A stretch of 64,000 nucleotides of DNA. Origin: Halopenitus malekzadehii (GTDB lineage: Archaea; Halobacteriota; Halobacteria; Halobacteriales; Haloferacaceae). Location: the NCBI RefSeq assembly GCF_900108505.1, contig NZ_FNWU01000002.1:186001-250000 (forward strand). The letters are read 5' to 3'. How positions within the stretch are numbered: position 1 is the first letter of the stretch; each line of letters starts with the position of its first letter. The position numbers and the translations under genes were made by a program. The notes beneath the pieces are model-generated. The model did no database searches. It saw nothing but the letters and a program-made list of their open reading frames with translations, and was not told the origin of the DNA. This document shows positions 1 to 64,000 of this stretch, in pieces.

Positions 1-2
1 AG

Positions 3-152
3 GACCCCCACGAGGAGGCGGACCACCTCCGTGACGTGCCCGTCGACGCCGGCTGTACCGAGATCTGGGATCACCTGTCCGGAACTCGCGAGAAGGCGTC
101 CGGCTCAAACGCCGACTCGGATCCGGATCGCGAACCGGTCGACGTCGACTAG
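3..152 (+). CDS. C-terminal end of an unidentified protein (partial)
   Basis: The window opens inside this frame; the last 49 codons are visible before a TAG. The tail is acidic and polar, ending in DREPVDVD, as is typical of haloarchaeal proteins. It contains one Cys and one Trp in the segment GCTEIWDHLSG. I do not recognise the family. It is convergent with the UDP-glucose dehydrogenase gene, leaving about 80 bases between the two stop codons. That it is coding rests only on codon pattern and composition. Confidence 0.5.
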   Translation, partial: DPHEEADHLRDVPVDAGCTEIWDHLSGTREKASGSNADSDPDREPVDVD

Positions 153-233
153 GTGGCGCGTGATCGAACCGCACGGTGATTCGCACGGCGATTCACGACC
201 GTCTTCATCATCGTCGACCCTTCCGTTGGCCGG

Positions 234-1613
234 TCACCACGTCAGGCCTTCATAAGTGAGGCCCTCGCGGCGCTCGACGATTCGGCGGCCGTCGATGACG
301 ACCGGATCGGCCATCGCGTCGAACTCCTCGTCGAGTGCCGCGAACTCGTCCCAGTCGGTGACGACGACTGCGGCCGCGGCACCCTCGAGGGCCGTGGCGG
401 CGTCGGGGGCGTATTCGAGGTCGGGGAACCGCTCGCGCATAGTCTCGGTCGCGACCGGGTCGTAGCCGACGACGTCGGCGCCGCGCTCGTGGAGTCCGTC
501 GATCACCGGGATCGCCCGCGAGTTGCGGACGTCGTCCGTCCCAGGTTTAAAAGCGAGGCCGAGAACCGCCACGCGCTCGCCCGCGACGTCGGCGTGGCGA
601 TCGAGCAACTCGAGCAGTCGCTGGGGCTGGCCGTCGTTCACTTCGACGGCAGCATTTAAGAGGGCGGGATCGTAGCCTGCCTCCCGGGATGCCGCCCGGA
701 GCGCGTCCACGTCCTTGGGGAAGCAGCTCCCGCCCCAACCGACTCCGGAGCGGAGGAACTGCTCGGAGATGCGGTCGTCGAGCCCGATCGCGTCCATCAC
801 CTCGTAGGCGTCGAGTCCGAACTCCTTACACGCGTTCCCCAGATCGTTGACTAGCGAGATCTTCGCCGACAGAAACGCGTTGTTCGCATACTTGATCATC
901 ATCGCCGTCTCCGGATCCGTCCGCACGACTGGCACGTCCGTTTCCTTTAAAAGCGTCTCATACAGCTCTTCGAGACGGTCGAGCGCCCACGACGACTCGG
1001 TCCCGAAAACGAGCTTATCCGGATCACGGAAATCCGAGACCGCGGTGCCTTCCCGGAGGAACTCCGGGTTCGTCGCGAGCTCCGCGCGAGGCACCGCCCC
1101 GTCGGCTCCGGTCGCGGTTCCGGCACCTGAAGCCAACGCCGCTCGAAGCTCGGCCAATGCCGGGGGCGTAACCGTACTCTTCACGACGACGAGGTGTGGA
1201 GCGGCATCGTCCGCGGCCGCGATATCTGCGCCCGCCCCGTCTCCGATCGCGCCACCGTCTCCGCTCGCGCCATCATCGCCGCCTGCTGCGATCGCTTCAC
1301 CGGTCATCTCGGTCGCGGCCGCCAGGGCAGTCAGATCGAGCGAGCCGTCGGAATTCGAGGGGGTCTGGACCGCGAGGAAGGTCAGATCGGAGTCCGGGAT
1401 CGCGCCGTAGTCGGTCGTCGCCGTGAGTCGGTCGCCGGCGTGTTCGGCGATCAGATCCTCGAGTCCGGGCTCGTGGATCGGCGCCTCGCCGGCGTTCAGC
1501 GTGGCGACGACGTCCTCGTCGATGTCGATCGCGGTGACCGTGTGGCCGAGGTCGGCCAGCGAGGCGGCGAGCGTCGTGCCCACGTAGCCGCTGCCGACGA
1601 CGGTGACGTGCAT
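234..1613 (-). CDS. ugd: UDP-glucose 6-dehydrogenase
   Basis: Oxidises UDP-glucose to UDP-glucuronate with two NAD+, a precursor for S-layer N-glycans or exopolysaccharide (AglM role in Haloferax, by family knowledge). The 459-residue protein opens with the Rossmann motif GSGYVG (residues 7-12). It has the family signature [10 protein letters not shown] with the catalytic Cys at about residue 297, and the C-terminal UDP-binding domain with [15 protein letters not shown]. The start was placed at the ATG encoding MHVTVVGSG, because the longer open frame upstream adds 46 low-complexity residues with no homology. A Gly/Ala/Asp-rich insertion near residues 112-137 is unusual for the family. It is divergent from a sugar-phosphate nucleotidyltransferase, consistent with a shared sugar-nucleotide role. 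Confidence 0.93.
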
Positions 1614-1781
1614 ACCCGCTGAAGAGCGGTCGCGAGTCAAGAGTCTTCCGTCGCCGGGGGATCCGTGGTCGACGCTGGGTGCGTTCGCGGCCGGCGTCGG
1701 GTGCGTTCGCGGTCGGCGCCAAGTACTTCGTGGTCGACGTCGAGCGGTCACTCGGTTTGCTCCGGCGCCCGACCCACGAAG

Positions 1782-1789
1782 ATATTTAA
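1782..1789 (+). promoter_or_regulatory. TATA box for the nucleotidyltransferase gene
   Basis: ATATTTAA is centred about 28 bases before the ATG at 1814, the spacing expected for a leaderless haloarchaeal transcript. Confidence 0.6.
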
Positions 1790-1813
1790 GCGGATGGGCC
1801 GGATCCTCGGCGT

Positions 1814-2605
1814 ATGAAGGCAGTCGTACTCGCGGCCGGCCAGGGGACGCGATTGCGTCCGCTGACCGACGACAAACCGAAGGGGATGGTCGAGGTGGCC
1901 GGGGTTCCCATCCTGACGCATTGTTTCGACCGACTCATCGAGCTGGGTGCCGACGAGCTCGTGGTCGTGGTCGGGTATAAAAAGGAGGTCATCATCGACC
2001 ACTACGGCGATGCTTATGAGGGCGTCCCGATCACCTACGCCCACCAGCGCGAGGCGAAGGGACTCGCGCACGCGCTGCTCACCGTCGAGGAGCACATCGA
2101 CGACGACTTTATGCTCATCCTCGGCGACAACGTCTTCGACGCGAACCTCGAGGACGTCGTCCGCCGCCAACGCGAGGATCGCGCCGATGCGGCCTTTCTG
2201 GTCGAGGAAGTCCCCTGGGAGGACGCGTCCCGGTACGGAGTTTGTGACACGAACCAGTACGGCGAGATCACCGACGTGATCGAGAAACCCGACGACCCGC
2301 CGAGCAACCTCGTGATGACCGGCTTTTACACGTTCACGCCCGCGATCTTCCACGCCTGTCATCTCACCCAACCCTCCGACCGCGGCGAGTACGAACTCTC
2401 TGACGCGATCGACCTGCTGATCCAGTCCGGCCGCACGATCGACGCGATCGGCCTGGACGGCTGGCGGATCGACGTCGGCTACCCCGAAGACCGCGACGAG
2501 GCCGAACGCCGACTCACCACCGACGACGACGCGGGATCCGAGACGGAAACGGGCGAGGAAACCGACGAGACGCCGGTCGACGCGGACGGAACGGCAACGA
2601 CGTAG
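1814..2605 (+). CDS. aglF: Sugar-phosphate nucleotidyltransferase (AglF-like)
   Basis: Transfers a nucleotidyl group to a sugar 1-phosphate (UTP or dTTP with glucose-1-P) to make a nucleotide sugar. The 263-residue protein begins with the nucleotide-binding signature [15 protein letters not shown] (residues 9-23) and has LGDNVFD (metal-binding Asp) and a [10 protein letters not shown] segment. The C-terminal 35 residues are an acidic Thr/Glu/Asp tail, likely disordered. It is divergent from the UDP-glucose dehydrogenase, so the pair probably runs glucose-1-P to UDP-glucose to UDP-glucuronate. Substrate choice cannot be read from sequence alone. Confidence 0.85.
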
Positions 2606-2648
2606 GGCGCCGAAGCCCCAAACGCGATCGGCGGTCCGTCGCGAGGAC

Positions 2649-2810
2649 TCACTCCGGCTGATACGGATTGATCGCGGTCTCGAGGCGGTAGACGTCCTCC
2701 GCAACGTCAAAGCCGTCGTCGAACGCGTAGAGGTATCCGTTCCCGGCGGATGCGAGCCGGAATGTTCGCTTGGTTCCCCGAAACCGTGCTTTCCGAATCG
2801 ACACGCTCAC
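2649..2810 (-). CDS. Small protein of 53 residues, unknown
   Basis: A short frame starting at GTG reads MSVSIRKARFRGTKRTFRL and ends INPYQPE. The N-terminal third is basic (R/K-rich). The middle is aromatic and acidic (YLYAFDDGFDVAEDVY), giving a soluble bipartite look. It sits alone between the nucleotidyltransferase and hisD genes. The strongest reason to keep it is protein-like codon structure in a gap otherwise lacking genes. A competing ATG at 2817 in another frame gives a 36-residue product that looks non-coding. Function unknown. Confidence 0.45.
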   Translation of the reverse strand: MSVSIRKARFRGTKRTFRLASAGNGYLYAFDDGFDVAEDVYRLETAINPYQPE

Positions 2811-2850
2811 TGCTCATAGTCGCGAGTATGCCGTCACCGTTCATAAATTG

Positions 2851-2868
2851 TAGTGTGCGCCCACACTA
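2851..2868. repeat. Perfect 7-bp inverted repeat upstream of the small gene
   Basis: TAGTGTG-CGCC-CACACTA lies between the 3' end of hisD and the start of the 53-residue gene. On the minus strand it lies next to a TTTATGAA element that could be that gene's TATA box. It could therefore be an operator, or a hairpin terminator for hisD. Confidence 0.5.
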
Positions 2869-2954
2869 GAATGGCTGGACAATGAACGGACGCACCGTCT
2901 CTCGCACGGCGATCGGAACGTCCCCGGACCGCTAGTCGAGCCGTCCCCGAACCG

Positions 2955-4250
2955 TTACTCGAGCCGCCGCCGGATGCTCTCGGCGTGTGCCTCGAGCCCC
3001 TCCGCCTCGGCGAGCGTCGTGATCGTGTCCGACAGGTCCGCGAGCGCCTCGCGGTCGAGCCGCTGCACGGTCGAGGACCGGAGGAACGTCTCCGTCGAGA
3101 GACCGCCGTAGCGCTTCGCGCCGCCGTTCGTTGGGAGCACGTGGTTCGGGCCCGCGGCGTAATCGCCCGCTGCGACCGGCGAGTACGGGCCGAGGAACGC
3201 CGAGCCGACGTTCGTGATCCGGTCGAGAAGCGCCTCGTCGTCGTCGGCCTGGATCGACAGGTGCTCGGCGGCGTACTCCTCGGCGAACAGCACCGCCTCG
3301 GACATCGAGCGGGCGAGAAGGACACCCGACGCGTCGGCCGCGAGGGCCTCACGGATCGTCTCCTCACGGTCGCGACCCTCGATCCCGTCGACCACCGCGT
3401 CGACGATCGCCGCCGCGGTGCCTTCGTCGTCCGTCACCGCGACGACGGAGGCGTTCGGGTCGTGTTCCGCCTGCGCGAGCAGATCTGCGGCGACGTATTC
3501 GGGATCCGCAGTCGCGTCCGCGAGCACGAGGATCTCGCTCGGCCCGGCGAGGAAGTCGATCTCGACGTCGCCACGCACCTCGGCCTTCGCAGCCGTCACC
3601 CAGCGGTTGCCGGGGCCGACCACGGTCTGGACGCCCGTTACGGTCTCGGTGCCGTACGCGAGCGCGGCGATCGCCTGCGCGCCACCGACCTGATAGACCG
3701 CGTCCGCGCCGGCCTCGTGGATGGCCGCAAGCGTGACCGGGTTGATCTCGTCCGCCGGCGGGGTCGCCACTGCGACGTGGTCGACGCCGGCAACTCTGGC
3801 GGGAACGATGCCCATGATCGCGCTTGAGGGGTACGCCGCGGTACCGCCGGGGACGTAGACGCCCGCGCGCTCGATCGGACGGAACCGGCGGCCGAGCTCG
3901 CGTCCGTCGACGGTCTCGCGGTAGTCCTCCGGGACCTGCTGCTCGTGGAAGGCCCGGACGTTCGCGGCCGCCTCGCGGATCGCGTCGAGGCGGGGATCGT
4001 CGGCGTCCGCGAACTCGGCGTGTGCCCGTTCGGCCGCGTCGGTGACGTCGATGTTGCCGACCGAGACGTCGTCGAACGCCTCGGCGAACTCCCGGATGGC
4101 GACGTCGCCCTCGGTTCGAACGCGGTCGACGATGTCGCGGACGTCATCGCGGACCGCCCCGATCCCGGCGTCGCGCTGGAAGAACGCGCGCCGGTGGTCG
4201 GGCGAGAGGTCGGCGATCGACCGGACGTCAAGGAGTGATTCCTCGGTCAT
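2955..4250 (-). CDS. hisD: Histidinol dehydrogenase
   Basis: Catalyses the last two steps of histidine synthesis (L-histidinol to L-histidine, two NAD+, Zn-dependent). The 431-residue length is normal. Family landmarks are GPSEILVLAD, the Zn-site region AQAEHDPNA, the catalytic Glu-His in AAEHLSIQ, and YAAGPNHVLPT near the C terminus. No other his gene is adjacent, as is common for dispersed haloarchaeal his genes. The ATG start gives MTEESLLDVR and sits about 200 bases from the divergent spermidine-synthase-like gene. Confidence 0.95.
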   Translation of the reverse strand: MTEESLLDVRSIADLSPDHRRAFFQRDAGIGAVRDDVRDIVDRVRTEGDVAIREFAEAFDDVSVGNIDVTDAAERAHAEFADADDPRLDAIREAAANVRAFHEQQVPEDYRETVDGRELGRRFRPIERAGVYVPGGTAAYPSSAIMGIVPARVAGVDHVAVATPPADEINPVTLAAIHEAGADAVYQVGGAQAIAALAYGTETVTGVQTVVGPGNRWVTAAKAEVRGDVEIDFLAGPSEILVLADATADPEYVAADLLAQAEHDPNASVVAVTDDEGTAAAIVDAVVDGIEGRDREETIREALAADASGVLLARSMSEAVLFAEEYAAEHLSIQADDDEALLDRITNVGSAFLGPYSPVAAGDYAAGPNHVLPTNGGAKRYGGLSTETFLRSSTVQRLDREALADLSDTITTLAEAEGLEAHAESIRRRLE

Positions 4251-4458
4251 CGGTTCCGCCCGATCATCGGTTTCTCCCAGTCATCGGTATCGCTCCGTGC
4301 GTGCAGTCATACCCCGAACTGGGCGATGCGCCGAAAAAGGCGTTCCGGATGTCGGGGTCCGCGTTCGTGGGGGGCGTTCGTGGAGGGCGTTCGTGGGCGG
4401 TTCCGAACCCGACCGTCCGTCGCCAACCCTTAACACGATCCGTGCCGGAACGACGGTA

Positions 4459-6171
4459 ATGGCCGATTCCTCCTCGACGCCGACCCCGGCGGCGGTTCTC
4501 GACGGGCGCGTGAGCAAACCCGAGGCGGCGGTGTTCGTCTCGGGCGTCGCGAGTATGGGCCTGGAGATCCTCGCGGGCCGGATCGTCGCGCCGCAGTTCG
4601 GGAGCAGCATCTACACGTGGGGGACGATCATCGGCGTCTTCCTCGCCGCGTTGAGCGCCGGCTACCACCGCGGGGGAAAACTCGCGACCGAGGAGGCGAC
4701 CGAGCGACGGCTGGCCAGGCTCCTGTTGGGGACGGCGGTCTGGGTCGCGCTGCTCGTGTTCGCCGGCGACCTGCTGTTGCGGTCGACGGTGGCGTTCCCC
4801 CTGCCGAGCCGGGTCGCGTCCCTGCCGGCGGTCGTCCTGCTGTTCGGGCCACCGACGTACCTGCTCGGGTTCATCAGCCCCTACGGGGCGGAGCTCTCCC
4901 GGAAGGAGGGGCTCGGCCGGGCCTCGGGCCACGTCTACGCGGTCGGGACGATCGGCAGCATCGTCGGCGCGTTCGGGACGACCTACTTCCTGATCCCGGG
5001 CCTCGGCGTCGACGCGATCGGGCTCGTCTTCGGGCTGCTGCTCGTCGCCACCGCCGCGTTCCTCCTGTTTCCGTCCCCCTCCCGAGACTCGATCCTTGCG
5101 GTCGTCGGCGTCCTCGTCGTCCTCGTGGCGGCGTTCTCGAGCGGCGCGGCCGGGGTCGCCCCGGAGGGACAGGTCGTCTACCAGACCCAGACGCCCTACC
5201 AGCAGCTCGAGGTGATCGACAGCGGCGATACGCGAACCCTCTACCTCGACGGGCAGCGCCACAGCGCGATGGACCTGTCGAACCCCGACCGACACGTCTT
5301 CTCCTACACGCGATACTTCCACCTGCCGTACCTCTTCGCCGACGATCCCGACGACATCGATCGCGTCCTGTTCATCGGCGGGGGCGGGTTCACCGGCCCG
5401 AAGCGGTTCGTCGAGGAGTACGACGCCACCGTCGACGTCGTCGAGATCGACCCCGAGGTGATCGACGTCGCGAAGCAGTACTTCGACGTCGAGGAGTCGG
5501 AGCAGCTGCGGATCCACAACGACGACGGTCGACGATACCTCCGCAACACGAACGAGACCTACGACCTGATCGTTCTGGACGCCTACAAGAAGGACAAGGT
5601 CCCCTTCCAGCTCACCACGAAGGAGTTCATGGAGCTGTCGAATGACCGCCTCAGCGATGACGGGATGGTCTTCGCGAACGTCATCTCCGCGCCGAGCGGC
5701 CCGGCCTCGCGCTTTTACCGCGCGGAATACGCCACGATGAACGCGGTCTATCCCACCGTCTACTCGTTCCCGACCGCCGGCGGCGGCGTCATCCAGAACA
5801 TCGAGATGGTCGCGACAAAGAACGCCACGGTCGTGACCGAGGAAACCCTCCGGGAACGCAACGAGCGCCGCGACATCGGGATCGATCTGTCCGCGGAGAT
5901 CGGTGACTATCGCACCGAGGAGAACGTCGGCGACGCGCCGGTCCTTCGGGACGACTACGCACCCGTGGACAGCCTACTCGACCCGATGGTCGGCCAGCGG
6001 TACGTGATCGACGAGGCGGGATCGGTCGAGAACGCCTCGGCGGGGAGCGAGGGCGACGGTGGCGATCCCGAGGACGGTGGAGCTCCCGAGAACGGTGGCG
6101 ATCGACAGCGCGTCTCACCGGTACGCCTCGAGTCCGGGCCGGCCGAACCTGCACTTCCCCTCGCCGATTAA
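4459..6171 (+). CDS. Membrane-embedded spermidine-synthase-like protein
   Basis: A 570-residue two-part protein. Residues about 20-240 form roughly seven membrane helices, beginning with a Gly-rich segment LEILAGRIVAPQFG. The C-terminal half is a spermidine-synthase/methyltransferase Rossmann domain with LFIGGGGFTGPKRF (about 304-317), an acidic EIDPEV strand and VLDAYKKD (Asp about 374). Such fused proteins are common in archaea and bacteria, but their substrate (aminopropyl transfer or another SAM-dependent reaction) is generally unproven. The ATG at 4459 was chosen over an upstream frame that overlaps hisD antisense, with a CTTAAC element about 30 bases before it. The C-terminal tail is Gly/Glu/Asp-rich. 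Confidence 0.8.
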   Translation: MADSSSTPTPAAVLDGRVSKPEAAVFVSGVASMGLEILAGRIVAPQFGSSIYTWGTIIGVFLAALSAGYHRGGKLATEEATERRLARLLLGTAVWVALLVFAGDLLLRSTVAFPLPSRVASLPAVVLLFGPPTYLLGFISPYGAELSRKEGLGRASGHVYAVGTIGSIVGAFGTTYFLIPGLGVDAIGLVFGLLLVATAAFLLFPSPSRDSILAVVGVLVVLVAAFSSGAAGVAPEGQVVYQTQTPYQQLEVIDSGDTRTLYLDGQRHSAMDLSNPDRHVFSYTRYFHLPYLFADDPDDIDRVLFIGGGGFTGPKRFVEEYDATVDVVEIDPEVIDVAKQYFDVEESEQLRIHNDDGRRYLRNTNETYDLIVLDAYKKDKVPFQLTTKEFMELSNDRLSDDGMVFANVISAPSGPASRFYRAEYATMNAVYPTVYSFPTAGGGVIQNIEMVATKNATVVTEETLRERNERRDIGIDLSAEIGDYRTEENVGDAPVLRDDYAPVDSLLDPMVGQRYVIDEAGSVENASAGSEGDGGDPEDGGAPENGGDRQRVSPVRLESGPAEPALPLAD

Positions 6172-6238
6172 AACCGGAGCCACAGCCCCCGCGAACCGGA
6201 TCCGGAACGCTTGACCCGCCGCCGTTCGAACGGTCGCC

Positions 6239-7396
6239 GTGAGTCGCCGTCGCCTGCTGGGATCGCTTTGCGGGCTCGTCTTCTTTCTCAACCTCGCGAG
6301 AGTCGTTTTCGCGCCGCTTTTGAACGTCTTCATCTCCGAGTTCGGCATCGGCGAGGCGACCGCGGGCCTGATCGTGACGCTCACGTGGCTCGGGAGTGCA
6401 TCGCTCCGGCTTCCGGCCGGGTGGCTCCTCACGCGCGTCCCGCGACATCATCTCGTCCTCGTCTCGGGGGGCATTCTCGCGGCATCGGCGGCGCTCACCG
6501 GCGCGGCCGTGACCGTCCCGCAGCTGATGGTCGGGTCCTTCTGTATGGGAGCCGCTTCCGGGGCGTACTTCGTCGCGGCGAATCCGCTTTTAAGCGAACT
6601 GTTCCCGAGTCGGGTCGGTCGCGTGATCGGGATCCACGGCGGGGCGACCCAGCTGGCCGCCGTGGCGGCGGCACCCCTCGTCGCCGTCTGGGTGGGGATC
6701 GACTGGCGGTACGCGATCTGGACGATCGCCGTCGGCGCCGCCGTGGTCACGGTGTATACCGCGATCCAGGCTCGCGCGACCGAGCTGCCCGACGCGGGCG
6801 CGGCGGACCGGTCGCTCATCGCGGGTGCGCGCTCAGAGTGGCGGATCATCCTCGCCGCGTTGGGGCTTGCCGGCGCCGCCGTCTTCGTCTGGCAGGGCGT
6901 GTTCAACTTCTACGAGCTGTATATGCGGTCCCGCGGCCTGTCCCCGGCGGCAGCGTCCGCGATGCTGACGATCGTCTTCGCGGCCGGCGTCCCCGCCTTC
7001 GTCGTCGCCGGCGAAGTGGTCGACCGCCTGCCGTCGGTCCCGGTGCTGCTGGGCATCGGCGGCGCCTTCGCGGCGAGCCTCCTGGTGCTGGTCGCCGTCG
7101 ACGGCCTCGTCGCGCTCGCGGTGATCTCCGCCGTCATCGGGTTCGTCATCCATGCCATCTTCCCGGCGACGGACGCCTACATCCTGACCGCGCTGCCGGA
7201 TTCGACCCGCGGAAGCGCCTACGCCGTCTTCAGCGCCGTCTGGATGCTGTCGCAGTCGGTCGGGTCGGCGGTTCTCGGAACCCTGATAGAACGCGGCTAC
7301 ACCTACGACGCGGTGTTCGTGACGGCCGCGATCGGCCTCCTCGTGACCCTGTCCGTGTTCGCCGGCCTCGAACGGGCCGGGCGACTTCCGGCCTGA
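6239..7396 (+). CDS. MFS transporter
   Basis: A 385-residue protein with about twelve hydrophobic segments and a basic cytoplasmic N terminus (MSRRRLLGS), typical of a small major facilitator. The loop between helices 2 and 3 reads AGWLLTRVPRHHLVLVSGG, matching the MFS loop 2-3 pattern. The central loop (ARATELPDAGAADRS) separates two six-helix halves. The start is GTG, 67 bases after the spermidine-synthase-like gene, so the two could be co-transcribed. Substrate unknown. Confidence 0.85.
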   Translation: MSRRRLLGSLCGLVFFLNLARVVFAPLLNVFISEFGIGEATAGLIVTLTWLGSASLRLPAGWLLTRVPRHHLVLVSGGILAASAALTGAAVTVPQLMVGSFCMGAASGAYFVAANPLLSELFPSRVGRVIGIHGGATQLAAVAAAPLVAVWVGIDWRYAIWTIAVGAAVVTVYTAIQARATELPDAGAADRSLIAGARSEWRIILAALGLAGAAVFVWQGVFNFYELYMRSRGLSPAAASAMLTIVFAAGVPAFVVAGEVVDRLPSVPVLLGIGGAFAASLLVLVAVDGLVALAVISAVIGFVIHAIFPATDAYILTALPDSTRGSAYAVFSAVWMLSQSVGSAVLGTLIERGYTYDAVFVTAAIGLLVTLSVFAGLERAGRLPA

Positions 7397-7477
7397 CTCG
7401 AGGTCCCCTCGGCTTCGTCACTCCCACCGCTCGATCTTCTCAACCATATATAATCACATAAAATAAATAACATTGAA

Positions 7478-7485
7478 TTTATATG
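7478..7485 (+). promoter_or_regulatory. TATA box in an AT-rich island
   Basis: TTTATATG is centred 27 bases before the ATG at 7508. It lies in a roughly 60-base AT-rich stretch (7440-7500) that stands out from the GC-rich surroundings. Confidence 0.6.
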
Positions 7486-7507
7486 TTGTCGCATAGCGGA
7501 CATAGCC

Positions 7508-7870
7508 ATGAGTTCGGAAACATCCGGGCAACTGAACGAGTATCAACAGTATGAGCGACAGAAAGTGGCTGCACGCGGGAAGAACACCACGACGCTGGTC
7601 GCACTCGTGTACCCGCCGGCAGCATACTATCTGGTCGGCAAGACGGGGATTGCGGCTCTGTGCTTCTTTACCGCTCATTTCGGACTGCTTGCACATATCG
7701 TGGCTCCGTTTCACGTTCGACGTGTCATCACGAACTCCCGCAGGCAAGTCGGTGGAACGTACTCATCCGACGGCAGCCCGCTGCTGATCGTTGTCGGCGT
7801 ACTCCTCTCGGTGGGGTTCCTCCTCGTGGTAGTTTTCATCGCGTCGATCTTCCTCGGCATCGGTCTGTGA
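7508..7870 (+). CDS. Small membrane protein, unknown
   Basis: 120 residues. A polar, Gln/Tyr-rich N terminus of about 28 residues is followed by hydrophobic segments at about 30-50 and 50-70, and by a long one at 88-120 that forms the C terminus. The motif YPPAAYYLVGKTGIAALCFF recalls the PP-turn of Pmp3/YqaE-type small membrane proteins, but the match is weak. Base composition and codon use are less GC-biased than the neighbours, which suggests a transferred gene. It stands in an island with the winged-helix/TumE-like pair downstream. Confidence 0.65.
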   Translation: MSSETSGQLNEYQQYERQKVAARGKNTTTLVALVYPPAAYYLVGKTGIAALCFFTAHFGLLAHIVAPFHVRRVITNSRRQVGGTYSSDGSPLLIVVGVLLSVGFLLVVVFIASIFLGIGL

Positions 7871-8043
7871 GAACGGTATGGTATCCGACTCCGGGTCGAA
7901 CGTGCCGACGGAACGAAGCGTTGCGTGAGAACGACTCGAAGGAGCGGCCGTAAACGGACCGGGCGGCTTCCATCCTGATCCGGAGATCTACTTCCCACGG
8001 GGGGCTCGTCTCGATTCGACCGTTTCACTTCGATCCCGCGTGG

Positions 8044-8071
8044 ATCGAAGATAAATTCGATATATCTCGAA
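8044..8071. promoter_or_regulatory. Three phased TCGAA half-sites, probable autoregulatory operator
   Basis: TCGAA (8045-8049), TTCGA (8056-8060) and TCGAA (8067-8071) are spaced 11 bases centre to centre in alternating orientation, about one helical turn apart. They sit immediately upstream of the TATA box of the winged-helix gene. The spacing fits cooperative binding of a dimeric winged-helix protein; the ligand is inferred. Confidence 0.5.
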
Positions 8072-8082
8072 CGTCCTAAACC

Positions 8083-8090
8083 TATATTAA
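8083..8090 (+). promoter_or_regulatory. TATA box of the winged-helix/TumE-like operon
   Basis: TATATTAA is centred about 27 bases before the ATG at 8113, so a leaderless transcript is expected. Confidence 0.65.
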
Positions 8091-8112
8091 GATAGGGCGG
8101 ATACGATGCACT

Positions 8113-8655
8113 ATGACCAACGACGCATCGAACGCCGGGAGCGAGCCATTGGACCGCCACACGACGGGGGAGGACCGGGTTCGAATGGTCGCTCGCCAGC
8201 TCTCGGAACCGCGAACGGCGAACTGGATCGCCGAGGAAGCGGGCTGGTCACACGAACCGACGAAGCGCGTTCTAGAGCGGCTCATTGACGACGGAATCCT
8301 GCATCGCGATGACGATGGGGCTCACACCACGTACTATCCCGATTACCGTCGCCAGGCGATGCAGGAGGCAATGCGTCTTCGGGACGGCGAGCACACCGTG
8401 GAGGAACTCACGGATCGGCTCGCCGAAATGAACGCACGGATCCGAAGTTGGCAGAACGAATTCGACGTCGACTCGCCGAACCAACTCCGCGGGACGCTCG
8501 CCGACGAAACCCTCGAGACGGACGAGGCGGACCGTCGGAGAGAGATCGCACGCGAGTGGGAACGACTCCAGCGCCGGATCCGAATCGTCGGGTTCGCCGT
8601 GCGGGAGTGGGACTTCCTCGCTCCGACGACGGAGCCTGCGGAGGCGAACGGCTAA
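8113..8655 (+). CDS. Winged-helix protein, probable antitoxin/autoregulator (DUF7342-like)
   Basis: 180 residues. Residues about 20-75 form a winged helix-turn-helix (RTANWIAEEAGWSHEPTKRV as the HTH, then ILHRDDDGAHTTYYPDYRR as the wing). Residues 80-165 are helical and charged and probably dimerise or bind a partner. It is followed after three bases by the TumE-like gene, an arrangement typical of antitoxin then toxin. Phased repeats precede its promoter. I associate it with the haloarchaeal DUF7342 group from memory; an ordinary transcription regulator remains possible. Confidence 0.65.
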   Translation: MTNDASNAGSEPLDRHTTGEDRVRMVARQLSEPRTANWIAEEAGWSHEPTKRVLERLIDDGILHRDDDGAHTTYYPDYRRQAMQEAMRLRDGEHTVEELTDRLAEMNARIRSWQNEFDVDSPNQLRGTLADETLETDEADRRREIAREWERLQRRIRIVGFAVREWDFLAPTTEPAEANG

Positions 8656-8658
8656 CGG

Positions 8659-9117
8659 ATGTCGGTGCCACATCCGGGTGGTGACCCGAACGCGGCGTTA
8701 TATTCCCAACTGAAGCGGGACGTTCTCGACCGCGTTCCGCAGATCACGGCGGTGGAGTACGTCCCCGACGACATCGAGGCGACACGGCTGCGGGCGGTCT
8801 TCGATCCGGATCGCCTTGCCCCGCCAACGGGCCCCGAGTCTCCGAAATTGATCGTCAAATGGTATCGGCAGGAACCGGACGACTGGTTCCGCATCAACTA
8901 CACCGACCCGAATGCGGATTTCCACGCCGGGTGGCATCAGGACGAGGATCACCCCGATCTCGGGCGGGCACATTTCCAGTACTCGCTCATCGATGAAACG
9001 GGTCGATGGGGCATCACGTTCCAACACGAAACGCCCTCCCTGATCCTCTGGGAGATCGTCGACGATCTGATCGAGAACGTCCGTCCGACATACCAGTACG
9101 AGAACGGAAACTCCTAA
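8659..9117 (+). CDS. TumE-like small protein, putative toxin
   Basis: 152 residues, mixed alpha/beta, soluble. A beta-rich core reads LIVKWYRQEPDDWFRINYTD, followed by a His/Asp-rich loop (WHQDEDHPDLGRAHFQYS). It ends with a helix preceded by HETPSLILWEIVDDL. That layout (strands, then H/D-rich loop, then PS-x-L plus helix) is what I recall for TumE/DUF6516 toxins. The gene starts three bases after its winged-helix partner, so translation is probably coupled. The toxin role is inferred from operon form and fold resemblance. Confidence 0.55.
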   Translation: MSVPHPGGDPNAALYSQLKRDVLDRVPQITAVEYVPDDIEATRLRAVFDPDRLAPPTGPESPKLIVKWYRQEPDDWFRINYTDPNADFHAGWHQDEDHPDLGRAHFQYSLIDETGRWGITFQHETPSLILWEIVDDLIENVRPTYQYENGNS

Positions 9118-9185
9118 CTCTCCGGAAGGTGCGCCACGCTCACGACGGTCACGCTCAAGGGCGTCCCGCGCGAAGCACGCGCAGG

Positions 9186-9857
9186 ATGGAGTTCGAACTG
9201 CTCGGCTGGCCAGACGAGGACCCGACGCTCCGGCTCGACTACCGGGCGTTCAGCTACGCCGGCAAGTTCGCGACTTCGGGGACCGGCGTCGCCGTGCTCC
9301 GAGCGGAGACGCCGGATGCGGTCGCCCCGGATTGGGAGCCCGATCCGTCGCGTCCCGACCCGGCCCCGCGGCCGGATGCCGACGCCGAAACGGCCTCCCT
9401 CGCTGACGACGTCGTCGCCGCAGTCGCGTTCAACCGGGACCGGACGGACCCGAGCACCCTGTGGATCCGGTACGTCTCGGTACACACGGCGCGGCGAGGC
9501 GAGGGGCTTGGCCCGCGTCTCGTCGCCGATCTGGTGCGGTGCGTTCGTGATCGACGGGGCCGAGAGGGGAGCGCCGCGAACCGGACCGACGCCGTCGATC
9601 GGATCCGGATCGGCGTGAACAACCCGTTCGCCTACGAGGCGCTTTATAAGGTCGGCTTCGCGTTCACCGGCCGGGAGACCGGGGTCGCGGAGCTGGTTCT
9701 CGAACGGCCGGTCGACGCGCCGGCCGCCCTCGACGCCGAGACGTATCGATCGGGGTTGGACGTCTATCGTGAGCGTGATCGTGGGGAGCCGGAGGCGTCG
9801 TTCCTCGCGGACCGGCGTGGCGGCGATCCGCCGCCGCTGGTCGAGGGGGCTTTTTAA
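9186..9857 (+). CDS. GNAT-family N-acetyltransferase
   Basis: 223 residues. The acetyl-CoA-binding core is [20 protein letters not shown], containing the R/Q-x-x-G-x-G/A loop as RRGEGLG. It is followed by the strand [19 protein letters not shown], a standard GNAT motif B. An internal Pro/Asp-rich linker (about residues 48-75) is probably disordered. The ATG encoding MEFELLGW was preferred to an upstream frame that runs antisense-like through the previous gene. Its 3' end is 26 bases from fen; the GC-rich terminal codons also hold the fen TATA element. Substrate unknown. Confidence 0.8.
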
Positions 9858-9883
9858 GACGTCGCGCCGACGAACTCCGAACG

Positions 9884-10864
9884 ATGGGAAACGCCGACCT
9901 GCGTTCGCTGGCGTCGATCCGCGACGTCGCGTTCGCGGACATCGAAGGGAGCGTCGTCGCGGTGGACGCGCACAACTGGCTGTACCGGTACCTGACGACG
10001 ACGGTCAAGTGGACGCGTGACAACGTCTACACGACCGCCGAGGGAACCGAGGTCGCCAACCTCGTGGGGATCGTGCAGGGGCTTCCGAAGTTCTTCGAAC
10101 ACGACCTCGTCCCCGTCTTCGTCTTCGACGGCGAGGTGACCGAGTTCAAAAGTCGGGAGATCGCCGACCGGCGCGAGAAGCGGGAGGCGGCCGAGGAGCG
10201 CCTCGCCGAGGCCGAAGAGCGCGGTGACGCCGTCGAGGCCGCGCGGCTGGAGGCGCGCACCCAGCGGTTGACCGACATCATTCAGGAGACGACGCGGGGC
10301 CTGCTCGACCGCCTCGACGTGCCCGTCATCGAGGCGCCCGCGGAGGGCGAGGCGCAGTGTGCCCACATGAACGCGGTCGGCGACGTCGACTACGCGGGCA
10401 GCGAGGACTACGACACGCTGCTGTTCGGCGCCCCCGCAACGCTCCGGCAGCTCACCAGCAAGGGGGATCCGGAGCTGATGGAGCTGGAGGCGACGCTTGA
10501 GGAGCTGGGACTGATGCGCGAGGGGCTCGTCGACGTGGCGATGCTCTGTGGCACCGACTTCAACGAGGGGATCGCGGGTATCGGTCCTAAGACGGCCGTC
10601 TCGGAGATCGAGGAGCACGGCGACCTCTGGGGCGTCCTGGAGGCGCGTGGGGAGAGCATTCCCGACGCGGTGGCGATCCGGTCCCTCTTTCTCGACCCGC
10701 CGGTCCGCGAGGACTACGCGATCGACACGACCCTCGATCCCGACCTCGAGGCGGCCCGCCGGTACGTGACCGAGGAGTGGGAGGTCGACCCGGCCGAGGT
10801 CGAACGCGGATTCGAACGCATCGAGGAGTCGATCGCCCAGACCGGTCTCGACCGGTGGACGTGA
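9884..10864 (+). CDS. fen: Flap endonuclease 1
   Basis: Structure-specific nuclease that removes 5' flaps in Okazaki fragment maturation and repair. The 326 residues show the XPG N-region ([12 protein letters not shown], Asp28 metal ligand; VPVFVFDGE) and the XPG I-region ([11 protein letters not shown] and [11 protein letters not shown]). The helix-hairpin-helix [17 protein letters not shown] follows. The C terminus ends QTGLDRWT, which resembles a weak PCNA-binding box (Q-x-x-L-x-x-W). A TTTTTAAG element lies about 28 bases before the ATG, inside the end of the GNAT gene. Confidence 0.97.
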
Positions 10865-10892
10865 CGGGCAGCTCGTGCCGCCGGTGAAACCG

Positions 10893-10906
10893 TTAATCCG
10901 GATTAA
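10893..10906. repeat. Perfect 14-bp palindrome TTAATCCGGATTAA
   Basis: Located 29 bases after fen and about 96 bases before the next gene. It is followed by a second, imperfect GAAT/ATTC pair at about 10926-10940. It may be an operator or part of the fen transcript end; no function is assigned. Confidence 0.5.
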
Positions 10907-11002
10907 AACACACGCTACAGCGGTTGAATCGCCGTAATTCGGCTAAAAACGGGTTCACGACTGCCACCCCTCATTATCCCCCGACCAGTACCCCGAGTTG
11001 CA

Positions 11003-11302
11003 ATGTTCGAAACCGACCCGATGCTGCTTGTGACCTGGGGTACCGACCTGGCGGACACGATCGCGCTCGCCGGACCGCCGGCCGACCTGCCGGGTGCAGT
11101 GCCCGATTTCGTGGGCGAGATCCACGACGCCATTCGGTCGTTCGGCGGCGGTGAAGGCGGGCTCGGCGAGACGATCTCCGAGCTGACGCCCGGCGGCGAG
11201 AGCGGTGCGGGCGCTGAAAACGCCGGTGCCGGCGGAGCCGGCTCTGCCGGCGCTGATACCGCGGGCGACGCCACCGACACCACTGCGGGCGTCGATAGCT
11301 AA
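11003..11302 (+). CDS. Small acidic protein, unknown
   Basis: 99 residues. An ordered-looking N-terminal half (MFETDPMLLVTWGTDLADT to about residue 60) has short hydrophobic stretches. It is followed by a low-complexity Gly/Ala/Asp/Thr tail that is surely disordered. No cysteines and no clear membrane segment. It stands between fen and a YIP1-like membrane gene on the same strand. Function not recognised; the low-complexity tail makes the exact coding extent less certain. Confidence 0.55.
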   Translation: MFETDPMLLVTWGTDLADTIALAGPPADLPGAVPDFVGEIHDAIRSFGGGEGGLGETISELTPGGESGAGAENAGAGGAGSAGADTAGDATDTTAGVDS

Positions 11303-11441
11303 CCACAGCGTGGCATCGACGGCAACCGCGGACTTCGTGACATCGTTATCGGACGGGCCCTGATCGCGGATCCGGGGCGACAAACCGCGACTGCGGCGGT
11401 CGATCGCAACCGTTCTACGCACACCGTTCCAACGGGGAGCC

Positions 11442-12077
11442 GTGACCACGTGGATCGAGAACCCGACCGGCGGGCGCGCTCGCGGCCCGCGCGGGCTGGC
11501 GCGGGCGTGGAGCGAGGTCCTCCGCCGACCGGGGCGGTTCTTCCGGAACGGGGTGAGTCCCGGCGACCAAGCGCCCGGATTGACGTTCGCGATGGCCGTC
11601 GCGGTGGCGTTCACGGCGGGCTGGTTCCTGGCCGATCCGGCCGTTATCCCCGCGATCGCGGGGACGGGTGCGCTCTCTACCGGTGCCTCAGCAGCGGTGG
11701 CTCTCGTTCTCGTCGGAGTGTTGGCCGCGCCGGTCGGGCTCCACCTGACGGCGGTCGCGGGGGTGATCGCGGTTATCGTCGCGAGCCTGCGACGGACGGA
11801 AACGGGATCGATCGGGACGGCCGACCGGGGTGGCGTGAGCGAGACTGTTCAGGTCGTCGCGTACGCGTCGGCGCCGTTCGCGATCGCCGGCCCGCCCATC
11901 CCGGCGCTCAGGATCGCGTGTGCGATCTACGCCACGGGATTGCTCGTGATCGGGTTTCGAAGGATTCACGATCTCTCCTGGCCCCGTACCGTCATCGCGA
12001 TCCTGCCGCCGGCGGTCATCGGGTTCGGATTCGGGTATCGATCACTGTTCGCGTTCCGAGCACTGGTAGGGGGGTAG
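11442..12077 (+). CDS. YIP1-family membrane protein
   Basis: 211 residues, starting at GTG. A soluble N terminus of about 35 residues contains the LRRPGRFFRNGVSP segment typical of YIP1-type proteins (a short amphipathic entry followed by membrane helices). Five hydrophobic segments follow, at about 45-70, 80-110, 130-155, 155-172 and 182-205. Function of haloarchaeal members is unknown. It is preceded by about 140 bases with no further gene. Confidence 0.7.
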   Translation: MTTWIENPTGGRARGPRGLARAWSEVLRRPGRFFRNGVSPGDQAPGLTFAMAVAVAFTAGWFLADPAVIPAIAGTGALSTGASAAVALVLVGVLAAPVGLHLTAVAGVIAVIVASLRRTETGSIGTADRGGVSETVQVVAYASAPFAIAGPPIPALRIACAIYATGLLVIGFRRIHDLSWPRTVIAILPPAVIGFGFGYRSLFAFRALVGG

Positions 12078-12183
12078 CTGCCGATTCGGGCGGTTCGTCC
12101 GTCGTCCCGGGCGATTGACCGCGGTTCCCACGCCGGATGGCTTTCGACAACCGTTTTAGGCGGGAGGATTTTTATCACATCAA

Positions 12184-14466
12184 ATGGGATCCTGTATCAT
12201 CTGCGGCGCCTCCGTGGACGGTCGCATCTGCGACTCCCACGAGGAGGACGTCGTGTTCGACTTTCGCGGGAACGCCCCGGACGAACTCGTTTCGAATCGA
12301 TTCTACCGCGGCACCGTCGACGGCTACGCCGACTTCGGCGTCTTCGTCGATCTCGCGCCCGGCGTCACTGGACTGTTGCACCGCTCCGAGCTCGATCAGC
12401 GGCTCGAATCCCTCGAGTGGGAGCCCGGCGACGCCGTCTTCGTCCAGGTGAAGAACGTCCGCGACAACGGCAACGTCGACTTGGGATGGTCGATCCGCCA
12501 GTCGATTCGGGAGTTCCGCGGCACGCTCGTCCAGGAGGACGGGACGTCGCGACTGCCCGATGACGACGACTCGGATGGAGATGACGCTGGCGATTCGAAC
12601 GGAGACGACGCTGGCGATTCGGACGGAGACGACGTCGAGGACACCACGGACGAAATCGACGAGACGGGCGAGGCCAACGAAGACGACACGGACGAAGCCC
12701 ACGCGGACGCCGGTGCGGTAGGCGAGGGAAACGGGCGCAGCGGTGACGTCGCGGCGGCCGAAACGGAAACCGACGCGGCCGAGAACTCGGCGATGAGTGA
12801 GATCGACGCCGCAGAGGACCCGACCGCGAATGAGGAGACGGCGGGGACGGAAACGTCCGGGGCCGACGAGACGGTCGAAACGGAAGCAACGACCGGTGAG
12901 AAGCCGACGGCTGACGGCGATCAAACCGATGACGAACCCGCACCCACTGCCGACTACGACCGCGTGCGGGTCGAGACGCTCACCGATCGCGTCTCGGAAT
13001 CGGTTCGGATCGAGGGCGAGGTCGTGAGCGTTCGCCAGACCGGCGGGCCGACGGTCTTTGAGGTCCGTGACGAAACCGGCGTGGTCGACGTCGCCGCCTT
13101 CGTCGAGGCCGGCGTTCGTGCGTATCCGGGCGTCGAACTCGGCGACATCGTCCGGATCGACGGGGAGGTCGAACGCCGCCGAGAGGAGATCCAACTCGAG
13201 ACCGAGGGACTGGCGGTCCTTGAGGGCGCGGACGCGGAAGCAGTCGAGCGACGGCTTGCCGAGGCCCTCTCCGACCGGGCCCGTCCGGACGAACTCGACG
13301 CGTTGGTCGCGGACGAGGCCGTCACGGCGCTTTCCGAGGACGTCCTCGACGCGGCGGAGGCGATCCGCCGGGCCGTCCTCGAGTCCCGGCCGATCGTGGT
13401 TCGCCACCCCGCCACGGCCGACGGCTACGTCGCCGGCGCGGCGATCGAGCGTGCGGCCCTGCCGCTCATCCGGGAGGAACACGCGAAACGCGACGCCGTC
13501 TACCACTACTTCACCCGGCGTCCGCTCGAAGGGTCCGTCTACGAGATGGACGACGCGACCACGGACGTTACCCGAATGCTGCAGGATCGCGACCGACACG
13601 ACGAGAAGCTCCCCCTGTTCGTGCTCGTCGGCACCGGATCGACCGTCGAGTCGGCCGACGGGATCGGGCTACTCGACGTCTACGACGCCGCGTCGGTCGT
13701 CATCGACGCCGCGGTCGCGGACCCCGAAACCCGCGAGTCGGTCGACACGCTCGTTTCGCCGGAGCTTGCCGACGTCGACGGCGATGTCGACCTCTCGACC
13801 GGGGCGCTTTCGGCCTCGCTGGCCGCGACCGTCAACGGCGACGTCCACGACGACCTCCGCCACCTCCCGGCCGTGAGCTACTGGGACGGGACGCCGGCGG
13901 CGTACGCCGACCTCGCCGCCGATGCCGGCTACGACGCCGACCGCGTCGCCGAGCTTCGGGAGGCGATCGCGCTTGAGGCGTACTACCAGTCCTACGAGGA
14001 CAAACGCGAACTCGTCGAGGACCTGCTGTTCGACGACGCCGGCGACCTGGCGGTCCACGTTTCCGAGCAGTTCCGCGAGAAGCTCGAGACCGAACTGGCC
14101 ACCGCGCGGGAGAACCTCCACACCGAGGACGTCGACGGCGTCCGGTTCACCGTCCTCGACACCGACGCCTACACCCACCGCTACGACTTCCCGCCGACCG
14201 CGCTGCTGATCGAGACGCTTCACCGGCGGACGCACGAGTCCGACGAGGTGTCGGTCACGCTCGGCATCGGGACCGACGAACTCTACCTCCGGTCGACCGC
14301 CGACAGCTCGGTTCGCGAGATCGCCGCCGCGGCCGCCGAGATCGCCCCCGACGCGGATATCTCGACGGCAAGCGTCCGCGACGGCACGATCGAGTTCCTG
14401 TCGGGCGAGCGCGACGCCGTCGAGGACGCCGTGATCGCCGCGGTCGCGGACCTCGTCTCGGCCTGA
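12184..14466 (+). CDS. RecJ/DHH-like protein with zinc knuckle, S1 and OB domains, active-site residues missing
   Basis: 760 residues. In order: a zinc knuckle (Cys4, Cys7, Cys16, His19); an S1 RNA-binding domain (about 38-105); a long acidic linker (about 118-250); an OB-fold (about 258-340); a DHH-type phosphoesterase region (about 400-620); and a DHHA1-like C terminus. The usual first motif, with its metal-binding Asp residues, reads HPATADGY (408-415). The DHH motif is replaced by Asp-Ala-Ala (508-510, in VVIDAAVADPE). It may thus be a non-catalytic nucleic-acid-binding RecJ/Cdc45-type protein rather than a nuclease. Single gene between a YIP1-like gene and elp3. Confidence 0.8.
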   Translation: MGSCIICGASVDGRICDSHEEDVVFDFRGNAPDELVSNRFYRGTVDGYADFGVFVDLAPGVTGLLHRSELDQRLESLEWEPGDAVFVQVKNVRDNGNVDLGWSIRQSIREFRGTLVQEDGTSRLPDDDDSDGDDAGDSNGDDAGDSDGDDVEDTTDEIDETGEANEDDTDEAHADAGAVGEGNGRSGDVAAAETETDAAENSAMSEIDAAEDPTANEETAGTETSGADETVETEATTGEKPTADGDQTDDEPAPTADYDRVRVETLTDRVSESVRIEGEVVSVRQTGGPTVFEVRDETGVVDVAAFVEAGVRAYPGVELGDIVRIDGEVERRREEIQLETEGLAVLEGADAEAVERRLAEALSDRARPDELDALVADEAVTALSEDVLDAAEAIRRAVLESRPIVVRHPATADGYVAGAAIERAALPLIREEHAKRDAVYHYFTRRPLEGSVYEMDDATTDVTRMLQDRDRHDEKLPLFVLVGTGSTVESADGIGLLDVYDAASVVIDAAVADPETRESVDTLVSPELADVDGDVDLSTGALSASLAATVNGDVHDDLRHLPAVSYWDGTPAAYADLAADAGYDADRVAELREAIALEAYYQSYEDKRELVEDLLFDDAGDLAVHVSEQFREKLETELATARENLHTEDVDGVRFTVLDTDAYTHRYDFPPTALLIETLHRRTHESDEVSVTLGIGTDELYLRSTADSSVREIAAAAAEIAPDADISTASVRDGTIEFLSGERDAVEDAVIAAVADLVSA

Positions 14467-14554
14467 AGACATCGTCTCAGTTTCGAAGACCTCATCTCGG
14501 TCCCGAACCGCCGGAGCGACACCCTTAACCACGAATCCCGTCGATCCACGCACA

Positions 14555-16276
14555 ATGAGTACCGACGCCCCGAGCGAGGGATCCGCCGACGCCCCCGAGG
14601 CGTTCGTCGCCGCCTGCGAGGAGTTGGCCGAGCGGATCGTCGCCGGCGAGATTGACCGGGACGACCTCGAGTCAGCCAAACTCGACGTCTGCTCGACCCA
14701 CTCCTCGCCGAAGGTGCCGAAGAACACCGACATCCTCGATCACGCCCCCGAGGACGCCCGCGAGGAGGTCGAACGGGTCGTGCGCCGCAAGCCGGTGCGG
14801 ACCGCCTCCGGCGTCTCCCCGGTCGCGATCATGACCTCGCCGGAGCTGTGTCCCCACGGGAAATGTCTCTACTGTCCGGGCGGGCCGGCCTCGGAGTTCT
14901 CCTCCGCGCAGTCGTATACGGGCCACGAGCCGGCCGCCGCGCGCGGCGAGCAGAACGAGTACGACCCCTACGGGCAGGTCACGCTCCGGCTCGAGCAGCT
15001 CCGGGCGATCGGTCACCCGGTCGACAAGGTCGAACTCATCCTGATGGGCGGGACGATGACGGCCCGCTCACACGACTACCAGGAGTGGTTCGTCAAGCGC
15101 GCCCTCGAGGCGATGAACGATTACGACCTCGAGTCCGACCCGGAGCCGGCCGAGGACGAGTCGTTCGCGCAGGACCCCGACGAGCACGAGTTCCGGTACC
15201 TCGAGGACGTGATCGCCGAGAACGAGACGAACGAGATCCGCAACATCGGGACCACCTTCGAAACGAAGCCCGACTGGTGTGATCCCGAGCAGATCGACCG
15301 GATGCTCGATCTCGGCGGCACGAAGGTCGAGGTCGGCGTCCAGACGACCTACGAGCGGATCAACCGCGAGATGCACCGCGGCCACGGCACCCAGGCCTCG
15401 AAGGATGCCAACCGACGGCTGCGCGACGCCGGCTTCAAGGTCGGCTTCCACATGATGCCCGGCCAGCCCGGGATGACCCGGGAGATGTGTCTCGAGGACT
15501 TCCGGCAGCTCTTCGAGAATCCCGACTGGCAACCTGACTACCTGAAGATCTACCCGACGCTCGTGGTTCGGGGCACCCGGGTGTACGACAGCTGGTACAA
15601 CGACGAGTACGAGCCCCTCGACAACGAGGCGGCCGCGGACCTGATCGCCGAGATGATGGGCGAGATCCCCGAGTACACCCGGCTTCAGCGCGTCCAACGG
15701 GACATCCCAGCCGACTTCATCGATGCGGGCGTCTGGAAGTCGAACCTCCGGCAGCTCGCCGAGCAGCGGGCCGCGGAGACGGGCATCGAGATCCGCGACG
15801 TCCGGTCGCGGGAGGTGGGGATGAACGACGCCGATCCCGATCCGGACGCGATCGAGTTGTCGACGACGACCTACGAGGTCGCCGGCGGGACCGAGCACTT
15901 CATCGCGTTCGAGGATCCGGTTCGTGACCTCCTCGTGGGATTCTGTCGGCTCCGATTCCCCTCCTACGCGGCCGGCCAGCCCGGCACGCCGGGCACGGAG
16001 ACCGATCCGGTCCGGCGCGAGCTGGCGGACGCGGCGATCGTCCGGGAGCTCCACGTCTACGGCAGCGAGGCGGCGATCGGCGAGGACGCCGGCGCGGGCG
16101 GCAGCGACTGGCAGCACAAGGGGTACGGGCGTCGGCTCATCGACCACGCCGAGGAGTTGGCGCACGATGCCGGCTTCCGGAAGATCGCGGTCATCTCCGG
16201 GATCGGCGCCCGACAGTATTACCGCGACAAACTCGGCTATCACCAGGACGGCCCCTACGTCTCGAAGCGGCTGTAG
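14555..16276 (+). CDS. elp3: tRNA uridine-34 acetyl/carboxymethyl-modifying radical SAM enzyme Elp3
   Basis: Modifies the wobble uridine of tRNA using SAM and acetyl-CoA. The 573-residue protein has an N-terminal helical tRNA-binding region and the radical SAM cluster motif Cys99-x4-Cys104-x2-Cys107 (CPHGKCLYC). The TIM-barrel domain contains GGTKVEVGVQTTY and FHMMPGQPGMT. A C-terminal GNAT domain includes WQHKGYGRRLIDHAE (about 520-540). Archaea carry Elp3 without the other Elongator subunits, as here. It ends YVSKRL, typical of the family. Confidence 0.96.
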   Translation: MSTDAPSEGSADAPEAFVAACEELAERIVAGEIDRDDLESAKLDVCSTHSSPKVPKNTDILDHAPEDAREEVERVVRRKPVRTASGVSPVAIMTSPELCPHGKCLYCPGGPASEFSSAQSYTGHEPAAARGEQNEYDPYGQVTLRLEQLRAIGHPVDKVELILMGGTMTARSHDYQEWFVKRALEAMNDYDLESDPEPAEDESFAQDPDEHEFRYLEDVIAENETNEIRNIGTTFETKPDWCDPEQIDRMLDLGGTKVEVGVQTTYERINREMHRGHGTQASKDANRRLRDAGFKVGFHMMPGQPGMTREMCLEDFRQLFENPDWQPDYLKIYPTLVVRGTRVYDSWYNDEYEPLDNEAAADLIAEMMGEIPEYTRLQRVQRDIPADFIDAGVWKSNLRQLAEQRAAETGIEIRDVRSREVGMNDADPDPDAIELSTTTYEVAGGTEHFIAFEDPVRDLLVGFCRLRFPSYAAGQPGTPGTETDPVRRELADAAIVRELHVYGSEAAIGEDAGAGGSDWQHKGYGRRLIDHAEELAHDAGFRKIAVISGIGARQYYRDKLGYHQDGPYVSKRL

Positions 16277-16333
16277 CCGGAAGCGCGATCGCGTGAGGGA
16301 AAGGCACAAGCGCAGGGCGGTCCGTAATCCGAT

Positions 16334-16714
16334 ATGGCATCCACAACGCAGACCCCCGTCGCCGACGTGATGACGGCACCGCTCGAGACGATCGCCGCGG
16401 ACGCGACCGTACGGGAGGCCGCCGAACGGATGCGCAAGCGAGACATCAATGCACTGTTCGTTCCCGGCGTCGATGCCGGGATCGTCACCACCACGGACGT
16501 CGTCGCGGCCGTCGCTGAGGGGGCCGATCTCGATGAGACGACGGTCGGCGACGTGATGACGGCGCCGGTCGAGCGGATCACGACCGCCGAGGACCTGTCG
16601 GAGGCGGCCGCGATGATGACCACCTTCGGGATCAAGCATCTGCCGGTGATCGACGACGATGGCGACTACGTCGGGATGGTCTCCACCACAGATCTGACGA
16701 CCCAGCTCGCGTGA
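16334..16714 (+). CDS. Two-CBS-domain protein
   Basis: 126 residues forming a complete Bateman module: CBS 1 (about 5-58) and CBS 2 (about 66-124). Both contain the VxDVMT entry (VADVMTAPLETI, VGDVMTAPVERI) and a TTxD exit (TTTDVV, STTDLT). Such proteins bind adenine nucleotides or SAM and regulate a partner. No catalytic domain is fused. Short spacing on both sides (57 and 48 bases) to elp3 and rqcH suggests possible co-transcription. Confidence 0.85.
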   Translation: MASTTQTPVADVMTAPLETIAADATVREAAERMRKRDINALFVPGVDAGIVTTTDVVAAVAEGADLDETTVGDVMTAPVERITTAEDLSEAAAMMTTFGIKHLPVIDDDGDYVGMVSTTDLTTQLA

Positions 16715-16762
16715 GGCGGCCCGGAACGACACGCCTTTTCCGCGGCCGCGTGTGGGACCGGT

Positions 16763-18925
16763 ATGGAACCGAAACGTGAACTGTCGAGCATCGACCTGCG
16801 CGCGCTCGTCACCGAACTCGGGCGGTACACGGGCGCGAAGGTCGACAAGGCCTACCTCTATCCCGAGAGCCTCCTCCGATTGAAGCTCCGCGACTTCGAC
16901 CACGGTCGCGTCGAGCTGCTGATCGAGGTCGACGAGTGCAAGCGGGCACACGTCGCGGACGCCGAGCACGTGCCGGACGCGCCGGGGCGCCCGCCGAACT
17001 TCGCGAAGATGCTGCGGAACCGGCTCTCGGGGGCCGACTTCGTCGGGGTCGAACAGTACGAGTTCGACCGGATACTCACCTTCGAGTTCGAGCGCGGCGA
17101 CGAGGACACCCGGATCGTCGCGGAGCTGTTCGGGCAGGGGAACATCGCGGTGCTCGATGAGACGGGCGAGGTCGTCCAGGCGCTCTCGACGGTCCGTCTG
17201 AAGTCCCGAACCGTCGCGCCCGGTGCACAGTACGAGTATCCGTCCTCGCGACTCAACCCGCTTGAGATCCCCCTCGAGACCTTCTCGCGGCGGATGGACG
17301 AGTCGGACACCGACGTGGTGCGCACCCTGGCGACGCAGCTGAACCTCGGCGGGCTCTACGCCGAGGAGGTCTGTTCGCGGGCGGGCGTCGAGAAGACGCT
17401 CGACATCGCCGACGCCGACGAGTCGACCTACCGCGACCTCCACGACGCGATCGCCCGGATCGACGAGCGCCTTCGGTCCGGCGAGTTCGACCCCCGCGTC
17501 TACGAGGAGGACGGCCGCGTCGTCGACGTGACCCCGTTCCCGCTCGCCGAACGGGAGGACCTGCCGAGCGAGTCCTTCGACTCCTTCAACGCCGCCCTCG
17601 ACGACTACTTCTACCGGTTCGATCGTGACGGCGGAGGCGGCGGCAAGGACGGCGGAACCGGCGCGGCGGAGCCCGAAAAGCCCGACTTCGAGGCGGAGAT
17701 CGCCAAACAGAAGCGCATCATCGAACAGCAGGAGAACGCGATCGAGGGCTTCGAGGAGCAGGCCGAGGCCGAACGAGAGCGCGCGGAGCTGCTGTACGCG
17801 AACTACGACCTCGTCGACGAAGTGCTCTCGACGGTGCAGTCCGCCCGCGAGGAGGGGCTGAGCTGGGACGCGATCGGGGAAACGCTCGCGGACGGTGCCG
17901 AGCGAGACATTCCGGCCGCTGAGGCGGTCGAGGACGTCGACGGCAGCGAGGGGACCGTGACGATCCGACTGGACGACACCACGGTCGAGCTCGACGCGAC
18001 CGCGGGCGTCGAGGTGAACGCCGACCGGCTCTACCAGGAGGCCAAGCGGATCGAGGGGAAGAAGGCCGGCGCACAGGAAGCCATCGAGTCGACCCGCGAG
18101 GAACTGGAATCGGTTCGCGAGCGCCAGGCCAAGTGGGAGGCATCCGACGGCGCCCCGACCGACGCGGACGCGGCGGGGGAGGACGGTCCGGAGGGCGACG
18201 GCGACGCGAGCGACGCCGAGGACGCCGACCGCGAGATCGACTGGCTGTCCCGCTCGTCGATCCCCATCCGGACGACCGACGACTGGTACGAGCGGTTCCG
18301 GTGGTTCCGGACGTCGGACGACTTCCTCGTGATCGGCGGGCGCAACGCCGATCAGAACGAGGAACTCGTGAAGAAGTATATGGACAAACACGACCGCTTC
18401 TTCCACACGCAGGCACACGGCGGGCCGGTGACCCTTTTGAAGGCGTCCGGTCCCTCCGAGTCCTCGGAGCCGGTCGACTTCCCCGACGCGAGCCTGGAGG
18501 AGGCGGCGCAGTTTGCGGTCTCGTACTCCTCGGACTGGAAGGACGGCCGCGGCGCCGGCGACGCATATATGGTCGAGCCGGACCAGGTCTCGAAGACGCC
18601 CGAGAGCGGCGAGTACCTCGAGAAAGGCGGGTTCGCGATTCGCGGCGACCGGACCTACTTCGAGGACGTTCCCTCCCGGGTCGCGGTCGGCGTGCAGTGT
18701 GAACCCGTGACGCAGGTGATCGGCGGACCGCCGTCGGCGATCCGCGACCGCGTGGCGACGAGCGTCGATCTGGAGCCGGGGATGTACGCCCAGAACGACG
18801 CCGCAATGATGGTCTACCGGGAGTTCAAGGACCGGTTTGCCGACCAGTCGTTCGTTCGGAAAGTCGCCAGCGCGGACCTGATCCAGGAGTTCCTCCCGCC
18901 CGGCGGCTCGGAGCTCATCGAGTGA
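16763..18925 (+). CDS. rqcH: Ribosome quality-control protein RqcH/NEMF (Tae2)
   Basis: Binds the large ribosomal subunit blocked by peptidyl-tRNA and can drive C-terminal tailing of stalled chains. The 720 residues show NFACT-N (about 1-330, MEPKRELSSIDLRALVTELG start), two coiled-coil arms (about 310-365 and 430-460), then NFACT-R/DUF814 (about 490-620). Landmarks in the latter are FLVIGGRNADQNEELVKKYM, FFHTQAHGGPVTLLK and SKTPESGEYLEKGGF. A disordered acidic stretch precedes NFACT-R. Length is normal for haloarchaea. Confidence 0.93.
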   Translation: MEPKRELSSIDLRALVTELGRYTGAKVDKAYLYPESLLRLKLRDFDHGRVELLIEVDECKRAHVADAEHVPDAPGRPPNFAKMLRNRLSGADFVGVEQYEFDRILTFEFERGDEDTRIVAELFGQGNIAVLDETGEVVQALSTVRLKSRTVAPGAQYEYPSSRLNPLEIPLETFSRRMDESDTDVVRTLATQLNLGGLYAEEVCSRAGVEKTLDIADADESTYRDLHDAIARIDERLRSGEFDPRVYEEDGRVVDVTPFPLAEREDLPSESFDSFNAALDDYFYRFDRDGGGGGKDGGTGAAEPEKPDFEAEIAKQKRIIEQQENAIEGFEEQAEAERERAELLYANYDLVDEVLSTVQSAREEGLSWDAIGETLADGAERDIPAAEAVEDVDGSEGTVTIRLDDTTVELDATAGVEVNADRLYQEAKRIEGKKAGAQEAIESTREELESVRERQAKWEASDGAPTDADAAGEDGPEGDGDASDAEDADREIDWLSRSSIPIRTTDDWYERFRWFRTSDDFLVIGGRNADQNEELVKKYMDKHDRFFHTQAHGGPVTLLKASGPSESSEPVDFPDASLEEAAQFAVSYSSDWKDGRGAGDAYMVEPDQVSKTPESGEYLEKGGFAIRGDRTYFEDVPSRVAVGVQCEPVTQVIGGPPSAIRDRVATSVDLEPGMYAQNDAAMMVYREFKDRFADQSFVRKVASADLIQEFLPPGGSELIE

Positions 18926-19096
18926 GCGGCGGACCCGGAATTCGGGATTCGGAATCCGGGATCCGAACGCGGGATCCGAATGTGGAACCGGTCGACCGAT
19001 CGGGACGACGACCGATCGAGACGACCGCCGACCGAAACGGCGGCAAACGCCGACGGAAAGGGCAAGAGTCACACGGCCGCCCGATCAGGATCCGGT

Positions 19097-20335
19097 ATGA
19101 GCGACGAGACCGATCACGAGGACGCCGACGGCGCCGCGAGCGGCGATCGGATGACCGATGGAGGATCGACCGAGGGCGACCGAGCCGACCGCCGGTTCGA
19201 GACGCGCGCGATCCACGCGGGCCAGGAGCCCGATCCGGAGACCGGCGCGCTGATGACGCCCATTCACGCCAACTCCACGTATAAACAGGACGCGCCCGGG
19301 GAACACCGAGGCTACGAGTACTCCCGTACCGGGAACCCGACCCGGACCGACCTCGAAGCGAACCTGGCCGACCTCGAGTCGGGAACCCACGCGCGGTGTT
19401 TCGCATCGGGAATGGCGGCGATCAACACCGTCCTCAACCTGCTCGAGTCCGGCGACCACGTCGTCGCCGGCGACGACGTCTACGGCGGGACCCACCGCAT
19501 TCTCACGCAGGTGTACGAGCAGTACGACGTCGAGACCACGTTCGTGGACACGACCGACCACGAGGCGGTCGCGGACGCGATGCGCCCGGAGACGGAGCTC
19601 GTGTGGGTCGAGACGCCGACGAATCCCCTGATGAACGTCAACGACATCGCGGCCCTGTCCGAGATCGCCCACGAGGGCGACGCGCTGTGTGCGGTCGATA
19701 ACACCTTCGCGACGCCGTATCTTCAGCGCCCCCTCGAACTGGGCGCGGACATCGTCTCGCAATCGCTGACGAAATACCTCGGCGGCCACTCCGACACGAT
19801 CGGCGGCGCGCTCATCGTTGACGGGAAGGGACTCGACGAGAAGCTCGGATTCTATCAGAATTCGGTGGGCGCGACCCCCGGTCCCTTCGACAGCTTCCTC
19901 GTGCTCCGCGGGATCAAGACGCTCCCGGTCCGGATGGACCGGCACTGCGGGAACGCCGCCGAACTCGCCCGGTGGCTCGACGACCACGAGGCCGTCGAGC
20001 GGGTGTATTACCCCGGCCTCGAGAGCCACCCGCAACACGAGCTCGCAAGCGAGCAGATGGACGACTTCGGCGGAATGCTCTCCTTCGAGCTCGACGGCAG
20101 CCTCGAACAGGGCTCGACGGTCGTCGCCGAGACCGACGTGTTCACGCTCGCGGAGTCGCTCGGCGGCGTCGAGAGCCTGATCGAACAGCCCGCCGCCATG
20201 ACCCACGCCGCGATCCCCCGCGAGGAGCGGATCGCGGCCGGGCTCTCGGACGGCCTCATCCGCGTCTCCGTCGGGATCGAACACGTCGACGATATGAAGG
20301 CGGATCTCCAGCAGGCGTTCGACGCCGCCTTCTAA
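19097..20335 (+). CDS. metB: Cystathionine gamma-synthase/lyase-type PLP enzyme
   Basis: Cys/Met metabolism PLP-dependent enzyme of 412 residues. The PLP lysine is Lys226 in SLTKYLGGHSD; other landmarks are YEYSRTGNPTR, CFASGMAAI, DNTFATPYLQRP and SLGGVESLIEQPAAMTHA. These fit the trans-sulphuration group (gamma-synthase or gamma-lyase); the exact reaction is not certain from sequence. The start at MSDETD leaves a 30-residue acidic leader before RRFETRAIHAGQ; a start at 19151 is an alternative. Its end overlaps the convergent arsC by four bases. Confidence 0.9.
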   Translation: MSDETDHEDADGAASGDRMTDGGSTEGDRADRRFETRAIHAGQEPDPETGALMTPIHANSTYKQDAPGEHRGYEYSRTGNPTRTDLEANLADLESGTHARCFASGMAAINTVLNLLESGDHVVAGDDVYGGTHRILTQVYEQYDVETTFVDTTDHEAVADAMRPETELVWVETPTNPLMNVNDIAALSEIAHEGDALCAVDNTFATPYLQRPLELGADIVSQSLTKYLGGHSDTIGGALIVDGKGLDEKLGFYQNSVGATPGPFDSFLVLRGIKTLPVRMDRHCGNAAELARWLDDHEAVERVYYPGLESHPQHELASEQMDDFGGMLSFELDGSLEQGSTVVAETDVFTLAESLGGVESLIEQPAAMTHAAIPREERIAAGLSDGLIRVSVGIEHVDDMKADLQQAFDAAF

Positions 20336-20874
20336 GCTGCGTCGTCGTCCGCGGCGATCTCCGCGAAGAGGTCCTCGACGCGACCGGCGATCTCCTCGCG
20401 GATCTCCCGGACTCGATCGAGGTCCTCCCCGTCGGGATCCAGCAGAGCCCAGTCGCGAACGTCGACGTTCGCGTCCGCGCCGAGCTCGCCGACGTCGAGC
20501 GTCGAACAGCCCATCGTGGCGACGTAGTCGCAGGAGCGCAGCTCCTCGATCGTGATCGCGGTCGGCGTCCGGTTCGAGAGGTCGATCCCGACCTCGGCCA
20601 TCACCTCGACGACCTCCTCGTGGACGTGGTCGGCGGGCTGGGTACCGCCGGTGGCGATCTCGACGCGGTCCGTCAGTCCGCGGCGTTCGCGTTCGCGCTC
20701 CGCGACGGCGGTCGCCATCTGGGACCGGCCGGCGTTCCGGACGCACATAAACGCGATGCGGACGGGATCGTCGTCCGCGTCGTTCGAGCAAGTTGCGTCG
20801 GTGGAATCGACGGTGCGGTCGGTTGCAGTACGGTCGGTTGCAGTACGGTCGGTTGCGTTGGGTTCGGGTGGCAT
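20332..20874 (-). CDS. arsC: Arsenate reductase, low-molecular-weight phosphatase type
   Basis: Reduces arsenate to arsenite for export. The 180-residue frame carries the LMW phosphatase P-loop Cys44-x5-Arg50 (CVRNAGRS), preceded by the strand VRIAF. The later Asp loop reads DVRDWALLDPDG. The first 36 residues are not part of the fold and include a threefold TATDR-type repeat, encoded by 15-base tandem DNA repeats near 20806-20850. The true start might be further downstream, but no better Met exists. It is third in the arsR-acr3-arsC order on the minus strand, 31 bases after acr3. Confidence 0.85.
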   Translation of the reverse strand: MPPEPNATDRTATDRTATDRTVDSTDATCSNDADDDPVRIAFMCVRNAGRSQMATAVAERERERRGLTDRVEIATGGTQPADHVHEEVVEVMAEVGIDLSNRTPTAITIEELRSCDYVATMGCSTLDVGELGADANVDVRDWALLDPDGEDLDRVREIREEIAGRVEDLFAEIAADDDAA

Positions 20875-20905
20875 AGTGGATGATCCGGGGTACCGTTCGC
20901 GTCCG

Positions 20906-22054
20906 CTAGTCGTCCGTCGGCGACGTCTCCAGGCTGCCGGCGTCGAAGCCGTCCCAGTCGAACCGGCGCCGGAAGAACAGCGCCACGTTCACCAGTGCCA
21001 GCAGGACGGGGACCTCGATCAGGGGGCCGACGACGGTCGCGAAGGCGACGCCGGAACCGACGCCGAAGACGGCGACCGCGACGGCGATCGCGAGCTCGAA
21101 GTTGTTCGAGGCGGCGGTGAAGCCGATCGCGGTCGTCGTCGAGTAGTCGGCGCCGATCCCCCGGCCCATCCCGAAGCTCACGAGGAACATCACGACGAAG
21201 TAGATCGTCAGGGGAACGGCGATCAGCAGTACGTCGCCCGGCGCGGCGAGGATGGCGCCGCCCTGGGTCGCGAACATCACGACGATCGTGAACAGCAGCG
21301 CGACGAGGGTGAGCGGGTCGATCGCGGGGACGACGGTCTCCTCGTACCACTCGGTCCCCTTGTGGCGTGTGCCGACGAAGCGGGTCAGGAAGCCGACGAG
21401 GAACGGGATCCCGAGGAAGACGACGATCGCACGAAACACCTGCATCGGCGTCACGTCGAAGGTCGTGATGCCGGCGACGAGCGACTCCAGGCCCAAAATC
21501 GACGGGAGCACCAGCGCGAAGAACCAGACGTACACGCCGTAGGTGAGGATCTGAAAGAGGCTGTTGAACGCCACCAGGCCGGTGACGTACTCGGTCGATC
21601 CGTCCGCGAGTTCGTTCCAGACGAGGACCATCGCGATACATCTGGCCATCCCAATGAACACGAGTCCGAGGAAGAACTCCGGGCGCGCCGGGAGGCCGGG
21701 GACGACGCCGCCGAAGAAGACGACCGCGAGCCCGACCATCAGCGTCGGCCCGATCAGCCAGTTCTGGACCAAGCTGAGGCCGAGCACGCGCCAGTTGCTG
21801 AAGACGGTGGGCAGCCGCGAGTAGTCGGCCTTCGCCAACGGCGGGTACATCATCAGGATCAGCCCGATCTCGACGAGGTGAAGGTCCCGAATCGGCTGCG
21901 TGACCCAGGGTGCGACGGAGCCGAGCCCGACGCCGACCGCCATCGCGCCGAGGATCCAGACGGTGAGGTACTTGTCGAGGACATCCATCGATCGCGGGTC
22001 CCCGCAGTCCGGACAGCCACAGTTCGGGCCGTGCTCGTGGTCGACGTTACTCAC
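20906..22054 (-). CDS. acr3: ACR3-family arsenite efflux permease
   Basis: Exports arsenite across the membrane using the ion gradient. 382 residues with about ten membrane helices. The family's functional Cys in helix 4 is seen in FIGMARCIAMVLVWNELA, and the second signature is IGFTAASNNFELAIAVA. An unusual N-terminal cluster (Cys12, Cys14, Cys17 in NCGCPDCGD) precedes the first helix and could bind metal. The start overlaps the end of arsR by eight bases, so translation is coupled. Confidence 0.94.
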   Translation of the reverse strand: MSNVDHEHGPNCGCPDCGDPRSMDVLDKYLTVWILGAMAVGVGLGSVAPWVTQPIRDLHLVEIGLILMMYPPLAKADYSRLPTVFSNWRVLGLSLVQNWLIGPTLMVGLAVVFFGGVVPGLPARPEFFLGLVFIGMARCIAMVLVWNELADGSTEYVTGLVAFNSLFQILTYGVYVWFFALVLPSILGLESLVAGITTFDVTPMQVFRAIVVFLGIPFLVGFLTRFVGTRHKGTEWYEETVVPAIDPLTLVALLFTIVVMFATQGGAILAAPGDVLLIAVPLTIYFVVMFLVSFGMGRGIGADYSTTTAIGFTAASNNFELAIAVAVAVFGVGSGVAFATVVGPLIEVPVLLALVNVALFFRRRFDWDGFDAGSLETSPTDD

Positions 22055-22448
22055 CGACGCTCACGCTCCCTTCGAGAACGGTCACGAGCGCCACCGCGCG
22101 GTTGGTGGCTCGGTACTTCTTCCAGCGCCCGTCCTTTCGCCCCTCGACGACCCCGGCGTCGGCGAGCGTCGAGAGGGCGTGGCTGAGCCCGCTCTCGCTC
22201 ACGTCGACGACGGCGTGAAGCTCACAGACGCACAGTTCCTCCTCGGCCGCCACCAGGACACGAGTGAGGGTGTACCGCGTCTCCGAGGCAAGCGCCGAGA
22301 GCACGTCCTGTTCCGCCTCGACGCGGTCGCTGCCGAGCGCGGCCTCAAGCGTGCCGAGCTCCGCCAGACGTCGATCGACGTCCTCGCTGCGGCACTCCTC
22401 GAGTTCGTCCTCGAGATACCGTTGGAGTCGTTGTGTCGCGTGCGCCAT
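22047..22448 (-). CDS. arsR: ArsR-family arsenic-responsive repressor
   Basis: 133-residue winged-helix repressor. The recognition segment contains the metalloid-binding motif ELCVCEL (ArsR alpha-3 type). It is followed by the HTH DVSESGLSHALSTLADAG and the wing VEGRKDGRWKKYRAT. The N-terminal 40 residues are a charged helix. The ATG giving MAHATQRLQRYL was chosen over longer frames upstream, which would run through the promoter and operator. First gene of the arsR-acr3-arsC operon. Confidence 0.92.
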   Translation of the reverse strand: MAHATQRLQRYLEDELEECRSEDVDRRLAELGTLEAALGSDRVEAEQDVLSALASETRYTLTRVLVAAEEELCVCELHAVVDVSESGLSHALSTLADAGVVEGRKDGRWKKYRATNRAVALVTVLEGSVSVGE

Positions 22449-22463
22449 CGGCAGTTGATTGAA

Positions 22464-22477
22464 TACTTGTTCAAGTA
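22464..22477. promoter_or_regulatory. Palindromic ArsR operator candidate
   Basis: TACTTG-TT-CAAGTA, a 6-base inverted repeat with a 2-base centre, lies 16-29 bases before the arsR start. It covers the expected transcription start set by a CTATATCC TATA-like element at 22493-22500 (minus strand). Binding here would block initiation, the classic ArsR mode. Binding by this ArsR is inference. Confidence 0.6.
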
Positions 22478-22682
22478 ACTGTTTCGGTCGTTGGATATAG
22501 AGGGGATCCAAGCGGTATGTAGACAAACACGGAGAATTCGGCACTGTTCGGGTTTATAGAGCCCAAATACGGATCAGTAGTCGATCTCTCGACTGACACG
22601 TGTCCGATACGTACGGAGTGTGATCGGTTATTCGAAGCGAAGTAGTTGAATAGATCCTAAAACGAATCGGATCCGGGCTGCG

Positions 22683-23883
<1,201 letters not shown>

Positions 23884-23951
23884 CCGATGAATGACGGCCA
23901 CCGTGCGTGACGGCGATCGACGATCGGCTCGGCACAACCGGGCCTACACAC

Positions 23952-23959
23952 TTTTAATA
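23952..23959 (+). promoter_or_regulatory. Promoter at the head of the tubulin-like gene cluster
   Basis: TTTTAATA is centred 28 bases before the ATG at 23984. It supports choosing that start, rather than an upstream Met, and a leaderless message for the first cluster gene. Confidence 0.6.
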
Positions 23960-23983
23960 CGCCTCGCCGATCTTGTCCAGTTA

Positions 23984-25972
23984 ATGACGAATTTCGACCT
24001 CGATACCGACATCGGATCCGGCTTCGGCCTCGATGACGGCCTCGACGTCTCGATCGTGGCGTGGGGGATCGCCGGGGTCCCGCTGCTCGTGACCTTCGTC
24101 CAGACGGTCCTGTCGCTGCTCGATCTGACCGCCGAAACGCTCGGTCTCCGTGGCGTGCTCGATCCGATCTACTCGATCGACGTCGTCTTCCAGGCAGCGG
24201 AGGTGTTCAAGGACCAACCATCGCTGGTCGCGGCGCTGTTCGTTCTCATCACGATCGCGTGGATCGTCCAGGGCGCCGCGATGATCGCCCTCGACCATCG
24301 CGACCTCGCGTTCGGCGCCGCCGGGCTCGCGTCGATCCTCTATCTCGTACTGTTCTTCGGCGTCTACTCCCCGCTTTTCGGGTCGGGAATCGCCGCCGGC
24401 CAGCTCGTCGTCTTCTTCGCGGTCCCCGTGCTCGCCACCGCTCTGGTCGTCTCCGCGGCGTGGATACACGACTGGTCCGAGGAAGTCCTCGCGGAGACGT
24501 CCGGCCGGCTCGGCGAGCTGGAGGCACGCATCGGCGACGCCCGGGAGCGCTTCGAGACGGCCTTCGAGGAGCGGGTCGGGTCGCTCGACGACCTCGAGCC
24601 GGTGGCACCCACCGGAGTCGGCGAGGCCGAATCAGCCGCCGACCGCTTCCACGAGCGGTGTGACGATCTCCGCGCGGAGATCGACCGCATCCAGCGGATC
24701 GAGGACCCCGACCGGCGCCGGGAGGAGGTCTCGAACCTCGAGTCGCGTGTCGACTCCCTCGATCCCGAGTCGGCCGTCGATCGGATCGCCGACGACCTTC
24801 GACAGCGTGTCGTCTCCGGCGTTCGAACCGAATTCGGCGACATCACGGTCCGGTCGCGATACGGGGGCGCGTACACCCTCGCGAACCTCCCGTCCCGATA
24901 TCGCGAGGTGTCGTTGCCTCCGGACGGCGCCGCCGTCAGAACGGCGGATATCGATACGGTCCTCCAGGAGCGACTCGAGACCGGCACACCCCTTCCGGAC
25001 GTGGGCGAGGCCATCGGGGCGGCGGCCGACCACCTCGATCGCGTCGAGTCACACCTCACGGACCACGAGGAGCGGGCCGATGCGACGATCGAACGCGTCC
25101 GGTCGCGGCTCGAGACCGTCGACGAGCAGCTCGACCGGCTCCCCGAGTCGGTCCGATCGAGCGCACGCGACGTGTTGGTCGAGAACCGCGAGGAGTCGAT
25201 CACCGGCCGCACCGCGATCGAGCGGACGCTCGGCGACGCGACCGACGCGTTGCACGACTGCGCGTTCGACGAGTGCGAGCGACTGCTGGAGCAGGCGGAC
25301 GCGGAAAGCGAACGACTCGTCGCGGCCGCGGAGTTCTTCCGAGCGCTCGACGGACGGGTCCAGCACGGCGGGTCGAGCGTCGACGTACCCGCGGCGGTGG
25401 ACTCGGCAGCCGTCGAGGCGGTCGCCGAGGCGATGGGGGAGACCCACGATCGGTCGGTCAGCGTGACGGACGGCCGGGTCCGGATCGGCGACGGCGACGA
25501 CGAGACGGACGCCGGGTCCGCGTTCGGACGGGGGAGCACCCGCGATACGACCCGCGACACCGGTGCCGATCGCGAGGAGAGCCGACACGCCGACGGTCCC
25601 GAGTCGACCGTCGACGACGGGATCTCGGGCGGAGTCGGGAGTGACGCGGATGTGGATGCGTCATCCACCAAACGGCCCGAGGAGGTCCTCGACGCCGCGT
25701 TGTACTTCCTGCGGGAGCTCGAGGAACACGCACGCGCGACCGACGGCGATCGGGTGCAGTACCAGATCGACGACCTCCCGACGACGATCGCGGAGCCGGA
25801 CATGCTCGAGAACGTCGAACGGTTCCTGCGCAACCAATCCGACCTGATAACCGAGGTGGAACTGCAGGATCCCGACCCGCCCGCGTTTTTCGAGGTCGTC
25901 GTCGCCGACGAGCATCAGGCGACCGACGCGATCCGGACGGCCCGTGACCGGTACACGGAGCGATACGGGTGA
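23984..25972 (+). CDS. Cluster gene 1: four-TM protein with long cytoplasmic coiled coil
   Basis: 662 residues. Four membrane helices at about 23-47, 80-103, 108-130 and 137-161 are followed by about 500 cytoplasmic residues rich in Glu/Arg heptads (165-430), a disordered acidic stretch (about 500-570) and a compact C-terminal domain (about 572-662, RPEEVLDAALYFLREL onward). No enzyme motif is visible. As first gene of the eleven-gene tubulin-like cluster, and the only polytopic one with a large cytoplasmic arm, it may be the membrane anchor for the filament proteins. That role is inference. No known family recognised. Confidence 0.85.
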   Translation: MTNFDLDTDIGSGFGLDDGLDVSIVAWGIAGVPLLVTFVQTVLSLLDLTAETLGLRGVLDPIYSIDVVFQAAEVFKDQPSLVAALFVLITIAWIVQGAAMIALDHRDLAFGAAGLASILYLVLFFGVYSPLFGSGIAAGQLVVFFAVPVLATALVVSAAWIHDWSEEVLAETSGRLGELEARIGDARERFETAFEERVGSLDDLEPVAPTGVGEAESAADRFHERCDDLRAEIDRIQRIEDPDRRREEVSNLESRVDSLDPESAVDRIADDLRQRVVSGVRTEFGDITVRSRYGGAYTLANLPSRYREVSLPPDGAAVRTADIDTVLQERLETGTPLPDVGEAIGAAADHLDRVESHLTDHEERADATIERVRSRLETVDEQLDRLPESVRSSARDVLVENREESITGRTAIERTLGDATDALHDCAFDECERLLEQADAESERLVAAAEFFRALDGRVQHGGSSVDVPAAVDSAAVEAVAEAMGETHDRSVSVTDGRVRIGDGDDETDAGSAFGRGSTRDTTRDTGADREESRHADGPESTVDDGISGGVGSDADVDASSTKRPEEVLDAALYFLRELEEHARATDGDRVQYQIDDLPTTIAEPDMLENVERFLRNQSDLITEVELQDPDPPAFFEVVVADEHQATDAIRTARDRYTERYG

Positions 25973-26116
25973 TCGATGGGCGGAGCCGGCTGATGGCTGG
26001 GATCGACCGATGGCTGGGGCCAACCGATGGGCGGAGCTCGTCGGTCGCGATGACGTGACTCGACCGTTCCCCTACACTTAAGCTATCGTCCTGACAGGTA
26101 TACGGTATACTCGCTT

Positions 26117-27772
26117 ATGCGCTGTAAGATCTGCTCACTCCCCGACTCACAGTGGGAGGATGACGACCTTGACGACCACCTCCTCGCGGCACACCGGGAC
26201 GAACAGCCTGCGATCCGCGCGGTCTATACCGACCGATACGATCGCCTCTTCGAGGACGGCGACCCGCTCGTCGATCCCGAGGCGGAGGCGGACGCCGACG
26301 ACCCCTCGGACGGAGAACGCCGAGCCGACATCCCCGGCACGTCGTCGGACCCGCCCGCCGAGGACGACCCGGATCCGCCGAGCGACGCCGAGTTCGACGT
26401 CGACTTCGAGGACAGCTACGGGAAGAAGTGGTTCATGATCGGCGTCGGCGGCGCCGGGAACAACATCCTCGATGCGGTCCTGCTCCGACGGGACACGCTG
26501 CGACGAAACAACGAGAACCGCGCGCTCATCTGGGAGGGCGGGCTGGCGGGCTACGGCATCCTCAACACCAACATCGCCGAGCTCGAACAGACCTACTACG
26601 CCCAGGAGGAGCGCGGCTACTCACGCCAGCAGCTGATGATGAACGCGATCATCGGCCAGGGTGCCCACGGCTACCAGGGAATGGGCCGTCGATGGGACCA
26701 CGGCAAGAAGGTGATGGAGCGGGACTTCGAGGACGGCCGGAACCCCTTCCGTGAACGGTGGGATATGGACCCCCAGACGCTCCAGGACGCACAGGCGATC
26801 ATGTTCGTTCACAGCGTCACGAAGGGGACCGGGTGCGGGTCGACGCCGGTGTTGGCCCGGAAGATCCGCGAGGAGGTGCTCAACGACGATTACGTCATCT
26901 CGAAGGCGTTGCTCTCGTCGGTCGTGATCCCCTCCGAGGGCGGGAACAACGGTATGTCCGGCGGGAAGGCGCGCGTGAACGGCGTGGTCGGGCTGGCCAG
27001 AATGTCGGCCGCCGTCGACGCGATCGTCCCCTTCGATAACGAGCGCCTGGAGGCGGCGGGGGCGGACATCACCCCGCGGATCGACGGGCTTCGGGAGTAC
27101 AATCCGCCCCATTACGCCGACCTCAATCGACCGCTCGTGGCGTTCCTGGAGGCGTTCACGATGTCCTCGACGCCGCAATTCGTCAAACAGGACGCCTCGA
27201 TGGCGATCCACGGCGACGTCTTCGACGTCGCCGACAGCTTCCGTCCGGTCGAGGACAAGTATCCGCTCGACCTCGACGCCGACCACCGGCCGGCGGTGAT
27301 CCTTGCTCCGGTACTCGGTCGCGCACGCGGGGAGACGATCAACCGATCGCAACTCGAGACGCTCGTCTCGAACGCCCTGTATCAGAACCGGCTCGCGAAG
27401 TTCGACCCCGAGACGGCCTGGGGCGGCACCTTCCTCCTGTATGGTCCGGAACGGAAGATGGAGGAGGTTTCCCGGCTCGTCTCCGATGGCGTTGCGCGGG
27501 ACATCCTCGCCAGCGAGGACTTCCTCGATGCGGCCAACCAGCCGGGGACCGAGTCGATCGACATCCACGTCGAGCAGCTCGTCACCCCGGACCTCGACGA
27601 CGTCTACCTGTGGGGAACGCTATGGAACCCGCGGATGCCCTCGCTCGAGCGGATGTACGACCACGCAAAGAACATCAAGGAGGGGAACAGCCAGCAGGCG
27701 GAGAACCTTCGTGCGGTCTGGCAGGACGTCGAGCCGCTGTTCTCCTGTCTGGGCCGGGAGAACATGGCCTGA
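26117..27772 (+). CDS. Cluster gene 2: zinc-finger/tubulin-superfamily GTPase-like protein
   Basis: 551 residues. The N terminus is a Cys2-His2 finger (CKIC at 3-6, His20 and His25 in DHLLAAH). An acidic linker to about residue 100 follows, then a FtsZ/tubulin-type core. Seen motifs are the first glycine loop MIGVGGAGNNI (107-117), the tubulin signature variant TKGTGCGS (235-242) and PFDNERLEA, equivalent to the FtsZ base-contacting strand. The catalytic T7 region reads HYADLNR, where FtsZ has DFADVR. It resembles the Tubulin_2-type divergent family. GTP binding is likely; hydrolysis is uncertain because the first T7 Asp is His. It is followed after five bases by the coiled-coil gene. Confidence 0.85.
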   Translation: MRCKICSLPDSQWEDDDLDDHLLAAHRDEQPAIRAVYTDRYDRLFEDGDPLVDPEAEADADDPSDGERRADIPGTSSDPPAEDDPDPPSDAEFDVDFEDSYGKKWFMIGVGGAGNNILDAVLLRRDTLRRNNENRALIWEGGLAGYGILNTNIAELEQTYYAQEERGYSRQQLMMNAIIGQGAHGYQGMGRRWDHGKKVMERDFEDGRNPFRERWDMDPQTLQDAQAIMFVHSVTKGTGCGSTPVLARKIREEVLNDDYVISKALLSSVVIPSEGGNNGMSGGKARVNGVVGLARMSAAVDAIVPFDNERLEAAGADITPRIDGLREYNPPHYADLNRPLVAFLEAFTMSSTPQFVKQDASMAIHGDVFDVADSFRPVEDKYPLDLDADHRPAVILAPVLGRARGETINRSQLETLVSNALYQNRLAKFDPETAWGGTFLLYGPERKMEEVSRLVSDGVARDILASEDFLDAANQPGTESIDIHVEQLVTPDLDDVYLWGTLWNPRMPSLERMYDHAKNIKEGNSQQAENLRAVWQDVEPLFSCLGRENMA

Positions 27773-27777
27773 GAACG

Positions 27778-29379
27778 ATGCCCGTGAATACCCTACCGAC
27801 GGTCTTTTTGGGCCTGTTCGACCGGTCGAGCGACGACGGCGACGACATCGACCGGATCGCGAGCCGGCTCGGCGCCTCGGCATCGGCGGCCGACGTCGAA
27901 CGGCGGCTCGACACGTTGGGGCGGTCGATGGATCGGCTCGTCTCCGCCGCCGACCTGCCCGAGTCGGCCGGACCGTCGCCGGATTCCGACCCGGTCGAGA
28001 AGGCCGAATCGCTACGCCGGGCGGTTGAAACCGACCGCATCCGGATCGAGGGGTCCGCCCCCGGCCGCGGGAACGATGGACGCAGCGAACGCGCCGGCAC
28101 CGGCGGACGCGGCAGTACCGGCGGTCGCGATCGGGCGGCGGCCGAGGCCGAAACGGTTCGGCAGGCCGCGCGGAGCGTTTCCCGGGAGGTTCGCCCCAGC
28201 GCATCGGTGTCGAGCCGGCTGCTCGATCAGCTGTCCGGCTCGCGACGGGCCACCGAGGAGCAGGTCGAGGAGACCCTCCGTACGGCCCTCGAGCACCTGG
28301 ACGCCCACGAGCGGGCGATGGACGTCGTCGACCGGACGGACGGGGTCGAGGACGTCGCCGAACTCGCCGAACGACGCCGGGACGCGTCGAGGCGGAACCG
28401 ACGGGAGGAGAACGGCCGCGACCGGCTCCAGGAGGCGGTCACGGAGCTGCTTGCGGCGGTCGACGTCAAGGTGGACGACGACGAGACGCTCGACCGCCGC
28501 GTTCGGGAGGCGACCCGAAAGGTGCGCGAGCGGGAGTCGACGCCGAGTCGAGGGTCGACGCCGAGTCGGGGGGAGGGACCGGGGTGGGAAGAGGGACCGA
28601 GTCGGGGGACGGGACCGATCGAGGGAGACGGACGGCGGGACGACCGATCCCGCGGTGGGACGGCTTTGGGCTCGACGGACGACTCGGAGAGCGTTCGAAC
28701 CGCGGTCAGACGCGCTCGGGAGTCGACGGCGCCGCGGTCACGGGAGGCGCGCACCCTCTTCGAGGCGCTCGAGGCGGGGCGCGTCGAGCCGACGACCGAC
28801 GCGCTCGAGACCGCCGCGACGCGGCTCGACGAGCTGGCGACCGCACGAAGCCTGCTCGACAGCGTCGACCCCGGAGACGTCTCCACGCTTGCGGGGACGA
28901 TCGACGACCGGCTGGCCGATCACGAGGGGCCGATCGTCGACCGGCTGGCCGACCGCGTCGAGGAGCTGGACTCACGGATCGACCGGATCGACGAGACCAA
29001 CCGCGTCCTCCTGGTCGCGGCTCACGAGGAGTTGACCTTCTACGACCGACAGCTCCTGGGCGCACTGGAGGCGACGACCGGCTCCGGCGCGGAAGCGGAT
29101 ACGGAGGCGGTCCACGATCGTGTGGCCTCGCTTCGCGAGCGTCGCGAGACGATCGAGACGGCGTACGTCGAGGAACGATCGGATCACAACCACAGCATCC
29201 CGCTGTACTTCCTCTCGATCGCTGACACGTATCTCGAGGAGGCGACCGAACGACTGAACGCCGGAGAGCCGGCCCGTGCCGACGGAATCTGTACGGTGAC
29301 GGAGGCCGTCATCGACCACATCGAGGGGCTCTACGAGCAGAACCAGTACAGCGTGATGTTGCGGAGTCTCCGTGGGTAG
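27778..29379 (+). CDS. Cluster gene 3: soluble coiled-coil protein
   Basis: 533 residues with no membrane segment or signal peptide. Heptad-like charged helices at about 15-65, 115-250 and 300-400 flank a disordered Ser/Arg/Gly-rich linker (about 250-300) with short SRG repeats. The C-terminal 100 residues are a helical domain (YVEERSDHNHSIPLYFLSIA and on). It starts five bases after gene 2 and is probably translated with it, so it is a likely binding partner of the zinc-finger tubulin. No family recognised. Confidence 0.8.
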   Translation: MPVNTLPTVFLGLFDRSSDDGDDIDRIASRLGASASAADVERRLDTLGRSMDRLVSAADLPESAGPSPDSDPVEKAESLRRAVETDRIRIEGSAPGRGNDGRSERAGTGGRGSTGGRDRAAAEAETVRQAARSVSREVRPSASVSSRLLDQLSGSRRATEEQVEETLRTALEHLDAHERAMDVVDRTDGVEDVAELAERRRDASRRNRREENGRDRLQEAVTELLAAVDVKVDDDETLDRRVREATRKVRERESTPSRGSTPSRGEGPGWEEGPSRGTGPIEGDGRRDDRSRGGTALGSTDDSESVRTAVRRARESTAPRSREARTLFEALEAGRVEPTTDALETAATRLDELATARSLLDSVDPGDVSTLAGTIDDRLADHEGPIVDRLADRVEELDSRIDRIDETNRVLLVAAHEELTFYDRQLLGALEATTGSGAEADTEAVHDRVASLRERRETIETAYVEERSDHNHSIPLYFLSIADTYLEEATERLNAGEPARADGICTVTEAVIDHIEGLYEQNQYSVMLRSLRG

Positions 29380-29502
29380 GCGTCGGCGCTCCGACGTTCA
29401 CGGCGGGCCGACCGGTGGGACGCTGGGCCGGGATCGAAACGGACGGACGCTGGAGGGATCCGTCACCCCGACAGAACCTGTCACCGCTCGGTCACTCGGA
29501 AG

Positions 29503-29508
29503 ATATAT
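29503..29508 (+). promoter_or_regulatory. Internal promoter candidate before cluster gene 4
   Basis: ATATAT, in GAAGATATATGTG, lies about 40 bases before the ATG at 29545, inside the largest gap of the cluster (165 bases). It would give a short leader of about 13 bases. The second half of the cluster could have its own transcript. Confidence 0.45.
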
Positions 29509-29544
29509 GTGGGAGTTGCCAGACGTATTATCTGACTTTCGGGT

Positions 29545-30726
29545 ATGGTGTATCTATTCGTGGGTACGGGACAGGCGGGCAGCGCTCTGGTGGACGAGGT
29601 GTTCGCCCACGAGGGCATCCGCATCGAAGCGGCACCGCTGGCGTTGAACTCGACGGTGCGCGATCTCGAGAACCTCTCGCACATCGATGACGACGAGTGG
29701 ATCGGCGTCTCGGAGACCGACGGGCTCGTTCCCGGAACCCAGGCGGGGTTCGAGGAGGTCGTTACCGGTGGGTTCGGGCGGCGACCGCGACGCGCGAACG
29801 ACGTGATGGAACGGCACGGCCAGCAGCTCGTTCCGATGCTCGAGAACCGGTTCGGCGAGGACGGGAACGTTCCCTTCGCGTTCGTCTTCCTCGGCCTCGG
29901 CGGCGGAACTGGGTGTGGGATCGCCCCACACGTCGTGGACGCGATCCGCCGATACGCGGCCGGCGACGTCAAGGTGATCGCCGTCGCCGTCCTGCCGAAC
30001 ACACAGGAGTCGGTTCACGTCGACGCCTCCGAGGACGACGAGACGGTGAGCGCCGGCCGACAGGCCTCGAACGCGGTCTACGGGCTCGATCGACTCGAGG
30101 AGACCGTCGACGGGATCATGTTGGTCGACAACCAACGGCTTGGCTATGAGGACGCCGCCGAGGGACGCTTCGCCGAGTACAACGAGTACGTCGCCGGGTC
30201 GGTCGTCGACCTGGTCTCGGGGCCGGTCGTTGAGCGGATCGACCCCGGGGAGTACGACGAGATCGACGCGCCGATCATCGACATCCAGGACATCGTCACC
30301 TCGTTGTCGTTCGGTGCCGGCCCCGACGGTGAACCGGGGTACGGGACGATCGGCCGGTCGATCGAGATGACGAAATCGCTGCCGGGATACTTCCTCCCGC
30401 TCATCGGCGACCAACAGGTCGACGCCGCCGAACTCGCGTATCTCGCACAGGCCAAACAGAGCGTCGACGACGTCTCCTTCGGGGACGCGAAGAAGGCGAT
30501 CGGCCACGTCCGCGCGCCGCGGCAGTACATCGCCGACCCCGAGTACCAGATCGAGATCTCGGAGGTCCGCCGCCGGCTGAACGAGCACTGTTCGGAGGTG
30601 AACCTCGGAATGGTGCCGACGAGCCGCAACCTCGTCTCGTGTACGACGGTGTACACGTTCGAGCGAACCGACCTCAACCGAATACGGGAGATCGAGGAGA
30701 TCGCCGAAACGTATGAAGCGGCCTGA
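29545..30726 (+). CDS. Cluster gene 4: tubulin-superfamily GTPase-like protein
   Basis: 393 residues, entirely a FtsZ/tubulin-like fold. The N terminus reads MVYLFVGTGQAGSALVDEVF (nucleotide-binding glycine turn). The tubulin signature GGGTGCG spans 119-125 and is followed by APHVVDAI. A strand GIMLVDNQRL is equivalent to FtsZ base contacts. The T7 catalytic loop appears as IIDIQDIVTS, with Asp246 and Asp249 at the positions of the two FtsZ Asp residues. It may therefore be an active, polymerising GTPase. It lacks the FtsZ C-terminal conserved peptide and is far from CetZ. It overlaps the next gene by 14 bases. Confidence 0.88.
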   Translation: MVYLFVGTGQAGSALVDEVFAHEGIRIEAAPLALNSTVRDLENLSHIDDDEWIGVSETDGLVPGTQAGFEEVVTGGFGRRPRRANDVMERHGQQLVPMLENRFGEDGNVPFAFVFLGLGGGTGCGIAPHVVDAIRRYAAGDVKVIAVAVLPNTQESVHVDASEDDETVSAGRQASNAVYGLDRLEETVDGIMLVDNQRLGYEDAAEGRFAEYNEYVAGSVVDLVSGPVVERIDPGEYDEIDAPIIDIQDIVTSLSFGAGPDGEPGYGTIGRSIEMTKSLPGYFLPLIGDQQVDAAELAYLAQAKQSVDDVSFGDAKKAIGHVRAPRQYIADPEYQIEISEVRRRLNEHCSEVNLGMVPTSRNLVSCTTVYTFERTDLNRIREIEEIAETYEAA

Positions 30727-30970
30727 CGCTCCCGCCCATCGGATCGCCATCGGCGTCGCCCTCGTCAGCGCCGCCGTCGTCGCGATCCTGCTGTTCGTTC
30801 CGATCACGGCCGGGAGTGACCCGGCCTCACGACTGGCGGCGGCGAGGGCTGCCGTCGCGCTGACGGAGCAGTTGCCGCTACTGGTCGGCGTCGGCGCCGG
30901 ATTCGGACTCGCCGCCGGGTCCGTGATCGGCGCGCTTCGTGCCTACGATCAGGAGGTGACGGATCGATGA
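30713..30970 (+). CDS. Cluster gene 5: two-TM small membrane protein
   Basis: 85 residues with two hydrophobic helices (about 10-31 and 54-77) joined by a short loop (TAGSDPASRLAAARAAVALT). It has a basic start (MKRPDAPAHR) and an acidic C-terminal tail (RAYDQEVTDR). It begins inside the end of gene 4 and overlaps gene 6 by four bases (ATGA), so it is clearly part of the operon. Function unknown; size and position suggest an accessory subunit of the membrane complex. Confidence 0.75.
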   Translation: MKRPDAPAHRIAIGVALVSAAVVAILLFVPITAGSDPASRLAAARAAVALTEQLPLLVGVGAGFGLAAGSVIGALRAYDQEVTDR

Positions 30971-32052
30971 CGCCGGGACGATCGCGGGTCCTCACCGGCC
31001 TCGTCGCCTGCTGGCTCGTCGTGGCGGTGGCCGTCGGCGGCGTCGCCTCGGGTGCCGCAGCCGCCGGCTACCAGGACGCGAACGCGGCGTGTTCGAGCGA
31101 GGCGGCAAGCAGTCAGTTCTCGCTGCTGCTCCTGCTCGAGAACGGGGACGTGTTCGGTCCGGGGACGGAGGGAGCCGTCGAACTCTATCCGGACACGGAG
31201 GCGCGACTCGTCTTCTGCGACGAGACCACGGCCCAACCACCCGACAGCGCCTGGAATCTCGCCGACACGGACTTCCTGGAGCGGGGTGACGGCGGGGACA
31301 GCTACTACACCGTTCGGACGGCCGACGTCGACGTCGAGACCGACCTTACGACTGCGATCGCGGGGAACAACCCGGAAGCGGCCGGCCCGACGCTACGGAT
31401 CGTGACCGCGAGCGAGTCGACGCTGTCGTACCTCGAGGACCCGGTGACGATCCGGTACGCCGGCGGGACGGGTGATTCGTCCGGTCCGGTGGCGGATGAG
31501 CTGGCCGCGTACAACCGGTCGCTGACGGTGGTCGCGGAGAACCGATCCACCCTCGAACGCGCGGCGAACTCCTCCGCGCCGCTGAGCGCCGACGTCACTG
31601 CCACGGAGCTCGCCACCACGCGGAGCCGGCTCAACGAGACCGGGGAAACGCTCTCGGTCGCGCTCTTCGCCTCCGCTCGAAACGGAACGCCCGGAGCGGC
31701 TGACGGATACCTGGCCCACCAGGACCACCACGACCGGGCGCTTGTGGCGTTCGAGGAGTCGGTGGATGCGTATCTGGCTGCTGCCGCCGCCGAAGCGCGG
31801 ACGGCCCGACTGACCGCCATCGGGGTCCTCCTCGGTTCGTTCGTGGTCTTCGGCGGCATCGGCGGCGGCATCGGAAGCTGGATAGCCAGCCGCGACCTCC
31901 AGTCGATCCGCCGGGAACGTCGCCGCCGCAGCAACGTGGGATACGGCTGGGGCGACCTGAAGAAGGCGTTCGCGATCGCCGTCCTCGGCGTGATCGCGGG
32001 ACTCCTCTCGTCGATCCTCCTCGGATCGACGCTCCTCGAGGTGCTCTTATGA
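30967..32052 (+). CDS. Cluster gene 6: secreted-domain membrane protein with two C-terminal TM helices
   Basis: 361 residues. Signal peptide at about 1-33 (basic start, hydrophobic core ACWLVVAVAVGGVASGAAAA). An exterior domain (about 34-280) contains three Cys (two near the start, one in LVFCDE), Asn-x-Ser/Thr sites and a helical end. Two membrane helices follow (about 283-306 and 335-358), separated by a strongly basic loop (RRERRRRSN), which fits a cytoplasmic loop by the positive-inside rule. It overlaps genes 5 and 7 by four bases each. No family recognised. Confidence 0.8.
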   Translation: MTPGRSRVLTGLVACWLVVAVAVGGVASGAAAAGYQDANAACSSEAASSQFSLLLLLENGDVFGPGTEGAVELYPDTEARLVFCDETTAQPPDSAWNLADTDFLERGDGGDSYYTVRTADVDVETDLTTAIAGNNPEAAGPTLRIVTASESTLSYLEDPVTIRYAGGTGDSSGPVADELAAYNRSLTVVAENRSTLERAANSSAPLSADVTATELATTRSRLNETGETLSVALFASARNGTPGAADGYLAHQDHHDRALVAFEESVDAYLAAAAAEARTARLTAIGVLLGSFVVFGGIGGGIGSWIASRDLQSIRRERRRRSNVGYGWGDLKKAFAIAVLGVIAGLLSSILLGSTLLEVLL

Positions 32053-34127
32053 AGAACAACGTTCGATACACGCTACAGATCGGTGGCATCGTGTTGGTGA
32101 CGACGATCCTCGGGTTGGGGATCTTCTGGTATTTCGGCTCGCAAACCGGCTTTTATGCCCTGATCGTCGGGATCCCGGCGGTCGTGATCGGCGCCGCCGT
32201 CGTCTACGCGCGGCAGTCACAGCCGACCGGCGGCGGCGGGACGACGCAGTACTTCGAGGGGAAGGCTCAACGCGTCGGCGAGGACGTCCGAACCCTGCTT
32301 CGGGACTACGAGCAGCTCGCCGGAGAGCTGTCGACGTGGGACACCGACCCGATCGAGGAGGACGTCTCCTACCTGCTTGACGAGCTCGCGGAGGCGGGCG
32401 TCGAGTTCGACCGGGCGACGAACCGGTTCGAGGTGACCGGAACCGGCGACGTCCGCGATCTCGAGCGGATCGAGGGGCGCGTCTCCGAACTGCGCTCGGA
32501 GATCGCGGACTCGGCACGCACGCACGTCGGCGGAACGCTCGACGACTGCGTGGACGCACAGCGCCGCCTCCAGGACGCCGGATTGATCGACCGCGTCGAG
32601 GAGCCCCAGTCCCCCGACGGGGAGTCGTTCACGGCGCTGCTCGATGCGCTCGACGGCGCCGAGGCGGCGATGGACGCGGCGATCGACGACGCGGCCGCCG
32701 AGCTTGACGCGATCGCCGAGGCGACCGACGCCCCCCTCGACCCGATCGATCGGGGTGTCGGCCGGGCCGATGACGCCCTCGAGGCGGGCGAGTACCACGC
32801 CGTGGCCGATGCGCTGCTCGATGCGCGTGATGCGCTCGAACAGGACCTCTCGACGGACTTCGAGAGCGAGCGGTCGGGCCTCGAATCGTTCGTCGACACC
32901 GCCGGGTCGTCGGTCGTGACCGACTACGTCTCGCCGGCCCTTCTCGACGATCTCGAGGACGTCCACGAGGAGCTCGAAACGGTCGACTCCGCGCTCGATA
33001 TGGCGCGCATCCGTGAACTCACCGCCGACACACGCTCGATCTGCACCGAGATGATCGACACGATGAGCACGGAACTGGACGACCATCTGCGAACCCTTGC
33101 GGACGCGGACGTCCCCGACGACTACTACGAGTACCAGTCGGCGGCCGACGAGTCGTACGTAAGCGATCTGCGGGCCGCGGACGACCTCGATGCGTACCGG
33201 TCGATCTGGCTCAACGCCGCCGGCGAGCTCTCGGCGGCGATCGACGCCGTCGAGGACGAGGCGGCCGTCGCGGAGGCGTACGGAACCGTCGAGGACAACA
33301 TCACGGAGACGCTGCGTGCCACCGGCCGCGTCGGGGCGTCCGACGTCCCCGTCAAACAGGCGGCCGCGTTCTTCGAGTTGTACGCGGATCTCCACGAGAA
33401 CGCCACGTACGATCCCTCGGCGCCGGCGCTCGTGGCCGAGGACTTCGGCGAAGCCTACGACGTCACCGTCCAGGCCGGCTTCGACGAGGGAGGGCCGGAA
33501 CGACGGATCGACGTCTCCCTCGTCGGTGGATCCCTCGAGGAATCACGGACGATCGAGACCCACCTGCTCGACGTCGTCACCTTCGAGGAGGTTCCCTACG
33601 GGGAGTACGACCTCACGGTGACGACCGACGAGGAGGGGTACGGGACCGTCGAGCGCGAGGTCGTCGTCGACGACGACCTGGAGCTGGAGGCGACGATCGC
33701 CGAGGTCGCGCTCCGCGAGGAGGTCTGTTCGGGGATCGAGGACGACGCTCGTGACGCACTCCCGGACGCCAGGGACCTGTTCGAGTCGGAGTTCAACGAG
33801 ACGGAGTACCTCTCGACGGCGATGGACTTCCCGATGAGCGACGACTTCCTGCCGTGTCTGCTCGCGCTGTGGGCCGAGGAGGAGGGACTGACCGCCACGC
33901 GCGTCGACGGCGACGTCCTGGTCTACGACGGCGAGCAGTTCGGAAACCGGCTCGCGAACATCGTCCGACACAACCTCTCGGAGGGGGAGTCGATCCCGTA
34001 TACACAGATTCGCAACCGGTATCTCGCGGTGCCGGCCTCGGACGACCTGATCGTCGACACCCTCCAGGAATCGCCGGTCGCGTCGGCAATCGAGTGTGAT
34101 GAAACCGAAGTGACGAAGCTATCCTAA
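32049..34127 (+). CDS. Cluster gene 7: membrane-anchored coiled-coil protein with Ig-like and C-terminal domains
   Basis: 692 residues. Two N-terminal membrane helices (about 9-29 and 33-55) place the rest in the cytoplasm if both ends are inside. Residues about 75-380 are long acidic helices. About 475-560 look like a carboxypeptidase-regulatory/Ig-type beta sandwich (EVPYGEYDLTVTTDEEGYG). A C-terminal helical domain (about 590-690, DDFLPCLLALWAEEEGLTAT) resembles a winged-helix or adaptor module. It is separated by 14 bases from the third tubulin-like gene. A role as a scaffold linking membrane and filaments is inference. Confidence 0.8.
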   Translation: MKNNVRYTLQIGGIVLVTTILGLGIFWYFGSQTGFYALIVGIPAVVIGAAVVYARQSQPTGGGGTTQYFEGKAQRVGEDVRTLLRDYEQLAGELSTWDTDPIEEDVSYLLDELAEAGVEFDRATNRFEVTGTGDVRDLERIEGRVSELRSEIADSARTHVGGTLDDCVDAQRRLQDAGLIDRVEEPQSPDGESFTALLDALDGAEAAMDAAIDDAAAELDAIAEATDAPLDPIDRGVGRADDALEAGEYHAVADALLDARDALEQDLSTDFESERSGLESFVDTAGSSVVTDYVSPALLDDLEDVHEELETVDSALDMARIRELTADTRSICTEMIDTMSTELDDHLRTLADADVPDDYYEYQSAADESYVSDLRAADDLDAYRSIWLNAAGELSAAIDAVEDEAAVAEAYGTVEDNITETLRATGRVGASDVPVKQAAAFFELYADLHENATYDPSAPALVAEDFGEAYDVTVQAGFDEGGPERRIDVSLVGGSLEESRTIETHLLDVVTFEEVPYGEYDLTVTTDEEGYGTVEREVVVDDDLELEATIAEVALREEVCSGIEDDARDALPDARDLFESEFNETEYLSTAMDFPMSDDFLPCLLALWAEEEGLTATRVDGDVLVYDGEQFGNRLANIVRHNLSEGESIPYTQIRNRYLAVPASDDLIVDTLQESPVASAIECDETEVTKLS

Positions 34128-34141
34128 CTCCACCATCGAAC

Positions 34142-35371
34142 ATGTCCCACACCCAACGAACCGACACGTACACGCGCTGGGCAGTCATCGCATCCGGCGA
34201 GGGAGGCGGTCGCATCGCCTCACAGTTCTTCAGCCGCCGGGAGAACCCCGGCGTCGAGGACCGGATCCTCGTCATGAACACGAACCGGACGGACATCCGG
34301 AACACGATCGACCGCCTCGAGAACACCCTCGGCGACTCGGATTCGCTCGGCGACCACGCGATGGTCTTCGGCAGCGACGAAGGGGCCGGCAACGTCTTCG
34401 CCGACGGCGAGCGGCTCGCCGAGGAGAGCATCGACGAGATCATTCGCTCGATCCGCGGCGTGGTGCCGACCGCGGACGCGTTCATGCATATGGCGACGCT
34501 CGGCGGCGGCACCGGAAACGGGTCGATCCCCTACACGATCCGAACGTTCAAAAACGGGAGCGACAGCGATGCCTACGAGCCCTGGATGGAGGACGTCATC
34601 CACGCGGCGATCGGCGTGTGGCCCTACGAGGACGAACCGCCCCAACAACAGTTCAACGCGGTCTGTGGGCTCTCCCGCCTCCTGCGAATGCCGGACGGGA
34701 CACAGAACGCGGACATGGTCCTCCTCGGCGCGAACACCCACATCGCCCAGATGGGCAACGGCGACGATGATCCACACGGCCATCCGAACGACATCGTCAA
34801 CGAGCGGCTGATCGAGGCGTTCGACCTGATGATCAGCGCGGGCCGGGAGACCCAGGGCGTGATCGACGTCCAGGACTACGTGAGCGTTCCCTCACAGATC
34901 GGCGCGTACCACTTCACGCCGGCCATCGCGACGGACATGAACGCGAACGTCTACGACCTCGAGTACATGTTCGAGAAGGCCGCGGAGAACGCCTTCGTCC
35001 CGATGGACGTCTCGACGACGAAGACGGCGTTTGCGATCGTCCGGGCGCCCCGTGGGCTGGCCAGCGACGAGGAGTTCAGCGAGAACGCGGTCAACTCCGC
35101 CTTCGAGTCCTGGAAGCGGGATCGGGGGATCGACGCGCCGGGGATGTCGACGGTCTCCATCACCGACGGCGCCCGCGACAAGGTCGACGTCTTGTTGCTG
35201 CTGGGCGGCTTCGATCTCGAGCCGCTGTTGGACCGCTCCTGGGACGCCTTCGAGACGCACAAGACGCGGCTCGAACGCGGCCGCCGGCTCGGCAACGCGT
35301 CGATCGCCGCCGACCAGATGACCCGGATCGAAGAGAACCTCGACGAGTACATCAGGTTCCTGGAGGAGTGA
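34142..35371 (+). CDS. Cluster gene 8: tubulin-superfamily GTPase-like protein
   Basis: 409 residues. The N-terminal nucleotide turn is WAVIASGEGGGRIASQFF. The tubulin signature GGGTGNG lies at 121-127, followed by SIPYTIRTF. The segment VIDVQDYV places Asp242 and Asp245 where FtsZ has its T7 catalytic pair. MVLLGANTHIAQ corresponds to the base-contact strand with its conserved Asn. The C-terminal half holds an activation-domain-like sheet and a helical tail. It differs enough from gene 4 to be a separate paralogue, not a recent duplicate. Its TGA stop is followed at once by the ATG of gene 9. Confidence 0.87.
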   Translation: MSHTQRTDTYTRWAVIASGEGGGRIASQFFSRRENPGVEDRILVMNTNRTDIRNTIDRLENTLGDSDSLGDHAMVFGSDEGAGNVFADGERLAEESIDEIIRSIRGVVPTADAFMHMATLGGGTGNGSIPYTIRTFKNGSDSDAYEPWMEDVIHAAIGVWPYEDEPPQQQFNAVCGLSRLLRMPDGTQNADMVLLGANTHIAQMGNGDDDPHGHPNDIVNERLIEAFDLMISAGRETQGVIDVQDYVSVPSQIGAYHFTPAIATDMNANVYDLEYMFEKAAENAFVPMDVSTTKTAFAIVRAPRGLASDEEFSENAVNSAFESWKRDRGIDAPGMSTVSITDGARDKVDVLLLLGGFDLEPLLDRSWDAFETHKTRLERGRRLGNASIAADQMTRIEENLDEYIRFLEE

Positions 35372-38300
35372 ATGAGCCGGACCCGGACACGCATCGACGC
35401 GGTCGCGTTCACTCTCCTGCTGCTGGTCGCGCTCTCGGTCGCGCCGGTCGCGGGGGCCGCCCTCGATGCGGGCGGTAGCGACGCCGCCGGCGGCGCGGAT
35501 GGCGGATCCGCCGTCGACGCACGCGGGAGTATGGCCGTCGACGATCGAACGCCGACGACGGCGACGGCGATCGATCTCGGTGCCGCCGGATCGGCGGCAC
35601 GGAACGTCGAGACGAACAGCACGGCACGGAACTCGAACCTCTCGTTCACACTCGATGGACCGACGCTCGAGATCGAGGTCTCCACCGACGCCTTCGAGAG
35701 CGAGAACGAGACCGGGATCGACGTCGTCGTCGCGGATGAGGACCCCTACGAGAACCTCGACGGGTCCGAGTCGAACGGCACCTACATCTACGAGGTCGAT
35801 CTCACCCAAGGGTCCTTCGACGACCTCTCGGACGCGACGGTGACGGTCTCGCGGACCAGTGACGGGGAATCACTCGGCGATGGAACGGGCACATTGTGGT
35901 ACGTCGACCTCACGGGCGACGGCGCCACTTTCGACGGCCAGAACCAGCTCACCGTGCCGATCGAGCAGTCGATCGGGCTGCAGGGGAACCTGCGGTTCAC
36001 GCTCTCGGCAGGCGGTGAGGAGGCCGATGTCTACGCCGAACGGATCGATCCAGCAAGTGATGCTGACCCCGATCGGCTCCGGTTCGTCCGCAGCTCCGGG
36101 TTCGAGACCCTGATCGGAACGGGCGAGGACATCGAGATCGGGGCCGCGGACCACGAAGATGCCCCGCGTGTCGGATCTCCGACGACGATCGCGGTGGACG
36201 ACATCACGAACAATCCGCAGGTACGTCTCGACGCCGGTGACGTGGTCGTCGCCCATCCGCAGATCGCCAACGGGAGCGAGTACGTGGTCACGATCGAGGG
36301 AACGATCGGTGACCGGTCCCCGATCACGACGCGAAGCATTACCGCCGAGGCCGGCGGTGAACTCCGGTTTTCCTCCGAGGGCCTGGTGCTCGGCGCGCCC
36401 GGATCCGAAGTGGAAGTCGAGATACAGGGAGCCGGCGGAACGGTCGGATCGGGGACGACCACGATCTCGGGGTCGGTCCTCGAGGCGAGAGTGACGAACG
36501 CCTCCACCGTCGTCGTCGATGGGCTAAGCGACACGGTCGCGCTCGACACGAATGACGACGAGAACGCCACGCCGACCGTCGACGTCTACGTCTCCTGGGA
36601 GAACCGGTCGGGCGAGCCGCGCCTCCTCGAGGACGTTCCGGTCGACGTCGACAACGAAACGCTCGTCGTCCCCGAGACCGGCTACCGGCTCACCGGAACG
36701 GGACATACCCTGTTGATCGTCACTGAGGAGGACGAGACCGCCGTCGCCTCGATCGTCGACGGATCAGCGGACGAGGACACCGGCGTCGAACCCCTGACCG
36801 GCGGCATCGGCGGCGCGGGCGGGATCGTGGGGATCGTCGGTACCGTCATCGGATCGACGATCGGGCAGGCCATTCTCGGGTTCCTCCTCGTGGTCGTCAT
36901 CGGCGGGATCGGGGTCTTCAAACTGACCTCCTCGGGCGGATCGGACGGTCCCGGTGGATCCGGCGGCCGCGGTCAATCGGGAGCCGGCGGCGGAATGGGC
37001 ATCCAGACCGTCGACGTCGATCTCGTCGACGCGAGCGGCGACCCCGTCGACACGACGCGAACCGTCGTCTTCGAGCCGACCGGCGGGATGGCGAACACGA
37101 TGAACCCGCAACAGAAACGGGTTGCCGGGAGCGGGGAGGTGGACGTTCCGGAGCAACAGTACTACGTGCGCGTCGAGGGGAGCGACACGGGTACGACGCT
37201 CCCGCGCGGCCAGGAGTCGATCCGGGTCCAGGTGCCGCCCCAGCAGGGGACGGTCACCGTGCATAGCGCCCGCGACGAGGACGAACGCATCGCGGGCGCG
37301 GAGATCCGGTGCCGGGCGCCGGAGGACGTCATCACCACCGACGTGGACGGCGACGACCTGCGGACCGACGGCGACGGGACGACGACCCTCGAGCTGCCGC
37401 CGTCGGTCGACCCTGAGTCCGTGACGCTGGAGGTCGAACACGATCGCTACGAGTCAACCGAGTCGGGACTCCAGCAGTCGATCGGGTTGGAGCCGAAGAC
37501 GGGGACGATCGTCGTCGAGACGGGCATCGACGGGCAGTCGGCGGGCAACGTTCCCGTGTCGGTTCAACCGGTCGGGGAGTTCCCGCGCGCCAACGACGGC
37601 GGCACGGAGGCGCGAAGCGACGACGATGGGTCGGTGACGATCGACGACCTCGTGATCGGGGAGTACCGGGTCACGGCGTCGTTCGACTCGGACGCGATCG
37701 TCGACGTGGACGAGGAGACCGTCGAGGTGGTGGCGGACGAGCAGCGCCGCGTCTCGATCGACGGCGCGTTCGACTTCGATCTCGCGCCGTATCAAGCGCG
37801 GATCGACGAGCTCAACGAGGAGATCGCCGACCTCACCCGGTCGAACCGCGACGGCGCGATCCCGTATTACTACGGAAGCGTGCTCACCGCGGCGCTGGAT
37901 CTCCTCGCGACGTTCCCCGACCAAGGACTGCTGTTCGTCGAACACGGCGTCGATCCCGACGAGGTGACCGAGGCCGTCCTTGCGGCGGTCGCGGACGCGA
38001 TCGAGTACACCCGCGACGCGATGACGACGAAACAGAACGTCGACCTGTTCGGCGCGTGTTCCTCCCTGCGCAACGAGCGCGTCCGCTGGGAGGGCGATCC
38101 CGCGGTCCTGACGACGTCCGGAGACGATCGGCGATCCGGGGGATCCGGGCAGCGGTCCTCGTCCGGGCGCCGGGGTGGAGGCCGGTCCGACGATCGACGA
38201 GGGCGTTCCGGCGGGGGAACGGGCGCCTCCCGCGGGAGCGACCAGCGGACGGCGATGCTCGAGGAGCTGGTCACGGTAGTGGCGGCCGATCGGGCCGACC

Positions 38301-38551
38301 ACCGTGGGCGGACGGCCGACCGGCTCGAGGAGACCGAGGCGGTCCTGAGCGAGCGGCGCGGGGAGGTCTCGACGGTCTCGCCGGTCCGAGAGCAGTACGA
38401 CCGGATCAAGGACCATCTGTCGAGTACGCCCGGCGACACCCGGACCGAAACGCGGGTCCAGTTCGTGGTGTCGGCGTGGATGCTCGACGCCGTGCAACGC
38501 GTGTTCGATCACCCCGAACTCGTGGACCGACTGGAGGAGACGGTGTTCTAA
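35372..38551 (+). CDS. Cluster gene 9: large single-pass envelope protein with beta domains on both sides of the membrane
   Basis: 1059 residues. Signal peptide at 1-29. The exterior region (about 30-475) is acidic, beta-rich and Asn-x-Thr-rich (Ig-like or CARDB-like). It is followed by a Gly-rich hydrophobic segment (about 478-515) ending IGGIGVFKLTSS. The second half starts with a Gly/Ser linker, then has two or three carboxypeptidase-regulatory/CNA-B-like beta units (about 545-800), a helical domain (about 805-905), an Arg/Gly/Ser disordered stretch and a final helical bundle. By simple topology those beta units face the cytoplasm, which is unusual. It begins immediately after the tubulin gene. 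Confidence 0.82.
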   Translation: MSRTRTRIDAVAFTLLLLVALSVAPVAGAALDAGGSDAAGGADGGSAVDARGSMAVDDRTPTTATAIDLGAAGSAARNVETNSTARNSNLSFTLDGPTLEIEVSTDAFESENETGIDVVVADEDPYENLDGSESNGTYIYEVDLTQGSFDDLSDATVTVSRTSDGESLGDGTGTLWYVDLTGDGATFDGQNQLTVPIEQSIGLQGNLRFTLSAGGEEADVYAERIDPASDADPDRLRFVRSSGFETLIGTGEDIEIGAADHEDAPRVGSPTTIAVDDITNNPQVRLDAGDVVVAHPQIANGSEYVVTIEGTIGDRSPITTRSITAEAGGELRFSSEGLVLGAPGSEVEVEIQGAGGTVGSGTTTISGSVLEARVTNASTVVVDGLSDTVALDTNDDENATPTVDVYVSWENRSGEPRLLEDVPVDVDNETLVVPETGYRLTGTGHTLLIVTEEDETAVASIVDGSADEDTGVEPLTGGIGGAGGIVGIVGTVIGSTIGQAILGFLLVVVIGGIGVFKLTSSGGSDGPGGSGGRGQSGAGGGMGIQTVDVDLVDASGDPVDTTRTVVFEPTGGMANTMNPQQKRVAGSGEVDVPEQQYYVRVEGSDTGTTLPRGQESIRVQVPPQQGTVTVHSARDEDERIAGAEIRCRAPEDVITTDVDGDDLRTDGDGTTTLELPPSVDPESVTLEVEHDRYESTESGLQQSIGLEPKTGTIVVETGIDGQSAGNVPVSVQPVGEFPRANDGGTEARSDDDGSVTIDDLVIGEYRVTASFDSDAIVDVDEETVEVVADEQRRVSIDGAFDFDLAPYQARIDELNEEIADLTRSNRDGAIPYYYGSVLTAALDLLATFPDQGLLFVEHGVDPDEVTEAVLAAVADAIEYTRDAMTTKQNVDLFGACSSLRNERVRWEGDPAVLTTSGDDRRSGGSGQRSSSGRRGGGRSDDRRGRSGGGTGASRGSDQRTAMLEELVTVVAADRADHRGRTADRLEETEAVLSERRGEVSTVSPVREQYDRIKDHLSSTPGDTRTETRVQFVVSAWMLDAVQRVFDHPELVDRLEETVF

Positions 38552-38552
38552 T

Positions 38553-39536
38553 ATGGTGACGCGACGATCCCTCATCGTTATCGGCGTATCGCTGCTTGCG
38601 TTGTCCTCGCTCGCGGTCACGGGGGCCTCGGCGGACCACGGGTCCGCAGGCGAGTATCTCACGCAACTGAACGACCTCCGGAACGCGGAGGCACTGACCG
38701 AATACACCGAACTCGACCTGGCACGGAGCCAGGCGGTCGTCGAGTTACAGACGGCCGCGGAGTTCGATTCGTCGATGGATACGAGGATGCATCACCTTCT
38801 GAACGCGATCCTCGCGTTCCAAGAGGCGTACGCGGACGCCGATGAGAACCCGATCGAGAGCGTCGACCACGCCACGGAAGCGCAGTCACACCTGAACCAG
38901 CTCTTGGACGCCGGTGGGGAGGAGTACGCCGGTCTGGGGACGGTCGCGCTCGAACGGTTCTACGCGACCCAGGGAGAAACTCTCTACGAGCAGGCGCAGG
39001 CGGCCGAATCGACCCCACGGCGGCTCGAGCTCCTCAACGCGTCGGTTCGCGCCTTCGACGGCGCCGGGGAGTCGGAACGGTTCGCCGACGCCCAGCTGGA
39101 ACGCGACCAGCTCCTCGCGGAGTACGAGAGCGACATGAACCGTCACGACGAGCTCGTCGGCGACGCGAACACCTACCTCGAGGGCTGTGGCGCGGCCTGT
39201 GAGGGCCCGACCGACTACGTCCTCTCCGGTCCCTTCGGCGCGATCTCCGAGTACACGGCGGCGATGAGCGCCCACGGAGACGCCACCGAGGCCGCCGCGA
39301 TCGCCGATGAACACGGACTCGACGGGGACACGAGCGAGGCCGCGGCGATCGAGAGTCGGGCCTTCACCGCGATGGTGTCCACGGGCGTCGCAAGCGCCAT
39401 CCTCGCGTTCCTGTATGCCGGCGTCTTCATCGCCGTCGCCGCCGGCGTGATCTGGCGGCTATCGATCTGGGCACGCGACCTCCACACGAGCGCCCTCGAC
39501 GATATCGTGACCCCCCTGGAGGTGGACGATGCCTGA
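38553..39536 (+). CDS. Cluster gene 10: secreted helical-domain protein with C-terminal TM
   Basis: 327 residues. Signal peptide at 1-27 (VTRRSLIVIGVSLLALSSLA core). A helical, TPR-like exterior region (about 30-255) has repeating Glu/Ala/Leu helices and a Cys pair in EGCGAACEGP that may form a disulphide. A long hydrophobic segment (about 270-305) is followed by a short cytoplasmic tail. It starts one base after gene 9 and overlaps gene 11 by eight bases. No family recognised; a spacer or receptor on the outside of the complex is one possibility. Confidence 0.8.
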   Translation: MVTRRSLIVIGVSLLALSSLAVTGASADHGSAGEYLTQLNDLRNAEALTEYTELDLARSQAVVELQTAAEFDSSMDTRMHHLLNAILAFQEAYADADENPIESVDHATEAQSHLNQLLDAGGEEYAGLGTVALERFYATQGETLYEQAQAAESTPRRLELLNASVRAFDGAGESERFADAQLERDQLLAEYESDMNRHDELVGDANTYLEGCGAACEGPTDYVLSGPFGAISEYTAAMSAHGDATEAAAIADEHGLDGDTSEAAAIESRAFTAMVSTGVASAILAFLYAGVFIAVAAGVIWRLSIWARDLHTSALDDIVTPLEVDDA

Positions 39537-42204
39537 GGCGATCGGGGTGCGACGGCTCGCGGTGATGGCCGTTGCCCTGTCGGTGCTCGTCGGGCTCTCG
39601 ATGCCCGTCGGGGCGGCCTCCGGCAGCGTCACGATCGACGCGGCGATCGACAGCGGGTCGGAATCGACGACGATGCAGTTCACGTTCACGGCCCCACAGA
39701 ACGGGACGATCACGAGTGCGGATGAGCCGTCGACCGGCGACGTCTCATTCACGTTCGACGATCGGCTCCCGATGACCGTGCAGGCGGGCCAGACCTACCG
39801 CGTCTCCTACAGAGCGACTGCCGACCAGAGCGCGTCCGAGGGGACGTACAGCGAATCCGCCAGCCTATACTACGACGACGGCAGCACCGCGACGACGGAG
39901 TCCCTAGATCTAACCGTTGACGAGGCGGAACCTCGGTTCGGGAGCGTTCAGGTCGACGATGCGCCCGTCGAGGTCGTCTTCACGAGTAGCGGTTCACAGA
40001 CCCAGAGCGTGTCGCTTGACGTCCCGAACACCGGGAACGGCGCGATGGTCCCGGAGGACGTCGCGTTCGACACGCCACAAGGGATCTCCGTGAGCGCCGA
40101 CCGAATGCCGTCGCGGATCGACGGCAACCGGGAGGGAACGATCGACCTCCAGGTGACCGTCGATCGGGATGCGCCGACGGGGACGACACGGGTGTCCGGC
40201 ACGGTGCAGGACAACCTCGGCACGTCCGGCGGCGACTTCAGCTTCGACGTCGACGTGAGCACGCCGCCGGTCGCGGGCGTCGCGGGCAGCACGGTCGACG
40301 TCGGCGACGTGCTGGTGGGGTCGAGTTCGACGGCGGAGTTCCGGGTCACCGAACAGGGCGGGTTCACCGGCCTCGACGGCCTCGAGGTGTCGGGCGGGTC
40401 GGATGCGGACGGATCCATCGCCTTCGACACCAGCGGCTTCTCGACGAGCGCCGGCGGGTCGGACACGGCCGCGGTTCGGATCACCGCGGATTCGGACGCC
40501 CGACAACACGAGACGCTCCGGTTCACGACGGACATCTCGGGGACGGATCCCGACAGCCCGGCCACGTCCGTCACCTTCGAGGCACGGGTGATCTATCCGG
40601 CGACGCTCGCGGACGTGCGCGTTCCGATGCGCACCTTCGAGTTCGACGAGCCGCGCACGGTCTCCACCCAGCAGACCGACGCGACCGTCGAGTTCGAGAA
40701 CGGCGGCGACCTCGAGATGGACGTCCAGTCGGTTGACGCGTCGGTGAGCGACTCGCGGATCGAGGCGAGCGTGACCGACGTCCCGGGCGCCGTTCCGGGC
40801 GGCGGAACCGGGGAGGCGACGGTGCAACTGGCCGCCGATCCGGACACGCCGGAGGGGACCTACACCCTCCAGGTGCGGGTCGATGCCGGCGACGCGGGCA
40901 CCGAGACGATCACGCGCGAGATCGAGGTCCAACACGGTACCGACCTCGCGGTCGGCGAGTCGAACGTCGCCTTCGGCGAGGTGACGATCACCGAACAGCG
41001 GACGCGGACGATCGACGTCGGCGAGGCGCTCGGGTACAACGACCTCTCGAACGTCGAACTCGAGCGGGTCTCCGGGCCCGACCGATGGCTGACGGTGAAC
41101 CAGGAGCCGCCCAGCGACATCGACGCCGGCGAGACGGGACCGCTCGTCTATAGCCTCCAGTTCGACACCGATGCCGAGGCGTATCAGGAGTACACCTGGC
41201 GCTATCGCGTCTCCGCGGACGGCATCGAGGCGGAGACCATCGAGGTGACGGCGGTCGCCAGACTTCTCTCGCCGGAGGCGATCATCGGCGACCTCGGGGA
41301 GCAGGCGAGCGCTGGCGGGTGGCAGGCGACGACCGCGGAGTCGACGACCGGGGCACTGCGGTCGATGGAGACCCGTCTCCAGGAAGGCGAATCCTTCTCG
41401 AACGGGGACATCCAGCGGACGCTGACGGTCGGGCAAAGCACCGTCGTGCTGATCGACTCCGTCGAATCGGCCCAACAGTTCCAGTCGGAGGGCAACTACG
41501 AGGCCGCCCAGCGTGAGGTGATAAGCGCGATCATCGCCCGGAACATGGTCGCCCAGTACGCCTCGAACATCGAGGACCAGGAGACGTCGGACGCGCTCGA
41601 GACGTCGGTGTCGGCCACCGAGGACCCGGTCGCGTCGATCGTCGACGAACAGCGGTCCCACTACGAATCAGTGCTCGAGGACGGGGAGGCAACCGCGCTC
41701 GAACGACACTTCGCGAGCGACAACCTGGCCGAGCTGGCCAGACAGCGCGGCAACGGCGACCAGGCAGACGAGTACGAATCGACCGCCGAATCGAGCTTCG
41801 CGGAGTATCAGCAGCAGGTTTCGACCGGCGTCGACCATCGAACGACGGCGATGAACGACCACCGGGCCTTCGCCGACAACGCCACGCTGACGGTTCTGGG
41901 CCAGCCGCTTGTGTTGAACCCGGCACGGATCGACGAGGTCACCGCGCACGCGGCGAGCGTTTCCGGAGACCTCGAAGCGGCCGAATCCGCGTTCCGCGAG
42001 GCCGGCGCGACCGGCGAGGCGGAGGCGGTCGCGGGGACGCGCAACGAAATCGGGACCGAGTTGGCGATCCTCCGGTACTCGTTGTACGGCGCGACCCTGC
42101 TGTTCGCGGTGGTGTTCCTCCTGTTCGTGGTTCGGGAGGTTCTCAACGCGCGGACCTTCGTTCAGGAGTCCCAGGAGGCGACGGCGGGCGACTTCCTGCT
42201 GTAG
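39529..42204 (+). CDS. Cluster gene 11: large exterior Ig-like repeat protein with C-terminal TM
   Basis: 891 residues. Signal peptide at about 1-30. Four or five Ig/CARDB-like beta domains (about 32-580) are recognisable by repeated strand patterns such as VDVGDVLVGSSSTAEFRV and VAFGEVTITEQRTRTIDV. A helical region (about 585-835) follows, then one membrane helix (about 848-872) and a short cytoplasmic tail. The layout resembles an S-layer-contacting stalk. It is the last gene of the eleven; the next gene starts 90 bases on and looks unrelated. Confidence 0.82.
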   Translation: MPEAIGVRRLAVMAVALSVLVGLSMPVGAASGSVTIDAAIDSGSESTTMQFTFTAPQNGTITSADEPSTGDVSFTFDDRLPMTVQAGQTYRVSYRATADQSASEGTYSESASLYYDDGSTATTESLDLTVDEAEPRFGSVQVDDAPVEVVFTSSGSQTQSVSLDVPNTGNGAMVPEDVAFDTPQGISVSADRMPSRIDGNREGTIDLQVTVDRDAPTGTTRVSGTVQDNLGTSGGDFSFDVDVSTPPVAGVAGSTVDVGDVLVGSSSTAEFRVTEQGGFTGLDGLEVSGGSDADGSIAFDTSGFSTSAGGSDTAAVRITADSDARQHETLRFTTDISGTDPDSPATSVTFEARVIYPATLADVRVPMRTFEFDEPRTVSTQQTDATVEFENGGDLEMDVQSVDASVSDSRIEASVTDVPGAVPGGGTGEATVQLAADPDTPEGTYTLQVRVDAGDAGTETITREIEVQHGTDLAVGESNVAFGEVTITEQRTRTIDVGEALGYNDLSNVELERVSGPDRWLTVNQEPPSDIDAGETGPLVYSLQFDTDAEAYQEYTWRYRVSADGIEAETIEVTAVARLLSPEAIIGDLGEQASAGGWQATTAESTTGALRSMETRLQEGESFSNGDIQRTLTVGQSTVVLIDSVESAQQFQSEGNYEAAQREVISAIIARNMVAQYASNIEDQETSDALETSVSATEDPVASIVDEQRSHYESVLEDGEATALERHFASDNLAELARQRGNGDQADEYESTAESSFAEYQQQVSTGVDHRTTAMNDHRAFADNATLTVLGQPLVLNPARIDEVTAHAASVSGDLEAAESAFREAGATGEAEAVAGTRNEIGTELAILRYSLYGATLLFAVVFLLFVVREVLNARTFVQESQEATAGDFLL

Positions 42205-42293
42205 CGGTCGATCCGCCGTTTCACCCCGATCGTCGCCGCGAGCGACGGGAATTTGTACGCGCGAGCCGGATCCATCCGTACGCGACGGGACGA

Positions 42294-42497
42294 ATGGTCA
42301 CGCAACGACGCGTTTGGGTATACAAAGCGCTGACGCGGCTTCTCGGGGTCGGTATCTGCGGCGTCGGCATCGTCGTGATGATGTCCTGGCCCGTCCAGGG
42401 AGTAGTGTGTGCGTCCGTCGGCGTGGTCTGTGCGGTGCGGCCGTACATCTTCGCGGAGCTGTTGGAATGGCTCGACGTCATCGAGGACGCGACGTGA
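42294..42497 (+). CDS. Small membrane protein, unknown
   Basis: 67 residues. A short basic N terminus (MVTQRRVWVYKALTR) is followed by one long or two close hydrophobic helices (about 16-50) and an acidic end (ELLEWLDVIEDAT). It follows the tubulin cluster by 90 bases on the same strand, so read-through is possible, but it could be unrelated. Function unknown. Confidence 0.6.
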   Translation: MVTQRRVWVYKALTRLLGVGICGVGIVVMMSWPVQGVVCASVGVVCAVRPYIFAELLEWLDVIEDAT

Positions 42498-42564
42498 GGA
42501 ACCGGTCCCGTCAGGTCCACCCGGTGGAGACACGTTTTTTGCGGTGCGCGTCCCTCGTGCAGGT

Positions 42565-42774
42565 ATGTCCGCGCTTCGAACCCCGAACGAACGAGTCTGT
42601 GAGAACTGCGGCCGAATCGAACGGTGGGACGACGATCGTGAGAGCTGGCGCGTCGAGGAGGCCGGCGACACCTTCTGCATCCACGAATGGGACATCAACG
42701 GCGACTTCCTCCCGTTCGACGATGAGGCCGACCACACGGCGGACGCCGGCGACGCCGCCGATCGCCGCGACTGA
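42565..42774 (+). CDS. HEWD-family small zinc-finger-like protein
   Basis: 69 residues. One CxxC pair (VCENCGRIERWDDD) and the signature CIHEWDINGDFLPF, with HEWD at about residues 41-44, give the family its name. Only three Cys are present, so zinc binding would need a His. The C-terminal tail is acidic. The start is the ATG after TGCAGGT. Its stop is followed in the same frame by the truncated cutA. Confidence 0.75.
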   Translation: MSALRTPNERVCENCGRIERWDDDRESWRVEEAGDTFCIHEWDINGDFLPFDDEADHTADAGDAADRRD

Positions 42775-42801
42775 GACGGCAACCGTACGCCGATCCTCCA
42801 C

Positions 42802-43059
42802 GTGACCGTGCCGCGGGACCACGCCAAGCGGATCGCCGAGACCGTGGTGGCAGAACGGCTCGCTGCCTGCGTCAACCGCGTGCCGTGCCGGTCGACGTAC
42901 CGATGGGACGGCGACGTCGTCACCGATGAGGAGACGCCCGACGTCGACGGCCGGGTGGGCGACGACGAGGGGCCGTACGCCGTCGCCGTACCGGCCAGTT
43001 CCGTCCCATACGAAACGACGAGAAACCCTTTTCCCCGCTCAGCGGCGAGTATGAGGTAA
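42802..43059 (+). pseudogene. cutA: Truncated cutA (divalent-cation tolerance protein) remnant
   Basis: The first half matches CutA1 closely: VTVPRDHAKRIAETVVAERL, AACVNRVPCRSTYRWDG and the following acidic turn. After VTDEE the frame enters an unrelated sequence, and the second half, which normally carries LHPYDVPCI and the final helix, is missing. About 50 of roughly 105 expected residues remain. The start is GTG, with no good Met. It is best read as a 3'-deleted pseudogene; the last part of the frame also holds the promoter region of the next gene. Confidence 0.7.
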
Positions 43060-43061
43060 GA

Positions 43062-43709
43062 ATGACGCCCAACGACGACACATCTCCGGCTGACGACGGG
43101 ACGGACTCGACCGACGATGACGCGGTCCAGACCGACGAGGAGACGGATACCGCACCGGGAGAGAGGACCCGCGAGGAGATCCGCAAGACGCGTGAGAAAC
43201 TCGGCGAGGGTGCCGACAAGGCGGTTCAGGAGTTCGACGAGGGTATCGTCGACCTGCTGTCGTGGGTGCTCGACACCGAAACGCGCGCCCGCATCTACGT
43301 GTACCTCAGGGAGCATCCCCGAAGTACCAGCGACGAGATCGCCGACGGGACGGGGCTGTACCCGAGCACCGTTCGGGAGGCGGTGGCCGAGCTCCACGAG
43401 GAGGAGACCGTCACGAGGGAGAAGCGCGAAAGCGACGGCGCCGGCAACAACCCCTACGAGTACGAGGCGATCGCCCCGAGCGATCTCGTCCGCGGCGTCG
43501 CCGGGCAGGTGCAATCGGAGCTGAACACCGTCTTCAACCTCGATCGACGTCTCGGTGGCGACTCGAGCGACGATCGGAGCGAGCCGGTCCGGATCTCCGT
43601 CGAGAGCGGTGACGACGGTGAGACGGGGGCGGAAGCCGAGGGCGACGACGAAGCCGCCGATGACGTCGACGACGACACCACTGCCACGGGAGACACCGAC
43701 GGGACGTAA
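43062..43709 (+). CDS. Winged-helix transcription regulator
   Basis: 215 residues. A disordered acidic N terminus (1-35), a helix (about 38-65) and a winged HTH (about 68-135) with RSTSDEIADGTGLYPSTVREAVAELHEEETVT as its core (shown here for its position, 91-122). This is followed by NPYEYEAIAPSDLV, a typical wing-to-tail transition in haloarchaeal MarR/TrmB-like regulators. The last 50 residues are an acidic tail. It starts three bases after the cutA remnant. Targets unknown. Confidence 0.8.
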   Translation: MTPNDDTSPADDGTDSTDDDAVQTDEETDTAPGERTREEIRKTREKLGEGADKAVQEFDEGIVDLLSWVLDTETRARIYVYLREHPRSTSDEIADGTGLYPSTVREAVAELHEEETVTREKRESDGAGNNPYEYEAIAPSDLVRGVAGQVQSELNTVFNLDRRLGGDSSDDRSEPVRISVESGDDGETGAEAEGDDEAADDVDDDTTATGDTDGT

Positions 43710-43747
43710 GCGAGGCGCGCCGGCGGGACGCCGCCGACGGTTCGGGA

Positions 43748-43757
43748 CCTTTTAAGG
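43748..43757 (+). promoter_or_regulatory. TATA box for coaD
   Basis: CCTTTTAAGG, itself a palindrome, is centred 28 bases before the coaD ATG. Confidence 0.55.
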
Positions 43758-43779
43758 TGCGCCGACGCGACGGGCGGGT

Positions 43780-44274
43780 ATGGACGTCGCGCTAGGTGGC
43801 ACGTTCGATCCGATCCACGACGGCCACCGGAAGCTGTTCGAGCGTGCTTTCGAACTCGGCGACGTGACGGTCGGCTTGACGAGCGACGAGCTCGCGCCGA
43901 AGACGCGTCACGTCGAGCGGTACGTACGCCCCTTCGAGGAGCGAAAACGCGATCTCGAGGCCGAACTCGCGCCGCTGGCTGTAGAACACGGGCGCGAGTA
44001 CACGATTCGAACGCTCACCGAACCGACCGGGATCGCCGTCGAACCGCAGTTCGACGCGCTGATCGTCTCCCCGGAGACGAAGGACGGCGGCGAGCGAATC
44101 AACGAGATACGCCGCGAGGCCGGCCACGATCCTCTCGACGTCGTCGTCGTCGATCACGTGCCCGCCGAGGACGGCGAGCGGATCTCCTCGACCCGGATCG
44201 TGAAAGGCGAGATCGACGAACACGGCGCCCTCACGCCCGACCGCGAGGGTCGTGAGGCGACGCGGCCGGAGTGA
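43780..44274 (+). CDS. coaD: Phosphopantetheine adenylyltransferase, archaeal type
   Basis: Adenylates 4'-phosphopantetheine to dephospho-CoA. 164 residues with the nucleotidyltransferase signature GGTFDPIHDGHRKL (residues 6-19; the HxxGH variant His13/His16). Further landmarks are PFEERKRDLEAEL and the ISSTRI motif near the end (KMSKS-like). Length and motifs fit the archaeal/eukaryotic PPAT family rather than bacterial CoaD. The C-terminal 15 residues are polar and variable. Confidence 0.92.
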   Translation: MDVALGGTFDPIHDGHRKLFERAFELGDVTVGLTSDELAPKTRHVERYVRPFEERKRDLEAELAPLAVEHGREYTIRTLTEPTGIAVEPQFDALIVSPETKDGGERINEIRREAGHDPLDVVVVDHVPAEDGERISSTRIVKGEIDEHGALTPDREGREATRPE

Positions 44275-44346
44275 TCCACCCGCCGTCGAGCAACCGGCGA
44301 TCGGATCCGCCATCGGATACGCACCGACCGGACCACTCCCAGCCCA

Positions 44347-44655
44347 TCACCAGCTCGGCGGTGTGAACCCCGCTTCCTCGAGGACGTCCTTCCAGTGTGT
44401 GTGAACGCTGAGCCGCGTCACCGACATGGCGTCGGCGACTGCCGACTGGGGACGTTCCTGCCCGTGGATCAGCGCCGCGGCGTAGAGACTGGCCGCGGCG
44501 ACCGTCGCCTTGGAGCGGTCGGCATCGGGGACGTTCGACAAGAAGAGGTCAACCGCCGTCGATCGAACGTCGTCGCCGAGGTCGAGTGTCGCACACGCCT
44601 CGTCGATCCGGTCGATCCACTCCTCGTTGGCGACGTGGTCGCTCGCTCGATACAT
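44347..44655 (-). CDS. Small TFIIB-like cyclin-fold protein
   Basis: 102 residues corresponding to one cyclin repeat of TFB: DRIDEACATLDLGDD, then KATVAAASLYAAALIHG, then the HTH-like end MSVTRLSVHTHWKDVLEEAG. There is no zinc ribbon and no second repeat, so it cannot replace a full TFB. It might modulate TBP/TFB or another cyclin-binding partner. The ATG giving MYRASDHV is preferred to a longer frame, because a strong TATA box lies at the right distance. Confidence 0.75.
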   Translation of the reverse strand: MYRASDHVANEEWIDRIDEACATLDLGDDVRSTAVDLFLSNVPDADRSKATVAAASLYAAALIHGQERPQSAVADAMSVTRLSVHTHWKDVLEEAGFTPPSW

Positions 44656-44677
44656 ACCTCCCCCTAGCGGGGTCGGG

Positions 44678-44687
44678 TATATAAATA
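44678..44687 (-). promoter_or_regulatory. Strong TATA box for the TFB-like gene
   Basis: On the minus strand TATTTATATA is centred about 27 bases before the ATG at 44655, an almost consensus haloarchaeal promoter that predicts a leaderless message. Confidence 0.7.
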
Positions 44688-44737
44688 GTTCCGCGGTTCG
44701 ACAGGTACTTGGGGAGCCTGCGAGTACCTCACGGTGC

Positions 44738-44821
44738 GCGTGGGTAGCCAAGCACGGAAACGGCGTAGCGCTTAGGACGCTATCCCGTAGGGGTCCGCCG
44801 GTTCAAATCCGGTCCCACGCA
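44738..44821 (+). tRNA. tRNA-Leu (anticodon UAG)
   Basis: An 84-base cloverleaf. Acceptor GCGTGGG pairs with CCCACGC (44814-44820) plus discriminator A. The D-arm is GCC...GGC. The anticodon stem TAGCG/CGCTA flanks the loop CTTAGGA, giving anticodon TAG. A long variable arm (class II) is followed by the T-arm GCCGG-TTCAAAT-CCGGT. No intron and no encoded CCA. Two degenerate copies of its 3' end lie downstream, the signature of repeated integration. Confidence 0.93.
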
Positions 44822-44899
44822 CTGAGCGAACGGAGTGAGCGAGGGAGTCGGAGCGGAGTTGAACCCTGCCACGAGCGAGCGAACGCGAGCGAAGTGGCT

Positions 44900-44923
44900 C
44901 CGGTTCAAATCCGGTCCCGCGCA
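44900..44923 (+). repeat. Duplicate of tRNA-Leu 3' end (att-like remnant 1)
   Basis: The 24 bases match the T-arm and 3' acceptor of the intact tRNA (44798-44821) with one change, ACGCA to GCGCA. The 5' part of a tRNA is absent, so this is not a functional tRNA. It fits an attachment-site copy left by an integrase element. Confidence 0.7.
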
Positions 44924-44999
44924 TTCTACTGCGAGCACCATTCCGAGCAGCAGGTGAGACCCAAGGATTCGAATCAGGGAGCAGCTCTGCTGCGACCGT

Positions 45000-45021
45000 G
45001 GTTCGAATCCGGTCCCGCGCA
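45000..45021 (+). repeat. Duplicate of tRNA-Leu 3' end (att-like remnant 2)
   Basis: GGTTCGAATCC then GGTCCCGCGCA repeats the T-loop and 3' acceptor of a tRNA. It shares the GCGCA end with remnant 1 and carries the consensus TTCGAAT loop. The distance between the two remnants is about 100 bases. Confidence 0.65.
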
Positions 45022-45176
45022 TATCGCCCGTTCGGTCGGGAGTCCATCGTTGAGTGCAGCAGGGGTTCGTCCACCGACGGACGACCGCAGGAACCCTTTT
45101 ACTGGTCAGTGCCGAAACACGACCGACTGATGACTGCTGCGCAAACTCTGCCGGCCACATCGTTCGAGAGGCGTCA

Positions 45177-46382
45177 GTGAACGGCGTCGTCTTCTGGCTG
45201 CTGATCGTGCTGGCGACGGTGGTCAGCCTCGGCACGGCGTGGACGCTCGGCGCCAACAGCAACTCGCCACCGTTTGCTCCCGCGATCGGGGCCAACGCCA
45301 TCTCGACGATGAAGGCGGCCTTCGCCATCGGCATCCTCGCCGCGCTCGGCGCGCTCACGCAGGGTGGAAGCATCTCCGAGACGGTCGGGTCCGGCCTCGT
45401 CGACGGCGTCGCCATCACGTCCCTTGCGGCGACGGTCGGGCTCCTGACCGCGACCGGATTTATGGCCTTCGGCATCTACAGCGGCTACCCGGTCCCCGCG
45501 GCGTTCGCGACCACTGGTGCGATGATCGGCGTCGGGCTGTCACTGGGTGGGTCGCCGGCGATGACCACCTACAGACAGATCGCCACCTTCTGGGTCCTGG
45601 TGCCGCCCGTCTCCGGCGGCTTGGCCTACGCCACGGCCACGCTGTTGCGCCACGACGACGTTCCGGAGACGCTGAGCATCCCGTTTCTGGCTGCGCTGGT
45701 CGGTGCCATCGTCGCGAACGTCCGGCTGAGCATCCTCCCCTCGCCGACGGGAGCCGAACGGGGCTCGCTGGCCGGTCTCGCCTCGGGCGTGGTCTCGACG
45801 CCCACCGTGGCCGGCGTGGACGCCGCGACGATCATCGCGACCCTCGTCGCGGCGGCGGTGAGTTTCCGGCTCATCCGCCGACGGACGGTCGCCTCCGTCG
45901 ACCGCGGCATCAAGACCTTCCTCATCGTGCTGGGAAGCATCGTCGCCTTCTCCAGCGGCGGCAGTCAGGTCGGTCTCGCCACCGGTCCTTTGGAGAACCT
46001 CTACGGAGTCGAACTCGGCCTACCGAGCATCGTTCTGCTCGCGCTGGGGGCAGTGGGCATCCTCGGCGGTGCCTGGATGGGCTCGCCCCGACTGCTCCAG
46101 GCCACCTCCCGGGAGTACGCCCAACTCGGCGTCCGCCGCTCCATCGCGGCGCTGGTCCCCGGCTTCATCATCGCGCAGGCGGCCATCCTGCTTGGCATCC
46201 CCATCTCCTTCAACAACATCATCCTCTCGGGCATCATCGGCGGCGGCCTCGCGGGCGGCTCAGCGGGCGTCTCTCGGAGCAAGATCGCCACGACGCTCGT
46301 GTTCTGGGTGCTGACGCTCGCCGGATCGATCGCCATCGGGTACGGGATCTACCGGCTGGCAGCACCGATCCTAGCGCAATGA
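45177..46382 (+). CDS. Inorganic phosphate transporter, PiT family
   Basis: 401 residues with about ten membrane helices. Both halves show the PiT signature: GANSNSPPFAPAIGANAIST in the first and SFNNIILSGIIGGGLAGG in the second. This supports Na+- or H+-coupled phosphate uptake; sulphate is an alternative in this family. The start is GTG, giving MNGVVFWLL, after a leader rich in tRNA-scar DNA. It is convergent with a UspA-domain gene, a pairing that recurs in haloarchaea. Confidence 0.9.
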   Translation: MNGVVFWLLIVLATVVSLGTAWTLGANSNSPPFAPAIGANAISTMKAAFAIGILAALGALTQGGSISETVGSGLVDGVAITSLAATVGLLTATGFMAFGIYSGYPVPAAFATTGAMIGVGLSLGGSPAMTTYRQIATFWVLVPPVSGGLAYATATLLRHDDVPETLSIPFLAALVGAIVANVRLSILPSPTGAERGSLAGLASGVVSTPTVAGVDAATIIATLVAAAVSFRLIRRRTVASVDRGIKTFLIVLGSIVAFSSGGSQVGLATGPLENLYGVELGLPSIVLLALGAVGILGGAWMGSPRLLQATSREYAQLGVRRSIAALVPGFIIAQAAILLGIPISFNNIILSGIIGGGLAGGSAGVSRSKIATTLVFWVLTLAGSIAIGYGIYRLAAPILAQ

Positions 46383-46388
46383 CATCCT

Positions 46389-46408
46389 CCCCGGCGTGAA
46401 CGCCGGGG
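46389..46408. terminator. GC-rich hairpin between convergent genes, IS200/IS605-end-like
   Basis: CCCCGGCG-TGAA-CGCCGGGG is a perfect 8-base stem with a tetraloop, preceded by GACATCCT. It lies 6 bases after the permease stop and 4 bases from the UspA stop, so it can serve both transcripts. The GACATCCTCCCC...GGGG form closely resembles subterminal hairpins of haloarchaeal IS1341/IS605-type elements; no transposase gene is present. Confidence 0.6.
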
Positions 46409-46412
46409 TAGT

Positions 46413-46847
46413 TCAGCGGACGACGGTCACCGTCACCGGCGCCTCCGCAACGACCGTGGTGGCGACCGTGCCCAGGAGACGCGAGGCGATGCCGGTGGTC
46501 CCTCCGTGTCCCCCCATAACGACGTGGTCCACGTCACCGTCCTCAACGTAGGCAATGATGGTCTCGGCCGGCTCGCCCTCCTCGACGACCGTCTCGACCT
46601 CGCTAGCCGTGTCGGCCTCGCTGGCCGTCTCCCTGGCTGCTTCGAGCAGTGCCGTGGCCCGCTCGCGGGCGGTCTCGCGTCGTTGCTCCTCCCGCTCGAT
46701 GACGCCGCTTTCGCTCATCCCGGTGCTAACGGGCGTGGCCACGCTCAAGACCGTCGTCCGACAGTCGAACACGTCGAGCGCGTGAGCCAGCGCCGCCTCG
46801 GCCAGCGGCGACCCGTCAAGCGGGACGAGCACGTGACTGGGCTCCAT
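46413..46847 (-). CDS. Universal stress protein (UspA) domain protein
   Basis: 144 residues. The UspA fold starts with HVLVPLDGSPLAEAALAHAL and ends with the ATP-binding pattern VMGGHGGTTGIASRLLGTVA (G-x2-G-x9-G-S/T). The central helices are Ala/Glu-rich. The ATG giving MEPSHVLVP was chosen over a longer frame. It is convergent with the phosphate permease across the hairpin and may sense energy status for it; this link is inference. Confidence 0.88.
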   Translation of the reverse strand: MEPSHVLVPLDGSPLAEAALAHALDVFDCRTTVLSVATPVSTGMSESGVIEREEQRRETARERATALLEAARETASEADTASEVETVVEEGEPAETIIAYVEDGDVDHVVMGGHGGTTGIASRLLGTVATTVVAEAPVTVTVVR

Positions 46848-46972
46848 ACACCACGTCGGTGGGCGTGGCACATGAATGGGCGGGATCGACACCGCACGAC
46901 GCTCGGCAGGTCCCGAAACCCCGTTCCCGCCAGGCGTCATATCTATCGGTTATTCTTGAGTGGGTGTTGATG

Positions 46973-46980
46973 TTTTATAG
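46973..46980 (+). promoter_or_regulatory. TATA box for the OsmC-family gene
   Basis: TTTTATAG is centred about 29 bases before the ATG at 47005. Confidence 0.6.
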
Positions 46981-47004
46981 TTATCGCGCTCGTATCGGGG
47001 ATCG

Positions 47005-47478
47005 ATGAGCGAATCCGCACAGCAGCACACGTACACGGTCGATGCACACGGCGAAAGCGCGACGCGAACCGCCGTCGAGACGCGCGGCTTCGAGTTCGTC
47101 GTCGACGAGCCCGAGGCACTCGGCGGAACGGACGCCGGCCCGAACCCGGTCGAGTACCTCCTCGGATCGTGGGCGGGCTGTCTCAACGTCGTCGCCCACA
47201 TCGTCGCGGACGACTACGACATCGAGATCGAGTCGCTTGAGATCTCCCTGGAGGGCGATCTCGACCCCCGAAAGCTCCAAGGCGTCTCCGACGACGCACG
47301 AGCCGGCTACCAGGAGATCCGCGTGGCGATCGACGCGGAGACGGACGCGGACGACGAACGGCTTCAGGCGTGGCTCGAGGACGTCGAGCAGCGGTGCCCG
47401 GTCGGCGACAACCTGCAGCACGCGACCCCGACCGAGATCGAACTCGTCGGCGAGTCGGTGTCGGTGACCTCGGAGTAG
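47005..47478 (+). CDS. OsmC/Ohr-family protein
   Basis: 157 residues with the OsmC layout: GPNPVEYLLGSWAGCLNVVA carries the first catalytic Cys, and EQRCPVGDNLQH carries the second. The two thiols fit peroxide or hydroperoxide reduction. Both Cys are present and correctly placed, so activity is likely. It is followed by the convergent gshA, which makes the haloarchaeal thiol gamma-glutamylcysteine, a sensible neighbour. Confidence 0.9.
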   Translation: MSESAQQHTYTVDAHGESATRTAVETRGFEFVVDEPEALGGTDAGPNPVEYLLGSWAGCLNVVAHIVADDYDIEIESLEISLEGDLDPRKLQGVSDDARAGYQEIRVAIDAETDADDERLQAWLEDVEQRCPVGDNLQHATPTEIELVGESVSVTSE

Positions 47479-47525
47479 AAAGCGTCACGGTGACGTCTCG
47501 GTGACCGGACGTCCCGACGCGCCGC

Positions 47526-48608
47526 TCAGCGCCGTCGAAGCTTCAGGTCCGCACACAGCGCGTCGATCCCCTCCGTCTCGTGGATCCGTCGCTGTCGCTC
47601 GGTGCCGCTTTCGCCGTCGAGGACCTCCCGGATCCCGGTGACGTCGAGCCGGTTGCACTCACGATCGACGACCTCCGCGAGGGAAACGACGCCCTCACCG
47701 TCGGGGGTGATGAAGGACGCGCCGTGGCCGTGTCGGAGCGCACGCCACTTGTTCTCGTCGAGGATCTCCCGGCGGGTGTCGGACCCCGATTCACCGTCGG
47801 CGTAGCGCTCCGCCAGGTCGACGACGAGCGCGTGGACGTATTCGGCGAACGCCAACGTCACGTCGGGATCGCGCTGGCCGTCGGGTGCACGAACCTCGAC
47901 GGTGCCGTGTTGTGTGTGCGGGCGGATGTCGAACCAGAGTTCGCCCCGGTCCTCGATCGAGCCGTGTTCGACCATTCGGCGTTCGTACCGCTGGAACGCC
48001 TCGAAGTCCTCGAACCGGGAGGGCATCCCGGTGTTCGGGAGGTTCTCGAATATCTTCGCCCGGGCGGAGGCGAGCCCGGTGTCGAAGCCGTTCCAGAACG
48101 GGGAGTTCGCCGAGAGCGCGAGCAGGACGGGCATATACCATCGCAGTTCGTTGGCGATCCAGACGGCGGCATCGGCGTCGTCGACGCCCACGTGGACGTG
48201 GACGCCGGCGGTCGTGTTTCGGTGTTGGGGATACTGGATCCGATCGAGCTGCGAGCGATAGCGGGGCTTTTGGGCGTGGTCGAGCTCGCGCCAGCGCGCC
48301 TCCGGGTGGAGTCCGGCGCCGGCGATCCGGTAGCCCTGCGACTCCGCGTGGTCGATCAGCGCGTTTCGAACCTCGATGAGGGCGTCGCGAGCGTTCGCGG
48401 GATCGTCGATGCGTGGCGTCTGCACCTCGATCGTGCAGGCGAACAGCTCGTGGTCGACGGCGCCCGCGATCGGGTCCGGTGGGTCGGGCCCGTAGACGAG
48501 GTCCCCGATCCCGGAGGTCGGGCGGCCGGCCTCGTCGACGATGAAGAACTCCTCCTCGATGCCGAGCGTGCCCATCCGGTCGAACGCGTCCCGCGAACCG
48601 AGTTCCAT
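47526..48608 (-). CDS. gshA: Glutamate-cysteine ligase (gamma-glutamylcysteine synthetase)
   Basis: Joins Glu and Cys, giving gamma-glutamylcysteine, the main low-molecular thiol of haloarchaea. The 360 residues belong to the GCS2 carboxylate-amine ligase type. Landmarks are [12 protein letters not shown] at the start, [25 protein letters not shown] and [19 protein letters not shown]. The start at MELGSRDAF is supported by a TATA box at the leaderless distance. Confidence 0.92.
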
Positions 48609-48632
48609 CGATCACCCCTTATTCGTGGGACA

Positions 48633-48641
48633 CTATATAAG
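48633..48641 (-). promoter_or_regulatory. TATA box for gshA
   Basis: On the minus strand CTTATATAG is centred about 29 bases before the gshA ATG. Confidence 0.65.
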
Positions 48642-48695
48642 GTCGGAAGGCGGATGGCGGCCACGAATCCGCGAGGATTTTCGTCCGACGGCGAG

Positions 48696-49337
48696 TCACC
48701 GCGGCGTCGCGATGACCGCGAGATGGTCCTCGTGATACGGCTCGAGGCGCCGGCGATCGAGCACCTCGTAGGCGTCGCCGAGCCGATCGACCGCCCGGTC
48801 GAAGACGGCCTCGGGGTCCGCAGTCACGTCCTCGCTGCGTGCCTTGATCGCTGCCACCAGCCGGCCGTCGTCGGCCAGAAACTGCGCGTTGCGAACGGCC
48901 ACGTCGGCCTGCCCCCTGGTCGCGACGTCCTGAACGATCGCGTCGAGGTCGGACTCGACCACGTGGGCGTACGTCTCTGGCGACCGGGCGTCCTTCAACA
49001 GCGGGAAGAGCCGGTCGCGGGACTGCGCGACGTCCAGCAGGTCGCGGGTGGGCCGCGGCGCGAACTCGACCGCGTAGGTCGGGCCCGCGAAGTCCGCGAC
49101 GTGGCTGACGGTCGTTCCCGCGGCCGCACCGAGATAGAGGACGCGATCGCCGCCCGCAAGCCCGGTTTCCATCCCGTGCTCGAACATCGCACCCAGTTTC
49201 GACCGCGACGCGTTCCAGGCGCGCCAGTCGCCGTCTGTCGGCTCGCCGTAGACTGGCTCGCCGCGCGTCGCGAGGGTCTCCTCCCCGGCGACGGTGCGTC
49301 GCTCGACGCCCACGGGGAGGGGCGACCCGGCGCTCAT
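48696..49337 (-). CDS. flpA: Fibrillarin-like rRNA/tRNA 2'-O-methyltransferase
   Basis: Catalytic subunit of box C/D RNPs, methylating ribose 2'-OH at guide-RNA-specified sites. 213 residues with the SAM-binding signature VLYLGAAAGTTVSHVADFAG, the acidic strand YAVEFAPRP and SDLDAIVQDVA. It overlaps nop5 by four bases, so the two core subunits are made together. Confidence 0.95.
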   Translation of the reverse strand: MSAGSPLPVGVERRTVAGEETLATRGEPVYGEPTDGDWRAWNASRSKLGAMFEHGMETGLAGGDRVLYLGAAAGTTVSHVADFAGPTYAVEFAPRPTRDLLDVAQSRDRLFPLLKDARSPETYAHVVESDLDAIVQDVATRGQADVAVRNAQFLADDGRLVAAIKARSEDVTADPEAVFDRAVDRLGDAYEVLDRRRLEPYHEDHLAVIATPR

Positions 49338-50209
49338 CGGTCGCCCTCCGCGCCGTCCTCGTCGTCCTCGGCCCGTGCCCGGATCGTCGCGATGCGGTCG
49401 CGGAGGTCCTCGTGGACCCCCTCGCGGTGATCGCCGCTATAGTGGTCGATCCGCGCGGCGATCGTCAACTTGCCGGCGAGTGCCCGCGCCGCGGAGCCGC
49501 GGTCGGCGGGGCGGGTCTCGCGGACGTACTCGTGGGTGAAGATGATGCCGTGTTTCGGCGACGGCGCGTGCCCCTCGAGGTGCGCGAACAGCGCGTCCTC
49601 CGCGCCGAGGACCTGCACCGTTCCCGAGGGCTTCTTCGCGAGCGCCTCGAGGCCGCCCGCGAGCGCGATCAGGCGACTCGCCAGCACCGGACCGGCCATC
49701 GCCGCGAGGTTCGGCGCCACGGCCGGCGCCGTCCGCTCGATGAACTCGCGTATCGCCTCGGCCTCGTCGGCGAGATCGACCACCCGAGTCGCCAGCGAGA
49801 CCGCCCGGCGCTCCGCCGCCGTGTTCGGCTCGTACGTCGCGACCTCGCGCGCGCCCTCGATGCCGGCGTCGACGTCCGCGAACAGGCCCCCGGCCCACTC
49901 GGCGGCGCGCTCAGCGAGCTCGTTCGCGGTGCGTTCACAGTCGTCCAGCGATCGGATCGCGTGCACGAGTTGTCGGTCGTCGGCGCGTTCGTGCTCGGCG
50001 ACCGCCGTCCGCGTCGCGTCGAGGGTGGCCTTGTGAAGCCGGTCGTAGTAGTCGTCGACGTCGGCCGCGAACCCCGATTCGACGGCGATCTCGGGCCAGT
50101 GTCGGGGCTGATCGGTGGTCCCCTCGGCGATCGCCGCCGTCGCCGAGTCGGCGTCGTCCGGGAGAATGTCGGCGAACCAGCCCGCGTGGGCGGGATCGTG
50201 GTTGGTCAT
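49334..50209 (-). CDS. nop5: Nop5/Nop56-type box C/D RNP core protein
   Basis: Bridges fibrillarin and L7Ae on C/D guide RNAs. 291 residues: an N-terminal domain, a coiled coil (about 110-190) and a NOP domain with the expected GAEDALFAHLEGHAPSPKHG and IIFTHEYVRETRPADRG. The ATG giving MTNHDPAHAG is preferred to an upstream Met, since it sits at the leaderless distance from a TATA box. It is shorter than eukaryotic Nop56 and lacks the Lys/Glu tail. Confidence 0.92.
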   Translation of the reverse strand: MTNHDPAHAGWFADILPDDADSATAAIAEGTTDQPRHWPEIAVESGFAADVDDYYDRLHKATLDATRTAVAEHERADDRQLVHAIRSLDDCERTANELAERAAEWAGGLFADVDAGIEGAREVATYEPNTAAERRAVSLATRVVDLADEAEAIREFIERTAPAVAPNLAAMAGPVLASRLIALAGGLEALAKKPSGTVQVLGAEDALFAHLEGHAPSPKHGIIFTHEYVRETRPADRGSAARALAGKLTIAARIDHYSGDHREGVHEDLRDRIATIRARAEDDEDGAEGDR

Positions 50210-50232
50210 ACCGCCGATTGGACCCGACACGG

Positions 50233-50241
50233 TATATGTAT
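50233..50241 (-). promoter_or_regulatory. TATA box for nop5-flpA
   Basis: On the minus strand ATACATATA is centred about 28 bases before the nop5 ATG. Confidence 0.6.
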
Positions 50242-50310
50242 TCTCGAAGCCGACGCCCCGGCGACCCGAATGGGGTATGGATAACTGCGTGCCCGACGGA
50301 CTCCCGATCG

Positions 50311-50736
50311 ATGCCCGGCGGCACCTATACGCTCGTCCTGGCGGTACCGACGTCTCTCACGATCGAGGTCGGCGCGCTCGGCGATCACGACCTCCCGGCA
50401 GGCGGATACGCCTATACGGGCAGCGCGCTCGGAAGCGGCGGGTTCGCCCGCGTGGACCGGCACCGGGACATCGCCGCGGGCGAGCGCGACACGCGTCACT
50501 GGCACATTGACTATCTGCTCGGACACCCGGCGGTCCGGATCGCCGACGTCGTCCGGACCGGTGGTCTGGACGTGGAGTGTGCGATCGCCGACCGGCTCGG
50601 GAACGGACCGGTCCCGGGATTCGGGGCCTCCGACTGCGACTGCGAGAGCCACTTGGCGCGGCGTGACGCCGTCGACACGATGGTGGCCGCGGTCGAGGAC
50701 GCGCACGACCGGCTGGCTGCGAAGCGGTCGGAGTGA
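50311..50736 (+). CDS. DUF123 / GIY-YIG-like protein
   Basis: 141 residues. The family pattern is seen as GTYTLVLAVP, then AGGYAYTGSALGSGGFARVD, then TRHWHIDYLLGHPAV, then CDCESHL. In some archaea this domain is fused to endonuclease III, but here it stands alone. Nuclease activity is unproven for the family. The ATG giving MPGGTYTL was preferred to an upstream frame that would overlap the nop5 promoter. Confidence 0.82.
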   Translation: MPGGTYTLVLAVPTSLTIEVGALGDHDLPAGGYAYTGSALGSGGFARVDRHRDIAAGERDTRHWHIDYLLGHPAVRIADVVRTGGLDVECAIADRLGNGPVPGFGASDCDCESHLARRDAVDTMVAAVEDAHDRLAAKRSE

Positions 50737-50770
50737 GGCGATCCGGCTGCGGCGATCGGTCCGCGAAGCG

Positions 50771-51208
50771 CTAGGGCTCGTTCTCGAGGGCGACGTCGAG
50801 CAGCTCCTGGCCGCGATCGGAGGAGACGGTCACCTCGGGGACGGCCACGGGGTTTCGGTCCTCGTCGATCGCGACGAAGACCATGTATGACTCGGCTGTA
50901 AGCTTCTCCTCGCCGCTTTCGGGGTCCTCACGGAAGACGCGCGTCCGGATCCGGATGCTCGTCTCCCCGGTCTCGTAGACGTAGGATTTCACGACCGCGA
51001 TGGCGCCGATCGGTAGGGGACGCCTGAAGTTGACTTCGTCGAGGCGAGCGGTGACACAGGTCTCACCGCAAAACCGCATCGAGCACATCGCACCCAGCTC
51101 GTCCATCCACTTGAGCACGTGCCCGCCGTGGGCGGTATCGAGGTTGTTCGCCTGGTCGGGCTGAACGAACCACCGGTTTTCGAGATACGTGTCCAGCAGG
51201 TCTGGCAT
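50771..51208 (-). CDS. Acyl-CoA thioesterase, hotdog fold
   Basis: 145 residues with the hotdog core: VQPDQANNLDTAHGGHVLKW (Asn/Asp-His-Gly-Gly active-site helix), then RLDEVNFRRPLPIG, then ESYMVFVAIDED. It matches the YciA/BACH-type group that hydrolyses medium- or long-chain acyl-CoAs. The ATG giving MPDLLDTYL was chosen over an in-frame GTG four codons upstream. Convergent with the DUF123 gene. Confidence 0.88.
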   Translation of the reverse strand: MPDLLDTYLENRWFVQPDQANNLDTAHGGHVLKWMDELGAMCSMRFCGETCVTARLDEVNFRRPLPIGAIAVVKSYVYETGETSIRIRTRVFREDPESGEEKLTAESYMVFVAIDEDRNPVAVPEVTVSSDRGQELLDVALENEP

Positions 51209-51277
51209 ACCCTGACGCACACCCCCGAGCCGGTTGAAACGTTCGGATCGCCGGACGGCATGCGGGATCGCCGGACG

Positions 51278-51976
51278 CTACGTCGGACCGTCGTCCTCGT
51301 CGGGATCCTCGGTCCATTCGGCCGGCAGATCGGCGTCGTCCGCGTCAGTCGATCGCGGCTCGTCCTCGCTCTCGTGCTCGCCCTCTCCGGTATCCATCGC
51401 GGAGTCCCGGTCCGTTGCCGACTCCCGGTCCGCGAACGGGTCGCGGTCGTCGATCGACCCGTGTTCGGTGAAGGGGTCGGCGTCAGCGATCGAATCGCGG
51501 TTCCCGACGGGTTCCGGGTCTCCACCCTCGGCGGCCGGTTCGACGTCGAACCCGAACTCCGACGGCGGCCGACCGGCCTCGTCAATGACCGCGTCGGCGA
51601 CGAGGATCGGACACTCGACGCGAACGCCGACCGCGAGCGCGTCCGAGGGTCGGGCGTCGAAGACGAACCGTTCCGCCTCGCCGTCGTCGTACCGTTCGAC
51701 GTCGACCTTCGCGTAGAAGGTGCCCTCGCTCAGGTCGTCGATCCGCACGCGGTCGATCGCGCCGCCGAACTCGGTGAGCACGCTCACGAGCAGATCGTGG
51801 GAGAGCGGCCGTTCGAAGGGTTCACCCTCGAGGGTCATCCCGATCGACGTGGCCTGGTCGGGCGTGACGAAAACGGGGAGGATCTCCCCGCGTGCCGCGA
51901 GGAGGACTGCCGGGATCTCCTCGCCGCCGGCGCCGGTCCCGGCACCGATCGCGACGATCTCTGCCTGGTGGTCCAT
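51278..51976 (-). CDS. Bifunctional-nuclease (BFN/DUF151) domain protein
   Basis: 232 residues. The BFN domain (about 1-135) is clear: VLLAARGEILPVFVTPDQA, RPLSHDLLVSVLTEFG, then FDARPSDALAVGVRV. The rest (about 145-232) is an acidic Asp/Glu/Ser tail with repeated DRD/ADRES patterns, likely disordered. In plants and bacteria the domain can have nuclease activity; the archaeal role is unknown. Confidence 0.85.
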   Translation of the reverse strand: MDHQAEIVAIGAGTGAGGEEIPAVLLAARGEILPVFVTPDQATSIGMTLEGEPFERPLSHDLLVSVLTEFGGAIDRVRIDDLSEGTFYAKVDVERYDDGEAERFVFDARPSDALAVGVRVECPILVADAVIDEAGRPPSEFGFDVEPAAEGGDPEPVGNRDSIADADPFTEHGSIDDRDPFADRESATDRDSAMDTGEGEHESEDEPRSTDADDADLPAEWTEDPDEDDGPT

Positions 51977-52038
51977 ACGGGACGTAGGTCCCCCGACGGT
52001 TTGTACCTACCCCTGGCTCGTGGACCCGGATCGGCCGG

Positions 52039-52833
52039 CTAGTCGTCGAAGTAGCCCAGGTTGTAGTGCCAGTAGGCCCACGTGAGCGTGAACACGAGCG
52101 CCGCGCCGAGGAAGAAGACGACGCCGGGTTCGAGCAACGAGACGGCGTGTTCGGCGGCCGCCTCAGCGCGTTCGGCGGCGGCCCCGTCGAACATCACCTC
52201 GACGACGTCGCCGCCGCCCGTCCCACCGTCGGTCGTCGTCATCGGGCCGCCGGTCGCCTCCGCTTCGGGGGCCTCGGTCTGCATCACGCCCGCATCGCCG
52301 CCGTTCGTGGACTCGACGCCGACATCCCCGCCGTCCCCGCCGTTCCCGGAATCGGTGACGGTGTAGCCGTCGGTTCCCGCACTGCCGGTCGGGACCGTGA
52401 CCGCCAACAGTCGCTGGACGGCCAGCGCCGACAGCCCGAGGATCCCGTACCCCCCGAGCAGGCGCTTGAGCGCGGTCTTGATCCCGTCGCTGTGGCGCGA
52501 CTCGCCCGCGAACAGCACGAGCGGGTCGCTCGTCGGGGCATAGACGTTCATCTCGCGGCCCTTCTCCGAGTAGACCGTGTCGGCGACCTCGACCAGGTCC
52601 GCATCCGAGAGGTTCCCGAGGTGGTACTGGACGTTCTGAAGGGACGTGTCGGTGGCCTCGGCGAGTTCGGAGGTCGTCGCGGGCTCCTCGTGAAGGGTGG
52701 AGAGCAGCGATCGGGCGGTTTCGGAGGACAGCGCCGCGAACAGCTCGTCGGCGTGCTCGTCGTCGACGTCGACGACCCGCGGCTCCTGGTCGCCGAGGGA
52801 GACGTCGGGAGGGGAGGGCAGCAGCCGGGACAT
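52039..52833 (-). CDS. Membrane-attached ArsR-type HTH protein
   Basis: 264 residues. An N-terminal winged HTH (about 25-95) reads LFAALSSETARSLLSTLHEE and DTSLQNVQYHLGNLSDADLV. A weak hydrophobic segment lies near 125-145, a Gly/Thr/Asp-rich linker spans about 150-205, and a clear membrane helix at the end (about 232-258, PGVVFFLGAALVFTLTWAYW). Such proteins may tie a DNA-binding domain to the membrane. The ATG at 52833 is preferred to a GTG three codons upstream. Divergent from aroC. Confidence 0.82.
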   Translation of the reverse strand: MSRLLPSPPDVSLGDQEPRVVDVDDEHADELFAALSSETARSLLSTLHEEPATTSELAEATDTSLQNVQYHLGNLSDADLVEVADTVYSEKGREMNVYAPTSDPLVLFAGESRHSDGIKTALKRLLGGYGILGLSALAVQRLLAVTVPTGSAGTDGYTVTDSGNGGDGGDVGVESTNGGDAGVMQTEAPEAEATGGPMTTTDGGTGGGDVVEVMFDGAAAERAEAAAEHAVSLLEPGVVFFLGAALVFTLTWAYWHYNLGYFDD

Positions 52834-52900
52834 ACCCGACACTCATACAGCGGCCTACAAATCCCTTGTGTCAACCGACGGGGGACGTGGCACCGCGGAT

Positions 52901-52972
52901 GTGAGAGACAACGTGAGAGACAACGTGAGAGACAACGTGAGAGACAACGTGAGAGACAACGTGAGATACAAC
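52901..52972. repeat. Six 12-bp tandem repeats upstream of aroC
   Basis: GTGAGAGACAAC is repeated six times without gaps; the sixth has one change (GTGAGATACAAC). The array ends exactly at the TATA box of aroC. Each copy spans about 1.1 helical turns, so bound proteins would nearly line up on one face. Regulation by it is inferred. Confidence 0.9.
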
Positions 52973-52981
52973 GTATATATG
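52973..52981 (+). promoter_or_regulatory. TATA box for aroC
   Basis: GTATATATG directly follows the 12-bp array and is centred 28 bases before the ATG at 53005. Confidence 0.7.
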
Positions 52982-53004
52982 CCCCCGAGCCACACGTGTG
53001 CGTA

Positions 53005-54192
53005 ATGAACGGCAACCGGTTCGGTCGCCTCTTTCAGGTGACCACCTACGGCGAGAGTCACGGCGAGGCGATGGGCGTCACGGTTTCGGGGTGCCCGGCC
53101 GGCGTCGAGCTCGACGAGGACCTGATCCAGCGCGACCTCGATCGGCGCAAGCCCGGCCAGTCGATGATCACCACCTCCCGCGGGGAGCCCGACGAGGTGA
53201 CGATTAACTCCGGCGTCCAGGACGGCTACACCACGGGAACGCCGATCGGAATGGTCATCCAGAACAAGGATGCCCGCTCGGGCAAGTACGAACCGTACGT
53301 CACCGCGCCGCGTCCTTCACACGGCGATTACACCTACTCGGCGAAGTTCGGGACGCGCAACTGGGGCGGCGGCGGGCGCTCCTCGGCCCGTGAGACGGTG
53401 AACTGGGTCGCCGCTGGTGCCGTCGCGAAGGCGGTCCTCGACGCCTCCGAGCACGACGTCGAAATAAAGGCCCACGTCAACCGCATCGACGACATCGAGG
53501 CCCCCGAGGTCCCCTTCGAGGGAATCCTTGAACGGTCCGAGGAGAACGACGTCCGGTGTGCGGACCCCGAGACCGCCGACCGGATGCAGGAGCGCATCGA
53601 GGCCTACCAGGACGAGGGCGACTCGATCGGCGGGTCGATCTACTTCGAGGCACGCGGCGTGCCCCGTGGACTCGGTGCCCCCAGATTCGACGGCGTCCCG
53701 TCCCGACTGGGGCAGGCGATGATGTCGATCCCCGCGACCACCGCCTTCGAGTTCGGGCTGGGAACCGACGCGACCGAGGTGACCGGCAAGGAACGAAACG
53801 AGGACTGGGAGTTCGACGAGGGCGACCACCCCGAGACGGTCAGCGAGCCCGGCGATCCGGTTCCGGTCGGCAACGACCACGGCGGCCTGCAGGGCGGGAT
53901 CACGACCGGCGAGCCGATCTACGGCGAGGTGACCTGGCACGCGCCGACCTCGATCCCCAAACGGCAGCGCACCGCGGACTGGGAGACCGGCGAGGAGAAG
54001 GAGATCCAGGTCGTCGGCCGCCACGACCCCGTCCTCCCGCCGCGAGCCGTGCCCGTCGTCGAGGCGATGCTGTACGTCACCGTCCTCGACTTCATGCTGC
54101 TCGGCGGCCGAATCAACCCCGACCGCGTCGACGACCAACCCGGGGAATACGACACCGAGTATCACCCGAGCAGTCCCCGAAACCAGGAGTAG
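53005..54192 (+). CDS. aroC: Chorismate synthase
   Basis: Makes chorismate from 5-enolpyruvylshikimate-3-phosphate (FMNH2-dependent), entry to aromatic amino acids and menaquinone. 395 residues with signatures YGESHGEAMGVTVSGCPAG, GGGGRSSARET and the late GNDHGGLQGGITTG. The start at MNGNRFGRLF is fixed by the family N terminus and the TATA position; a much longer upstream frame is noise. The neighbouring menE uses a chorismate-derived substrate. Confidence 0.96.
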   Translation: MNGNRFGRLFQVTTYGESHGEAMGVTVSGCPAGVELDEDLIQRDLDRRKPGQSMITTSRGEPDEVTINSGVQDGYTTGTPIGMVIQNKDARSGKYEPYVTAPRPSHGDYTYSAKFGTRNWGGGGRSSARETVNWVAAGAVAKAVLDASEHDVEIKAHVNRIDDIEAPEVPFEGILERSEENDVRCADPETADRMQERIEAYQDEGDSIGGSIYFEARGVPRGLGAPRFDGVPSRLGQAMMSIPATTAFEFGLGTDATEVTGKERNEDWEFDEGDHPETVSEPGDPVPVGNDHGGLQGGITTGEPIYGEVTWHAPTSIPKRQRTADWETGEEKEIQVVGRHDPVLPPRAVPVVEAMLYVTVLDFMLLGGRINPDRVDDQPGEYDTEYHPSSPRNQE

Positions 54193-54253
54193 TCCCGAAA
54201 CGAGGCGATCACGGAACGAACGGTCCCCGGAACGGGAAGCTGCAGCCCAGGCT

Positions 54254-56356
54254 TCACCGATCGGTTCGATCCGTCTCGACCGATCCGGAGTCTTCGTCGC
54301 CGACCGGCTCCGAGTCCCCGTCGCCGACCGGCTCGGAATCCGTCTCGTCAACCGGCTCCGGATCGGCCGGCTCGAACCCGGCACGATCGAACTCCCCGGA
54401 CGGGATCTCCGGATCGACGCCCTCCTCGATCAGGCGCTCGCGTGCGGCTTCCCGATCGACCGTTCCCGAGACGGTTCGCGGCACCTCCTCGACGTAGGCG
54501 ATCGTCCGTGGCATCTTGAACCCGGACAGACGCTCGCGAGCGTACTTGAGGAGGGCTCGCTCGTCGATCGGCGGGGCGCGTTCCGAGCCCGTTTCGGCGG
54601 GTGTGTCGGTTTCGGCGGGCACGTCCGAATCGTCCGTGGGTGCGTTGCCGTCGATTTCGGGATCGTCCCCGCCGGACCCGGCTGCCCGCTCGCCCGCCAT
54701 CCCCGCGTCGTCGGCCGATTCGACCGGATCCGTGGGACGCTCGGCGTCGGCATCGGTATCGGCGTTCTCGACGCGGGAATCCTCGTCAGCTCCGTCCGCG
54801 TCGTTCGTCCGATCACGATCGGCTGCCCCGTCCGCCACGCCACCCGGCTCGGTCCCAGCTGACCCGGGAACCGGATTCGTTTCGTCTCCCGCGTGGTCAT
54901 CGTCAGTAGCGGCGTCCTCCACGTCCGCGGGAACGAGCAGTGCGCCGACGCGTTCGCCCCACGTCTCGTCGGGGAGCCCGAGCACGGTCGCCGCACGGAC
55001 GGCATCATGATCGGCGAGGACGCCGGCGACGTCGCCGGGATCGACGTTCTCCCCGCCGGTGACGATCCGGTCGTCGAGCCGGTTGATCACGTGGACGTTG
55101 CCGTCCTCGTCGATCCGCCCGACGTCACCGGTGTGAAGCCCGTGTTCGTCGACTGCGTCAGCGGTCGCATCCGGGTCGCCGTAGTAGCCCGGCGAGACGG
55201 TCGGCCCGGCGACGACGAGCTCGCCGGTCTCGCCGCGATCAACGGGCTCCCCCTCGTCGTCGACGACGGTGAGGTCGGTCCAGAAGACCGGCCGTCCCAC
55301 GGTTCCCGGGTTCGCGAAGGCTTCCTCCGGCGTGGCCGTCGCGATCTGGGACGCCGTCTCGGTCATCCCGTAGGTCGGGTACACCGGGATCGAGTAGTTC
55401 TCACAGCGCTCGATCAGGCCCTCGGAGGCGGGCGCGCCGCCGAGCAGGACCGTCCGCAGCGAGTCCGACAGGGTGCCGCGACGTTCGAGCATTCGGGTGA
55501 GCATCGTCGGGACGAGCGAGACGCCGGTGACGTCGTACCGGTCGATGTCGTCGGCGGCCTCGCCCGGATCGAAGTCCTCACGAAGCACGATGGTCGTCCC
55601 CGAGAGGACCGATCGATAGATGGGCGAGAGCCCGCCAGCGTGGTGCAGCGGCAGCGTCACGAGCCACCGGTCGTCGGGGTGAACGCCGAGCCGGAACCCG
55701 GAGGCGATCGCCGAGAAGAGGACGTTGCCGGCGGTGAGCTCGACCGCCTTCGGCCGGCCGCTCGTTCCGGAGGTGAACAGCACACAGAGCCGATCCGCCG
55801 GCTCCCACGACGGGGTCGGGACCGATTCCGGATCGGGGTCGTGAAGCGCGGTAACGCTCCCGGAGGATTCGTCCGAACTCACCGAACCACCCGAGTTCAC
55901 AGCGTCTCCCGAGTCCTCCGAATCCTCTGCCACTGAGTCTCCCGAGTCCCCCGAGTTCCCCGTGCCGCCCGGGGTGTCCACGGAGAGGATCGGTATTCCG
56001 GACCCCGAGGCACCCTCTATCGCGGTCCGTTCGGTCTCGGCGCCGCAGACGAGCACGTCGACGTCCGCCCGGTCAAGGCGGACGCCGATCTCACGCGGAG
56101 TGAGCTCGTGGCCGATCGGCACGAGCGTGGCCCCGAGCCGCATCGCGGCGTGGACGAGGCCGACGTACCCGACCCGCGGCGAGAGATGCACGCCGAGGTG
56201 CGTCCCGGGAGTCACGCCGTGGGCGGCCAGCCGGCCCGCAGTCTCCTCAACGAGCCGGCCGAGGTCCGCGTAGGTCCAGGCCTCGCCGTCCGCCGCCCGC
56301 ACGAGCGCGGTCGCGTTCGGCGCGGCGACGACGCGGTGGGAGAGCCAATCGCGCAT
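54254..56356 (-). CDS. menE: o-Succinylbenzoate-CoA ligase
   Basis: Activates o-succinylbenzoate in menaquinone synthesis; related acyl-CoA ligases cannot be excluded. 700 residues, longer than the usual 450-550. AMP-binding motifs are LFTSGTSGRPKAVELT, YPTYGMTETASQ and the hinge INRLDDRIVTGGENV. The C-terminal lid carries LSGFKMPRTIAYVEEVPRT. Two acidic low-complexity insertions are unusual: about residues 135-170 (Ser/Gly/Asp) and about 505-610 (Asp/Glu/Thr), plus an acidic tail. Confidence 0.85.
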   Translation of the reverse strand: MRDWLSHRVVAAPNATALVRAADGEAWTYADLGRLVEETAGRLAAHGVTPGTHLGVHLSPRVGYVGLVHAAMRLGATLVPIGHELTPREIGVRLDRADVDVLVCGAETERTAIEGASGSGIPILSVDTPGGTGNSGDSGDSVAEDSEDSGDAVNSGGSVSSDESSGSVTALHDPDPESVPTPSWEPADRLCVLFTSGTSGRPKAVELTAGNVLFSAIASGFRLGVHPDDRWLVTLPLHHAGGLSPIYRSVLSGTTIVLREDFDPGEAADDIDRYDVTGVSLVPTMLTRMLERRGTLSDSLRTVLLGGAPASEGLIERCENYSIPVYPTYGMTETASQIATATPEEAFANPGTVGRPVFWTDLTVVDDEGEPVDRGETGELVVAGPTVSPGYYGDPDATADAVDEHGLHTGDVGRIDEDGNVHVINRLDDRIVTGGENVDPGDVAGVLADHDAVRAATVLGLPDETWGERVGALLVPADVEDAATDDDHAGDETNPVPGSAGTEPGGVADGAADRDRTNDADGADEDSRVENADTDADAERPTDPVESADDAGMAGERAAGSGGDDPEIDGNAPTDDSDVPAETDTPAETGSERAPPIDERALLKYARERLSGFKMPRTIAYVEEVPRTVSGTVDREAARERLIEEGVDPEIPSGEFDRAGFEPADPEPVDETDSEPVGDGDSEPVGDEDSGSVETDRTDR

Positions 56357-56480
56357 ACGCCGGGTATGTGACGGAGTCGACTATTGTCTTGTGATCACAC
56401 CGGCAGTCGATCGGCATCGACAAGCGAAACGCCGCGATCGGTGCTGCGGAACGACGACGTCGACGGTCCCTCCTCTACGG

Positions 56481-56912
56481 TCACTCGTCGTTTTCTCGGA
56501 CGGTCAACACCGGCACGTCAGCGGTGCGCACGACTCGTTCGGTCACCGACCCGAGGAGGTATCGGTCGAGTCCCTGTCGGCCGTGGGTTCCCATCACGAT
56601 CAGGTCGATCGCGTTGTCGTCGACGTACTCGGAGATCGTTCGATACGCAGTCCCGTTGACGACGCTCGTCACGGCCTCGACGCCCGCATCGGCCGCGGCC
56701 TCGGCGACACGGTCGGTCGCCTCTTCGCCCTCCGACTCCAGGGCTCCGACGACGATCTCCGACCCCGCCTCAAGCGTCGAATAGGCGGAGCCGTCGACGA
56801 CGTACAGTGCGTGGATTCGTGCATCGTACTGCTTCGCGAGGTCGATCGCGTGGTCGATCGCCGCGTCGGCTGCCGGGCTTCCGTCGGTCGGAACGAGGAT
56901 CTGATCGTACAT
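56481..56912 (-). CDS. Universal stress protein (UspA) domain protein
   Basis: 143 residues forming one UspA domain: MYDQILVPTDGSPAADAAID, then LIVMGTHGRQGLDRYLLGSV with the ATP-binding G-x2-G-x9-G-S pattern, then VPVLTVR. The ATG giving MYDQIL was preferred to a longer frame. It precedes, in minus-strand order, no clear operon partner. A nucleotide-binding stress protein is likely. Confidence 0.9.
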   Translation of the reverse strand: MYDQILVPTDGSPAADAAIDHAIDLAKQYDARIHALYVVDGSAYSTLEAGSEIVVGALESEGEEATDRVAEAAADAGVEAVTSVVNGTAYRTISEYVDDNAIDLIVMGTHGRQGLDRYLLGSVTERVVRTADVPVLTVRENDE

Positions 56913-56994
56913 TCCGATCGATGATACGGGAAGGTCCGTGTAAAAACTCCCCCTTGCGACGATCGTCAACCGGGCGCGACGATCACCACGATCA

Positions 56995-57345
56995 TCAACC
57001 GGATTCGGTCATCGCCGCAACGGCCTCGTCGATCGATCCGTGATCGCGGCAGGTGCGGGCGATCTCGTGGAGGGAGTACGTGTTCTCGATCGACCGGTCG
57101 AGACAGTCCGCGTAGGTCGCGATCCATTCGTTCAGCACGCTCTCGAGCAGCGATCGTTCGACCGGTGACAGGGTCACGCCGTCACGGCGCGCGCGGGCGT
57201 ACACGACGACGATCGGACGGATCCCGTCGTCGATCGCGGTGGCGGCGGCGTCGTCAGTCGGATCGAACCGCTCGTGGCGACGGCGCGCACGCTCGACGAC
57301 GCTCGCGACCGCCTCCCAATACGCCGAACGCGTCCCGCCGCACAT
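56995..57345 (-). CDS. Unknown helical protein
   Basis: 116 residues, mainly helical and charged (ASVVERARRRHERFD, RSLLESVLNEWIATYADCLD), with three Cys and no membrane segment. No family recognised. It follows the bactofilin-like gene on the same strand. The TATA box lies on that gene's stop codon, so it has its own promoter but could also be read through. A functional link to the polymer protein is possible. Confidence 0.6.
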   Translation of the reverse strand: MCGGTRSAYWEAVASVVERARRRHERFDPTDDAAATAIDDGIRPIVVVYARARRDGVTLSPVERSLLESVLNEWIATYADCLDRSIENTYSLHEIARTCRDHGSIDEAVAAMTESG

Positions 57346-57368
57346 ACCCCGAAACGGGTCGGGCAGAG

Positions 57369-57378
57369 CTTATAAATC
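57369..57378 (-). promoter_or_regulatory. TATA box overlapping the upstream stop codon
   Basis: On the minus strand GATTTATAAG is centred 29 bases before the ATG at 57345. Its TAA is the stop codon of the bactofilin-like gene, an economical overlap. Confidence 0.6.
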
Positions 57379-58227
57379 ATCCGCCGATCTGCGGAGCGTC
57401 AGCTCCCCGCGAGCCCGAAGCGCCCCGTCGACGGTCGCGTCCTCGTGGACGTCGATGTCCCGCGCCGAGACGTCGCCGCGGACGTGGGCGCCGGCGGCGA
57501 TCGTTGCCGTTCCGCCGCGGGTCGTCACGTCGCCGTGGATCGTCGTGTCCGAACCGACGTCGATGTCCCCTCGGGCACGAAGGGAACCGAAGACCGTGTT
57601 CCCGGTCCCGACCACCATCGACTCCGCCCGGACGTTGCCGTGGAGTCGACAGTCGTCGCCGATCGTCGCCGGCGTCGAGACGCGCCAGGCGTCGTCGGAG
57701 ACGGTCGCACCGCGGGGAACCACGAGCGGATCCTCGCCGTTCCCGTCCCCGTCCCCACCCTCGGAGAGCGCGGCCGCGAGCTCGTCGGCCGCCTCGCGAT
57801 CGCCGGCGCGCAGCAGCTGTGAAAGGACGATGAAGTAGAAGACGAGGGTTGGAACCGGGTTTCGGATGACGATCCAGCCGTTCGCGTCGAATCCCTCCTC
57901 GACGTCGACGTCATCGCCGATGTCCAGGTCGCCGGAGACCATCAGCCGACCGGCGATGTGAACGCGCTCGCCGAGATACGCGTCCTCCCCGACCAGCACG
58001 TTGCCGTCGACGTCACAGAGCATATCGAGTCGGCAATCGCCCGCCGCCTCGATGTCACCCGCGACGGTCACGCGCTCGCCGGCTGCGACGGTTCGACCGC
58101 GGATCCCGAGTTCGACGGTCGACTGCCCGCCGATCAGGACGTCCCCGTCGGTCACGATGTCGTGTTCCTCGACCGTCGTCCCGTCCGGGACGGCGAGCTC
58201 GTCGAGCGGGTCCGGTCCCAGTGACAC
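57370..58227 (-). CDS. Bactofilin/halofilin-like polymer-forming protein
   Basis: 285 residues. Two blocks of right-handed beta-helix repeats, each with short V/I-G/D turns: about 15-120 (TVAAGERVTVAGDIEAAGDC, VHIAGRLMVSGDLDIGDD) and about 170-275 (IDVGSDTTIHGDVTTRGGTA). They are split by a hydrophobic segment (about 122-142, IRNPVPTLVFYFIVLSQLL) that could touch the membrane. This is the layout of archaeal polymer-forming cytoskeletal proteins, which include halofilins that affect Haloferax cell shape. Filament formation here is inferred. Confidence 0.8.
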   Translation of the reverse strand: MSLGPDPLDELAVPDGTTVEEHDIVTDGDVLIGGQSTVELGIRGRTVAAGERVTVAGDIEAAGDCRLDMLCDVDGNVLVGEDAYLGERVHIAGRLMVSGDLDIGDDVDVEEGFDANGWIVIRNPVPTLVFYFIVLSQLLRAGDREAADELAAALSEGGDGDGNGEDPLVVPRGATVSDDAWRVSTPATIGDDCRLHGNVRAESMVVGTGNTVFGSLRARGDIDVGSDTTIHGDVTTRGGTATIAAGAHVRGDVSARDIDVHEDATVDGALRARGELTLRRSADDL

Positions 58228-58402
58228 GTCCGGCTACAGACCGCGCGACGGTATAAGTTGAACGGGGCGTCCGACGATCGGCTGACGCCGCGACGCCGAG
58301 CCACGAGACGCGTTGATGAGGGGCGGCTCCCCGGCGACCGATCACCAGTCGTACGTACCGCCGCCAAACACTAAGGTCGAGTGTCCCGTGATCACATACA
58401 GT

Positions 58403-59620
58403 ATGGTTTTCGCCAGGACGGCGACCGGGTTCCGGGCCGACGTCGGCGCGCTCGCCTCCCAGATCCACCCCGTGTTTATGCTGCCGCCGATCGCGGCGTC
58501 GTTGTTCGGCGCGATCGTCGCCGGCGCACCGTCGATCCCGGCGGGTGCCGTCCACGCGCTTGCGGCCTTCTTCGCCGTCTACACGGCCCACGTGAAGGAC
58601 GGGTACGTCGATTTCCACCTGCGCGGCGAGGACGACGACCACCCGATGACCGCTGACGGCTGTCGGATCGCGCTCCTCGGGGCGAGTGGCGGATTTGTCA
58701 TCTGTTTACTCGGCGTCGGCGCCCTCGCCGGTTCGACGGCGGCCGCGCTCACCTTCCCGATGTGGGTCATCGGCTATCTGCACGCGCCGCAGCTCGATAC
58801 GACTCCCCTCGGCTCGACGATGGGGTATCCGACCGGGATCGCGGTCGCGATGGTCGGCGGCCACGTCGTGCAGACCGGTGTCGTCCCGGCTGGTGTCGCC
58901 CAGGCTGGCACCATCGGGACACCCGGCGACCCGACGACGATCCTCGCGTTCGCGGCCGTCTTCCTCGTCGTCCTGACGGGCGTGAAGGTCGTCGACGACG
59001 AATCGGACCACGCCTACGACGCGAGCATCGACAAGCGGACCGTCGCGGTCCTGATCGGCCCGGAGCGGGCCCGCCGGCTCGCCTACGGGCTCTTCGGGCT
59101 CGGCGGGACGATGGTGCTGTGGGGGACCGTCTCCGGGGTGTTTCCGGCGTCCGCGCCCGTGGCCGTGGCGGTCTTCGCGACGGTCGCGATGGTTGCCTAC
59201 CGGGCACCGTCGACGCTGGCGACGATGCTGCTGATCCGCGGGACGTATCTGTTCCTTGCGCTGTTGGTCGTCGCGACGTGGTACCGGCCCCTGGATCCGG
59301 TCGGGCTGCCGGACGTCACGGCGCTTGGACCGGTCACCTATCTGGCCACCGAGGTCCTCTTCGGGACGGTCGCAGTCGCGTTGTTGTACCGGGCGAACGC
59401 ACTCCGACGGGCCGCGGTCACGATCGCCGCGATCTACCCGGTTGCGTACGTCTGGGACTGGTACACCCTCGAGGTCGACGTCTTCGCGATCGTGACCCGG
59501 ACCGGCATCGACCTGTTCGGGATCCCGATCGAGGAGCACGTCTTCATGGTCGTCGTCCCCGCGTTCGTCCTCGGCGTCCACGAGACGATCCAGTCGATGG
59601 ACGCCGGGGCCGGATCGTAA
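58403..59620 (+). CDS. UbiA-type prenyltransferase fused to a lycopene-cyclase-type domain
   Basis: 405 residues, almost entirely membrane helices. The N-terminal 290 residues follow a UbiA plan with two Asp-rich loops: VKDGYVDFHLRGEDDDHP (first metal site) and KVVDDESDHAYDASIDKRT (second). The last about 90 residues (VWDWYTLEVDVFAIVTRTGI, then GIPIEEHVFMVVVPAF) match the PxEE-type lycopene cyclase domain, present only as a single half. The start at MVFARTATG is 176 bases from the divergent bactofilin-like gene. A carotenoid or quinone role is likely, but the reaction is unknown. Confidence 0.75.
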   Translation: MVFARTATGFRADVGALASQIHPVFMLPPIAASLFGAIVAGAPSIPAGAVHALAAFFAVYTAHVKDGYVDFHLRGEDDDHPMTADGCRIALLGASGGFVICLLGVGALAGSTAAALTFPMWVIGYLHAPQLDTTPLGSTMGYPTGIAVAMVGGHVVQTGVVPAGVAQAGTIGTPGDPTTILAFAAVFLVVLTGVKVVDDESDHAYDASIDKRTVAVLIGPERARRLAYGLFGLGGTMVLWGTVSGVFPASAPVAVAVFATVAMVAYRAPSTLATMLLIRGTYLFLALLVVATWYRPLDPVGLPDVTALGPVTYLATEVLFGTVAVALLYRANALRRAAVTIAAIYPVAYVWDWYTLEVDVFAIVTRTGIDLFGIPIEEHVFMVVVPAFVLGVHETIQSMDAGAGS

Positions 59621-59651
59621 GGTCGTTGTCCCGCGCGCTCGGGGTATCGGT

Positions 59652-60329
59652 ATGGTACCGCCGCTCGTCCTCGACATCGACGGGACGCTGACCACGGCCG
59701 ACCACCGGATCGACCCCCGGGCCTTCGAGCTGCTGCCGAGCTGGGAGGCGCCGGTCGTCTTCGCGACCGGGAAGGCGTTCCCGTATCCGGTCGCGCTCGC
59801 GCACTTTCTGGGCCTCCCGGAACACGTGATCGCGGAGAACGGCGGCGTCGTCTACGCCGACGGCGAGACCCGGTTCACGGGCGATCCCGACGCCTGCTGG
59901 GCGGTCGCCGAGGAGTTCATCGAGCGCGGCGGCGATCTGGGGTGGGGCGGCCGAACGACGGTCAACCGGTGGCGCGAGACCGAGGTCGCGATCTCGATGG
60001 ACGCCGACGAGGACCTGCTTCGATCGATCGCCGCCGACCACGACCAGACCGTGATCGACACGGGCTACGCCTATCACGTCACGTCGCCGGGCGTCTCGAA
60101 GGGCGACGCCTTCGAGGAACTCTGCGAGCTGCTCGAGTACGACCCCGACGCGTTCGTCGCGATCGGCGACAGCGAGAACGACGCCTCGACGTTCACGGTC
60201 GCCGGCGAGTCGTACGCTGTGGCCAACGCGGACGACGTCGCGCGCGAGGCCGCGGACACGGTGCTCGCGGACGCCTATATGGACGGGACTGCGGGCGTGC
60301 TCGAGGCGCTGATCGCGGCGGACAGGTGA
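59652..60329 (+). CDS. pgp: Phosphoglycolate phosphatase, archaeal HAD type
   Basis: 225 residues. HAD motif I is LDIDGTLT (Asp8 nucleophile, Asp10), motif II ATGKAF, motif III lysine in VSKGDAF, and motif IV GDSENDAS. A C2-type cap (about 75-155) fits the archaeal TA0175-like phosphoglycolate phosphatases. Spacing of 31 bases after the UbiA fusion allows co-transcription. Confidence 0.9.
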   Translation: MVPPLVLDIDGTLTTADHRIDPRAFELLPSWEAPVVFATGKAFPYPVALAHFLGLPEHVIAENGGVVYADGETRFTGDPDACWAVAEEFIERGGDLGWGGRTTVNRWRETEVAISMDADEDLLRSIAADHDQTVIDTGYAYHVTSPGVSKGDAFEELCELLEYDPDAFVAIGDSENDASTFTVAGESYAVANADDVAREAADTVLADAYMDGTAGVLEALIAADR

Positions 60330-60389
60330 CGTCATAGGACCGGATACCGTCGGCTCGGTTCCCGTCGGCTCGATACCGCTGAACCCGAA

Positions 60390-61931
60390 TCAGCCGTCGT
60401 CGGCCTCGCCGCGTGCCGCCTCGAAGGTCGCGAGGGCGTCCTCCCGGCGCTCGGCGTGGTCGACGATCGGTGCCGGATACGCGGGCGCGACCGCCTCGCG
60501 CCGATCCGGATCGAGCTCGTGCCAGTCGTGGATCAGGTCGGGATCGACGCCGCGGAGTTCGGGAACGTGGGTCGTGATGTACCCGGCGTCGGGGTCGTAG
60601 CGTTCGCCCTGCGTCATCGGGTTGAAGATCCGGAAGTAGGGCTGCGCGTCGGTCCCGGTGGAGGCGGCCCACTGCCAGCCGCCGACGTCGTTGGCGGTGT
60701 CGTGGTCGCGGAGGTGTTCGCGGAAGTGGGCGTACCCCTCGCGCCAATCGACGAGCAGGTCCTTCGTGAGGAAGGAGGCGACGATCATCCGCACCCGGTT
60801 GTGCATATCCGCCTCCGTGCGGAGTTGCCGCATCCCGGCGTCGACGATGGGGTATCCGGTCTCGCCACGTTTCCAGGCAGCCAGCGTGTCGGGGTCATCG
60901 CGCCAGTCGATCGGGTGCTCGTAGCTCTTGTAGTTCCGCGAGACCGTCCCGGGGTTGTGAAACAGGACCTGCAGGTAGAACTCCCGCCAGGCGAGCTGGC
61001 TCCGGAACTCCCTGACGCTCGAGACCGGGTCGACCTCCTCGGAATCCGCGTCCCCACCTTCGAGGTCGGCGACTGCGTCGTCGGCGTCGCCGGCCGCCGC
61101 GCGTTCCATCGCGTCCTCGGTGGCGGCGTACACCTCGCGGGGACCGATCGTCCCGAACGAGAGGTCCTGTGAGAGGTCGGACGTGGCCGACGCCGCGGGA
61201 ACGTCGCGAAGCGCCTCATAGCGAAAGATGTCGGCCTCGACGAACGACGACAGCCGATCACGTGCGCCGGCGGTGCCGGCCGAGATCGGGTCCGCCTCCG
61301 GCTCGGCAAACCCGAGGTCCGCGATCGTGGGGAGCGTTCCGACGGAGATCGTCGTATCGTCCGCATCCAGGTCCGCCGCGATATCGTCGACGACCGCCCG
61401 AAGTCGCTCCGCGTCGAGGAGGTCCCCCGACGACGGCGTCGACGCGGGCGGAGCCTTGTCCCGGTCGCGCCACTTCTTCCAGTAGTAGGTGAACACGGAG
61501 TACGGGTCCCCCTTGTTGGTCCGTATCGAATCGGGATCGTGGAGAACGGCGTCGTGGTGCGTCTCGACGTCGGGCGACTCAGCCCCGAGCGACGCTGCGA
61601 GAGACTCCTCGACCCGGGCGTCGCGCTCGCGCGCCAGCCCGGAATAGCCCCGGTTCCAGACCGCCCGATCGGCACCGAGGGCGGCCGCGAGCTGCGGGAT
61701 GATCTCGGCCGGGTCACCCCGACCGACGATCAGGTCGCTCCCACGCTCCCGGTAGGCGTCCCGCAACTCGGCAAGGGACGCGAGCAGGTATCGGACGCGG
61801 GGCGGGCCGGCATACTCGAGGACGGCGTCGTCGAGGACGAAACACGGGACGATCGGTCCGTGGTCGGCGGCCGCCGACAGACCGACGTTGTCCGCGACCC
61901 GGAGGTCACGCCGGTGCCAGAACAGATCCAT
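60390..61931 (-). CDS. phr: Deoxyribodipyrimidine photolyase (cryptochrome/photolyase family)
   Basis: Repairs UV pyrimidine dimers using blue light and FAD. 513 residues. The N-terminal antenna domain starts MDLFWHRRDLRVADN. The FAD domain has the usual MRQLRTEADMHNRVRMIVAS and the late GGWQWAASTGTDAQPYFRIF. The ATG giving MDLFWH was chosen over an upstream extension. Class I CPD enzyme is most likely. A valuable trait for sun-exposed halophiles. Confidence 0.94.
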   Translation of the reverse strand: MDLFWHRRDLRVADNVGLSAAADHGPIVPCFVLDDAVLEYAGPPRVRYLLASLAELRDAYRERGSDLIVGRGDPAEIIPQLAAALGADRAVWNRGYSGLARERDARVEESLAASLGAESPDVETHHDAVLHDPDSIRTNKGDPYSVFTYYWKKWRDRDKAPPASTPSSGDLLDAERLRAVVDDIAADLDADDTTISVGTLPTIADLGFAEPEADPISAGTAGARDRLSSFVEADIFRYEALRDVPAASATSDLSQDLSFGTIGPREVYAATEDAMERAAAGDADDAVADLEGGDADSEEVDPVSSVREFRSQLAWREFYLQVLFHNPGTVSRNYKSYEHPIDWRDDPDTLAAWKRGETGYPIVDAGMRQLRTEADMHNRVRMIVASFLTKDLLVDWREGYAHFREHLRDHDTANDVGGWQWAASTGTDAQPYFRIFNPMTQGERYDPDAGYITTHVPELRGVDPDLIHDWHELDPDRREAVAPAYPAPIVDHAERREDALATFEAARGEADDG

Positions 61932-62158
61932 ACGCCGGCCACGGACGCGACGCCCCTGAAGGTTTGCCCGTGCTGAAGGTTTGCCCGTGCGGTGGAGACG
62001 GCACCCAACGGGAACCAAGCATCCACGGGGACCGGAGACCGCGACTCGGGATGACGCGGTTTTAATAGATCGACGCCGCTTGTCGAGACAACGCTCGTCG
62101 ACCGGTCGGACCGCCGCGGCGTGTCCGCCGGTCGACGTCGAACCGACCTCGATCCACC

Positions 62159-63181
62159 ATGCAACAGTACCTCGATCTCGTCGACGAGACCCTCTCGGAG
62201 GGCGTTTATAAGCCGAACCGCACGGGCGTGGACACGATCGCGAACTTCAGCGGCGGGTACACCGTCGATCTGGCGGAGGGGTTCCCGCTGTTGACCACCA
62301 AGAAGCTGGACGGCTACCGATGGAACTCGCTCATCCACGAGGTCCTCTGGTACCTCTCGGGTGAGGAACACGTCCGAAACCTTCGAGAACACACCGCGAT
62401 CTGGGACGCCTGGGCCGACGAGGAGGGGCGGCTCGACACGGCCTACGGACGGTTCTGGCGGCGTTATCCGGTTCCCGAGGACGGGCTAGCGGGCGAGAGT
62501 TGGCCCGAGGACGCACACCGGTGGGTGACCGTCGAGGAGGACGTCGACGGGACCCGTCACCGGACGTTCGACCAGATCCAGTACGTCCTCGACACCCTCG
62601 AGGAGAACCCGCACTCCCGCCGAATGGTCGTGAACGCCTGGCACCCCGCCAACGCGGCCGTCTCGACGCTGCCGCCGTGTCACTACACGTTCGTCGTGAA
62701 CGTCCAGGGCGGCCGGCTCAACCTCCATCTCACCCAGCGGTCCGGCGACATCGCGCTCGGCGTCCCGTTCAACATCGCCGCCTACTCGTTGCTGGCGACG
62801 GCGATCGCTCAGCGGACGGGCTTCGAGGTCGGGGAGTTCGGCCACAGCATCGTCGACGCGCACGTCTACTGCGGGGAGGGCGATCGCGGCGCGTGGTACG
62901 CGGACAACCTCGACCGGCTGCAGGACCGGCTCGCGGACGTCGGGACGACCGACGACTACCGTGAGGTGAAGCGATGGCTCGAGGGAGTCGCACCCGACGA
63001 ACCCGCCGAGAAGGAGGGCTACGACCACGTTCCGGGCCTCCTCGAACAACTCTCCCGGGAGCCGCGGTCGCGGCCACGCATCGAGATCGCCGACAAGCCG
63101 CTCGACGAACTCGCCTTCGACGACGTCGAGCTTCACGACTACGACTCCGCGGACGGGATCACGTTCGCGGTCGCGGAATGA
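62159..63181 (+). CDS. thyA: Thymidylate synthase
   Basis: Converts dUMP to dTMP with methylene-tetrahydrofolate. 340 residues. The catalytic Cys is about residue 174 in LPPCHYTFVV, the folate and phosphate motifs are RRMVVNAWHP and QRSGDIALGVPFNIAAYSLL, and the late signature is HSIVDAHVYCGEGD. It overlaps folA by four bases (ATGA), pairing the dTMP-forming enzyme with the one that regenerates its folate. Confidence 0.96.
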   Translation: MQQYLDLVDETLSEGVYKPNRTGVDTIANFSGGYTVDLAEGFPLLTTKKLDGYRWNSLIHEVLWYLSGEEHVRNLREHTAIWDAWADEEGRLDTAYGRFWRRYPVPEDGLAGESWPEDAHRWVTVEEDVDGTRHRTFDQIQYVLDTLEENPHSRRMVVNAWHPANAAVSTLPPCHYTFVVNVQGGRLNLHLTQRSGDIALGVPFNIAAYSLLATAIAQRTGFEVGEFGHSIVDAHVYCGEGDRGAWYADNLDRLQDRLADVGTTDDYREVKRWLEGVAPDEPAEKEGYDHVPGLLEQLSREPRSRPRIEIADKPLDELAFDDVELHDYDSADGITFAVAE

Positions 63182-63735
63182 GCGACCGACCCAACGCCGA
63201 CGCGACGACTGACGGACCCGACGTCGACGTTCCCGACGACCTCACGATCTCCCTCATCGCCGCGGTGGCCGAGAACGGCATCATCGGCGATTCCGGCGGG
63301 ATGCCCTGGCACTATCCGGCAGATCTTGAGCACTTTAAAAGGACGACGACGGGGCATCCCGTAACCCTCGGCCGGCGGACCTACGAGAGCATCGCGGCCC
63401 AACTCGGAGGACCGCTTCCCGACCGGGTCAACGTCGTCCTCTCGCGGTCGGATCTCGATCTTCCGGACGGCGCCGTCGGCGCCGACGGGGTTCAGGACGC
63501 GCTCGACCGTGCCGCCGCGGCTGCCGCCGACCTGGGCGTCGAAACCGTCTACGTCGCCGGTGGCGCGACGATCTACGAGGCATTCCTCCCGCTGGCGGAC
63601 GAGCTAGTGCTCACGGAGATCAACGAGTCCTACGCGGGTGACACGCACTTCCCGGAGTGGGACCCCGATGAGTGGACGGAAACGGACCGTGACGAGCGCG
63701 ACGAGCTCACGTTCCGGACGTACCGTCGCCGGTGA
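63178..63735 (+). CDS. folA: Dihydrofolate reductase
   Basis: Reduces dihydrofolate with NADPH. 185 residues, with a 22-residue polar leader before the fold. Motifs: ISLIAAVAENGIIG, GMPWHYPADLEHFKRTT (active-site Trp/acid region), TLGRRTYESI, then YVAGGATIYEAFLP. The start overlaps the thyA stop, so translation is coupled. Haloarchaeal DHFRs of this type are well known. Confidence 0.95.
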   Translation: MSDRPNADATTDGPDVDVPDDLTISLIAAVAENGIIGDSGGMPWHYPADLEHFKRTTTGHPVTLGRRTYESIAAQLGGPLPDRVNVVLSRSDLDLPDGAVGADGVQDALDRAAAAAADLGVETVYVAGGATIYEAFLPLADELVLTEINESYAGDTHFPEWDPDEWTETDRDERDELTFRTYRRR

Positions 63736-63826
63736 GCCGAGTCCAGCACGGACCACGAACGCCCGCCGAACTCCCCCACCTCAGATCGGGCGTACAGTCG
63801 TAGGGGGCTCCGACAGCCTTCCTGTG

Positions 63827-63836
63827 CTTATTTATG
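63827..63836 (+). promoter_or_regulatory. TATA box for the CNNM-like gene
   Basis: CTTATTTATG is centred about 28 bases before the ATG at 63860. Confidence 0.6.
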
Positions 63837-63859
63837 CCACGACTCGATAGCGTGCCGTG

Positions 63860-64000
63860 ATGACCCCGCTTGAGCTGTCGCTCCGACTGATCGCCGGCGT
63901 ATTACTCATCCTGACGAACGGCTTCTTCGTCGCGATCGAGTTTGCGCTGACCCGGGCGCGACAGTTCAGCGAGCAGGAGTTCATCGATGGCACCCCGGCC
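63860..64000 (+). CDS. CNNM/CorC (hemolysin-type) transporter, N-terminal part
   Basis: The first 47 residues are inside the window. MTPLELSLRLIAGVLLILTN begins the first membrane helix, and FFVAIEFALTRARQFSEQEF is typical of the DUF21 (CNNM) transmembrane domain, which continues past the edge. The family exports Mg2+ or related ions and usually carries CBS domains further on. Confidence 0.8.
   Translation, partial: MTPLELSLRLIAGVLLILTNGFFVAIEFALTRARQFSEQEFIDGTPA

Follow-up and report, generated by a model that had tools for sequence, protein, structure and literature searches.

A two-operon tubulin-superfamily gene set of haloarchaea that may couple cytoplasmic filaments to the S-layer

Eleven genes of Halopenitus malekzadehii, three of which encode the divergent tubulin-superfamily proteins TubA, TubB and TubC, are on balance probably the larger half of a horizontally transferred archaeal cytoskeletal machine that is divided between two operons and couples tubulin filaments to the S-layer. 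Sequence comparison supports the eleven genes as a single system with conserved order and co-inheritance. The original prediction had taken these eleven genes for the whole machine; the single system stands, and its extent was drawn too small, as the haloarchaeal system appears to comprise at least 16 genes in two operons. The set provides candidate parts, from filament to surface, for how archaea with an S-layer as their only wall shape their cells. It bears on whether any cytoskeleton grips the S-layer, and suggests that a single prokaryotic machine may draw on several tubulin families of ancient origin. The set is also present on plasmid pHS2 of a laboratory organism, Halobacterium salinarum R1, so the question is directly testable.

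The window is the whole stretch of DNA analysed, 64,000 nucleotides (bases 186001-250000 of contig C26 of the Halopenitus genome, G000). In the ORF reading of the window the eleven genes all lie on the plus strand between 23984 and 42204, exactly where they had been placed (Table 1), and the eight spacings first reported (5, -14, -4, -4, 14, 0, 1 and -8 bases) are all exact. Gaps of 144 bases before TubA and 165 bases before TubB mean that up to three promoters are possible in the run. The eight non-tubulin genes match no Pfam or NCBIfam family at cut-off, and the three tubulins match none besides Tubulin (PF00091); the same search of the eleven genes bears out the earlier statement that no VWA or OmpA domain is recognisable among the partners. 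Seven of the eleven genes encode membrane-bound partners, with topology predicted by hydropathy. By the same measure g3 has no transmembrane (TM) segment, and all 26 g7 orthologues have two. Among three Halopenitus genomes all eleven genes are under purifying selection, with dN/dS of 0.04-0.12 for the tubulins and a maximum of 0.43 for g9. This selection, together with an order kept across families at 30-60% identity, indicates that the set is more than a chance grouping. The left flank of the operon, IscA and a zinc-ribbon protein, is conserved in relatives that lack the operon. The nearest relative of TubC is in Halopenitus persicus (96%).

Table 1. Genes of the two operons and the neighbouring FtsZl1 subsystems; coordinates of g1 to g11 are counted from the start of the window.
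Feature	Coordinates	Strand	Description
g1	23984..25972	+	662 aa; 4 predicted TM segments, then long cytoplasmic coiled coil; haloarchaeal accessory gene
TubA	26117..27772	+	tubulin-superfamily; N-terminal C2H2-like zinc knuckle; haloarchaeal accessory gene
g3	27778..29379	+	533 aa; soluble, charged, coiled-coil-rich; haloarchaeal accessory gene
TubB	29545..30726	+	tubulin-superfamily, GGGTGCG; core gene
g5	30713..30970	+	85 aa, two TM
g6	30967..32052	+	signal peptide, outside domain, two TM near C-terminus
g7	32049..34127	+	TM hairpin at N-terminus, then long cytoplasmic coiled coil and prealbumin-like domain; core gene, lies between TubB and TubC
TubC	34142..35371	+	tubulin-superfamily, GGGTGNG; core gene
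g9	35372..38551	+	signal peptide, outside domain beta-rich and variable, TM, Ig-like and helical domains in cytoplasm; core gene
g10	38553..39536	+	helical outside domain after signal peptide, single TM segment, short tail in cytoplasm; core gene
g11	39529..42204	+	signal peptide, stalk of Ig-like (ASH/NEW3-like) type, helical domain, single TM segment, tail in cytoplasm with GDFL end; core gene
g12			beta-propeller with CARDB-like similarity; partner operon
g13			AAA ATPase, weak CDC48 domain 2 similarity; partner operon
g16-g15-g14-g13(AAA)-g12	C26:139880-147329 (L262:1880-9329)		Halopenitus partner operon; outside window, about 63 kb before eleven-gene operon
FtsZl1 subsystem beside operon	L239:1847-12075, L240:831-12461, L252:9190-18950		three TubA-less haloarchaeal genomes

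H. malekzadehii is one of 27 genomes with a TubC orthologue among the 292 of Halobacteria. Whether orthologous neighbourhoods keep the genes together was a test set beforehand, and they do: the order g1-TubA-g3-TubB-g7-TubC-g9-g10-g11 is kept in 24 of the 26 other haloarchaeal loci, with synteny also seen in H. salinarum R1, where TubC is OE_RS12040, g7 OE_RS12045, TubB OE_RS12060 and g11 OE_RS12025. The remaining two loci miss only g1, TubA and g3. In named relatives g6 was recovered by profile. Pairwise distances among the module genes correlate with one another (r 0.68-0.92, mean 0.78), whereas their correlation with FtsZ distances is just 0.19-0.44, indicating horizontal movement in which the genes stay together and are partly uncoupled from their hosts. 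Plasmid copies, on pHS2 of H. salinarum R1, in Natrinema and on three Halobaculum plasmids, fit this movement. Viral contigs were also searched and yielded zero relatives of the system. The system is dispensable, since it is missing from about 90% of the haloarchaea sampled, which counts against the machine.

The second operon is the main extension of the set. In H. salinarum R1, g12, g13 and g14-g16 lie convergent to g11. Six TubA-bearing loci were followed beyond g11, and all six have g12, g13, g15 and g16 at the same place; conservation of g14 is poor. All 25 TubA-bearing haloarchaeal genomes contain g16, which is found in none of 35 others (three TubA-less haloarchaea with TubC, 27 TubC-negative haloarchaea and five other archaea). 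In Halopenitus the two operons are not linked, so hitch-hiking cannot account for the co-occurrence of g16 and TubA there. Genes g12-g16 thus appear to belong to the same system as the eleven. A signal peptide was not detected in g12, so its beta-propeller would work inside the cell, whereas the beta-propeller of hydrothermarchaeal g9 is outside. In the Halopenitus genome, a tandem pair of further tubulin-superfamily genes (C26:135876-137585; PF00091 63 and 104 bits) is situated some 2.3 kb away from this operon.

Haloarchaea that lack TubA have a different neighbour. An FtsZl1 gene adjoins the operon in all three TubC-bearing, TubA-less haloarchaea (G042, Halobellus salinus G048 and Halobellus sp. 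Atlit-31R), and TubA was not found elsewhere in these three genomes. The neighbouring FtsZl1 scores 36 bits against PF13809 in the two tested (cut-off 27). Its own neighbours include multi-TM partners, one with a P-loop-like GKT/GKS motif. At six TubA-bearing loci, no FtsZl1 turned up in the roughly 20 kb that follow downstream. With FtsZl1 beside the operon where TubA and g16 are missing, a single core seems to accept either of two regulatory modules, the TubA set apparently being swapped for FtsZl1; the cases are few, three in all, and two of them come from one genus.

The system is not confined to haloarchaea: the core is present in Methanoperedens and Hydrothermarchaeota, and named relatives reach ANME-2, Altarchaeum and Micrarchaeota as well. 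In Methanoperedens the order is <g11 <g10 TubB> g5> g6> g7> TubC> g9>, where g5 (L109:6199-6561) and g6 are assigned by position and topology only. In Hydrothermarchaeota it is g9> <g11 <g10 TubB> g7> TubC>. ANME-2 keeps <g11 <g10 TubB> with TubC apart, and in both ANME-2 and Altarchaeum TubC is away from its partners on the contigs at hand. Of 16 genomes from outside the haloarchaea that have TubC and were tested, 15 contain a strong TubB match, and g7 is matched in Methanoperedens (E 1e-83) and in Hydrothermarchaeota (E 1e-32). The Methanoperedens, Hydrothermarchaeota and ANME-2 layouts point to an old core of TubB, g7, TubC, g9, g10 and g11. TubA, g1, g3 and g13-g16 appear to be a haloarchaeal addition to it. 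One Methanoperedens genome has an ORF resembling a mobile element, as judged by eye, between g7 and TubC (L083:9056-9913). Micrarchaeota TubB bears a C-terminal Ig-like extension (L121:14815-16434), and genes that by eye resemble those for the ATPase and membrane platform of a type IV pilus (L121:1528-4836) lie about 5 kb from Micrarchaeota TubC.

The tubulin-type signatures on which the earlier reading was built (TKGTGCGS, GGGTGCG and GGGTGNG) are real, and all three proteins exceed the PF00091 (Tubulin) cut-off of 33 bits, TubA with 47, TubB with 45 and TubC with 43. At E 0.01 the same profile matches every family member (TubC 73/73, TubB 19/19, TubA 17/17). The T4 glycine loops are invariant in the family alignments, the TubA version being TKGTGCG. 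Alignment also shows the T7 acidic residues D246 and D249 to be invariant in TubB (19/19), and the corresponding TubC pair, D242 and D245, to be near-invariant (72/73 and 73/73). TubA lacks the T7 acidic pair and may therefore be unable to complete a GTPase site. Near its N-terminus most TubA relatives have a CxxC...HxxxxH pattern. In profile comparison TubA matches TubB at 98% probability and TubC at 97%.

The original prediction depended on a tubulin fold in the three proteins. This fold is upheld for TubC by structure prediction and for TubA and TubB by profile evidence. The AlphaFold2 model of TubC, from 73 sequences, has a pLDDT of 89.3 and a pTM of 0.91, and predicts a full two-domain tubulin/CetZ fold. 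Among solved structures, Foldseek matches the model best to CetZ2 (E 4.2e-18, TMt 0.80), CetZ1 (E 1e-17) and archaeal FtsZ (E between 4e-18 and 1e-17). Tubulins cover more of the query, with a TMq of about 0.75 versus 0.67-0.69 for CetZ2, archaeal FtsZ and CetZ1. This higher coverage perhaps comes from two long C-terminal helices after the second domain of the model, which we read as resembling tubulin H11-H12. The TubA model, from 17 sequences, is poor (pLDDT 50) with a confident stretch over the first 45 residues, and was used only for the zinc-knuckle N-terminus and the order of elements. Each of TubA, TubC and TubB (the last with one Altarchaeum paralogue) forms its own 100% clade in the tree, distinct from FtsZ, CetZ and FtsZl1, though the tree does not resolve the deep order. 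The separate clades indicate that the three are not recent tandem copies. Iterated TubA, TubB and TubC profiles cross-recruit one another, and for this reason the 'TubA-like' genes of Hydrothermarchaeota are treated as CetZ-like, as the tree places them.

Evidence for a link to the cell surface comes from g9, g10 and g11. The cytoplasmic half of g9 (Ig-like and helical domains) is constant, while its outside half changes between lineages, from plain beta-rich in haloarchaea to a beta-propeller in Hydrothermarchaeota. One Methanoperedens g9 paralogue (L109:15040-18189, in tandem with two others) consists of two PF07752 S-layer domains (E 1.6e-106), a TM segment and g9-type cytoplasmic domains; this fusion is found in one of the 34 genomes of its family. 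The C-terminal tail of g11, inside the cell, ends in GDFL, GDVVLG or GDDFL according to lineage. The motif occurs in 43 of 60 sequences (53 of 60 if GEFL is allowed), compared to 1 of 184 control C-termini. Outside haloarchaea the tails of g10 resemble those of g11 (GNELV, GDEVI, GNDLL). In our reading the g10 and g11 tails are putative docking peptides that bind the same partner in the cytoplasm, for which the tubulins are the simplest candidate. Taken together, the S-layer fusion and the conserved tails support filaments beneath the membrane that grip the S-layer. The idea of one machine joining filaments to exterior Ig-like stalks, itself an inference of the original prediction, is strengthened by the S-layer fusion in a relative.

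From these parts we infer polymerisation, a mixed filament, the docking contacts, a role for the ATPase and envelope shaping as the outcome. TubB and TubC, plus TubA in haloarchaea, would bind GTP and make a mixed filament under the membrane. Docking of the filament to the membrane would fall to g7, through its TM hairpin and coiled coil, together with g1, the g9 cytoplasmic domains and the g10 and g11 tails. The S-layer side would be gripped by the outside domains of g9 and g11, which are Ig-like stalks, beta-propeller or S-layer domains depending on the lineage. GTP-driven assembly could then deform or stiffen the envelope locally, and the AAA ATPase g13 of the partner operon could recycle the assembly. 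More tentatively, the system might represent a new class of cytoskeleton, in which two or three ancient and mutually distant tubulin families form a heterotypic filament. A dedicated transmembrane complex would carry force from this filament to the archaeal S-layer, and either of two exchangeable regulatory modules, TubA-AAA or FtsZl1-GTPase, would attach to the one conserved core.

Other readings of the locus are less probable. The three proteins could be diverged CetZ tubulins of a shape or motility cytoskeleton, whose clients, for instance motility or surface proteins, would be the partners. In Haloferax the CetZs work at the cell envelope (PMC9856176, PMC11621097), and CetZ1 and CetZ2 (4b45, 4b46, 3zid) are the best PDB matches of TubC and TubB in profile and fold. 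However, each Tub family is its own 100% clade outside CetZ, which with its hydrothermarchaeal relatives splits off at 92% support in a tree that samples only two own-genome CetZs and three relatives. Moreover, further CetZ-type tubulin-superfamily genes lie elsewhere in the Halopenitus genome, and no archaellum or chemotaxis genes adjoin the set within the window. We know of no CetZ counterpart with two to three tubulins and an envelope-spanning set, and consider this reading unlikely. Membership of the Makarova-Koonin FtsZl1 membrane-remodelling system (Tubulin_2, PF13809; PMC2875224) is largely refuted and very improbable. There is a general resemblance, as FtsZl1, too, is a tubulin-superfamily protein that in archaea is accompanied by several membrane partners; the PF13809 match of TubB lies below threshold (22.3 bits, cut-off 27), and FtsZl1 genes lie beside the operon in the TubA-less genomes. 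Yet all three window proteins fall short of the Tubulin_2 cut-off; TubA gives no match, and members of the TubC family never match. A Pfam search of the eleven genes likewise shows none of the partners described for FtsZl1 (VWA, protein kinase, OmpA, diverged P-loop GTPase). Genuine FtsZl1 proteins are about 1157 aa, score above the PF13809 cut-off, form their own clade, belong to a different tubulin family and have a long coiled coil that TubA, TubB and TubC lack. The separation from the Makarova-Koonin families proposed at the outset is borne out by PF13809 and by the partner families. FtsZ1 and FtsZ2 have the superfamily and the T4/T7 chemistry in common with the present proteins, but the FtsZ equivalog TIGR00065 (cut-off 295.2) gives only 27.9, 39.1 and 18.7 bits for the three window tubulins. 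By these comparisons the three appear to be neither FtsZ, CetZ nor FtsZl1.

A contact, mating, adhesion or surface-appendage apparatus, in which filaments position the exterior Ig-like stalks for cell-cell contact or fusion, would be consistent with the stalks themselves, with plasmid carriage, horizontal spread and patchy occurrence, and with the type IV pilus-like genes near the Micrarchaeota locus. That neighbourhood is a single case, however; the set contains no pilin, relaxase or conjugation coupling protein, and all five plasmids that carry it are typed as non-mobilizable. We regard such an apparatus as rather improbable. A role in plasmid or chromosome segregation, like that of TubZ/RepX, is more doubtful still and has very little probability. 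Large plasmids of Halobacterium, Natrinema and Halobaculum carry the set and RepX and TubZ are among the distant PDB matches, but the set is not plasmid-only, the Halopenitus copy sits among housekeeping genes, the membrane-bound partners do not suit such a role, and no DNA-binding adaptor family (Pfam) occurs within the eleven genes. That the genes are unrelated and neighbours by accident is refuted by their order across families, their co-variation and their co-occurrence with the unlinked partner operon, with nothing found in favour. An anti-phage defence system was also considered and rejected; PADLOC gave just a weak LeoA match (20 bits) in the coiled-coil region of g1.

The original prediction allowed that the machine may be an undescribed archaeal system. 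No paper describing it was found in a literature search of open-access journal papers, although one of its tubulin groups has probably been glimpsed before. Santana-Molina et al. 2023 (PMC9871819) report, in the main text, 'Halo.Tub' and Altiarchaeota 'CetZ-like' groups of tubulin-superfamily paralogues in Halobacterota and Altiarchaeota, and describe 'Halo.Tub' as having several quasi-tandem copies with coiled-coil neighbours of unknown function. 'Halo.Tub' probably includes TubB and/or TubC. That paper's main text describes neither a system nor a partner set, and mentions no partner operon, link to the S-layer or co-occurrence. In H. salinarum R1, genes of the set are annotated 'cell division protein FtsZ', which is probably misleading; Halopenitus has FtsZ genes of its own. 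Hydrothermarchaeota carry another cluster with three CetZ-like tubulin-superfamily genes (L164:8642-13779 and L163), separate from the system described here.
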